Made by a program: the position numbers and the translations under genes
NCBI GenBank assembly: GCA_030524125.1
Contig: JAUNHB010000021.1
Location: forward strand, 1-37,286
Length of the DNA stretch: 37,286 nt
Source of the DNA: Eubacteriales bacterium
GTDB taxonomy: Bacteria; Bacillota; Clostridia; Lachnospirales; Lachnospiraceae
Direction: 5' to 3'
Shown here: positions 1 to 37,286 of the stretch, one piece after another
Position numbering within the stretch: the stretch's first letter is position 1
Layout: every line of letters begins with the position of its first letter
The notes under the pieces: generated by a model
The model's input: only the letters and a program-made list of their open reading frames with translations
Told to the model about the DNA's origin: nothing
Databases searched by the model: none

Positions 1-13
1 GGAGTTTGCAAGA

Positions 14-46
14 TTAAATTCCATAGAGGGGTGGAATTTAAATTTT
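14..46 (+). terminator. Weak terminator-like hairpin before the str operon
   Basis: Positions 14-23 (TTAAATTCCA) pair with 32-41 (TGGAATTTAA) around an 8-nt loop, followed by a short T-rich stretch. It may end transcription of whatever lies upstream of the window (rpoC is common there in relatives, but is not seen here). The stem is AT-rich and the T-tract poor, so this is a weak call. Confidence 0.35.
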
Positions 47-92
47 CAACTGACGCTGGATAAAACTGGGTGAAACTCAAGCACAAAACCGC

Positions 93-121
93 TTGACAAG
101 CAAATTTCTATTTTATATAAT
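93..121 (+). promoter_or_regulatory. Consensus sigma-A promoter of the rpsL operon
   Basis: TTGACA at 93-98, a 17-nt spacer, and TATAAT at 116-121: a perfect match to the vegetative consensus. It would give a leader of roughly 80 nt before rpsL. This fits a very highly expressed translation operon. Confidence 0.9.
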
Positions 122-206
122 ATACGAGCATGCGTGTTTCGGCCCGCATGTTTTCAGCAAGTCTGAAGAACAGCAGTCATCACAAACCATGCAGGAGGTG
201 AAAGGA

Positions 207-629
207 ATGCCAACATTCAACCAGTTAGTAAGAAAGGGAAGACAGACATCCGTTAAGAAGTCTACGGCGCCGGCCCTTCAGAAAGGATTTAACTCCCTGA
301 AGAAGAAACCGATCGACGCATCCGCTCCGCAGAAGCGCGGCGTTTGCACGGCCGTTAAGACCGCGACCCCGAAGAAGCCGAACTCCGCTCTTCGTAAGAT
401 CGCCAGAGTACGTCTTTCCAACGGAATCGAGGTTACGAGCTACATTCCGGGAGAGGGACACAACCTTCAGGAGCACAGCGTTGTGCTGATCCGCGGAGGA
501 AGAGTCAAGGACCTTCCCGGTACGAGATACCACATTGTACGTGGTACGCTGGATACCGCAGGCGTTGCCAAGAGACGTCAGGCCCGTTCCAAATACGGCG
601 CCAAGAGACCGAAAGACGCTAAGAAATAA
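207..629 (+). CDS. rpsL: 30S ribosomal protein S12
   Basis: S12 sits at the decoding centre of the small ribosomal subunit and controls translational accuracy. The 140-residue product carries the core PNSALRK and the loop [10 protein letters not shown], and ends in the usual basic tail. An insertion around residues 30-45 relative to E. coli S12 is typical of Gram-positive S12. The ATG at 207 is chosen because GGAGGTG lies just upstream (about 194-200) and the product then starts MPTFNQL as in the family; the reading frame extends further upstream but without family similarity. The lysines corresponding to streptomycin-resistance sites (K56/K57 here) are wild type. It is the first gene of the rpsL-rpsG-fusA-tuf operon. 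Confidence 0.98.
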
Positions 630-1316
<687 letters not shown>

Positions 1317-1382
1317 CCGAAAGCAACTTGGCGCGGGCCGCGTGAAGAGCGCAGCCCAAACCTGGATAAGGAGGAAAATCCA

Positions 1383-3500
1383 TTGGCTGGAAGAGAATAT
1401 CCGTTGGAGAGAACCAGAAATATCGGAATCATGGCTCACATCGACGCTGGTAAGACCACGCTGACTGAGCGTATTCTGTATTATACTGGTGTAAACTATA
1501 AGATCGGTGACACTCATGAAGGTACTGCGACCATGGACTGGATGGAGCAGGAGCAGGAGAGAGGAATCACCATCACTTCCGCCGCTACGACCTGCCACTG
1601 GACCCTGCAGGAGAACTGCAAGGTAAAACCGGGCGCTCTCGAGCATCGTATCAATATCATTGATACCCCGGGCCACGTGGACTTTACCGTAGAGGTGGAG
1701 CGTTCCCTTCGCGTGCTGGACGGCGCCGTGGGCGTGTTCTGTGCAAAGGGAGGCGTTGAGCCTCAGTCTGAGAACGTATGGCGTCAGGCTGACACCTATA
1801 ACGTACCCCGTATGGCGTTCATCAACAAGATGGACATTCTGGGTGCGGATTTCTACAATGCAGTGGAGATGATCAAGACCCGTCTGGGCAAGAACGCCAT
1901 CTGCCTGCAGCTTCCCATCGGAAAAGAGGACGGATTCCAGGGAATCATCGATCTCTTTGAGATGAAAGCGTATATTTACAACGACGACAAGGGAGACGAC
2001 ATCAGCATCACCGACATCCCGGCAGATATGGCGGACGACGCCGAGCTCTATCACACCGAGCTGGTGGAGAAGATCTGCGAGCTGGACGACGATCTGATGA
2101 TGCAGTACCTTGAGGGAGAGGAGCCGTCCGTAGAGGAACTGAAGGCTGCTCTTCGCAAGGCGACCTGCGAGTGTACGGCAGTGCCCGTATGCTGCGGAAG
2201 CGCTTACAGAAACAAAGGCGTACAGAAGCTTCTGGACGCGATCCTGGAGTTCATGCCCGCTCCCACCGACATCCCGTCCATCAAGGGCGTGGATATGGAC
2301 GGAAATGAGATCGAGAGACATTCCTCCGACGAGGAGCCGTTCTCCGCTCTGGCTTTCAAGATCATGGCCGACCCGTTCGTAGGCAAGCTGGCGTTCTTCC
2401 GTGTGTACTCGGGAACCATGAATTCCGGTTCTTATGTGTACAACTCCACGAAAGACAAGAAGGAGCGTGTGGGACGTATCCTTCAGATGCACGCAAACAA
2501 GAGACAGGAGCTTGACAAGGTGTACTCCGGAGATATCGCCGCTGCGGTCGGATTCAAGGTGACGACCACCGGCGACACGATCTGCGACGAGCAGCATCCG
2601 GTTATCCTCGAGTCCATGGAGTTCCCGGAGCCGGTTATCGAGCTTGCTATCGAGCCGAAGACCAAAGCCGGACAGGGCAAGCTGGGCGAGTCCCTCGCGA
2701 AGCTGGCCGAGGAGGATCCGACTTTCCGTGCGCATACCAATCCGGAGACCGGACAGACCATCATCGCCGGAATGGGAGAGCTCCATCTGGAGATCATCGT
2801 GGATCGTCTGCTCCGCGAATTCAAGGTAGAGGCCAACGTAGGAGCCCCGCAGGTTGCTTACAAAGAGACCATCACCAAGCCGGCCGACGTGGACAGCAAG
2901 TATGCGAAGCAGTCCGGCGGACGCGGTCAGTACGGACACTGTAAAGTGAAGTTCGAGCCCATGGACGCCAACGCGGAGGAGACCTACAAGTTCGAGTCCA
3001 CTGTCGTCGGAGGAGCGATCCCGAAGGAGTACATCCCGGCGGTCGGAGAGGGTATTGAGGACGCTATGAAGTCCGGTATCCTTGGCGGATTCCCGGTTGT
3101 GGGCGTTCACGCGAACGTGTACGACGGATCCTACCATGAGGTAGACTCTTCTGAGATGGCGTTCCACATCGCAGGTTCTCTTGCATTCAAAGAGGCGATG
3201 CAGAAGGCTTCCCCGGTTCTCCTTGAGCCGATCATGAAGGTAGAGGTCACCACTCCCGAGGATTACATGGGAGACGTCATCGGCGACATCAATTCCCGCC
3301 GCGGACGCATCGAGGGCATGGAGGATATCGGCGGAGGAAAGATGATCCGCGGATACGTACCGCTGGCCGAGATGTTCGGATACGCTACCGACCTTCGTTC
3401 CAGAACGCAGGGACGCGGCAACTACTCGATGTTCTTTGAAAAGTACGAGCCGGTGCCGAAGAATGTTCAGGAGAAGGTTCTCGCTGCAAAAGCAAAATAA
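1383..3500 (+). CDS. fusA: Translation elongation factor G
   Basis: EF-G is the GTPase that drives translocation of tRNA and mRNA on the ribosome. The 705-residue product has the P-loop AHIDAGKTT near residue 18, the switch region RGITI, the G3 motif DTPGHVDF and the G4 motif NKMD, followed by domains II-V, including [10 protein letters not shown] in domain IV. The length matches the family. The start is an uncommon TTG at 1383, supported by AAGGAGG at 1368-1374 and by the N-terminal sequence [15 protein letters not shown]. It is cotranscribed with rpsG (66-nt gap). Confidence 0.98.
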
Positions 3501-3513
3501 AATACGAATAGGC

Positions 3514-3542
3514 TTGCAAAAAAAGCCTGTTTGAAATATAAT
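3514..3542 (+). promoter_or_regulatory. Internal promoter for tuf
   Basis: TTGCAA at 3514-3519, a 17-nt spacer and TATAAT at 3537-3542 lie in the 103-nt fusA-tuf gap. The -35 box overlaps a small hairpin (AGGCTT / AAGCCT around 3510-3528) that could partly attenuate read-through from fusA. Together they would let EF-Tu be made in excess of EF-G, as is usual in cells. Confidence 0.7.
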
Positions 3543-3603
3543 CAAAGTTAGCTGATTTACGTGAAATGCGTAGAAGTTTATCTGTTTAAGGAGGAGAAAC
3601 AAA

Positions 3604-4791
3604 ATGGCAAAAGCTAAGTTCGACAGAACTAAACCACATTGTAATATCGGAACCATCGGTCACGTAGACCATGGTAAGACCACTCTGACCGCTGCGATCA
3701 CGAAGGTTCTCGCTGCAAGAGTTCCGGGCAACACCGCTACGGATTTCGAGAACATCGACAAGGCTCCGGAAGAGAGAGAGCGTGGAATCACCATCTCCAC
3801 CGCTCACGTTGAGTATGAGACTGCGAAGAGACATTACGCTCACGTTGACTGCCCCGGCCATGCTGACTATGTAAAGAACATGATCACCGGTGCTGCTCAG
3901 ATGGACGGCGCTATCCTCGTGGTAGCCGCTACTGACGGCGTTATGGCTCAGACGAAGGAGCACATCCTTCTGTCCCGTCAGGTAGGCGTTCCCTATATCG
4001 TAGTGTTCATGAACAAGTGCGATATGGTTGACGATGAGGAGCTTCTGGAGCTGGTTGAGATGGAGATCACCGAGCAGCTTGAGGAGTATGAGTTCACGGA
4101 TTGCCCGATCATCAAAGGTTCCGCTCTGAAGGCTCTCGAGGATCCGAGCAGCGAGTGGGGCGACAAGATCATGGAGCTGATGGATACCGTAGATGAGTAC
4201 ATCCCGGATCCGAAGCGTGCGACCGATCAGCCGTTCCTGATGCCGGTTGAGGACGTGTTCACGATCACCGGACGTGGTACGGTTGCTACCGGTAGAGTAG
4301 AGCGCGGTGTGCTTCATCTGAACGAGGAAGTTGAGATCATCGGCGTGAAGGAAGAGTCCCGCAAGACGGTTGTTACCGGTATCGAGATGTTCCGTAAGCT
4401 TCTTGACGAGGCTCAGGCTGGAGACAACATCGGAGTTCTGCTTCGTGGTGTTCAGAGAACCGACATCGTCCGCGGACAGGTTATCGCAAAACCGGGCAGC
4501 GTGAAATGCCACACCAAATTCACCGCTCAGGTTTACGTTCTGACCAAGGATGAGGGTGGCCGTCATACGCCGTTCTTCAACAACTATCGTCCGCAGTTCT
4601 ACTTCAGAACGACCGACGTTACCGGCGTTTGCAACCTTCCGGAAGGAACCGAGATGTGCATGCCGGGCGACAACGTTGAGATGAGCATCGAGCTGATCCA
4701 TCCGATCGCTATGGAGCAGGGTCTTACTTTCGCTATCCGCGAGGGCGGCAGAACCGTAGGATCCGGACGTGTGGCTACCATTATCGAGTAA
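3604..4791 (+). CDS. tuf: Translation elongation factor Tu
   Basis: EF-Tu delivers aminoacyl-tRNA to the ribosomal A site as a GTP complex. The 395-residue product is close to full family length. It has the P-loop GHVDHGKTT, the switch region [13 protein letters not shown] and the base-recognition motif NKCD in the GTPase domain, then the two beta-barrel domains ending in [15 protein letters not shown]. The ATG at 3604 follows AAGGAGGAG with good spacing. It is the last gene of the str operon and is followed by a strong terminator. Confidence 0.98.
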
Positions 4792-4812
4792 TTCATACGA
4801 CCATGTAAATAT

Positions 4813-4844
4813 AAGGCTTTCCGAGATTTCTCGGAAAGCCTTTG
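4813..4844 (+). terminator. Rho-independent terminator of the str operon
   Basis: A perfect 14-bp inverted repeat: AAGGCTTTCCGAGA (4813-4826) and TCTCGGAAAGCCTT (4829-4842), then a short T run. The formal loop is 2 nt, so the last base pairs probably open. It sits 21 nt after the tuf stop codon. Confidence 0.92.
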
Positions 4845-4912
4845 TTACGTCAGCAGAAAACATTGCCGCAGAACCAAAGAAAAGGAGAGGCAGCGGCGGA
4901 AACGGACGGGGT

Positions 4913-5731
4913 ATGGCGGAGGACGGAAGAGGGCGCGGCGTGCGCGCGGAGACGGAGCGGGGAAGAGAGAGAGGCGGCCGGACGAGAACAAGGCGGAGAA
5001 GAAGACGGCGCAGGATGAGGCGGATCCGGATATGGGCGGCCCGGATTCTCGTCCTTGGGGGAGCGGCGCTGCTCCTCGGGCTTCTGGCGTGGGGCGTGCG
5101 CGGCCTTCTGGGAGGAGAAAACGAAGAAGGGCAGTATACCTTCGGAACCCGGCTTGCGCAGGACGATCCGGAGATCCCGGCGGGAGAGCCGCTGATCGTG
5201 CTGGACGCCGGGCACGGCGGGGAGGATCAGGGAACCAGCTCGGGGGATACGCTGGAAAAGGATCTGAATCTGGCCGTGACCAGACGGCTGGCGCAGGAGC
5301 TGACCGGGCGGGGCGCGGCCGTGATCCTGACGCGGGAGGACGACGTCAGAGTGGATCTGGAGGAGCGCGCCGCATTTGCCAACCGGTACGAAGCGGATCT
5401 CTTCGTGAGCATCCACTGCAATTACTGCGAGGACGACGACGCGGTGCAGGGACTGGAAGCCTACTACCGGGAAGGAAGCGGCGGCGGTCAGGCGCTGGCC
5501 GAAAGCATCGTGCAGGCAGCAGACGGAGAGGAGAAGATCGTCTGCCGGGGAACCCGGACGGCGGACTTCCGGGTGCTCCGGAAAACAGAGATGCCGGCGG
5601 TGCTCGTGGAGCTTGGCTATCTGTCCAGCCGGGAAGAGCGAAATCTTCTGACACAGGAAGACTATCAGGAACTGCTGGCCGGAAGGCTTGCGGAGGGGAT
5701 CATGGAGGCCGTCATCCCGGCCGGAGAGTAA
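4913..5731 (+). CDS. N-acetylmuramoyl-L-alanine amidase (Amidase_3 family), membrane-anchored
   Basis: Predicted zinc amidase that cleaves the bond between N-acetylmuramic acid and L-alanine in peptidoglycan, outside the membrane. The C-terminal domain has the Amidase_3 signature in order: LDAGHGG (zinc His), the Glu of TLEKDLN (zinc ligand), SIHCN (zinc His) and LVELGYLS (catalytic Glu). An extremely arginine-rich cytoplasmic tail and one hydrophobic segment (ILVLGGAALLLGLLAWGV) precede it, giving a single-pass N-in anchor. The start is uncertain: ATG 4913 is used, but no strong ribosome binding site precedes it and GTG 4940 or ATG 5015 also fit. The domain plan resembles CwlD-like sporulation amidases, but that role is not shown. 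The stop overlaps the following ATG 5731. Confidence 0.85.
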   Translation: MAEDGRGRGVRAETERGRERGGRTRTRRRRRRRRMRRIRIWAARILVLGGAALLLGLLAWGVRGLLGGENEEGQYTFGTRLAQDDPEIPAGEPLIVLDAGHGGEDQGTSSGDTLEKDLNLAVTRRLAQELTGRGAAVILTREDDVRVDLEERAAFANRYEADLFVSIHCNYCEDDDAVQGLEAYYREGSGGGQALAESIVQAADGEEKIVCRGTRTADFRVLRKTEMPAVLVELGYLSSREERNLLTQEDYQELLAGRLAEGIMEAVIPAGE

Positions 5732-5748
5732 TGAGGAGGAAGAGGAAC

Positions 5749-6270
5749 ATGAAGAAGTATGTGATGTGGCTGGCAGCAGGCGCGCTGGCGGTCGGACTGA
5801 GCGGCTGCGGACAGCCGGAAGCGCAGGAGGAAAAGGAGAGCGCCGCGGAGGCGACGCAGGAGATCTCTTCCGGAGAAGAAGGCGCAGACGATACATTGGA
5901 GGAGCCGGATTACTATGGGACATGGAAGGTGACGGATTACATCGTTTCCGCCGTGTCGGCCATGCCGCAGGAGGAGGCCGGGGCTCTGGTGGGAAGTACG
6001 GTGACTTACCGTGCGCGTTCTGTCTCTGACGGACAGGAGGAGATCGCCATAGAAGGCTATGAGGAGGCGCTGGACGCTTACACGAAGACGGATTTCGGGG
6101 AGGACTATCGGGCGGATCTGGGAAGCTGGTGGGACGGCGTGGAGTCGCTTTCCTATGTGGCGGCCCTGTCGGACGAGGTGTTCTTCGGAAGCCAGTTCTT
6201 CGTGACCGACAGCGGGGAGCTGTGGATCATGCAGGACGGAGCGTTCTTCCGGGCGGAGAAGGACAGCTAG
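5749..6270 (+). CDS. Small predicted lipoprotein, function unknown
   Basis: The 173-residue product starts with a lipoprotein signal (MKKYVMWLAAGALAVGLSGC) whose lipobox LSGC predicts lipidation at Cys20. An acidic Glu/Ala-rich linker follows, then a compact domain beginning YYGTWKVTDYIVSAVSAM. The W-K-V opening and beta-rich pattern suggest a small lipocalin-like or beta-barrel fold, but I do not recognise a family. ATG 5749 is preferred over ATG 5731 because AGGAGGAAGAGG lies directly before it. It follows the amidase closely (17 nt) and is probably cotranscribed. Its stop overlaps the stop of the convergent kinase gene. Confidence 0.8.
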   Translation: MKKYVMWLAAGALAVGLSGCGQPEAQEEKESAAEATQEISSGEEGADDTLEEPDYYGTWKVTDYIVSAVSAMPQEEAGALVGSTVTYRARSVSDGQEEIAIEGYEEALDAYTKTDFGEDYRADLGSWWDGVESLSYVAALSDEVFFGSQFFVTDSGELWIMQDGAFFRAEKDS

Positions 6271-7544
6271 GGAAGCCTCAGCAGGAAGGTGCTCCCGCCG
6301 CCGGGCGTATCCTCCACAGAGAGGCTTCCGCGGTGAGCCAGCGCGATCTCGGAGGCGATGCAGAGCCCCAGCCCGAAATGCCCTTTCTGGCTGCGGGACT
6401 GGTCCGCCCGATAAAAACGTTCAAAAATATGCGCTTTTTCCGCATCCGGAATGCCGATCCCGTCGTCGGCCACCCGGATGCGGAATTTTTTCTGCTCATC
6501 CAGATCCAGAGAGACCCGGATCTGTCCGCCCTCCGGCGTGTAGCTGACCGCGTTGTGGAGGAGGATAAAGAGAACCTGATAGATCCGTTCCCGGTCGCAC
6601 CGGCAGGCGGGGACCGGATGGCCGGGCAGAAACGGCGTGAGGCGGAGACGCTTTTCCGACGCCATCGGTTCAAACGTCTCGCAGGCGTCCAGAAGCAGCG
6701 TGTCCAGCTCCGTCGGTTCCCGCCGGATCGTCCAGCCGTGGCTGTCGGCCCGCGTGAGCAGGAGCATGTCGTCGATCAGACGTGACATGCGGCTGCCCTC
6801 GGAGCGGATGGATTCCAGAAAATGCCGCCGCTTCGTCCCGTCGGCGCGCTCCGCCGCCGAGGCGCAGGAGAGGATGACGGCGAGAGGCGTGCGAAGCTCG
6901 TGGGAAGCCGCGGACACGAAGCGGGCCTGCTGTCTTCGGCTTTCCTCCAGCGGTTCGAGCAGGATCCTCGTAAAATGCCATGCGAACAGGCCGAGCGCGC
7001 ACAGGGCCGCCGCGTCCAGCAAAAGAAACAGGATCCGCTGCATCCGGATCTGCCGCTGAAGCTGCAGCTGAGGAGCCAGGATGAGCGCCTGAAAGGAACC
7101 AGAGCCCCGCCGGTCCACCGCCACGCAGGCATAGTGGTCGGGCGCTCCGCGTCCGGAGGCGGAGAAGGAAAATTCCGTGTGGAAGGAGTCTTCCGTCTGC
7201 GTGTCGTCCGGAAAGCGCGTCTCGTATTCCCGAAGCGCGGTCTCAAAGAGAAGCGTCTCCGCGTCGCTGCTTCGGCTGTTAAAGAAAAAAGGAACGCCGT
7301 TGTCGGTCAGATGGATCAGATATTTTCCGTGATCCTCCATTTTTGAGAGCCATTCGTGGGTGATCACGGTCTGCTGCTCCAGATTGCCGATGACGGTGTT
7401 CATGTCGTTTTGAAAAGAAATGAAGCTGTTGTCCCGCAGCCCCTTTTCTGAGACATACAGACAGCCGAGGGACATGGCCAGCAGGATGACGGCGGTGATG
7501 CCCGCGCACAGGCCGGCCAGCCGGAGATGGACTTTACGAAACAT
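6267..7544 (-). CDS. Sensor histidine kinase
   Basis: Membrane sensor of a two-component system. Residues 8-30 form a first membrane segment, about 30-168 an extracytoplasmic sensor region, and about 170-190 a second membrane segment. The H-box SHELRTPL with phospho-acceptor His215 follows almost directly, so no clear HAMP domain is present. The ATPase domain has the N-box (LLHNAVSYTPEGG), G1 box (DDGIGI), F-box (FERFYRAD) and G2 box (GLGLCIA). ATG 7544 is preceded by AAGGAG. It overlaps the upstream regulator gene by 11 nt, implying translational coupling. The signal sensed is unknown. Confidence 0.95.
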   Translation of the reverse strand: MFRKVHLRLAGLCAGITAVILLAMSLGCLYVSEKGLRDNSFISFQNDMNTVIGNLEQQTVITHEWLSKMEDHGKYLIHLTDNGVPFFFNSRSSDAETLLFETALREYETRFPDDTQTEDSFHTEFSFSASGRGAPDHYACVAVDRRGSGSFQALILAPQLQLQRQIRMQRILFLLLDAAALCALGLFAWHFTRILLEPLEESRRQQARFVSAASHELRTPLAVILSCASAAERADGTKRRHFLESIRSEGSRMSRLIDDMLLLTRADSHGWTIRREPTELDTLLLDACETFEPMASEKRLRLTPFLPGHPVPACRCDRERIYQVLFILLHNAVSYTPEGGQIRVSLDLDEQKKFRIRVADDGIGIPDAEKAHIFERFYRADQSRSQKGHFGLGLCIASEIALAHRGSLSVEDTPGGGSTFLLRLP

Positions 7545-8220
7545 GAGACGCTCCTTCCATGCAGTAGCCGACGCCCCGGACGGTCCGGAGACGCGAGGCG
7601 CTCCCCACGGCGGTCAGGCGGCGACGGAGAAAATGAATGTAATTGTCCAGATTTCCGTCCTCCACGTCGCTGTCCATCCCCCATACTCTGGAGAGCAGGA
7701 GCGTCCGGGAGAGCGTCTGGCCGGGATTTCTGAGAAACGCCTCCAGAAGCGCGCCCTCCCGGCGGGACAGCGCGCAGCGGCCAAGCGGGCCGGACAGAGC
7801 GTTCTCCTCCGTATGGTAGATCAGGTCGCCCAGGACAAGGCTCTCGCCGGGGAGCAGCTTTCGGGGACGCCTTGCGACGCAGCGGATGCGGGCCATCAGC
7901 TCCTCGAACGCGAAGGGCTTGACGAGATAGTCGTCCGCTCCCAGATCCAGCCCAGCCACTCTGTCGCCCAGCGCTCCCAGAGCCGTGATGAGGATGACCG
8001 GCGTCTCGTTGTGGGCAAGCCGCATACGTCTCAGGACCTCCGTGCCGTCCACGACCGGGAGCATCCGGTCCAGCAGGACGAAATCATGGATCTTCTGCTC
8101 TATATAATAGAGAGCTTCCTCTCCGTCCCGGCAGGCGTCCACCGAAAAGCCCTCCTGCCGAAGCTGGAAGGACAGAGCCTCGTTCAAAGTCATATCGTCT
8201 TCCACCAAAAGAATCCTCAT
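7534..8220 (-). CDS. OmpR/PhoB-family response regulator
   Basis: The 228-residue product has a receiver domain (acidic pocket EDD, phospho-acceptor Asp51 in LLDRMLP, Lys in YLVKPF) and a C-terminal winged helix (LSRREGALLEAFLRNPGQTLSRTLLLSRVWG ... RRRLTAVG ... RTVRGVGYCM). The start at 8220 (MRILLVEDD) is supported by GGAGGG just upstream; the frame remains open further but without similarity. It is the partner of the overlapping kinase. It is divergent from the solute-binding protein operon at 8486, and 11-bp direct repeats of the type bound by this family lie between them, so it probably controls that operon and itself. Confidence 0.95.
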   Translation of the reverse strand: MRILLVEDDMTLNEALSFQLRQEGFSVDACRDGEEALYYIEQKIHDFVLLDRMLPVVDGTEVLRRMRLAHNETPVILITALGALGDRVAGLDLGADDYLVKPFAFEELMARIRCVARRPRKLLPGESLVLGDLIYHTEENALSGPLGRCALSRREGALLEAFLRNPGQTLSRTLLLSRVWGMDSDVEDGNLDNYIHFLRRRLTAVGSASRLRTVRGVGYCMEGASHVS

Positions 8221-8253
8221 GCTGCCCTCCGTCCGGGACGAGTGTCCCACTGT

Positions 8254-8322
8254 CTTGTTCAGCCCGCGCCATTCGCAAAGCCGCGCTCCCCCTCCCGCCG
8301 CTTCCGGCCGGCTGAACTGTTA
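8254..8322 (+). repeat. Dispersed repeat copy A (shortest form)
   Basis: It opens TTGTTCAGCCCGCGCCATTC and closes GGCTGAACTGTT, the shared ends of the family found at 17671, 18963, 22380 and 36124. The middle is shortened and partly diverged (about 68 bp overall). It lies between the divergent regulator gene and the solute-binding protein operon. Confidence 0.8.
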
Positions 8323-8340
8323 TATGTCATTATAGCATGG

Positions 8341-8361
8341 AAATCTTTAAAATTCCTCTAA
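8341..8361 (-). promoter_or_regulatory. Candidate response-regulator direct repeat facing the regulator gene
   Basis: On the minus strand TTAGAGGAATT (8361-8351) is followed at once by TTAAAGATTT (8350-8341), giving two TTA(G/A)A(G/A) half-sites 11 bp apart. The motif resembles the perfect pair at 8389-8410 on the other strand. It could mediate autoregulation of the two-component genes. Confidence 0.5.
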
Positions 8362-8388
8362 AAGATGTATGGTTGAACCACAGCATGT

Positions 8389-8421
8389 TTAGAGAAAGAT
8401 TAGAGAAAGATCTGGTATGTT
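8389..8421 (+). promoter_or_regulatory. Perfect 11-bp direct repeat and -10 box of the binding-protein operon
   Basis: TTAGAGAAAGA occurs twice in direct succession (8389-8399 and 8400-8410), the one-turn spacing used by OmpR/PhoB-type dimers. Six bases downstream is TATGTT (8416-8421), with a TGG just before it as an extended -10. The repeats occupy the place of the -35 box, as in promoters that need an activator. The adjacent response regulator is the obvious candidate. Confidence 0.65.
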
Positions 8422-8485
8422 GTCTGTCGTAGGGAGCAGTTTCCCTTTATGAAAAAACAGAGGATGCAGGAAAGGAGCAAAGGAT

Positions 8486-10885
8486 ATGAATAGATGGAAA
8501 CGGGTCATGGCGATCCTGCTGGCGGCTTCCGCGGCGCTGTCCGGGTGCGGGAGCGGGGCCGGGCAGGAGAGCGGCAGGACGGGAGCAAAGGATACACAGA
8601 TGGGACGCTATATGGAGCAGGAGATCATGCTGCCGGAGGAGATCGCCCGGCAGTCGTACCCGGCGCTGACTCTTCAGACGATGGAAGACGGGAGTCTGAA
8701 GCTTGCGGAGGAGCAGGCGGGGATCTTTTTGTCGAAGGATCAGGGCGAGACATGGGAGCGGCAGGACGAGGCGTGGCTTTCCGATCTGGCGGAGACGGCG
8801 TATATTTCCACTCTGGCGCTGGCCCCCGACGGAGGAGCGGCGCTGGCCTACACGCCTTATGAGGAGGACGGTCAGGACGCCGATGCGGAGAGCGTCGAGA
8901 CACAAAAGACAGGCCCGGAGGAAGCCGCAGGCGCGGATGAGGGGAGCGCGGAGTCCGCCGCAGATCCGGACGGAGCGTTCTACTCAGAGGCCAGCTTTCA
9001 GCCGCAGTATCTGTATCGGTCGCCGGACGGGACGACGATCCCCATCACCTATGAGAACGGGGAAACATATTTTTATCAGCTCTGGTTCGGTCAGGACAAC
9101 CGCTTGTACGGGTGCAGTATCGGAGGAGGCGTTTTTTACATCGACCCGCAGACCGATACGGTAAAGCAGCTCTTTGAGATCGGAGGGCTTGTGGACTGCA
9201 TGGTCTTTACGGAGAAGCGCATGATCGCGTTTTCCACCCAGGAGACGGCGGTCTATGATCTGGAAAACGGAATGCTGGCGGAGCCGGACACGGCGCTGGA
9301 GCAATTTATGGGATCGACGCTCGAGGAGGCGGCCGGCCTGTCGGACGGCCATGCGGTGGTGGCCGCGGCCGGAGAAGGCGGCGACGTCTTTTATTTTGTC
9401 ACGGAAAAGGGGCTTTACCGCCATGCGGTGGGCGGACAGACTGTGGAACAGATCATCGATGGAAGCATCAATTCCATGGGAGATCCTATGACGTCCTTCG
9501 GCGGCATGGCGGTGCTGCCGGACGGGCAGTTTGCGGTACTCTACGAGGGCGGCAGGCTGTGCCGGTACATCTATGACGAGACCGTGTCCTCGGTGCCGGG
9601 GGAGCAGATCACCGTGTACAGCCTGGAGGACAGCTACACGATCCGGCAGGCTGTGAGCCTCTATCAGAAATCCCATCCGGACGTGTATGTGAAATACGAG
9701 ACGGGCATGAGCGGAACGGACGGCCAGACGGCGGAGGACGCCGTCAAAAATCTGAACGTAAGACTGGCCGCGGGGGAGGGGCCGGACATTCTTGTGCTGG
9801 ACGGACTTCCTATGGAGTCTTATATCGGGAAAGGGATTCTGGCGGACGTAAGCGGCATCGTGCGGCAGATGGACGGAGAGGACGCGCTTCTTGAAAATAT
9901 CGTCGGGGGCTCCGGGGAGGAGGACGGGACGATCCGCTATCTTCCGGTGTGCTTCCGGATCGTCATGACGGCGGGCGACCGTCAGACGGCGGAGCAGACG
10001 AGGAGCCTTTCTGATCTTGCGGACGCGGTGGAGAGACTCCGGCAGGAGCAGCCGGAGGGAAGCATTCTGGGACTGCGGTCTGCGGACGAGGTGATCCGCA
10101 TGCTGGGAGACGTCTGCAGAAACGCGTGGACGGCGCAGGACGGGCAGATCGATCAGGAAGCGCTGGCGGAATTTCTCCGCCTCGCCGCGCGCGTCTGGCA
10201 GGCGGAGCGCGAGGGCTATACGCAGGAGGAGCTGGAGCAGTATGAAGGAAATCAGGAGGCGTGGACGACGGATCTGGCGGGAGAGGGCGATTACTACAAA
10301 AATCTGTCCTCCGGCGCGGTAAATATGGCCATGGGACTCCAGAAGCTCGGCGTTGGTCTTGTGAAGGGAATGGACTTTGACTTCAACATTCTGGCCACGC
10401 TGTCGGAAAAGGAAGATGACTTTGCGTACGGTCCGTTTGAAGGGCAGGCGGGGAGCGTCTATCTGCCAAAGACCATGGCCGGTCTTGCGGCGGCGTCTGC
10501 GGACAACAAAACGGCGGCGGATTTCTACCGGTTTTTGTACAGCCGGGAATTTCAAAGCGCCGGGCTGGCGGAAGGTTTCCCGGTCAATGAGGCGGCCTTC
10601 GGGGAGTTGGAGAACAACCCGCGGGGGGAGGACAGCAGCGGAACCATCGCCATGGCCGCGGAAGGCTCCGAGGATCTGTTCCTGATGGATGTGAAATGGG
10701 CTCCGGGAGAAGATTTCCAGAGACTCGCAGAGATCGTGCGGGAAGCCGCGACTCCTTCTCTTGCGGACACGAACGTGGAGGAGGCGGTGTATGAGATCGG
10801 ACCGGCGGCGCTTGAGGGAACCGTGAGCGCGGAGGAAGCGGCGGAGCAGATCGCAAAGAAGGCGTCGCTTCCGCTGGCCGAGTGA
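8486..10885 (+). CDS. Lipoprotein: N-terminal propeller-like region fused to an ABC solute-binding domain
   Basis: The 799-residue product begins with a lipoprotein signal whose lipobox LSGC places the lipidated Cys at 21. Residues ~55-370 contain an Asp-box (SKDQGETW, 83-90) and repeated short beta-rich blocks such as LYRSPDGTTI and GGVFYIDPQTDTV, suggesting a sialidase-like or WD-like propeller. From ~373 (EQITVYSLEDSYTIRQAVSLY) to the end it matches the family 1 extracellular solute-binding fold, with GPDILVLDGLPMESYI typical of sugar- or oligosaccharide-binding proteins. ATG 8486 is preceded by AAAGGAG. Usual binding proteins are about 420-550 residues, so this is an unusual fusion. The GTGA overlap with the next permease shows coupling. 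The substrate is unknown. Confidence 0.85.
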   Translation: MNRWKRVMAILLAASAALSGCGSGAGQESGRTGAKDTQMGRYMEQEIMLPEEIARQSYPALTLQTMEDGSLKLAEEQAGIFLSKDQGETWERQDEAWLSDLAETAYISTLALAPDGGAALAYTPYEEDGQDADAESVETQKTGPEEAAGADEGSAESAADPDGAFYSEASFQPQYLYRSPDGTTIPITYENGETYFYQLWFGQDNRLYGCSIGGGVFYIDPQTDTVKQLFEIGGLVDCMVFTEKRMIAFSTQETAVYDLENGMLAEPDTALEQFMGSTLEEAAGLSDGHAVVAAAGEGGDVFYFVTEKGLYRHAVGGQTVEQIIDGSINSMGDPMTSFGGMAVLPDGQFAVLYEGGRLCRYIYDETVSSVPGEQITVYSLEDSYTIRQAVSLYQKSHPDVYVKYETGMSGTDGQTAEDAVKNLNVRLAAGEGPDILVLDGLPMESYIGKGILADVSGIVRQMDGEDALLENIVGGSGEEDGTIRYLPVCFRIVMTAGDRQTAEQTRSLSDLADAVERLRQEQPEGSILGLRSADEVIRMLGDVCRNAWTAQDGQIDQEALAEFLRLAARVWQAEREGYTQEELEQYEGNQEAWTTDLAGEGDYYKNLSSGAVNMAMGLQKLGVGLVKGMDFDFNILATLSEKEDDFAYGPFEGQAGSVYLPKTMAGLAAASADNKTAADFYRFLYSREFQSAGLAEGFPVNEAAFGELENNPRGEDSSGTIAMAAEGSEDLFLMDVKWAPGEDFQRLAEIVREAATPSLADTNVEEAVYEIGPAALEGTVSAEEAAEQIAKKASLPLAE

Positions 10886-11760
10886 GGAGGCGCAGGAGGG
10901 AGAGGCCGTCCCGCCGCCGGAAGGGAGCGAGGCCGGGGCGGATTCTCTTTCTTCTGCCAAGCCTTCTGGGAGTCGGTCTGTTCGTGCTGCTGCCCTTCGG
11001 GGATGTGGTGCGAAGGTCGTTCCTGACGGCGGTCACCGGCCGCTTTGCGGGGCTCTCCAATTACAGGACGGTATTTTCCAACGAGGCGTTCCGGCTGGCG
11101 GCGGGAAACACGCTGAAGTTCACGGCGGTGTGCGTGCCCCTGCTTGTGGGAGCGGGGCTTCTGCTGGCGGTGCAGATCGGAAAGGCTGCCCGCGGGGAGC
11201 TGATCCGGTCGCTGTATCTTCTGCCTATGGCGATCCCCGCGGCGGCGGTGGCGCTGTTCTGGAAAATGCTGTTTTCCGACCGGGGGCTTTGGAACGGATG
11301 GCTGTCGGCCCTCGCCGGGCAGACGGTGAGCCTCGACTATATGAACACGCAGGCGGCGTTCTGGGTGCTGGTGTTCAGCTATCTGTGGAAAAATCTCGGC
11401 TATACGGTGGTGCTCTGGATGGCGGGGCTTCACTGCGTGCCGAAGGAGCTGTGCGAAGCGGCGGGGATCGACGGCGCATCGGAGAGACAGTGCTTCTGGC
11501 GGGTCGTGTTCCCGAATCTGAAAGGGTCTCTCTACACGATCACGGTGCTGTCTTTTTTAAACGCCTTCAAGGTGTTCCGGGAGGCGTATCTGGTAGCGGG
11601 CTCCTACCCTCACGAGAGCATTTATTTGTTGCAGCACCTGTTCAACAACTGGTTTGTCCATCTGGAGCTCGACAAGCTGGCGGCGGCCGCCGTGTGCGTG
11701 AGCGTCTTTTTGCTGGCGTTCATTTTGTTGCTGCAGCGGCTGTGGGAAGGAGAGAATTGA
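10882..11760 (+). CDS. ABC transporter permease, MalF/UgpA type
   Basis: Inner-membrane permease of a binding-protein-dependent importer. The 292-residue product has about six hydrophobic segments and the cytoplasmic EAA loop EAAGIDGASERQCFWRVVFP, which docks the ATPase. The N-terminus is very arginine-rich. The GTG start at 10882 overlaps the binding-protein stop (GTGA), and the stop overlaps the next ATG (TGATG), so the three genes are tightly coupled. No ATPase gene is present; systems of this class in Firmicutes often share one MsmK/MsmX-like ATPase encoded elsewhere. Confidence 0.92.
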   Translation: MRRRRRERPSRRRKGARPGRILFLLPSLLGVGLFVLLPFGDVVRRSFLTAVTGRFAGLSNYRTVFSNEAFRLAAGNTLKFTAVCVPLLVGAGLLLAVQIGKAARGELIRSLYLLPMAIPAAAVALFWKMLFSDRGLWNGWLSALAGQTVSLDYMNTQAAFWVLVFSYLWKNLGYTVVLWMAGLHCVPKELCEAAGIDGASERQCFWRVVFPNLKGSLYTITVLSFLNAFKVFREAYLVAGSYPHESIYLLQHLFNNWFVHLELDKLAAAAVCVSVFLLAFILLLQRLWEGEN

Positions 11761-12656
11761 TGAATCATGCATGGAAATACAGAGTCCGGCGTCGGATGTC
11801 CGGCCTGAAAAGAGCGCTCCGGCGGCGCATGCTGACCGTGTGTCTCCTGCTGCTGGGGGCGGTGTTCTGCGCGCCGGTTTTGTACCTGCTGTCCGGCTCC
11901 GTCATGAGCCGCTATGAGCTGAAGCAAAGCCTGACGCCGCTCATGGCAGGGACGGACGGGTATGTGAGCTGGACGTTTTTGCCGGATTACCCGACTTTCG
12001 CTCACTGGGCGGGGCTTTTGTTCCGGACGCCGCAGTTTTTCACGGTATTCTGGAACTCGATGAAGCTGGCGGCGCTGATCCTGGCCGGACAGCTGGCGGC
12101 GGCGGTCCCGGCGGCGTGGGCTTTTGCGGTCTGCCGGTTCCGGTTCCGGAAGGCGCTGTTTTCGCTGTACATTGTGCTGATGCTCATGCCGTTTCAGGTG
12201 ACGATGCTCTCCAGCTATCTGGTGCTGAACGGGATGGGGCTTATGAATACGCACTGGGCGGTGATCCTTCCGGCTGCGTTTTCGACCTTTCCGGTATTTT
12301 TGATCTACCGGGGGTTCTGCGCTCTGCCGGCGGAGATCTTTGAGGCGGCCCGGATGGACGGGGCGGGAGAGTGGACGATCTTCTGGCGGATCGGCGTCCC
12401 GCTGTCCGCAGGCGGGATCCTGTCGGCCATGGTGCTGGGATTTCTGGAGTGCTGGAATATGATCGAGCAGCCGCTGGCTTTTCTGGAGGATCAGTCTCTC
12501 TGGCCGCTGTCTTTGTATCTGCCCCAGATCGATCTCGAGCAGGCCGGATATTCCTTTGCGGCCTCGGTGATCACGCTGATCCCGGCGATCTTCGTGTTTT
12601 TGCTGGGGAGAGAGTATCTGGAGCGGGGAATCGCGGCCTCGGCGCTGAAGGAGTGA
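11760..12656 (+). CDS. ABC transporter permease, MalG/UgpE type
   Basis: Second permease of the importer, 298 residues. It has an Arg-rich N-terminus, about six membrane segments and the EAA loop EAARMDGAGEWTIFWRIGVP. The start at 11760 is chosen because GGAAGGAG precedes it and it forms a TGATG junction with the previous gene; the frame is open upstream only as a shadow of that gene. It would form a heterodimer with the 10882 product. The strong GC bias and spacing match its neighbours. Confidence 0.92.
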   Translation: MNHAWKYRVRRRMSGLKRALRRRMLTVCLLLLGAVFCAPVLYLLSGSVMSRYELKQSLTPLMAGTDGYVSWTFLPDYPTFAHWAGLLFRTPQFFTVFWNSMKLAALILAGQLAAAVPAAWAFAVCRFRFRKALFSLYIVLMLMPFQVTMLSSYLVLNGMGLMNTHWAVILPAAFSTFPVFLIYRGFCALPAEIFEAARMDGAGEWTIFWRIGVPLSAGGILSAMVLGFLECWNMIEQPLAFLEDQSLWPLSLYLPQIDLEQAGYSFAASVITLIPAIFVFLLGREYLERGIAASALKE

Positions 12657-12675
12657 AGAAAGGAGCGGGGAACAG

Positions 12676-14331
12676 GTGGAATTTTGGAAATATCAGAAAA
12701 GGACGGGGACGGCGTTCGCATTCTTTCTGGCGTTTATGCTGCTTTGCACGCTGATCTCCCGTGCCGTCTACGCGTCGGGCCTGGCGCAGGTGACGGCGGA
12801 GACGCCGCGCCGCATGTCCCTGACGCACAAAGTCGAGGCGGAGGGCATAGTGAGCGCCGGGCAGGAGTATGCGCTGAGCGCGCCTCCGGGCGTCAGGGTG
12901 CGGACGGTCTGCATCCGCGAAGGAGACCGCGTGGCGGAGGGGACGCTCCTGTTTGAGGCGGACACGGACGATCTGGAGGAAAAGCTTCAGGAGCTTCGGC
13001 TCCAGATCCGGAAAGCGCAGCTTCAGCTCCAGGCGCTGGAGCAGACAGCTGCGCAGGACGCGCAGGAGAAGCAGACGGAGCAGAGCCGGGCTGCGGAGGA
13101 TTATGAGAGGACCGACAGGAGCACGAAGGAGAGCGTAAGCCGTGCGGAGGAAGATCTGCACGACGCCGAAAAGGCGCTGGAGCGGCTGGAGGAGTCGCCG
13201 GTATCGGTCACCCCGGAGAAGGAGCGAAAGGCCGCGCAGGCCGCTTACGAGCAGTGGGCCGCAAGAGAAACGGAATTAAAGGCGGCGTCGGAGCAGGCGG
13301 ACAGGTATCTTGCGGACGCGGAGGAGAAGATCAGGGAGGCCGAGGCGGCGCTTCAGGAGGCGCACGCCGCGGGGAAGGATACGGCCGGGGCGGAAGCCCG
13401 TCTGGCAGAAGCGAGAGCCTCCGGGGAGAGCGCGTCCAAAGCCGCCTCCGAAGCGAAAGCCGCCTGGGACGCACATGCGGCCAGCCCGGTGACAAAGCCG
13501 GACTATACGGCGGAGGACGAGGCGCTGGCCCAGTGGCGGGAGCGGCGGGAGGAGCTCCGGACGCAGGTCGGGACGGCCGAGCGGGCGGCGGCGGACGCAC
13601 AGCAGTCCCGCTCCGATTCCCTCCTTGAGGCGGAGCGCAAAAAGCAGGACGCCGCGTCCCCGGAGGCGGCGACTGCGGACGCGGAGACGGCACGGCTGGA
13701 GCTTCAGAGCCTGCAGGCGGACGCCGCCGGATATGCGGAGCTTCTGGAGGCGGACGGGCAGGTGCGCGCCGGGGAGGAGGGCGTCGTCACGAAGGTGCTG
13801 GTAAGCCCGGGCGAGCAGACCGGAGAGGGCGCGGCGGTCGTCTGTGCAGATCCTGCAAGTCCGCTTTTGTTTACCGTCTCCCTGACGAAGGAGCAGAAAA
13901 AATATGTCAATCAGGGAGATACGGCGACTCTGACGCTGGGAGGCAGCGCTTCGGAGGTCACAGTGGATTACCTGTCGGAGAACGAGGCGAATCCGCAGAC
14001 GTACGACGTCCGCGTGTTTCTGGAGGCGGGGGAGGGGACCATCGGCCAGAGCGGCGCCTTTTCGCTCACGGCGCAGTCGCAGACGTACGACTGCTGTATT
14101 CCTCTGGCGGCGCTTCGTCAGGATGAAAATCAGAGATCCTATGTGTACACGGTAGGAACGAGATCCGGGATCCTGGGAGAGGAGCTGTCGGCAGAGAAGA
14201 TCTATGTGACGGCGCTTGACAGGAATGAAAGCTACGCGGCCGTGGAGGCGGGGACGCTTAAGGACGTGCCGGTGATCAGCGACTCCACGGAGGAGCTGTC
14301 GGACCGGCAGATCATTCGTTATAAGGATTAG
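12676..14331 (+). CDS. HlyD-like membrane-fusion (adaptor) protein
   Basis: The 551-residue product has one N-terminal membrane segment (about residues 11-33), a first half-lipoyl motif (ALSAPPGVRVRTVCIREGD), a long Ala/Glu/Arg-rich alpha-helical hairpin (about residues 95-355), the second half-lipoyl motif (RAGEEGVVTKVLVSPGEQ) and a C-terminal beta-barrel. This is the plan of periplasmic adaptor proteins that in monoderms work with ABC exporters or tether extracellular partners. The GTG start at 12676 follows AAGGAGCGGGG. It is last in the operon, 19 nt after an importer permease; no exporter or ATPase is nearby, so its partner is unclear. Confidence 0.85.
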   Translation: MEFWKYQKRTGTAFAFFLAFMLLCTLISRAVYASGLAQVTAETPRRMSLTHKVEAEGIVSAGQEYALSAPPGVRVRTVCIREGDRVAEGTLLFEADTDDLEEKLQELRLQIRKAQLQLQALEQTAAQDAQEKQTEQSRAAEDYERTDRSTKESVSRAEEDLHDAEKALERLEESPVSVTPEKERKAAQAAYEQWAARETELKAASEQADRYLADAEEKIREAEAALQEAHAAGKDTAGAEARLAEARASGESASKAASEAKAAWDAHAASPVTKPDYTAEDEALAQWRERREELRTQVGTAERAAADAQQSRSDSLLEAERKKQDAASPEAATADAETARLELQSLQADAAGYAELLEADGQVRAGEEGVVTKVLVSPGEQTGEGAAVVCADPASPLLFTVSLTKEQKKYVNQGDTATLTLGGSASEVTVDYLSENEANPQTYDVRVFLEAGEGTIGQSGAFSLTAQSQTYDCCIPLAALRQDENQRSYVYTVGTRSGILGEELSAEKIYVTALDRNESYAAVEAGTLKDVPVISDSTEELSDRQIIRYKD

Positions 14332-14338
14332 AAAGGTC

Positions 14339-14360
14339 GTTAAGAATTTGTTAAGATTTA
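14339..14360 (+). promoter_or_regulatory. 11-bp direct repeat upstream of cstA
   Basis: GTTAAGA occurs at 14339-14345 and 14350-14356, an exact 11-bp period in an AT-rich stretch. This is the layout of PhoP/OmpR-type operators (TTAAGA-N5-TTAAGA). It begins 8 nt after the stop of the adaptor gene and about 40 nt before the -35 box at 14402. Its regulator is not known. Confidence 0.4.
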
Positions 14361-14401
14361 TAAAAAAAGACTGAAACAGAACGTTTGAACTTTATAAAAT
14401 A

Positions 14402-14430
14402 TTTACAATCTCCCCAAAAAAGTTTATATT
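14402..14430 (+). promoter_or_regulatory. Promoter of cstA
   Basis: TTTACA at 14402-14407, a 17-nt spacer and TATATT at 14425-14430. It gives an untranslated leader of about 130 nt, which contains a small hairpin (ATCCGG / CCGGAT near 14471-14488) but no recognisable riboswitch. Confidence 0.65.
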
Positions 14431-14565
14431 ATGTAGGACGAGTACGTGCAGTTGTCCGGACGGACGTCTTTGGATCCGGCTTTTCCGGATGTGAAACATC
14501 GGAGATTTCTCTGATGGAAAGACCCGGACGGCTGCAGGAAATTATAAAAGAGGGGAGAAAAGCAA

Positions 14566-16056
14566 ATGATAACATTTATAATTGGACTCGTGATCTTAGT
14601 GGCAGGAGCGGCATGTTACGGACGCTTCTGCGAAAAAGTCTTCGGACCGGACGACCGGGAGACTCCTGCATACGCAAAACAGGACGGCATCGACTACGTT
14701 CCCATGAAGCAGTGGAAGAACAGTCTGATCAACCTTTTGAACATCGCGGGAACCGGCCCGATCCTCGGCCCGATCCAGGGTATCCTGTTTGGACCCATCG
14801 CCTTTATCACCATTCCGATCGGAAACATCATCGGCGGCGCTATGCACGATTATTTTTCCGGAATGATCTGCCTGCGCGACGGCGGCACGCAGATGCCGGA
14901 TATGGTGCGCAAGTACAGCAACAAGGGTGTGTTCGGCGTCTATCAGGTATTCTGCAGCCTTCTGCTTCTTCTGGTAGGAGCGGTGTTCATCTACACGCCG
15001 GGCGATATCGCGGCGACGCAGGTGTTCGGCTTTGACGGAGCGGCGACCTCCGTATCCACATGGGTGATCTACGGCGTGATCTTTGTATATTATCTGGTTG
15101 CGACGGTATTTCCCATCGACGCCATCATCGGACGGATCTATCCGATCTTCGGCGCGATCCTTCTGTTTTCCGCAGTCGGCGTGTTCATCGGCCTGTTTGC
15201 TCACGGCTATCCGCTCGTAGAGCTGTGGGATACGTGGAACTATACGGGAGCGGCCAGCGTGGCCTACGGCGATTATTTCTCCGCCGGACATTTCATCCCG
15301 ATCTTCTTCATCACGGTAGCCTGCGGTATCCTTTCCGGATTCCATTCCACCCAGACGGCGATCATCTCCCGTACGGTGAGAAGCGAGAAGGAAGGACGCA
15401 TGACCTTCTACAACATGATGGTACTCGAGGGCTTCATCGCCATGGTATGGGCGGCAGGAGCCATGGGCGTATATAACCTGGGACTGCAGAGCGCGGACGC
15501 TTCTCTGGCGACCGCCACCATCGGCGTGATCTGCAAGAACATCCTCGGACCGGTGGGCGGCGTGATCGCTCTGGTGGGCGTCATCGTCCTTCCGATCACT
15601 TCCGGAGATACGGCGCTTCGTTCCCTTCGTCTGAGCGTGTCGGATTCGCTCAAGATCGATCAGAGCTCTCCGGCAAAGCGTGTGGGACTGTCCGCGGTGA
15701 TCTTCGTTCTGGTAGCGGTGATCCTTGTGTTTGCGAAGATGAATTCCAACGGCTTCAATATCCTGTGGAGATACTTCGCATGGTCCAACCAGACGCTGGC
15801 GCTGTTCGCTTTCCTGGCCATCACGGTATGGATGTTTGAGAGCGGCAAGGGCAAATTTGCGTGGATGCCGCTGATCCCGGGCGCATGGTACACGTTCGTG
15901 ACCATCACCTACATCGCCAACGCCAAGATCGGATTCAACATTCCGTGGGGCGGCGCGTACGTCATCGGAGTCGTTGCGGCGATCGCATACGTGAGCGTCC
16001 TCATATGGTACGGCAAAAAGCGCGCGCAGATGAAAGCGGCTAAGAAAAAGAAATAA
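14566..16056 (+). CDS. cstA: CstA-family carbon starvation transporter
   Basis: Multi-pass membrane protein of 496 residues. CstA-family proteins import peptides or pyruvate during carbon limitation. The N-terminal signature is clear: GRFCEKVFG, then LNIAGTGPILGPIQG and GAMHDYFSGM, and later GILSGFHSTQTAIISRT and ITSGDTALRSLRLS. It is shorter than E. coli CstA (about 700), as is normal for the compact Firmicute branch. ATG 14566 follows GAGGGGAG. It is monocistronic, with its own promoter and a terminator. The substrate cannot be read from sequence. Confidence 0.93.
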   Translation: MITFIIGLVILVAGAACYGRFCEKVFGPDDRETPAYAKQDGIDYVPMKQWKNSLINLLNIAGTGPILGPIQGILFGPIAFITIPIGNIIGGAMHDYFSGMICLRDGGTQMPDMVRKYSNKGVFGVYQVFCSLLLLLVGAVFIYTPGDIAATQVFGFDGAATSVSTWVIYGVIFVYYLVATVFPIDAIIGRIYPIFGAILLFSAVGVFIGLFAHGYPLVELWDTWNYTGAASVAYGDYFSAGHFIPIFFITVACGILSGFHSTQTAIISRTVRSEKEGRMTFYNMMVLEGFIAMVWAAGAMGVYNLGLQSADASLATATIGVICKNILGPVGGVIALVGVIVLPITSGDTALRSLRLSVSDSLKIDQSSPAKRVGLSAVIFVLVAVILVFAKMNSNGFNILWRYFAWSNQTLALFAFLAITVWMFESGKGKFAWMPLIPGAWYTFVTITYIANAKIGFNIPWGGAYVIGVVAAIAYVSVLIWYGKKRAQMKAAKKKK

Positions 16057-16097
16057 AAAGAAAAAGGCTCCCGAAGGGGCCGCAGAAAGAAAACGAC

Positions 16098-16139
16098 AGG
16101 GCTGCGAAATGTGAGAGATCATGTTTCGCAGCCCTTTTT
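16098..16139 (+). terminator. Terminator after cstA
   Basis: AGGGCTGCGAAA (16098-16109) pairs with TTTCGCAGCCCT (16124-16135), 12 bp with a 14-nt loop, then a run of T. The opposite strand lacks a good T-tract, so it mainly serves the plus strand. Confidence 0.88.
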
Positions 16140-16140
16140 C

Positions 16141-16180
16141 TTGTGCAACAGGAAATTTCTCTGAATTTCCTGTTGCACAA
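16141..16180. repeat. Perfect 17-bp inverted repeat between convergent genes
   Basis: TTGTGCAACAGGAAATT (16141-16157) and AATTTCCTGTTGCACAA (16164-16180) are perfect inverted copies around a 6-nt loop. It lies directly after the cstA terminator and 40 nt past the stop of the convergent PurF-like gene. There is no T-tract directly adjoining on the minus strand, so a plain terminator is not obvious; it could be a REP-like element or an mRNA 3'-end stabiliser. Confidence 0.75.
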
Positions 16181-16220
16181 AACGGCGCTCCGCGGGATCG
16201 CACTGCGGCGGATCCTGCGC

Positions 16221-17627
16221 TCACTCCTTCCCGTTCCAGCAATACGTGCAGAGCTTGCACGGCTCGATGCCGACGGAGTCCAGAAGGTCGTCCAGACGGT
16301 TATATTTGAGGGAGGTGAAGTTCAGGTCCTTGCGGATCTCCTCCACCATGCGCTCGTATTTCTCCGAGGACGGATCCGCGTACTCCTGAAGGACCTCGTC
16401 GGTCACGTCGGGGCCTTCGAGACGCTCGATGACCTTGCGGGTGATCAGGTCGAGGTCGGAGCGGGAGCGGGAGAAGTTCAGGTACTTGCAGCCGTACACG
16501 AGGGGCGGGCAGGCCGGACGGATATGCACCTCTTTGGCGCCGCTCTGGTAGAGAAATTCCGTCGTCTCCCGAAGCTGCGTGCCGCGGACGATGGAATCGT
16601 CGATCAGCAGCAGGCGCTTACCCTGGATGAGCGGATGGATCGGGATCAGCTTCATCTTGGCGATCAGATTGCGCTTGTCCTGGATGGTCGGCATAAAGGA
16701 CCGGGGCCAGGTGGGCGTGTACTTGATGAAGGGCCGGGAAAACGGGATTCCCGAGCGGTTGGCGTAGCCGACCGCGTGGGCGGTGCCGGAGTCCGGGACG
16801 CCCGCCACGATGTCCGGCTTCGCGTCGTCGCGCTCGGCCATCCGCTCGCCGCATTTGTAGCGCATCTCCTCCACGTTGACGCCCTCGTAAAAGCTGGAGG
16901 GGTAGCCGTAATACACCCAGAGGAACGTGCAGATCTTCATGTCGCTGCCGGGGGCCGCCAGCGTGCGCACCTCGTCCGGCGTCACGACGACGATCTCGCC
17001 GGGACCCAGCTCCCGCTCGTCCTCATAGCCCAGATTCAGGTAGGCGAAGCTCTCGAAGGTGACGCAGCGGGCGTCCTCCTTCCGGCCCACGATGACCGGC
17101 GTGCGGCCCAGACGGTCTCTGGCCGCGTAGATACCCTTCGGGGTCAGGATCATCAGGGTCAGAGACCCTTCGATCAGCTCCTGCGCGTACCGGATGCCGT
17201 CGATCAGATTTTCCTTCTGGTTGATGACGGCGGCCGCCAGCTCCGTGGGGTTGATGTCGCCGCCGCTCATTTCCAGAAAATGCGTATTTCCTTTCTCGAA
17301 GATCAGCCGGGTGATCTCCTCGGTGTTGTTGATCTTTCCTACGGTGGTGATGGCGTAGGTCCCGTGGTGGGAGCGGACGATCAGAGGCTGGGGCTCGTAA
17401 TCGGAGATGCATCCGATACCCAGATTGCCTTTCATCGCCTTCATGTCTTTCTCAAATTTTGTCCGGAACGGCGCGTTCTCGATGTTGTGGATGGCGCGGT
17501 CGAAGCCGCCCTCTCCGTAGACGGCCATGCCGCCCCTGCGCGTTCCCAGATGGGAATGGTAATCTGTTCCGAAAAACAGATCGAATAAACAGTCGTTTTT
17601 GGAAGCTACGCCAAAAAATCCGCCCAT
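16221..17627 (-). CDS. PurF-like amidophosphoribosyltransferase paralogue without the catalytic cysteine
   Basis: The 468-residue product has the PurF two-domain plan. The C-terminal phosphoribosyltransferase domain is intact, with the PRPP loop LLIDDSIVRGT (residues 340-350) and Cys residues (233, 373/380, 457, 460) that could carry the Fe-S cluster of the B. subtilis type. The N-terminal glutaminase domain is not: it begins MGGFFGVAS where PurF has M-C-G-V-F-G, so the N-terminal nucleophile is Gly. The HRGQ-type segment reads HLGTRRGGM and the usual HNG loop is altered. The start is fixed by AGGAGG directly before ATG 17627. It probably either uses free ammonia or has another role. The next gene upstream on this strand is the DUF362 protein, with a repeat between them. 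Confidence 0.85.
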   Translation of the reverse strand: MGGFFGVASKNDCLFDLFFGTDYHSHLGTRRGGMAVYGEGGFDRAIHNIENAPFRTKFEKDMKAMKGNLGIGCISDYEPQPLIVRSHHGTYAITTVGKINNTEEITRLIFEKGNTHFLEMSGGDINPTELAAAVINQKENLIDGIRYAQELIEGSLTLMILTPKGIYAARDRLGRTPVIVGRKEDARCVTFESFAYLNLGYEDERELGPGEIVVVTPDEVRTLAAPGSDMKICTFLWVYYGYPSSFYEGVNVEEMRYKCGERMAERDDAKPDIVAGVPDSGTAHAVGYANRSGIPFSRPFIKYTPTWPRSFMPTIQDKRNLIAKMKLIPIHPLIQGKRLLLIDDSIVRGTQLRETTEFLYQSGAKEVHIRPACPPLVYGCKYLNFSRSRSDLDLITRKVIERLEGPDVTDEVLQEYADPSSEKYERMVEEIRKDLNFTSLKYNRLDDLLDSVGIEPCKLCTYCWNGKE

Positions 17628-17670
17628 AGAATGTCCTCCTGATTTTAGTCGTGTCCGGGTGTAAATTGTA

Positions 17671-17772
17671 ACAGTTCAGCCCGCGCCATTCGCAAATCCG
17701 CGCTGACGCGCTCTCCGCCGCTTCGCGGCTGCCTTTGCTCATAATCCGGCATTCCCGGCTGGTTAAACTGTT
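17671..17772 (+). repeat. Dispersed repeat copy B (short form, 101 bp)
   Basis: It opens ACAGTTCAGCCCGCGCCATT and ends GGTTAAACTGTT (one variant of GGCTGAACTGT). The core holds GCGCTGACGCGCTCTCCGCC and CGCGGC. It fills most of the 135-nt gap between the DUF362 and PurF-like genes. Its right end overlaps the last codons and stop codon of the DUF362 gene (17763-17772). Confidence 0.88.
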
Positions 17773-18884
17773 TCTAATATATAGCCCCGTGTGCCAAGGC
17801 CGATCTTCTCTCCCTGATCCAGCGTCGCCTCCCACTCCACGTTCGGATTGGAATCCTTGAAATGGTTGTGGTGGCACACCCAGCCGGGCTTCGCCAGATT
17901 TTCTCCAAGCTGGCTGTCCGCGATGGGCTGGGCCTTCAGACAGGCGTCGGCGCATGCCTGATCGAGCGCCACCGGATCGAAGCTTGCGAACATGCCGATG
18001 TCCGGAAGGATCGGGGCGTCGTTCTCCCCGTGGCAGTCGCAGTTGGGGCTGATGTCCTGCACGAGAGAAATATGGAAGCAGGGGCGGCCGTGACAGACTG
18101 CCTGCGCATACTCGGCCATCTTCCGGTCCAGAAGCTCGTTGGCGCTGTCGTTGGGGTTGTAGACTGCGTCGAAGCTGCACGCTCCGATGCAGCGGCCGCA
18201 GCCCTTGCATTTATCGTAGTCGATGACCGCCTTCTTGTCCACGTAGGTAATGGCGTCGCTTCCGCACTCTTTTGCGCAGCGGCGGCAGCCCCGGCACAGC
18301 TCCGTGTCGATGGCAGGCTTTCCGCTCTTGTGCTGATCCATCTTTCCGGCGCGGCTTCCGCAGCCCATGCCGATATTTTTGATGGCTCCGCCGAAGCCGG
18401 TGGCCTCATGTCCCTTGAAATGGGTGAGACTGATAAAGACGTCCGCGTCCATGACGGCCCGTCCGATCTTGGCTGTCTGGCAGTATTCTCCGTTGACCAC
18501 AGGCACATCCACCTCGTCCGTGCCGCGCAGTCCGTCTCCGATGATGATCTGACATCCGGTGGTGACGGTGTTGAAGCCGTTTAAATTGGCGCAGTCCATG
18601 TGCTCCAGCGCGTTCTTGCGGCTGCCGGGATAGAGCGTGTTGCAGTCGGTCAGAAACGGAAGTCCGCCCTGCTCCTTGCAGAGATCCGCCACGGCCTTCG
18701 CGTAGTTGGGGCGAAGGAAGGCCAGATTGCCCAGCTCTCCGAAGTGCATTTTGATCGCCACAAATTTTCCGTCCATGTCAATGTTCTTGATCCCGGCCGC
18801 CAGACAGAGCTTTTTGAGCTTGTCGATCTGGCTGGTGCCGACCGGACATCGGAAATTTGTAAAATATACCGTTGATTTTTCCAT
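17763..18884 (-). CDS. DUF362 protein with two [4Fe-4S] ferredoxin motifs
   Basis: Predicted iron-sulfur protein of 373 residues. The DUF362 core (VAIKMHFGELGNLAFLRPNY, and THFKGHEATGFGGAIKNIGMG) is followed by two CxxCxxCxxxC clusters at residues 197-207 and 226-236, then a C-terminal part of the DUF362 fold. Relatives are annotated as ferredoxin-like or reductive electron carriers; no reaction is established. ATG 18884 is chosen because AGGAGGAGG precedes it, although the frame is open for 19 more codons. Its terminal residues ETV and stop codon come from the right end of repeat copy B. A second reading is as an accessory to the PurF-like protein downstream. Confidence 0.85.
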   Translation of the reverse strand: MEKSTVYFTNFRCPVGTSQIDKLKKLCLAAGIKNIDMDGKFVAIKMHFGELGNLAFLRPNYAKAVADLCKEQGGLPFLTDCNTLYPGSRKNALEHMDCANLNGFNTVTTGCQIIIGDGLRGTDEVDVPVVNGEYCQTAKIGRAVMDADVFISLTHFKGHEATGFGGAIKNIGMGCGSRAGKMDQHKSGKPAIDTELCRGCRRCAKECGSDAITYVDKKAVIDYDKCKGCGRCIGACSFDAVYNPNDSANELLDRKMAEYAQAVCHGRPCFHISLVQDISPNCDCHGENDAPILPDIGMFASFDPVALDQACADACLKAQPIADSQLGENLAKPGWVCHHNHFKDSNPNVEWEATLDQGEKIGLGTRGYILETV

Positions 18885-18962
18885 GAAAAGAATACCTCCT
18901 CCTGTTATGTGGACTGCCGGGCCGCGGCCGCGGCAGCGCATGATTCCTGGCGTTGCCAGTGG

Positions 18963-19121
18963 CAGTTCAGCCCCGCGCTATTCGGGGAGCCGCGCCGACG
19001 CGCTCCCCGCCGCTTACGCGGCTACCTTTTCTTATGATCCGGCGCTCCCTCAGCCGAAAGCAGCAGATCAAAATTCGTGCGAGCACGATTCTGCTCAGCC
19101 GCTCCCGGCTGGCTGAACTGT
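18963..19121 (+). repeat. Dispersed repeat copy C (long form, about 159 bp)
   Basis: It opens CAGTTCAGCC and ends GGCTGAACTGT. Relative to the short form it carries an added block with its own hairpin (AAAATTCGTGC / GCACGATT). The 337-nt gap 18885-19221 holds the DUF362 ribosome binding site, this repeat and the PepSY terminator; I see no gene. Confidence 0.88.
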
Positions 19122-19157
19122 CATCATCACCTTGATGATACCACAAAAAAGAGGAAT

Positions 19158-19200
19158 AGAAAACCCGTGAAGTTTTGCGCGGGGCAAAGTCTTCACGGGT
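19158..19200 (-). terminator. Terminator of the PepSY gene
   Basis: On the minus strand ACCCGTGAAG (19200-19191) pairs with CTTCACGGGT (19172-19163) and is followed by TTTTC. The stem is 10 bp. It begins about 20 nt after the PepSY stop codon. Confidence 0.85.
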
Positions 19201-19221
19201 CTTGGCAAAGGGAATCCGGGA

Positions 19222-20094
19222 TCAGTCATCGACCTCGGAATCGTACTCCAGGATCGCCCCGGAGGAAGCGTCGATGGTGTAGTCGTACTCCGTGACGCCT
19301 CTGTAAAACTCGATCTCGTAGACGAGGATCCCATCGTCCTCGTCCAGCTTCGCCTTGGCGAAGGTGACGTCGGAGGCGGAGAAGCCTGCGTGGGAGAGGG
19401 CGGCGTTCTTGGCGTCGTCCACGCTGACGGAGACGGAGGAGCCGCCGGACGCCGCAGCGCCGGTGCGGAAGGCTTCGGCGCTCCGCTTGCGGACGGTTCC
19501 GTCTGCGGCTGCGATCTCGTATTCGTACTCATGGGTGGAGGTGTAGAACTCCACATCGTAGACCGCGACGCCGTGCTCATAGTCGGTTTTGGTCTTGGTG
19601 AAGGTGGCGTCGGAGGCGTTCACGCCCGCGTCGTCCAGCGCCTTCTTTTTGGCGTCCTCGAGCGTGATCTGCCCGGAGGATGCTTGCGCCGCCGCTTCCG
19701 CAGGCTGCTCCTGCGTTTCGGCGGTCTGATTGTTGTCGGAGGCGATGGACGGAAGCTCGATCAGCTCCAGCTCCTTTTTGACGACGGAGCCGTCGGAAGC
19801 CTTGATCCAGTAGCTGTATTCGGTGCCGGAGGCGATAAATTCCACATCGTAGACGAACTGTCCCTGCTCGAAATCAAATTCCGTCCGGACCGCCGTGGCC
19901 GAGAGCGGATCCACGCCCGCGTCGGCGAAGGCGAAATTCTGCGCGTTCTCGGCCCCGATGGAGGAGCTCTCCGCGATGGTCCCCGTGGCGAAGGACGTTC
20001 CCGCCACGAGAAGGGTCAGACCGGCCACCGTGCAGGCGGAGGTGAAGAGCGCTTTTTTCGGAGTTGCAAACCATTCTTTTACATTTATTTTCAT
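19222..20094 (-). CDS. Secreted or membrane-anchored protein with three PepSY domains
   Basis: The 290-residue product has an N-terminal hydrophobic segment (about residues 14-36) and three PepSY-type repeats at about 47-108, 145-205 and 225-286. Each follows the pattern DAKxxAL..AG....D.TF.K...D...(V/Y)YDVEF......EY.YxI.A.DG. PepSY domains are small extracellular modules found in peptidase propeptides and next to two-component systems; binding or inhibiting proteases is one proposed role. The start at 20094 is supported by AAGGAG. It follows the kinase gene by 61 nt and has its own candidate regulator site, so it is probably a target of that system as well as its neighbour. Confidence 0.93.
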   Translation of the reverse strand: MKINVKEWFATPKKALFTSACTVAGLTLLVAGTSFATGTIAESSSIGAENAQNFAFADAGVDPLSATAVRTEFDFEQGQFVYDVEFIASGTEYSYWIKASDGSVVKKELELIELPSIASDNNQTAETQEQPAEAAAQASSGQITLEDAKKKALDDAGVNASDATFTKTKTDYEHGVAVYDVEFYTSTHEYEYEIAAADGTVRKRSAEAFRTGAAASGGSSVSVSVDDAKNAALSHAGFSASDVTFAKAKLDEDDGILVYEIEFYRGVTEYDYTIDASSGAILEYDSEVDD

Positions 20095-20138
20095 TTTAAA
20101 TTCTCCTTTCAGATCTGTGCTGTTTTGTTTGTGACCAT

Positions 20139-20172
20139 AGAATACCGCACAAAGATTAGAGAAACATTAGAA
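20139..20172 (-). promoter_or_regulatory. Response-regulator direct repeat and -10 box before the PepSY gene
   Basis: On the minus strand TCTAAT occurs at 20171-20166 and again 11 bp later at 20160-20155. TATTCT (20144-20139) follows as a candidate -10, with no good -35. The repeats overlap the kinase stop codon. The read-out of the opposite strand (ATTAGAGAAACATTAGA) resembles the repeat at 8389-8410. An OmpR-type activator, most simply the regulator at 21556-22236, would explain it. Confidence 0.6.
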
Positions 20173-21559
20173 ATGTAAAAATACTTCCCTGTCCGGGTTC
20201 GCTCTGAAGCGTGACGGTCCCGCCGTGGAAGCGGGCGATCTGGAGCACCATGGAGAGCCCAAGGCCGGTCCCCTCGCCGGACCGGGAGCTGTCCGCCTGA
20301 TAGAACCGCCGGAAGACGGCCTCCTGTTCTCTGGGAGCGATGCCGATGCCGTTGTCCTCCACGGACAGAAGGATGCGCCCCTCCTCCGTCCGGAGCGTCA
20401 CGAGGATATGGCCGCCGTCTTTTCCGTAGCGGTAGGCGTTGGAGATCAGATTGGAGAGAGCGCGGGTCAGAAGACCGGGATGGCCGGTACAGAAAACGTC
20501 TTCCTGGATCCGCCAGTCAAGGGAGATCCCGCGCTCCCGGATCAGCGCCATGTCCGCGCAGAGAGAGCGCGTCAGACCGGACAGATCCACCGTCTCCTTT
20601 TGATAGCTGTCCGCGCGCATCTCCAGACGGGTGTAGTCCAGCATATCCCGGATGAGACGGGACATGCGCCGCCCCTGCCGCTCGACGACGATCAGCGCCC
20701 GCTCGTATTCCTCCGGGCTTCTGGGCTGCTCCAGGGAAAATTCGCACTGGGCCAGGATGACCGACATGGGGGTGCGGAGCTCATGGGAGGCGTCGGAGGT
20801 AAACTGCCGCTCCGCCTCGAAGGCCGCGTCCAGCCGTCGGAACATCTCATTGAAGCTTTCGGCAAGTCGGTGAAGCTCGTCCTCGCCTGGCCCCAGCTCG
20901 ATCCGTTTTTTCAGGTCGTCGCCTCCGCCGATCTGCAGGGCCGTGTCGGAGATCTGTCGGATGGGCCGAAGCATCCGCCCCGCGATCAGGTAGCCGCCCG
21001 CGCCTGCAAGGAGCACCAGAAGCGGCATGAGGATGAGGGAGAGTCTGGCGATGTCGGACAGTTCCGCCTTTCCCTGAGCTTCGGACACGACGCCCCGGAG
21101 CCAGAGCCCCTCCAGACCGTCCCCCTCCAGCTTCCGGTCGAAAACATAGTAGAGCTCGCCGCCCGAGGACAGCGTCTGGACCACCGAGTCCCGAAGCCCC
21201 ACGGAGAGACTGTCCATGGCCACCGGATTTTCACCGTAGAGCAGCGTCTGGCCACTGTCGTACAGCGCGGTGTAGACGCCGTTGATCTGATCGAGAAAGT
21301 CGTCGTCCACCTCCAGATAGCCGGAGCCGTAGGAAAGGAAATGATCCACGTCGTTGGTGAGATCCAGTTCTTCGAGGCTTTCAAAATATTCCACCTCGTC
21401 CACATTGTTCTCGACAGTCTCGATGAGACCGTCCCGTATGGTCTTCTGGAGGACCTGCCGGCTGACGGAGAGGATCACCAGGTAGGTCAGAGCCACCATC
21501 AGGATCAGGGCCGCCGAAAACCAGAGCGTGATCTTCAGCCGGATCGAGAGCTTTTTCAT
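20156..21559 (-). CDS. Sensor histidine kinase with HAMP domain
   Basis: The 467-residue product has a first membrane segment at about 11-33, an acidic extracytoplasmic sensor region (about 34-170), and a second membrane segment at about 172-195. A HAMP domain (RMLRPIRQISDTALQI) leads to the H-box SHELRTPM with phospho-acceptor His259. The ATPase domain shows NLISNAYRYG, EDNGIGI, FRRFYQAD and GTGLGLS. It overlaps the regulator gene by 4 nt (ATGA). The sensor region is rich in Asp and Glu, compatible with sensing cations or cationic peptides, but that is speculation. Confidence 0.95.
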   Translation of the reverse strand: MKKLSIRLKITLWFSAALILMVALTYLVILSVSRQVLQKTIRDGLIETVENNVDEVEYFESLEELDLTNDVDHFLSYGSGYLEVDDDFLDQINGVYTALYDSGQTLLYGENPVAMDSLSVGLRDSVVQTLSSGGELYYVFDRKLEGDGLEGLWLRGVVSEAQGKAELSDIARLSLILMPLLVLLAGAGGYLIAGRMLRPIRQISDTALQIGGGDDLKKRIELGPGEDELHRLAESFNEMFRRLDAAFEAERQFTSDASHELRTPMSVILAQCEFSLEQPRSPEEYERALIVVERQGRRMSRLIRDMLDYTRLEMRADSYQKETVDLSGLTRSLCADMALIRERGISLDWRIQEDVFCTGHPGLLTRALSNLISNAYRYGKDGGHILVTLRTEEGRILLSVEDNGIGIAPREQEAVFRRFYQADSSRSGEGTGLGLSMVLQIARFHGGTVTLQSEPGQGSIFTFLMFL

Positions 21560-22236
21560 TCGTTTTTCTCCTCTCTGAGCACGTAGCCTCTGCCGCGCAC
21601 GGTGTGGATCAGCCGCCGGTCCCGCCCGCCGTCGATCTTTTTGCGCAGATAGCTGATGTAGACGTCCACCACGTTGGTGCCGCCCTCATAGTCGAAGTTC
21701 CAGATATGGTTTTCGATCTTCTCCCGGGAGAGGACGACGCCCCGGTTCCGCATCAGATATTCCAGAAGCGCGTACTCTTTGGCCGACAGATCGACGGGCT
21801 GGCCGTCCCTCGTCACCTGATGCGTGGCGCAGTCCAGCGTCAGGCCGCCCACGGAAAGCACATTGCTGGCCATGCCGAAGGAGGTGCGGAGCATCGTCCG
21901 CACCCGGGCCGCCAGCTCCTCCAGCGAGAAGGGCTTCACCAGATAGTCGCTGGCGCCGCTGTCCAGCCCCTTCACCCGGTCGGACACGGCGTCCCGGGCC
22001 GTGAGAAACATGACCGGCGTGGCGTCTCCCCGCGACCGGAGGGACTGGAGAACCTGATAGCCGTCGGCTCCGGGCATCATAATATCGAGGATCACCGCGT
22101 CGTATTCGGTGTAGGAGAGGATATCCATGGCCTCCGCACCGTCGTGGCAGCAGTCCACGCTGTACCCCTCCTGCGTCAGCTTCCGGGCGATGATGAGCGC
22201 CAGATCCTGTTCGTCCTCCGCAACTAAAATACGCAT
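21556..22236 (-). CDS. OmpR/PhoB-family response regulator
   Basis: The 226-residue product has a receiver domain with EDE, phospho-acceptor Asp51 (VILDIMMPG), T in MFLTAR and K in YLVKPFS, and a winged-helix domain (LSAKEYALLEYLMRNRGVVLSREKIENHIW ... TVRGRGYVLR). The start at 22236 (MRILVAEDE) is preceded by GGAGG; the frame is open for 90 more codons upstream into the repeat array, with no family similarity. It is the first gene of the regulator-kinase-PepSY set. Confidence 0.95.
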   Translation of the reverse strand: MRILVAEDEQDLALIIARKLTQEGYSVDCCHDGAEAMDILSYTEYDAVILDIMMPGADGYQVLQSLRSRGDATPVMFLTARDAVSDRVKGLDSGASDYLVKPFSLEELAARVRTMLRTSFGMASNVLSVGGLTLDCATHQVTRDGQPVDLSAKEYALLEYLMRNRGVVLSREKIENHIWNFDYEGGTNVVDVYISYLRKKIDGGRDRRLIHTVRGRGYVLREEKNE

Positions 22237-22379
22237 GAAAAGACCTCCGTTCTGAAAGTTTGGGCGGGCGGAACTGGGAAACGCCGTCCTTTTGGAGGCT
22301 CTGCCTGCCAGAGCGCTCCGCCCGCGGGTTATGACTACCGTACCACAGGAGCGCGGGGAATTCAAGCGGCTGGCGGGAT

Positions 22380-22858
22380 GTAACCGTTCAGCCCGCGCCA
22401 TTCGCAAAGCCGCGCTGACGCGCTCTCCGCCGCTTACGCGGCTATCTTTGCTCATGAACTGGCGCTCCCTCAGCCGGAAGCAACAGGCCAAAATTCGTGC
22501 AAGCACGATTTTTGCCTGTCACTTCTGGCTGGCGGAATGTAGCCGTTCAGCCCGCGCCATTCGCAAAGCCGCGCTGCCGCGCTCCCCGCCGCTTCGCGGC
22601 TATCTTTGCTCATGAACTGGCGCTCCCTCAGCCGAAAGCAACAGGCCAAAATTCGTGCAAGCACGATTTTTGCCTGTCACTTCTGGCGGGCTAAATGTAA
22701 CCGTTCAGCCCGCGCCATTCGCAAAGCCGCGCTGCCGCGCTCTCCGCCGCTTCGCGGCTATCTTTGCTCATGAACTGGCGCTCCCTCAGCCGAAAGCAAC
22801 AGGCCAAAATTCGTGCAAGCACGATTTTGACCTGTCACTCCCGGCTGGCTGAACTGTT
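22380..22858 (+). repeat. Tandem array of three long repeat units (copies D, E, F)
   Basis: Three near-identical units start at about 22380, 22539 and 22697, with the shared GTTCAGCCCGCGCCATTCGC at 22386, 22545 and 22703, giving a period of 158-159 bp. Each has the inner block ACAGGCCAAAATTCGTGC / GCACGATTTTTGCCTGT, a hairpin. Only the last unit ends with the full GGCTGAACTGTT (22847-22858); the inner junctions read GGCGGAAT and GGGCTAAAT. A partial right end (GGCTGGCGGGATGTAACC) precedes the first unit. The 746-nt gap 22237-22982 holds this array and the promoter of the debranching gene; I see no credible gene. Confidence 0.93.
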
Positions 22859-22883
22859 GCGTCACACAGATTCTTTTTGACTG

Positions 22884-22916
22884 CCCCTGTACAGGGGGAG
22901 AAAAATACATTATAAT
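22884..22916 (+). promoter_or_regulatory. Promoter of the debranching gene with an overlapping palindrome
   Basis: TGTACA at 22888-22893, a 17-nt spacer and a perfect TATAAT at 22911-22916. The -35 box is the centre of the perfect 14-bp palindrome CCCCTGTACAGGGG (22884-22897), a likely operator. A TTGACT at 22877-22882 does not space with the TATAAT. Confidence 0.65.
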
Positions 22917-22982
22917 AAACTCTGATTAACATAAAACATGTAAAGATCGCTCGAAAACACTCGAAACAAGGAGGTAAATGGT

Positions 22983-25115
22983 TTGAAGGTATATAGCGGA
23001 ATCTACACGCCGGAGTTCCCGTTGTCGATCCGGCCCATGGGAGAGATCGCCGGCTTTCCGGTGCGTCCGGGCATGTTTGAGATGGTGGGCGCGACGGCGC
23101 TTCCTGTGGGGGTGAATTTTTCCATCCACACCCGCTACGGAACCGGCTGTGAGCTCCTGCTGTTCCGGAAGGGAGAGACGGAGCCCTATGCGGTGCTGCC
23201 GTTTCCGGAGGAGTACAAGATCGGGGACGTCTATTCCATGATCGTGTTCGGGCTGAACATCGAGACTTTCGAGTACGCCTACCGGATCGACGGGCCGTCA
23301 TGTCCGGAGCAGGGGCTTCTTTTTGATAAAAACAATATTCTGCTGGACCCGTACGCCAAGGCGGTGGCCGGGAAACGCGCATGGGGAGACCGGAAGGAGG
23401 GGAGCTACCGGGCCCGCGTGACCAACGACATTTTCGACTGGGGAGATATGCCGCAGTCCACGAGAAATATGTGCGATCTGGTCATCTACGAGCTTCATGT
23501 GAGAGGCTTTACGAAGCACGGCTCCTCGGGCGTGAAGCATCCGGGGACCTTCAAGGGACTCGAGGAGAAGATCCCGTATCTGAAGGAGCTGGGCGTCAAC
23601 GCGGTGGAGCTCATGCCGGTATTTGCCTTCGACGAGGCCATCAACGCCAGGGAGGTGGACGGCAGGAAACTTCTGGAATACTGGGGCTACAACACGGTGG
23701 CGTTTTTCGCGCCCAACGCGGCCTACGCCTCCTCGGAGGAGTACAACCGGGAGGGGACGGAGCTCAAGGAGCTGATCAAGGCGCTCCACGACAACGGCAT
23801 CGAGGTGATCTTTGACGTGGTGTTCAACCACACGGCCGAGGGAAACGAGAAGGGCCCGGTCTTCAGCTTCAAAGGCTTCGACAACAATATTTACTATATG
23901 CTGACGCCAGACGGCAACTACTATAACTTCAGCGGCTGCGGCAACACGCTCAACTGCAACAACCCTATCGTCCAGCAGATGATCCTGGAATGTCTGCGCT
24001 ACTGGACCGTCACCTACCGGGTGGACGGCTTCCGCTTCGATCTGGCCAGCATCCTCGGACGGAACGAGGACGGATCGCCCATGGATAAGCCGCCGCTTCT
24101 GCGCAATCTGGCGTTCGACCCGCTCTTAAGCCGCGTCAAGCTCATCGCCGAGGCGTGGGACGCGGGCGGTCTCTACCAGGTGGGAAATTTCCCGGGAAGC
24201 AAGAGGTGGGCCGAGTGGAACGGACGGTACCGGGATGTGCTGCGGGGCTATCTGAAGGGCGACCGGTGGGAGTCGTGGAACGCGGCGTGGAGCATCTGCG
24301 GCTCCGGCGACCTGTACGGCGGCTTTTACGACGACGGAAACGACAACTATGCGGGCTACAATTCCTGCGTGAATTTCCTGACCTGCCACGACGGCTTCAC
24401 GCTGTACGACCTGTACGCCTACAACGTCAAGCACAACGAGGCCAACGGCTGGAACAATACGGACGGGCACGACGACAACCGGAGCTGGAACTGCGGACAG
24501 GAGGGAGAGACGGACGATCCGGAGGTGCTGGCCTTACGGTTCCGCATGATCCGGAACGCCTGCGCCCTGCTCCTGTGCAGCCATGGGACGCCCATGTTCC
24601 TGGCCGGGGACGAGTTCGGCAACACCCAGTACGGAAACAACAACTGCTACTGCCAGGACAGCGAGATCTCGTGGCTGGACTGGGGGCTGCTGGAGAAGAA
24701 CCGGGAACTCTTTGAATTTTTTAAGTTTATGATCGCGTACCGGAAGGAGCACAGAGTCATCCGCGAAAAGCTTCCCAACGCGCTGTGCGGGATGGAGCCG
24801 CTCCACACGCACGATCTGAACGCAGAGCGCGTCAATCTCCCGAGGGACACGATGACGTTTTCCGTCAGCTTCGCGGGCTATGACAAGGAGAAGGAGCGGG
24901 ACGATCTGGTCTTCGTCTCCATAAACACCCACTGGGAGGAGGCGCGTATCACGCTTCCGAAGGTGCAGGGAAGAGTCATGTGGTACCTGAATGTGTTTAC
25001 CTACGGGGACGGCGACGGAAACTATTTTTATCCGGAGGGCAGGGAACCTCTGATCCACGGCGACTTTGTACTTCCGCCGAGGACGGTGGCGGTCTTCACC
25101 GGACGGGCAAAATAA
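22983..25115 (+). CDS. glgX: GH13 glycogen debranching enzyme / isoamylase-type alpha-1,6-glucosidase
   Basis: Predicted cytoplasmic enzyme that hydrolyses alpha-1,6 branch points in glycogen or limit dextrins. The 710-residue product has an N-terminal CBM48-like domain (to about 130) and a GH13 barrel with DVVFNHTAEG, GFRFDLA (nucleophile Asp), LIAEAWD (acid/base Glu) and FLTCHDGFTLYDL (stabilising Asp), then a C-terminal beta domain. The start is TTG 22983 (MKVYSGIY), because AAGGAGG at 22968-22974 is well spaced and the ATG at 22978 runs into a stop at once. It has its own promoter and terminator, and precedes the maltodextrin uptake operon. A type I pullulanase is the alternative reading. 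Confidence 0.92.
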   Translation: MKVYSGIYTPEFPLSIRPMGEIAGFPVRPGMFEMVGATALPVGVNFSIHTRYGTGCELLLFRKGETEPYAVLPFPEEYKIGDVYSMIVFGLNIETFEYAYRIDGPSCPEQGLLFDKNNILLDPYAKAVAGKRAWGDRKEGSYRARVTNDIFDWGDMPQSTRNMCDLVIYELHVRGFTKHGSSGVKHPGTFKGLEEKIPYLKELGVNAVELMPVFAFDEAINAREVDGRKLLEYWGYNTVAFFAPNAAYASSEEYNREGTELKELIKALHDNGIEVIFDVVFNHTAEGNEKGPVFSFKGFDNNIYYMLTPDGNYYNFSGCGNTLNCNNPIVQQMILECLRYWTVTYRVDGFRFDLASILGRNEDGSPMDKPPLLRNLAFDPLLSRVKLIAEAWDAGGLYQVGNFPGSKRWAEWNGRYRDVLRGYLKGDRWESWNAAWSICGSGDLYGGFYDDGNDNYAGYNSCVNFLTCHDGFTLYDLYAYNVKHNEANGWNNTDGHDDNRSWNCGQEGETDDPEVLALRFRMIRNACALLLCSHGTPMFLAGDEFGNTQYGNNNCYCQDSEISWLDWGLLEKNRELFEFFKFMIAYRKEHRVIREKLPNALCGMEPLHTHDLNAERVNLPRDTMTFSVSFAGYDKEKERDDLVFVSINTHWEEARITLPKVQGRVMWYLNVFTYGDGDGNYFYPEGREPLIHGDFVLPPRTVAVFTGRAK

Positions 25116-25122
25116 AGAAGGA

Positions 25123-25161
25123 ACAGCTGGACAGATTGCATAAAAATGTCCGGCTGTTTTT
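25123..25161 (+). terminator. Terminator after glgX
   Basis: ACAGCTGGACA (25123-25133) pairs with TGTCCGGCTGT (25147-25157), 11 bp with one U-G pair and a 13-nt loop, followed by TTTTT. Confidence 0.85.
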
Positions 25162-25190
25162 ATGTTTTTCCACGAAAATGTAAAAATGAG

Positions 25191-25265
25191 TTGCTTTTTT
25201 CGGTGGTCAGTGGTAGGATGAAAGAAACCGGAAACGTTACCGATAACGATTCCGTAAACGTTCTG
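25191..25265 (+). promoter_or_regulatory. Maltodextrin operon promoter with LacI-type operators
   Basis: TTGCTT (25191-25196), a 17-nt spacer and TAGGAT (25214-25219) form the promoter. Just downstream lie CGGAAACGTTACCG (25229-25242) and the overlapping CGTTACCGATAACG (25235-25248), both near-perfect palindromes centred on CG, as used by LacI-family repressors. A second AAACGTT core lies at 25256-25262, 24 bp from the first. Binding there would block the start of transcription. The LacI-family gene at 29982 is the likely regulator; CcpA is an alternative. Confidence 0.75.
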
Positions 25266-25296
25266 AAAAGGACCAAACAGAAAAGGAGAGGATTAT

Positions 25297-26682
25297 ATGA
25301 AGAAGAGACAGTTACTGGCACTTGGTCTGGCGGCCTCTATGGTAGTCGGCATGGTAGCGGGCTGCGGAAGCAGCACCGACACGGCGGCGGACGATACGGC
25401 GTCCACAGAAGCGGCGGACGCAGGCGACGCAGCGGACACGTCTTCGGGGGCTTCGGGGACCGGAAAGGTGTATTATCTGAATTTCAAGCCGGAGCAGGCG
25501 GAGGACTGGCAGGAGCTGGCGGCGGCCTACACGGCGGAGACCGGCGTGGAGGTGACCGTGGAGACGGCGGCTTCCGGAACGTACGAGTCCACGCTGAAGT
25601 CCGAGATGGCAAAGAGCGACGCGCCGACCCTGTTTCAGGTGAACGGCCCGGTAGGTCTGGCCAACTGGAAGGATTACTGCCTGGATCTGGCGGACACGGA
25701 TGTGTATGGCTACCTGTCCAGCGACGATTTCGCGCTGAAAGAGGGAGATACCGTATATGGCATCGCGTACGTGATCGAGACCTACGGCATCATCTACAAC
25801 AAGGCGCTTCTGGCGGACTACTGTGCGCTTGACAACGCGGTGATCGCGTCCGCGGACGAGATCAAGAGCTTTGACACGCTCAAGGCGGTAGCCGACGACA
25901 TCCAGGCCCGCAAGGACGAGCTGGGCGTGGAAGGAGCCTTTACCTCCGCAGGCATGGACAGCTCCTCCGACTGGAGATTCAAGACGCATCTGGCGAACAT
26001 GCCGATCTACTATGAGTACAAGGAGGATGGCATCAGCTCCACCGACGCCATCAAGGGAACCTATCTCGACAACTACAAGCAGATCTGGGATCTGTATCTG
26101 ACCGATTCCACCTGCGATCCGGCCATGATCTCCGCAAAGACCGGTACGGATGCATCCACCGAGTTCGCCATGGGCGAGGCCGTGTTCTATCAGAACGGAA
26201 CGTGGGCATATTCGGACATCACAGGATACGAGGTCGCGGACGAGGATCTGGGCATGCTTCCGATCTACATCGGCGTGGACGGCGAGGAAAACCAGGGACT
26301 TTGCACCGGGTCTGAGAACTACTGGTGCGTCAACAGCAAGGCGTCCGAGGAGAACATTCAGGCGACGCTTGATTTCCTCGCATGGGTCGTATCCAGCGAG
26401 ACCGGCATCGAAGGACTTTCCACCAACATGGGATTTGTGACTCCGTTTACGACCTTTGACAGCGTGGAGACCACCAACCCGCTTCTCGCGGCTGCCAACG
26501 AGTATCTGACCAACGGAACCACCTCCGTGACATGGAACTTCACGACCATGCCCTCCGAGGAGTGGAAGAACGGCGTCGGAAGCGCGCTTCTTGAGTACGC
26601 GCAGGGAACCGGAGAGTGGGACGGCGTCGTGACTGCGTTCGTGGACGGCTGGGCCACCGAGTATCAGGCGGCAAATCAGTAA
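25297..26682 (+). CDS. Maltodextrin-type solute-binding lipoprotein
   Basis: Extracellular binding protein of an ABC importer, 461 residues. It has a lipoprotein signal with lipobox VAGC, a Ser/Thr/Ala/Asp-rich linker, then a family 1 solute-binding fold (KVYYLNFKPEQAEDWQELAA, APTLFQVNGPVGLANW, AVFYQNGTWAYSDI). Neighbouring malF/malG-like permeases, a 4-alpha-glucanotransferase and a debranching enzyme suggest malto-oligosaccharides as substrate; the sequence alone does not prove it. ATG 25297 follows AAAAGGAGAGG. A hairpin after the gene may let it be made in excess of the permeases. Confidence 0.92.
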   Translation: MKKRQLLALGLAASMVVGMVAGCGSSTDTAADDTASTEAADAGDAADTSSGASGTGKVYYLNFKPEQAEDWQELAAAYTAETGVEVTVETAASGTYESTLKSEMAKSDAPTLFQVNGPVGLANWKDYCLDLADTDVYGYLSSDDFALKEGDTVYGIAYVIETYGIIYNKALLADYCALDNAVIASADEIKSFDTLKAVADDIQARKDELGVEGAFTSAGMDSSSDWRFKTHLANMPIYYEYKEDGISSTDAIKGTYLDNYKQIWDLYLTDSTCDPAMISAKTGTDASTEFAMGEAVFYQNGTWAYSDITGYEVADEDLGMLPIYIGVDGEENQGLCTGSENYWCVNSKASEENIQATLDFLAWVVSSETGIEGLSTNMGFVTPFTTFDSVETTNPLLAAANEYLTNGTTSVTWNFTTMPSEEWKNGVGSALLEYAQGTGEWDGVVTAFVDGWATEYQAANQ

Positions 26683-26710
26683 AGACAGCGCAGACGATCT
26701 GTAAGCGTAA

Positions 26711-26739
26711 GGGGTGGGCATCTCTGCCCGCCCCATTTT
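26711..26739 (+). terminator. Intercistronic hairpin (partial terminator) after the binding-protein gene
   Basis: GGGGTGGGCA (26711-26720) pairs with TGCCCGCCCC (26725-26734), 10 bp with one U-G pair and a TCTC loop, then ATTTTTG. It looks like a leaky terminator or stabilising stem-loop, as often found after the first gene of sugar ABC operons. Confidence 0.75.
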
Positions 26740-26775
26740 TGTAGCACAGGTCCTTTTCAGAAAGAGGGAAGTTCT

Positions 26776-27618
26776 ATGGAGAAAGCCATCAAACGATATT
26801 TTCCGATCTTTGCGCTGCCCACGATGGCGGCCTTCCTGATCGGCTTTATCCTGCCCTTTGCGCTGGGCATCTATCTGTCGTTCTGTGAATTTACGACAGT
26901 GACCGACGCAAAGTTTGTGGGAATGAAAAATTATGCGAGGATACTGGGGGACGATACGTTTCTCCACTCGCTCTGGTTTACGGCCCTGTTCACGGTCGTC
27001 ACGGTCGTGGTGATCAACCTTCTGGCGTTCACGATCGCCATGCTCCTGACGAAAGGCATCCGGGGGACCAACGTGTTCCGGACAGTGTTCTTCATGCCGA
27101 ACCTGATCGGCGGCATCGTGCTGGGCTACATCTGGCAGCTGATCTTAAACGGCATTCTGGCCTACTTCGGCAGGACGCTGACTTACAGCGGGACGTACGG
27201 CTTCTGGGGTCTGGTCATCCTGCTGAGCTGGCAGCAGGTGGGCTACATGATGATTATCTACATCGCGGGCATCCAGAACGTGCCCGGCGACCTGATCGAG
27301 GCGGCCAAGATCGACGGGGCCACTCCGGCGCAGATCCTGAAGAAGGTGACGATCCCCATGGTCATGCCGTCCATCACGATCTGCACGTTCCTGACGCTGA
27401 CAAACTCGTTCAAGCTGTTCGACCAGAACCTGGCACTGACGGCGGGCGAGCCGTCCAACAGCTCGGAGATGCTGGCGCTGAATATTTATAACACATTTTA
27501 CGGAAGAGTGGGCTGGGAAGGCGTCGGACAGGCGAAGGCCGTGATCTTCTTCATCCTGGTGGCGGCCATCGCTCTGGGCCAGAACTGGCTGACAAGACGT
27601 AAGGAGGTGCAGCAGTAA
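26776..27618 (+). CDS. ABC sugar permease, MalF/UgpA type
   Basis: Membrane permease of 280 residues with about six hydrophobic segments and the EAA loop EAAKIDGATPAQILKKVTIP. It pairs with the 27618 product to form the channel of the maltodextrin-type importer. ATG 26776 is preceded by AGAGGGAAG. The stop overlaps the next start (TAATG). Confidence 0.94.
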   Translation: MEKAIKRYFPIFALPTMAAFLIGFILPFALGIYLSFCEFTTVTDAKFVGMKNYARILGDDTFLHSLWFTALFTVVTVVVINLLAFTIAMLLTKGIRGTNVFRTVFFMPNLIGGIVLGYIWQLILNGILAYFGRTLTYSGTYGFWGLVILLSWQQVGYMMIIYIAGIQNVPGDLIEAAKIDGATPAQILKKVTIPMVMPSITICTFLTLTNSFKLFDQNLALTAGEPSNSSEMLALNIYNTFYGRVGWEGVGQAKAVIFFILVAAIALGQNWLTRRKEVQQ

Positions 27619-28457
27619 TGGGTGTGAGAAAAGCAAAGCACGGCGGGCTTTTGACCGCGATCTTCGCGGTGATCTCCGTCATCTACGTAAGCCCGATCCT
27701 GATCGTGCTCATGAACTCGTTCAAGAAGAAGGGCTACATCAGCAAATACCCGTTCCAGCTCCCCACGGAAAAGGCGTTCGTTGGGTTGGAGAACTACGTG
27801 GAGGGCATCCGGAAGATCGGATTTCTGGACGCGTTTAAAAACTCGCTGTTCATCACGGTCATGTCTGTGCTCATTATCATCTTGTGCACCTCCATGTGCG
27901 CATGGTATATTACTAGAGTAAAGAACAAGCTGACCAGCGGCATGTACTATCTGTGCCTTTTCTCCATGATCGTGCCGTTTCAGATGGTCATGTTCACACT
28001 GTCCAAGATCGCCGATATGCTGAAGCTGGGCAATCCGGTGGGGATCATCATCGTCTATCTGGGCTTCGGCGCGGGGCTTGCGGTGTTCATGTTCTGCGGG
28101 TTTGTCAAGTCGATCCCGCTGGAGATCGAGGAGGCGGCCATGATCGACGGCTGTACGCCCATCCAGACCTTTTTCCGGGTGGTGCTGCCGATCCTCCGCC
28201 CCACGTGCATCACGGTGGCGATCCTGCAGGCCATGTGGATCTGGAACGACTATCTGCTGCCGTATCTGGTGCTGGACATCAAGAAATATAAGACGATCCC
28301 CATCGCCATCCAGTATCTGAAGGGCGGCTACGGCTCCATCGACATGGGCGCCATGATGGCCATGCTGGTGCTGGCGATCGTGCCGATCGTGATCTTCTAT
28401 ATGGCGTGTCAGAAGTACATCATCGAGGGCGTCGTGGCGGGAGCGGTCAAGGGATAA
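27618..28457 (+). CDS. ABC sugar permease, MalG/UgpE type
   Basis: Membrane permease of 279 residues with six predicted segments and the EAA loop EEAAMIDGCTPIQTFFRVVLP. The ATG at 27618 overlaps the previous stop, and AAGGAGGTG lies just upstream, so translation is coupled. No ATPase gene is present in this operon either, consistent with a shared MsmK/MsmX-like ATPase encoded elsewhere. Confidence 0.94.
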   Translation: MGVRKAKHGGLLTAIFAVISVIYVSPILIVLMNSFKKKGYISKYPFQLPTEKAFVGLENYVEGIRKIGFLDAFKNSLFITVMSVLIIILCTSMCAWYITRVKNKLTSGMYYLCLFSMIVPFQMVMFTLSKIADMLKLGNPVGIIIVYLGFGAGLAVFMFCGFVKSIPLEIEEAAMIDGCTPIQTFFRVVLPILRPTCITVAILQAMWIWNDYLLPYLVLDIKKYKTIPIAIQYLKGGYGSIDMGAMMAMLVLAIVPIVIFYMACQKYIIEGVVAGAVKG

Positions 28458-28469
28458 AGGAGAGTGCGT

Positions 28470-29960
28470 ATGAGAGCGGGAGGAATTTTGTTACCGGTCA
28501 GCAGCCTGCCGTCCAAATACGGGATCGGCTGCTTTTCAAAAGAAGCATATGATTTTGTGGATTTTCTCGTGAAGGCGGGGCAGCGGTACTGGCAGATCCT
28601 CCCGCTGGGCCCCACCAGCTACGGGGATTCGCCCTACCAATCCTTCTCCACCTTCGCCGGGAATCCCTATTTCATCGATCTGGAGGAGCTGATCGGGGAG
28701 GGCGTGCTGACCGAGGCGGAGTGCGCGGCGTGCGATTTCGGGAAGGACGCCCGGTCCGTGGACTACGGGAAGCTCTACGAGGCCCGCTATCCGCTTCTGC
28801 GCAGAGCTTACGAGCGAAGCCATGTGGAGTCGAACGAAGAGTTTCACGCGTTTCAGGAGCGGGAGCGGTACTGGCTTCTGGACTACGCCGTGTTCATGGC
28901 CGTCAAGGACCGCTTCGGCGGCAGGCCGTGGAACGAGTGGGCCGAGGACATCCGCCTGCGCTGGGGCTATGCGATGGAATATTATCAGCGGGAGCTCTAT
29001 TTCGAGATCGAGTTTTATCAGTACCTGCAGTACCTGTTCTTCCGTCAGTGGAGACGGCTCAAGGAATACGCCAACAGCCGCGGCGTCCGGATCATCGGGG
29101 ATATCCCGATCTATGTGGCCTACGACAGCGCGGACGCATGGGCCGGGCCGGAGCTGTTCCAGCTGGACGGAGACGGACTTCCCGCGTCGGTGGCGGGATG
29201 TCCGCCGGACGGCTTTTCGGCGACGGGGCAGCTGTGGGGAAATCCGCTGTACCGGTGGGAGCGGCACCGGGAGACGGGCTTTGACTGGTGGGTGCGCCGG
29301 ATCGCCAAATGCTTCGAGCTGTACGACATGGTGCGCATCGATCATTTTCGCGGATTCGACGAATATTATTCCATTCCCTACGGGGAGGAGACGGCGCAGA
29401 ACGGCCACTGGGAGCGCGGGCCGGGGATCGAGCTCTTCCACACGCTGAAGCGGCGGTTGGGAGAGCGGCCCATCATCGCGGAGGATCTGGGCTATATGAC
29501 GTCCACGGTGCGCCGGCTCGTGGAGGAGAGCGGGTATCCGGGCATGAAAGTGCTGGAGTTCGCCTTCGATTCGCGGGATTCCAGCGACGCCGGGGATTAC
29601 CTGCCCCACAACTATGTGAGAAACTGCGTGGCCTACACGGGAACACACGACAACGAGACGATCCTCGGGTGGCTCGGCAGCATCCTGCCGGAGGAAAAGC
29701 AGCATGTGCGGGACTATCTGGGGCGGCCCGACGACTCCAACCGGGAGCTCGCCTTCCAGCTTGTGCGGCTGGCGGCGTCCAGCGTGGCCGACCTGTGCGT
29801 CATCCCGCTGCAGGATTATCTGGGACTGGACAACCGGGCGAGGATCAACCAGCCGTCCACGCTGGGAAAAAACTGGAAGTGGAGAGTGGACAAGACGGCG
29901 CTTCAGGAGAGGACGGCGGAGACAATCCTCGGACTGATGCGTCTGTACGGAAGAATCTGA
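28470..29960 (+). CDS. malQ: 4-alpha-glucanotransferase (amylomaltase, GH77)
   Basis: Transfers alpha-1,4-glucan segments between malto-oligosaccharides in the cytoplasm, freeing glucose. The 496-residue product has the GH77 signatures MRAGGILLPVSSLPSKYGIG, DSPYQSFSTFAGNPYFIDL, RIDHFRG (nucleophile Asp), IIAEDLG (acid/base Glu) and THDNET (third acid). ATG 28470 fits AAAGGAG at 28456-28462; a GTG two codons upstream is less well spaced. It follows the permeases by 12 nt and would process the imported dextrins together with the debranching enzyme. Confidence 0.96.
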   Translation: MRAGGILLPVSSLPSKYGIGCFSKEAYDFVDFLVKAGQRYWQILPLGPTSYGDSPYQSFSTFAGNPYFIDLEELIGEGVLTEAECAACDFGKDARSVDYGKLYEARYPLLRRAYERSHVESNEEFHAFQERERYWLLDYAVFMAVKDRFGGRPWNEWAEDIRLRWGYAMEYYQRELYFEIEFYQYLQYLFFRQWRRLKEYANSRGVRIIGDIPIYVAYDSADAWAGPELFQLDGDGLPASVAGCPPDGFSATGQLWGNPLYRWERHRETGFDWWVRRIAKCFELYDMVRIDHFRGFDEYYSIPYGEETAQNGHWERGPGIELFHTLKRRLGERPIIAEDLGYMTSTVRRLVEESGYPGMKVLEFAFDSRDSSDAGDYLPHNYVRNCVAYTGTHDNETILGWLGSILPEEKQHVRDYLGRPDDSNRELAFQLVRLAASSVADLCVIPLQDYLGLDNRARINQPSTLGKNWKWRVDKTALQERTAETILGLMRLYGRI

Positions 29961-29981
29961 CGACAGCAGAGAGGAAATGGC

Positions 29982-31010
29982 ATGGGCGCGATTACGATCA
30001 AGGATATTGCAAAAATGTGCGGGGTAGGGGTCAGCACCGTATCCCGGGCGATGAACAATCACCCGGATATCAATCCGGAGACGAAGCAGATGATCATGGA
30101 GGCGATCGCGCGCCGCGGCTACATTCCGAACAACAGCGCGCGCAACCTCAAGCGGAGCGAGTCCGACACGATCGCCGTGCTGGTGAAGGGCATCGACAAC
30201 CCGTTTTTTCAGGGGATGTTCAAGGTGTTCGAGCAGCAGGTGCAGAAGACGAAATACTCCTTCATCATCCACCGGGTGGAGGAGCGGGAGGACGAGATCG
30301 CCGTGGCGCAGGCGCTGGAGCTGGAGAAACGGCTGAAGGGGATCATATTTCTGGGCGGCTGCTTCGGGGACGCCGGAGAACGAATGCGCCGGATGGACAT
30401 TCCGTTCGTGCTGTGCACGGTGGGCGTGCCGGACGGCGTGGACAAAAGCATCTATTCCGCTATCTCCGTGGACGACTGTAAGGAGAGCTACCGGCTGGTC
30501 CGCTATCTGTGCAGCCTCGGGCATCGGAGGATCGCCATCATCTGCGGAAAGGACGATGACGAGAGCATCGGAAAACTCCGGTACGAGGGGTATGTGCAGG
30601 CGCTGGAGGAGCAGGGGATCGAGGTCCTGCCGGAGCTGGTGCGCTACATGAAGCCGGAGCTCCCGGAATACTCGCCGGAGAACGGATACGCGGTGGCGAA
30701 GGAAATGCTGGAGGAGGGACTGGACTTTACGGCGCTCTACGTGGTGTCCGACAACACGGCCTTCGGGGCGTGCAAGGCCATCCTGGAGGCCGGGAAGCGG
30801 ATCCCGGAGGACTACTCGGTGGCGGCCTTCGACGGCATGAAGATGTCGCGCTACTACCATCCGTCCCTGACCACCATGAGCCAGCCCTGCGAGGAGATGG
30901 CGGCTGAGTCCATCCGCCTCCTGATCGATCTGATCGAGGGACGCAAGAAAAACCAGCAGAAAATCTTTCCGGCGAAGCTCGTGGAGGGCGAGTCGGTAAG
31001 GCGTCTGTGA
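29982..31010 (+). CDS. LacI-family transcriptional regulator of the maltodextrin locus
   Basis: The 342-residue product has the N-terminal LacI helix-turn-helix (TIKDIAKMCGVGVSTVSRAMN) and hinge (YIPNNSARNLK), then a periplasmic-binding-protein-like effector domain (IAVLVKGIDNPFFQGMFKV, SVDDCKESYRLVRYLCSLGHRRIAII, VAAFDGMKMS). It is last in the operon, 21 nt after malQ. The LacI-type palindromes at 25229-25265 are its probable site, giving induction by a sugar and feedback on its own gene. Confidence 0.93.
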   Translation: MGAITIKDIAKMCGVGVSTVSRAMNNHPDINPETKQMIMEAIARRGYIPNNSARNLKRSESDTIAVLVKGIDNPFFQGMFKVFEQQVQKTKYSFIIHRVEEREDEIAVAQALELEKRLKGIIFLGGCFGDAGERMRRMDIPFVLCTVGVPDGVDKSIYSAISVDDCKESYRLVRYLCSLGHRRIAIICGKDDDESIGKLRYEGYVQALEEQGIEVLPELVRYMKPELPEYSPENGYAVAKEMLEEGLDFTALYVVSDNTAFGACKAILEAGKRIPEDYSVAAFDGMKMSRYYHPSLTTMSQPCEEMAAESIRLLIDLIEGRKKNQQKIFPAKLVEGESVRRL

Positions 31011-31011
31011 G

Positions 31012-31056
31012 AGCGATCGGATATGGGAAAAAAATCTTCCCATATCCGGTCGCTTC
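31012..31056 (+). terminator. Long hairpin after the LacI gene
   Basis: AGCGATCGGATATGGGAA (31012-31029) pairs with TTCCCATATCCGGTCGCT (31037-31054), 18 bp with one U-G pair and a 7-nt A-rich loop. The following T-tract is poor (TCTGC), so termination may be partial. It begins 2 nt after the stop codon. Confidence 0.65.
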
Positions 31057-31097
31057 TGCATATGGTAAGGGAAAGAGCAGAGAAGGAATCTTGCAAT

Positions 31098-31628
31098 ATG
31101 ATGGAAGGAAGCTTTCAGAATTATACCGGAGGAAGAAGAGCGTCCTATATCTCCGTCAGCGGAGTGATCACGGAGATCGCGTCCGCCATAGGGCTGGGGT
31201 ACGGAGGATGCACGCAGATGATGACGGTGGAGGACGAGGAGGGAGGACTCACCAATTTTCTCGTGCACGGCTGTACCTGCGTGGCGGATCAGGAGAAGCT
31301 CTACGAGGGAATGTCGGTGACCGTGTATTACCGGAGCGATCCGGTGGCGGCTCTCGTCTACCCGCCCCGCTTCGCCGCGGCGGCGATCGTGCCGCAGGCG
31401 GAAGGGCGCATGTCGGCGGTGGCCTACTTCAATCAGGTGCTCATGGCGTCCGACCAGTCGCTGAAGCTGAACCTGTCCCCGGCCACCGAGGTCGTCACCT
31501 GCAACAACCAGTTCTTCCCCGGCAATCCGGGCGGACACGTGCTTCTGGTGCTTTACAGTCAGGCGACCAGAAGCAATCCGCCCCAGACGACTCCGGATAA
31601 GATCGTCGTGCTGTGCAATGAGCGGTAG
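31098..31628 (+). CDS. Conserved uncharacterised protein, OB-like
   Basis: The 176-residue product has no signal peptide. Its first half (SYISVSGVITEIASAIGLGYGGCTQMMTVEDEEGGLTNF...) has the strand pattern of an OB-like barrel, with a conserved-looking YPPRFAAA segment. The second half ends TRSNPPQTTPDKIVVLC. I recall similar unnamed proteins in other Clostridia, but cannot assign a function. ATG 31098 is preceded by GAAGGAA; upstream in-frame codons lie in the hairpin. It converges with the metallohydrolase gene, with 7 nt between stops. Confidence 0.7.
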   Translation: MMEGSFQNYTGGRRASYISVSGVITEIASAIGLGYGGCTQMMTVEDEEGGLTNFLVHGCTCVADQEKLYEGMSVTVYYRSDPVAALVYPPRFAAAAIVPQAEGRMSAVAYFNQVLMASDQSLKLNLSPATEVVTCNNQFFPGNPGGHVLLVLYSQATRSNPPQTTPDKIVVLCNER

Positions 31629-31635
31629 GTAGGGA

Positions 31636-33231
31636 TTAACGGTCCCACTTGTCGCACAGGGAATTGATCTGGCTGATGAATTTGGCCAGATCCTTGTTGG
31701 CGCCTCCCTCGTTGTGGCTGATCACCAGCAGGAGGCGCTTTCCGGCGTCCACCAGACGGGCGTACATGTCGGATTTGCGTCTGGCGGCGGGCTTCTCCGG
31801 GGAGACGGGGATCCGCTGCCCTTCCCTGATCCACACGCCTGCGGCCAGATCGTAGAGCGCGCCGGAAAACGGGGCGAAGGCCGGGATCTGATGCTCGTCG
31901 TTTAAGCAGGCCGTGAAGCTGTCGCATACCTCGTCCTCGCCGTGGACGACGAATACCTGGCTGGGCGTCGGGGAGAATGCCTTCACCCACCGGATGAGGC
32001 CGTCCTTGTCGGCGTGGCCGCTGATGCCGGGCAGAGCCGTGATCTCGGCCTTGACCTCGATGGTCTCGCCGAAGAGCTTCACGTACTGCGCGCCCTCGTT
32101 CAGCGCGCGGCCCAGCGTCCCGACGGCCTGAAAGCCCACGAAGAGCACCGTGCACTCGGGACGCCACAGATTATGCTTCAGATGATGCTTGATCCGTCCG
32201 GCTTCGCACATGCCGGAGGCGGAGATAATGACCTTCGGCTGGGCGTCAAAGTTGATGGCCTTGGACTCCTCGCTGGACACGGACAGATGCAGGTTCCGGA
32301 AACGGATCGGATTGACTCCCTCCCGGATGAGAGCCATGGCCTCCTCGTCGAAGCAGGACTGGAAATTCTTGCTGAAAATGGAGGTGGCCTCTATGGCCAG
32401 CGGGCTGTCCACGTAGACCGGAAAGTCGAAGTCCACCAGACGCCGCTCCTTGATGTCCCGGATAAAGTAGAGGAGCTCCTGCGTGCGCCCTACCGCGAAG
32501 GCCGGAATGACCAGATTTCCCCCGCGGGACAGGGTGCGCTGTATGACGGCTGCCAGCTCGGCGGCGTAGTCCGGCGGCGCGTTGTGGCAGCGGTCCCCGT
32601 AGGTGGACTCCATGATCACATAGTCCGCCGTATCCGTCGTCCGGGGATCCTTGATCAGAGGCTGGTTGATATTGCCGATATCCCCGGAAAACACAAGCTT
32701 TTTTGTGACGCCGCCTTCCGTGAGCCACAGCTCGATGGAGGCGGAGCCAAGCAGGTGCCCCACGTCGCGGAAGCGGGCCTCGACGCCCTCGCACACCGTG
32801 ATCCGCTGCTCGTAATCGCACGGGTGGAAAAGCTCGATGGCGCCCAGCGCGTCGGCCATGGTGTAGAGCGGCACGTACTCCTCCGCGCCGGATCGCTTGG
32901 CCTTCCGGTTGCGCCATTCGGCCTCAAATTCCTGGATGTGCGCGCTGTCCCGAAGCATGATGCTGCACAGGTCGCTGGTAGCGAAGGTGGAGATGATGCT
33001 GCCCTTGAAGCCGTTTTTATACAAAAGCGGCAGCCGCCCGGAGTGATCGATATGGGCGTGAGTCAGGAGAACATAGTCGATCAGATGGATGGGCACGGGA
33101 ATGTCCTGATTGACGTACGAGTCCTTTCCCTGCTCCAGCCCGCAGTCCACAAGAATGTGCTTTCCGCACGCTTCCACATAGTGACAGCTCCCCGTCACCT
33201 CATGATCTGCCCCCACAAAACCAAGCTTCAT
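31636..33231 (-). CDS. Beta-CASP metallo-beta-lactamase-fold RNA hydrolase
   Basis: The 531-residue product starts KLGFVGADHEVTGSCHYVE and has the zinc motif THAHIDHSG (His58, His60, Asp62, His63), the later ligand motif DVGHLLGSAS, FSGDIGN, and the beta-CASP part (VIPAFAVGRTQELLYFI, SASGMCEAGRIKHHLKH, ISGHADKDGLIRWV). Such proteins resemble the CPSF73/RNase J superfamily and cleave RNA. About 60 residues after the fold form an extra basic tail. AAGGGGG precedes ATG 33231. It is monocistronic. The RNA substrate is unknown. Confidence 0.92.
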   Translation of the reverse strand: MKLGFVGADHEVTGSCHYVEACGKHILVDCGLEQGKDSYVNQDIPVPIHLIDYVLLTHAHIDHSGRLPLLYKNGFKGSIISTFATSDLCSIMLRDSAHIQEFEAEWRNRKAKRSGAEEYVPLYTMADALGAIELFHPCDYEQRITVCEGVEARFRDVGHLLGSASIELWLTEGGVTKKLVFSGDIGNINQPLIKDPRTTDTADYVIMESTYGDRCHNAPPDYAAELAAVIQRTLSRGGNLVIPAFAVGRTQELLYFIRDIKERRLVDFDFPVYVDSPLAIEATSIFSKNFQSCFDEEAMALIREGVNPIRFRNLHLSVSSEESKAINFDAQPKVIISASGMCEAGRIKHHLKHNLWRPECTVLFVGFQAVGTLGRALNEGAQYVKLFGETIEVKAEITALPGISGHADKDGLIRWVKAFSPTPSQVFVVHGEDEVCDSFTACLNDEHQIPAFAPFSGALYDLAAGVWIREGQRIPVSPEKPAARRKSDMYARLVDAGKRLLLVISHNEGGANKDLAKFISQINSLCDKWDR

Positions 33232-33369
33232 AGAAAAACCCCCTTTTTCGATTTTTTAAAACCATAGCTCCGGCCGTCCGCATCCCCGCCCGGAGCAAAG
33301 ATCTGCATTTCTTAATATCATCATATCAACTTATGGAGGAATTTACAACTGAGAGAAGAAATCTTGTGG

Positions 33370-33399
33370 TTGAAAAGGATTTTAAGAGTGAGGTAGAAT
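33370..33399 (+). promoter_or_regulatory. Promoter module 1 of the AT-rich island
   Basis: TTGAAA (33370-33375), an 18-nt spacer, and TAGAAT (33394-33399). Spacer and flanks are nearly the same as those at 36239-36268 (shared GAGTGAGGTA(G/A)AAT(A/G)CAGATA). The two modules serve unrelated genes. Confidence 0.7.
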
Positions 33400-33458
33400 A
33401 CAGATAAGACGGCAGAGGCATAGTTTTACTGCGCGTCTGTCTTTTGGGGAGACGGAAC

Positions 33459-34394
33459 ATGAAATGGAGATATTTGAAAAGCGCAGTTTGTTCCCTGCTA
33501 TGCACAGCGCTGGTATTTTCCTGCATAAAAGGATATGGCGTCTACAAGGAACGAGAGTGGCTGAAAGGACAAACTTTCTTTCTGCATTCTGATCAGGGCC
33601 AATGGTATTCTTACAATCTTCTTGAGGGAATGAAACCAATACAGCTTCCGGAAGGGGTTCTCGACGGGAGTTTGCTGAAGAACGGAGAAACCTATGTGGG
33701 ACTGTACAAACAGGGAGAGCAGGTATCCATTGTGGAAGTCGACTGTGCTGCACAGACGATGGAGACGGTGGTTTGTGCGGAACAGCTGCAGGCGTGGCAC
33801 TGGACCACAGAGAAGATTGGAACCTTTCAATACCAACCGGGCACAGATGATATCAGTTTCCAGTATAAGGGCAAGATCTATCTCTGGCGCCGTGTCTCGG
33901 GGGAGCTTGTGCAGTTAGGCGTTGATGTCGCTTGGGCACCGTGTGTGGAGGATCGTTTTGCACCTCGATATACTTGGTTAAATGAGAATGAGGTTTGCTA
34001 CTCAGAAACAGAGGGGGGACAGGATTTATGGGTATATTACATGGATACGGGGAACGTACAGAAGTGGAAAAACGAGGGCCTGAGTATTTACTGCGAGGAT
34101 GGCACCGGGAATGAGATATGGACTATAAAAGCAGAACGTTCTGAGTTTTTGGTGTATATTCTTTCCTACGGGCTTTACTTCTATGACGCGGCGGAACAGA
34201 AAAATACGTTTGTGACCAGATTTTGGAAATATATGTTCGGAGGAATAAAAGACGGACAATGGCTTGCAGCAGCCTATGATATAAACGATCAGTATTGTGA
34301 AATTATGGTGGGGAATAAAACGGGCGAGCTTTTTTCCTTCATTCCCTCAGAATTGGAGGATATAGAAGGCAAAATTGATGAAATCACGTGGTGA
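33459..34394 (+). CDS. Uncharacterised membrane-anchored or exported protein
   Basis: The 311-residue product has an N-terminal hydrophobic segment (about residues 6-25) and a long, Tyr/Trp-rich beta pattern with repeated short blocks (QWYSYNLLEG, KIYLWRRVSG, DLWVYYMDTG, GLYFYDAAEQ), suggesting a propeller-like extracellular domain. I do not recognise a family. A Cys at 22 (VFSC) is a poor lipobox because of the Phe. ATG 33459 follows a GGGGAGACGG stretch. The gene is AT-richer than its upstream neighbours and has its own promoter module, marking the start of an accessory region. Confidence 0.75.
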   Translation: MKWRYLKSAVCSLLCTALVFSCIKGYGVYKEREWLKGQTFFLHSDQGQWYSYNLLEGMKPIQLPEGVLDGSLLKNGETYVGLYKQGEQVSIVEVDCAAQTMETVVCAEQLQAWHWTTEKIGTFQYQPGTDDISFQYKGKIYLWRRVSGELVQLGVDVAWAPCVEDRFAPRYTWLNENEVCYSETEGGQDLWVYYMDTGNVQKWKNEGLSIYCEDGTGNEIWTIKAERSEFLVYILSYGLYFYDAAEQKNTFVTRFWKYMFGGIKDGQWLAAAYDINDQYCEIMVGNKTGELFSFIPSELEDIEGKIDEITW

Positions 34395-34433
34395 GAAAAG
34401 GGGAAAAGAGGATGTCTGATCAAGGGTCTTTTC

Positions 34434-34777
34434 CTAGATAATAAAAAGTTTCTTACCGTCCTCGGCAGTCAGTTTCAACTGCTTACAATTTGTAGTCAGT
34501 TGACTTCCTTCCTTTTTTAGCCGCACTTTCAGCACGCTCCAATATTTTGCGGCATGGCGAACGTCAGGCTGATCTGTCAGTACGGAAACCACGTCCACAA
34601 TAGAAAACAGCCATTCTTCCTGTTCCTCATCCCATGCTGTACCATGTACATCATAGCGCAAACGACAGGAAAAAGCCACTTGTTTTCTGGCATATGCGGC
34701 ATATCCAAATCTTCAAGGAGCTTGCCGTTTTTCGCTGCCCGTTCGCGCTGTGCTTCCCGCACAGTAAATTTATCCAA
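34434..34777 (-). pseudogene. Frameshifted, truncated Bro-N-like gene after yefM
   Basis: A TTG start at 34777, with GGAGG 8 nt upstream and overlapping the yefM stop, opens a frame (MDKFTVREAQRERAAKNGK...) that ends at 34577. The frame one base over (to 34434) continues DVHGTAWDEEQEEWLFSIVDVVSV and VLKVRLKKEGSQLTTNCKQL, recognisable as the N-terminal part of Bro-N-type phage antirepressor-like proteins. Adding one T in the run near 34675-34679 joins the two frames (ENKWLFSCRLRYDVHG). The product then stops after about 115 residues, short of family length. It is probably a decayed gene, or an assembly error in a T run. Confidence 0.6.
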
Positions 34778-35033
34778 AGTGTTTCCTCCGTAAAGAGGAA
34801 AGTGTTTCGCGCGCGTCCAACAAAACGCCGTCAGCTGCAAATTCCTTTTCCGCTTCGCTGATGGCTGCGTCTGTCCGTGCCGTTTCTATCATTTCTTCGT
34901 ATGCTTCAATACTCATCACCACTAAATCCCCATAACCGTTTTTTGTAATAAAAATCGGTTCGCGTCTTGCGTGGCAAAGCTCGGAAATCTCCGAGGTGTT
35001 TCTGAGGTCTGTAATCGGTCTGATCTGTGGCAT
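34770..35033 (-). CDS. YefM/Phd-family antitoxin
   Basis: The 87-residue product has the Phd/YefM fold signature: ITDLRNTSEISELCHARREPIFITKNGYGDLVVMSIEAYEEM, followed by a disordered acidic C-terminus that normally wraps the toxin. GGGAGG precedes ATG 35033. A RelE/YoeB toxin would be expected directly downstream, but only the broken Bro-N-like gene is there, so this is an orphan or re-purposed antitoxin. A TGTACA site in its promoter fits autorepression. Confidence 0.88.
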   Translation of the reverse strand: MPQIRPITDLRNTSEISELCHARREPIFITKNGYGDLVVMSIEAYEEMIETARTDAAISEAEKEFAADGVLLDARETLSSLRRKHFG

Positions 35034-35060
35034 ATATTTACGCCTCCCTTTTTGTATAGA

Positions 35061-35089
35061 ATTATAGCGGAATTATGTACAAAATGTAA
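35061..35089 (-). promoter_or_regulatory. Promoter and YefM-type operator
   Basis: On the minus strand TTACAT (35089-35084), a 17-nt spacer and TATAAT (35066-35061). TGTACA, the known core of YefM-YoeB operators in E. coli, sits in the spacer at 35076-35081. Confidence 0.65.
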
Positions 35090-35118
35090 GGTTGTTATAC
35101 AGATAAAAAATTTAAACA

Positions 35119-35206
35119 CCAGAAATTGTTTTGTCTTCTCATATAGTATCATGCTGTGGTAAACTGGAAGCGGAAACAGGTTTTGCTATATAGACATATT
35201 ACAGCA
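35119..35206 (+). pseudogene. Remnant of a DUF4279 gene (3' end only)
   Basis: This stretch is closely similar at nucleotide level to 36638-36725, the 3' end of the DUF4279 gene. It reads PEIVLSSHIVSCCGKLEAE then drifts into a stop, against PEIVLSSRIVSYFGELEAE in the intact gene. Nothing upstream of it resembles the rest of that gene. It is a scar of an earlier duplication or recombination. Confidence 0.85.
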
Positions 35207-35231
35207 AAGGGATTCAAAAAACGAGGATGCG

Positions 35232-35563
35232 ATGAAAACAGCCGGGCTTATTCTACTAATATTTTTTGTTTGCTGACAGGGATTTTCTATTTGACAGCGC
35301 TTGCGATCTCAGTCAGAAAAGGCTGCTTTTTCTTAAAGATAATGGATCAATATAATCCGGAAATAATGAAGCAATATCGACTGTCTTCGGATCTGCGTAA
35401 AGTGAAAAAGTTGAATCAGAGACTAAAGGAACTAAAGGCGGACTGTCCGCCGATCGTGGCGGAGGCGATCGCACAGAGAGATCTGATCAAACCGAGTGTG
35501 AATTTCCAGTTTAGGATCATAGTGTGCACGACGCTGATGCTGTTTCCGGACAGATTGTATTAA
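35232..35563 (+). pseudogene. Small membrane protein gene with a frameshift in a T run
   Basis: ATG 35232 with GAGG 7 nt upstream gives MKTAGLILLIFFVC then a stop at 35274. The frame one base over continues LLTGIFYLTALAISVRKGCFF and then a charged tail to 35563. Adding one T in the TTTTTT run (about 35261-35266) joins them into a single transmembrane helix followed by a cytoplasmic tail (QYRLSSDLRKVKKLNQRLKELK), about 110 residues. So the original gene was probably a single-pass membrane protein of unknown role. It may be a real mutation, a phase-variable tract or an assembly error. Confidence 0.55.
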
Positions 35564-35583
35564 GCGGTGCAAGAGGTGATGAG

Positions 35584-36114
35584 TTGAACTTTTATATTCA
35601 GGCAGGCAATCCCAGATTTCAAGAAATTACAAATGTTTATGATGAAAGTCTATCCGATGCCATAGAAAGCGTTTTTCCATTAAATACGGAAAATGCTATA
35701 TTAGTATGGAATCATATATGTGTTCCGTTATCCTACAAATATGACATAAGCTATATGATGGAAGATATTTTACAGTTATTAGACAAATTACAGAATAAGG
35801 AAAAAGGAGAATTACGGATCAACTGGCTTCCAGATACTTTCAGATGTGATTGGTTCATCAAGTGGAATACTGAAGAAATAAAAATTCAATCGCGATGGGA
35901 ATGTACAGTTGGAGATTTGGAGAATATTTTAAATCAGAGGCCTAATGTAGAACTATCAAAACAAGTTTTTATCAATGAATGGAAAAGCGTTCTGGGTATT
36001 GTGATCGAAGGACTGAAAGGCTGTGGTTATAGTGAGAATGAAATACGGCATATGGATCAGTTAATAGAACGATTTGAGAGTATGAAGGAAGATGGACAGC
36101 TGTATAAAAGGTGA
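35584..36114 (+). CDS. Uncharacterised small protein, possibly immunity-type
   Basis: The 176-residue product is soluble and acidic, with no signal peptide. It contains AILVWNHICVPLSYKYDISYM, LRINWLPDTFRCDWFIKW and an amphipathic C-terminus. I do not recognise a family. TTG 35584 is chosen because AAGAGGTGA (about 35569-35577) precedes it; a GTG at 35524 would add 20 residues without a ribosome binding site. The AT-rich composition and the neighbours (DUF4279, broken genes) suggest an immunity or accessory gene, which is inference only. Confidence 0.65.
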   Translation: MNFYIQAGNPRFQEITNVYDESLSDAIESVFPLNTENAILVWNHICVPLSYKYDISYMMEDILQLLDKLQNKEKGELRINWLPDTFRCDWFIKWNTEEIKIQSRWECTVGDLENILNQRPNVELSKQVFINEWKSVLGIVIEGLKGCGYSENEIRHMDQLIERFESMKEDGQLYKR

Positions 36115-36123
36115 TTTATTGGA

Positions 36124-36225
36124 ACAGTTCAGCCAGCCGGGAGGGACAGATCATGGGCAAAGATAGCCGCGTGAGCGGCGGGAAGCGCGTCAGCGTGGCT
36201 TTGCGGACGGCGCGGGCTGAACTGT
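36124..36225 (-). repeat. Dispersed repeat copy G (short form, 102 bp, inverted)
   Basis: ACAGTTCAGCC (36124-36134) and GGCTGAACTGT (36215-36225) are perfect inverted ends. Read on the minus strand, it matches copy B along its whole length. It starts 10 nt after the stop of the preceding gene and ends 14 nt before promoter module 2. Confidence 0.92.
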
Positions 36226-36238
36226 CACAATTTTGCGG

Positions 36239-36268
36239 TTGAAACGGATTTCGAGAGTGAGGTAAAAT
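36239..36268 (+). promoter_or_regulatory. Promoter module 2 of the AT-rich island
   Basis: TTGAAA (36239-36244), an 18-nt spacer and TAAAAT (36263-36268). It shares the spacer and downstream CAGATA with module 1 at 33370, although the genes they serve are unrelated. Confidence 0.7.
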
Positions 36269-36295
36269 GCAGATAGAAGGAAGGTACCGTGAACT

Positions 36296-36733
36296 ATGGA
36301 TAATTTTCCTCATGTCAAGGTGAGTTTTGTAGTGGAAGGGAAAAGTCTAAACCTGAAAGAATTAACGGAGGAATTAGATATTCTGCCGACGGAAACCAGA
36401 GGGCTTGAGGATTGGCCTGAGGCAATAAAAAACAATTTAAATCTTCCAGAGGAGCTGCAACCCAGATATGTTTGGTGCATCGATCAAGAAGCGGATTTAT
36501 GCAAACAAATAGAAATACCCATTAACAGAATCATAACTCAAATGGAAGGAAAAGAACAAAAACTTTTAGATTTCTGCCGACGGAATCATCTGAGTAAAAC
36601 GTTATGTATTGTCATTCATGCAGAAACGATGAACATGCCGGAAATTGTTTTGTCTTCTCGTATAGTATCATATTTTGGCGAACTGGAAGCGGAAATAGAT
36701 TTTGATATCTATACATATGAAAGCAATCGGTAG
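36296..36733 (+). CDS. DUF4279 family protein
   Basis: The 145-residue product fits the DUF4279 pattern: KVSFVVEGKSLNLKELTEELDILPTETRG at the start, a Trp-containing middle, and PEIVLSSRIVSYFGELEAEIDFDIYTYE at the end, where the family has its conserved D-I-D-I-Y. DUF4279 proteins are small cytoplasmic proteins of unknown function that often sit in accessory and toxin-immunity loci. ATG 36296 follows GAAGGAAGG at a rather long distance. It has its own promoter module and a decayed relative at 35119. Confidence 0.75.
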   Translation: MDNFPHVKVSFVVEGKSLNLKELTEELDILPTETRGLEDWPEAIKNNLNLPEELQPRYVWCIDQEADLCKQIEIPINRIITQMEGKEQKLLDFCRRNHLSKTLCIVIHAETMNMPEIVLSSRIVSYFGELEAEIDFDIYTYESNR

Positions 36734-36824
36734 ATGTTCTGAATGGTAAATACCGCCCAGCTTTGGCTGCGGGCTCTGGATAAAGAACTCCGCAGCGGGG
36801 TTATACAACAGTGAGGGGCCAATA

Positions 36825-37286
36825 ATGGAGTTTGATGTAAAATCGTTAGAAGAAAAATTGAATTGTTATTTCAAAGGGGACATATCGAAAGAGGATCTTG
36901 GAGCGTGGGCGAAGAAAGCATACTATGATATATTGCGGGGAGGATATGTCGAAATTAAAAAGATAGTAATGTATCCATTTTTAAAGACAATATCGACGTT
37001 TCATGTCAAAGAAAGTGATAAAGAAGATGTGTTTCCCTGTTCGGAAGATGATGTGAAAAAAATCAGGGACATATTAAATGGAGTGATCGAATTTGAGTTT
37101 GATGTGGAACTATCAATTCCATCGCAGGTATACAATATGTTTAAAGGAAGACATTACTATGATGAAGAGAAGAGAGAGACTTTTGCGAAATTGAGAAATG
37201 AAATGATGCAGTGTTTTGAACAGAGTGGTAAAATCCTGTCTTTGACAGTTATAAATGTTCAAAGTGGCCTCAACCCATTGATTTTA
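36825..37286 (+). CDS. Uncharacterised protein, runs off the window end
   Basis: An open frame of at least 154 codons starts at ATG 36825 with GAGGGG just upstream and has no stop before the window ends. The product starts MEFDVKSLEEKLNCYFKGDI, with KAYYDILRGGYVEIKKIVMYPF and a HYYDEEKRETFAKLRNEM segment. It is soluble, acidic and AT-rich in codon use. I do not recognise it with confidence; its small size and setting resemble immunity-type proteins. It lies 91 nt after the DUF4279 gene with no terminator seen. Confidence 0.7.
   Translation, partial: MEFDVKSLEEKLNCYFKGDISKEDLGAWAKKAYYDILRGGYVEIKKIVMYPFLKTISTFHVKESDKEDVFPCSEDDVKKIRDILNGVIEFEFDVELSIPSQVYNMFKGRHYYDEEKRETFAKLRNEMMQCFEQSGKILSLTVINVQSGLNPLIL

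Follow-up and report, generated by a model that had tools for sequence, protein, structure and literature searches.

Repeat copies in the window and beyond

The window, by which we mean the whole 37,286-nucleotide stretch of DNA analysed here, holds genes of ordinary families and seven copies of a short repeat (Table 1). A Pfam scan of ten neighbouring window proteins gave matches for eight, to families such as response regulators, solute-binding protein, PepSY and alpha-amylase domains; none of the ten matches a transposase family, in agreement with an earlier, sequence-only reading of this DNA. That reading had placed copies at 8254, 17671, 18963, 22380, 22539, 22697 and 36124, and all seven sites are occupied, six in the + and one in the - orientation, both orientations having been claimed. 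Measured from one inner end motif to the other, its three size classes of about 68, 101 and 158 bp come to 67, 101-102 and about 158 bases. The common ends that it described hold only in approximate form, with exact ACAGTTCAGCC at two places and exact GGCTGAACTGT at four, the remaining ends carrying substitutions.

Table 1. Repeat copies and structural features in the window. Copies are oriented as in the sequence-only reading; P1, P2 and P3 are parts of the fold described in the text.
Feature	Position	Strand	Inferred RNA strand	Remark
Short worn copy	8251..8323	+	-	P3 lost entirely, P2 for the most part
Copy without long hairpin P3	17668..17774	+	-	
Full-length copy, worn ends	18959..19124	+	-	limits from sequence reading
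Array unit 1, head-to-tail	22380..22537	+	-	
Array unit 2	22539..22695	+	-	
Array unit 3	22697..22860	+	-	best full-length copy; query and fold reference
RF01699 (Clostridiales-1) match	22704..22853	-		model 1-166 of 166; 37.7 bits, gathering score of 48 not reached
Stem P1, left half	22697..22709	.		inverted repeat end; paired with 22848-22860
Stem P1, right half	22848..22860	.		inverted repeat end
GAAU (RNA strand)	22717..22720	-		one side of tandem-GA internal loop, arm P2
AUGA (RNA strand)	22768..22771	-		opposite side of tandem-GA internal loop
Long hairpin P3	22787..22847	-		paired; sequence varying between lineages
CUUG (RNA strand)	22816..22819	-		terminal loop of P3
Inverted copy without P3	36121..36228	-	+	

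The complete form of the element is about 164 bp long, with GTAACAGTTCAGCC at one end and GGCTGAACTGTTAC at the other, and full copies reach a few bases beyond the ends noted earlier on each side (GTAAC...GTTAC); the window copies are worn relative to it. Those at 22380, 22539 and 22697 constitute a single head-to-tail array with a period of 158-159 bp (22380-22860). Two CTCCC repeats flank P3 on sequence reading, and the middle-sized copies lack this long hairpin just as a deletion between the repeats would leave them. Two pairs of duplicated stretches, 84-85% alike, are also present in the window (33360-33406 with 36229-36275, and 35119-35207 with 36638-36726); the stretch at 36229-36275 directly abuts the inverted copy on its outer side (36228), and its counterpart at 33360 has no element before it.

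Copies are found genome-wide on many contigs, which confirms the claim of a dispersed family and rules out limitation to the window or to a single duplicated segment. In the draft genome of the source organism (2.39 Mb, 95 contigs, 80% complete), BLAST recovers 44 copies with 135-163 aligned bases and 87-100% identity on many contigs, together with fragments. The end motif, allowing one mismatch, occurs at 96+95 = 191 places, compared with 1+5 = 6 for a reversed control, and a covariance model that we built gives at least 90 matches at E <= 1e-5 from at most 150 scored candidates. Most copies are intergenic, some are short of internal parts and others stand in head-to-tail arrays. Relatives of the element occur in one of 16 congeners, and across the wider bacterial family at least 25 of 397 genomes give a match, the source genome included (E <= 1e-10, with at most two candidates scored per genome); named carriers among the matches listed are Catenibacillus scindens DSM 106146, in which the covariance model has at least 43 hits, and metagenome-assembled genomes labelled Acetatifactor, Roseburia and Lachnospira. 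Copies in the congener G014 (L031-L037) have the ends GTTCAC/GTGAAC in place of GTTCAG/CTGAAC, a joint change in the two arms of the inverted repeat. Neither IMG/VR nor the plasmids searched held an exact 20-mer match to the element. Partial matches, over 30-55% of the query, were seen in MT835743.1 and six other unannotated human-faecal records that are labelled phage and may be bacterial contamination.

Target duplications, an empty site and transposase candidates

Both ends are present within two mismatches in 143 elements, including four of the seven window copies. Of the 143 elements, 124 are 150-172 nt long, and 42 of the latter, less than 85% alike, served as representatives. The eight bases before GTAACAG agree with the eight after CTGTTAC at a level of 0.448, against 0.294 in shuffled pairings (z 12.3, n=143), and the signal is sharpest at exactly 8 bp, the z values for 7 and 9 bp being 3.7 and 2.6. 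Flanking octamers match at seven or eight of eight bases in 29 of the 143 copies, where shuffles give 0.57, and at five or fewer in 109, which is what a family with many old copies should show; A+T makes up 78% of the duplicated octamers. The earlier statement that no target duplication is visible thus stands for the four window copies that our script could pair (1, 3, 3 and 4 of 8 bases) and fails for the family.

One copy in the source genome (L018), whose flanking octamers match at 7 of 8 bases, lies between two genes whose translations suggest an amino-acid ABC permease and the binding protein that goes with it. The region is matched in 15 of the 16 congeners, with a gap of 71-133 nt compared with 275 in the source genome and no copy in any of the 15. 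Joined with a single octamer, the flanks of L018 align best to G014; since the intergenic sequence has diverged and the comparison is at species level, the exact empty site is clear in the closest relative only. Empty sites in related strains had been proposed as a check on the family, and the site of one copy lacks the element in congeneric species (species being compared, not strains). The family is a transposable element, a conclusion that the sequence-only reading had missed; the miniature transposon-like element that it listed as one option is borne out by the sharp 8-bp signal and the element-free site in congeners.

Given the inverted GTAACAGTTCAGCC ends and target duplications of 8 bp, the transposase makes an 8-bp staggered cut. 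No transposase gene with the ends of the element was present around the loci examined, which cover parts of genomes, so that absence is no proof. Transposons of the IS66 group are described in print with GTAA tips and 8-bp duplications (PMC11946415), both of which the element shares. It differs in having no coding sequence and in an inverted repeat that beyond GTAA matches none of the few IS66 loci examined. One of the loci (L149:15-2695, G278) is an intact IS66-type element with GTAA ends, 20 of 20 inverted-repeat bases matching (GTAAGTAGGAAATAATCCGT) and an 8 of 8 duplication. The IS66 domain (PF03050) has no match in the 80%-complete source draft and matches in only 9 of 25 other carrier genomes, and at none of seven IS66 loci is the gene enclosed by paired ends of the element type. 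The IS66 link is accordingly a lead, and not an assignment of membership.

Another of the earlier proposals was a REP-type element, which would depend on a Y1 (RAYT) transposase, and high copy number, hairpin-rich sequence, intergenic placement and tandem arrays all suit it. It is contradicted by duplications of a fixed 8 bp, and a search for the RAYT domain (PF01797) gave no match, and hence no Y1 transposase homologue, in the 80%-complete draft; we reject this identity and consider that it has scarcely any probability left. Transposition by Y1 enzymes is not known to leave duplications of a fixed 8 bp. BOX elements of pneumococcus and REP/BIME arrays are likewise high-copy, hairpin-rich, modular intergenic repeats; compared by description, our element resembles them in all four respects and is set apart by its clear duplications and by the lack of any Y1 transposase found.

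A conserved fold and its strand

The interior of the element is a conserved, covarying three-way junction, which the sequence-only reading had missed. Its stem P1 is formed by the terminal inverted repeats, whose pairs are kept in 88% of cells across the 42 representatives; arm P2 bears two small hairpins and a tandem-GA internal loop, and the long hairpin P3 is closed by a CUYG loop, a classic class of RNA tetraloop. In the 61-pair structure, 83% of pairs are standard in the 42 representatives and double changes occur in 41 of the 61 pairs, although the structure is favoured in part on this percentage, the 61 pairs having been derived from the fold of one member. The covariation score of the same copies is 0.275, against 0.119 when shuffled and 0.069-0.107 when slid. 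The sequence of P3 differs widely between lineages, and in all 124 copies its arms have a lower folding energy than 20 simple shuffles of them give on average, with a mean of -31.1 compared with -13.2 kcal/mol. A kink-turn was considered for the internal loop and rejected: in a canonical copy of Clostridiales-1, the RNA family discussed below, the tandem-GA loop is symmetric and has no bulge, and we therefore limit the claim to 'tandem GA'.

The strand on which the fold is constrained was assessed by counting mismatches between the two arms of the hairpin, aligned under a scoring scheme neutral to strand, both arms being obtained in 122 of the 124 copies and 40 of the 42 representatives. Read on the strand opposite to that of the sequence-only reading, the 122 copies contain 185 G.U against 44 A.C mismatches and 147 purine-purine against 29 pyrimidine-pyrimidine mismatches. 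Related copies are not independent, which makes the representatives the better measure, and these indicate the same strand (G.U 41 to A.C 19, p 0.006; purine-purine 68 to pyrimidine-pyrimidine 13, p 4e-10). The RNA family Clostridiales-1, whose strand is set by Rfam, served as positive control and gave ratios of 20:6 and 127:2 respectively. On the same opposite strand, the fold is better in 116 of the 124 copies, reaching -93.4 kcal/mol for the window copy compared with -78.8 on the other; a CUUG or CUCG loop is present in 98 of the 124, and AUGAGCAA and UUUGCGAAU are both exact in 112. G.A pairs are frequent in RNA loops. The body of the element is thus shown to be constrained to fold, and the constrained strand displays the mismatch pattern of RNA; the mismatch test overturns the strand of the sequence-only reading as the RNA strand.

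The same mobile element could instead owe its fold to a role as DNA, if the transposase acts on its hairpins or cruciforms or if repair keeps them palindromic, any RNA then being incidental. Inverted ends that belong to the fold, a fold that is stable with DNA parameters too (z -6.3) and the lack of any orientation bias relative to genes are all consistent with such a role. A symmetric DNA palindrome, however, predicts no strand preference for purine-purine and G.U mismatches, and deamination alone fails to explain the transversions; the CUYG loop and tandem-GA motif lie on the RNA strand, and canonical Clostridiales-1 shows this asymmetry too. We judge a fold maintained as DNA to be unlikely, while still giving it some weight.

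A further possibility, of the kind put forward for ERIC and Correia/NEMIS, is that the mobile element acts in cis on mRNA, where its RNA fold would set mRNA stability or insulate neighbouring genes; such roles are reported for other miniature elements (PMC10969869, PMC2229807). Copies are mainly intergenic, and one lies inside a conserved operon, between two genes. The neighbours were called with a custom gene caller for 93 of the 143 copies; seven overlap a called gene, and the copies outside the test have loci that were uncalled or that lack a neighbour. Among the 93, 70 are in tandem, 18 in divergent and 5 in convergent contexts, where about 71, 16 and 6 are expected from intergenic length, and in tandem contexts 28 copies are codirectional and 42 antisense (p 0.12). 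With no orientation bias towards genes there is no direct sign of transcription of the RNA strand, and neighbourhoods that follow intergenic length, with these orientation counts, argue against a role in adjacent mRNA. Intrinsic terminators, suggested by L018 as the usual insertion site, are not preferred: 3 of 34 copies lie within 4 nt of one, compared with 35 of 600 random intergenic sites (p 0.45), and two other distances gave p 0.56 and 1. We regard the cis-acting role as improbable, and a separate RNA, or use during movement, as the likelier putative target of selection. The earlier suggestion of structured RNA parts of mRNA ends is accordingly upheld for the structured RNA, through covariation, strand-specific mismatches and similarity to Clostridiales-1, albeit on the opposite strand, and not for the mRNA ends, given the orientation counts and the spread with intergenic length.

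Taken jointly, the repeats are probably intact and decayed copies of a non-autonomous DNA transposon, or MITE, of Lachnospiraceae-type bacteria with a folded RNA interior. Such a MITE would be moved in trans by a DDE transposase, most likely IS66-like; read-through from neighbours would give transcripts of some copies, and the folded product might serve the element or the host as an RNA in its own right instead of controlling adjacent genes, this last step being the least certain. MITEs with folded transcripts are already known (PMC2229807, PMC10969869). Correia/NEMIS, ERIC and RUP are, like the present element, short and intergenic, with inverted ends, duplications and a stable fold; compared by description, they are mostly stem-loops closed by their ends, whereas the fold here is multi-branched, is maintained from genus to genus by covariation and has a relative among the catalogued RNA families. 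The question raised is why a small DNA transposon retains a conserved RNA fold; if the RNA aids transposition or tolerance by the host, this would be unusual for a bacterial element so small.

Relation to Clostridiales-1

Clostridiales-1 (RF01699) is an RNA family catalogued by Weinberg et al. in 2010 (PMC2864571), whose main text gives no function for it and does not contain the words 'transposon', 'transposable' or 'mobile'. At the Rfam gathering cut-off nothing in the window is matched and the seven loci scanned yield only two tRNAs. A permissive scan aligns the window copy to the full length of RF01699 on the RNA strand (E 3e-7 for 181 bases), short of the cut-off (scores in Table 1), and matches below the cut-off occur at 8 of 15 further loci. 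The source genome contains eight copies above the cut-off (76 to 124.8 bits), all outside the window, and 41 below it (at most 45.5 bits), with a clear gap between; the 41 are mostly of the window type by position, with at least one exception (L210). Five of the eight canonical copies stand in head-to-tail arrays, of three (C66:2423-2921) and two (C49:39831-40155).

The two types have in common the full-length alignment on the RNA strand, a closing stem, a CUUG-capped hairpin, an aUGAGcA/UGCGAAu internal loop and high copy number in the same genomes. They differ in that window-type copies in the source genome score at most 45.5 of the 48 bits and are without the last hairpin of the model (about 34 nt); our fold does not contain it, and of three alignments displayed two have it deleted and one retains it with poor pairing. 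RF01699 matches at least 215 of 397 genomes of the bacterial family, at least 177 of them above the cut-off, and at least 16 of 391 genomes of the class, 12 of these from the same family; at most seven candidates were scored per genome for both counts.

Canonical copies also have direct repeats outside inverted ends. Of 30 canonical loci in other genomes, 27 lie away from contig edges, and in 21 of these the sequence extends past the Rfam model into a recognisable right end that mirrors the left (TGATRCCAGGGTCAAAAG). Exact direct repeats of six or seven bases stand outside these ends in 12 of the 21, against 0.77 in shuffled pairings; the eight canonical copies of the source genome show no obvious duplication by eye. 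The canonical ends, with 6-7 bp duplications, are distinct from the GTAACAGTTCAGCC ends and 8-bp duplications of the window type. Direct repeats outside mirrored ends imply that Clostridiales-1 itself seems to ride on transposons, and suggest that this unexplained RNA spreads by transposition. Clostridiales-1 appears to be part of transposable elements, which would account for its copy number and scatter and, if true, would be a caution against counting it as an sRNA gene in annotation. In the openly licensed literature we found nothing that links Clostridiales-1 to transposition or mobility (PMC2864571 being covered by its main text), no report of a below-cut-off relative as a high-copy element and none of one RNA design between different transposon ends.

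A more speculative reading, which we hold to be doubtful, would make Clostridiales-1 and its kin a single superfamily of selfish structured RNAs carried in several transposon shells, the RNA being kept rather than the ends and being active in the spread of the element. The common RNA design would comprise an inverted-repeat stem, a CUYG-capped hairpin and a tandem-GA arm, and the shells would differ in cut length, with 8 bp both in the window type and in a second core, 6-7 bp in canonical Clostridiales-1 and perhaps TA in a third. Two further classes of element in the source genome support, and do not prove, an RNA design common to several shells.

Class C was observed at L238:443-615 (G000 C29) and at least six more places (L237, L017, L234, L030, L022 and L028). 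It has GTAACAGTTCAGCC ends as in the window type, another core with a CUUG-capped hairpin and, on reading of the sequence, a tandem-GA arrangement; the duplication is 8 of 8 in L238, and none of the other six shown is perfect. Class B, with ends like GTTACGATTCA, was observed at L227:569-767 (G000 C78) and L232:3525-3722 (G000 C33), where it interrupts two copies of the window type, each on its own contig, at the identical point. The interrupted sequence is continuous if TA is counted as the duplicated target, on our reading, and the composite of class B and window type may have moved as a unit.
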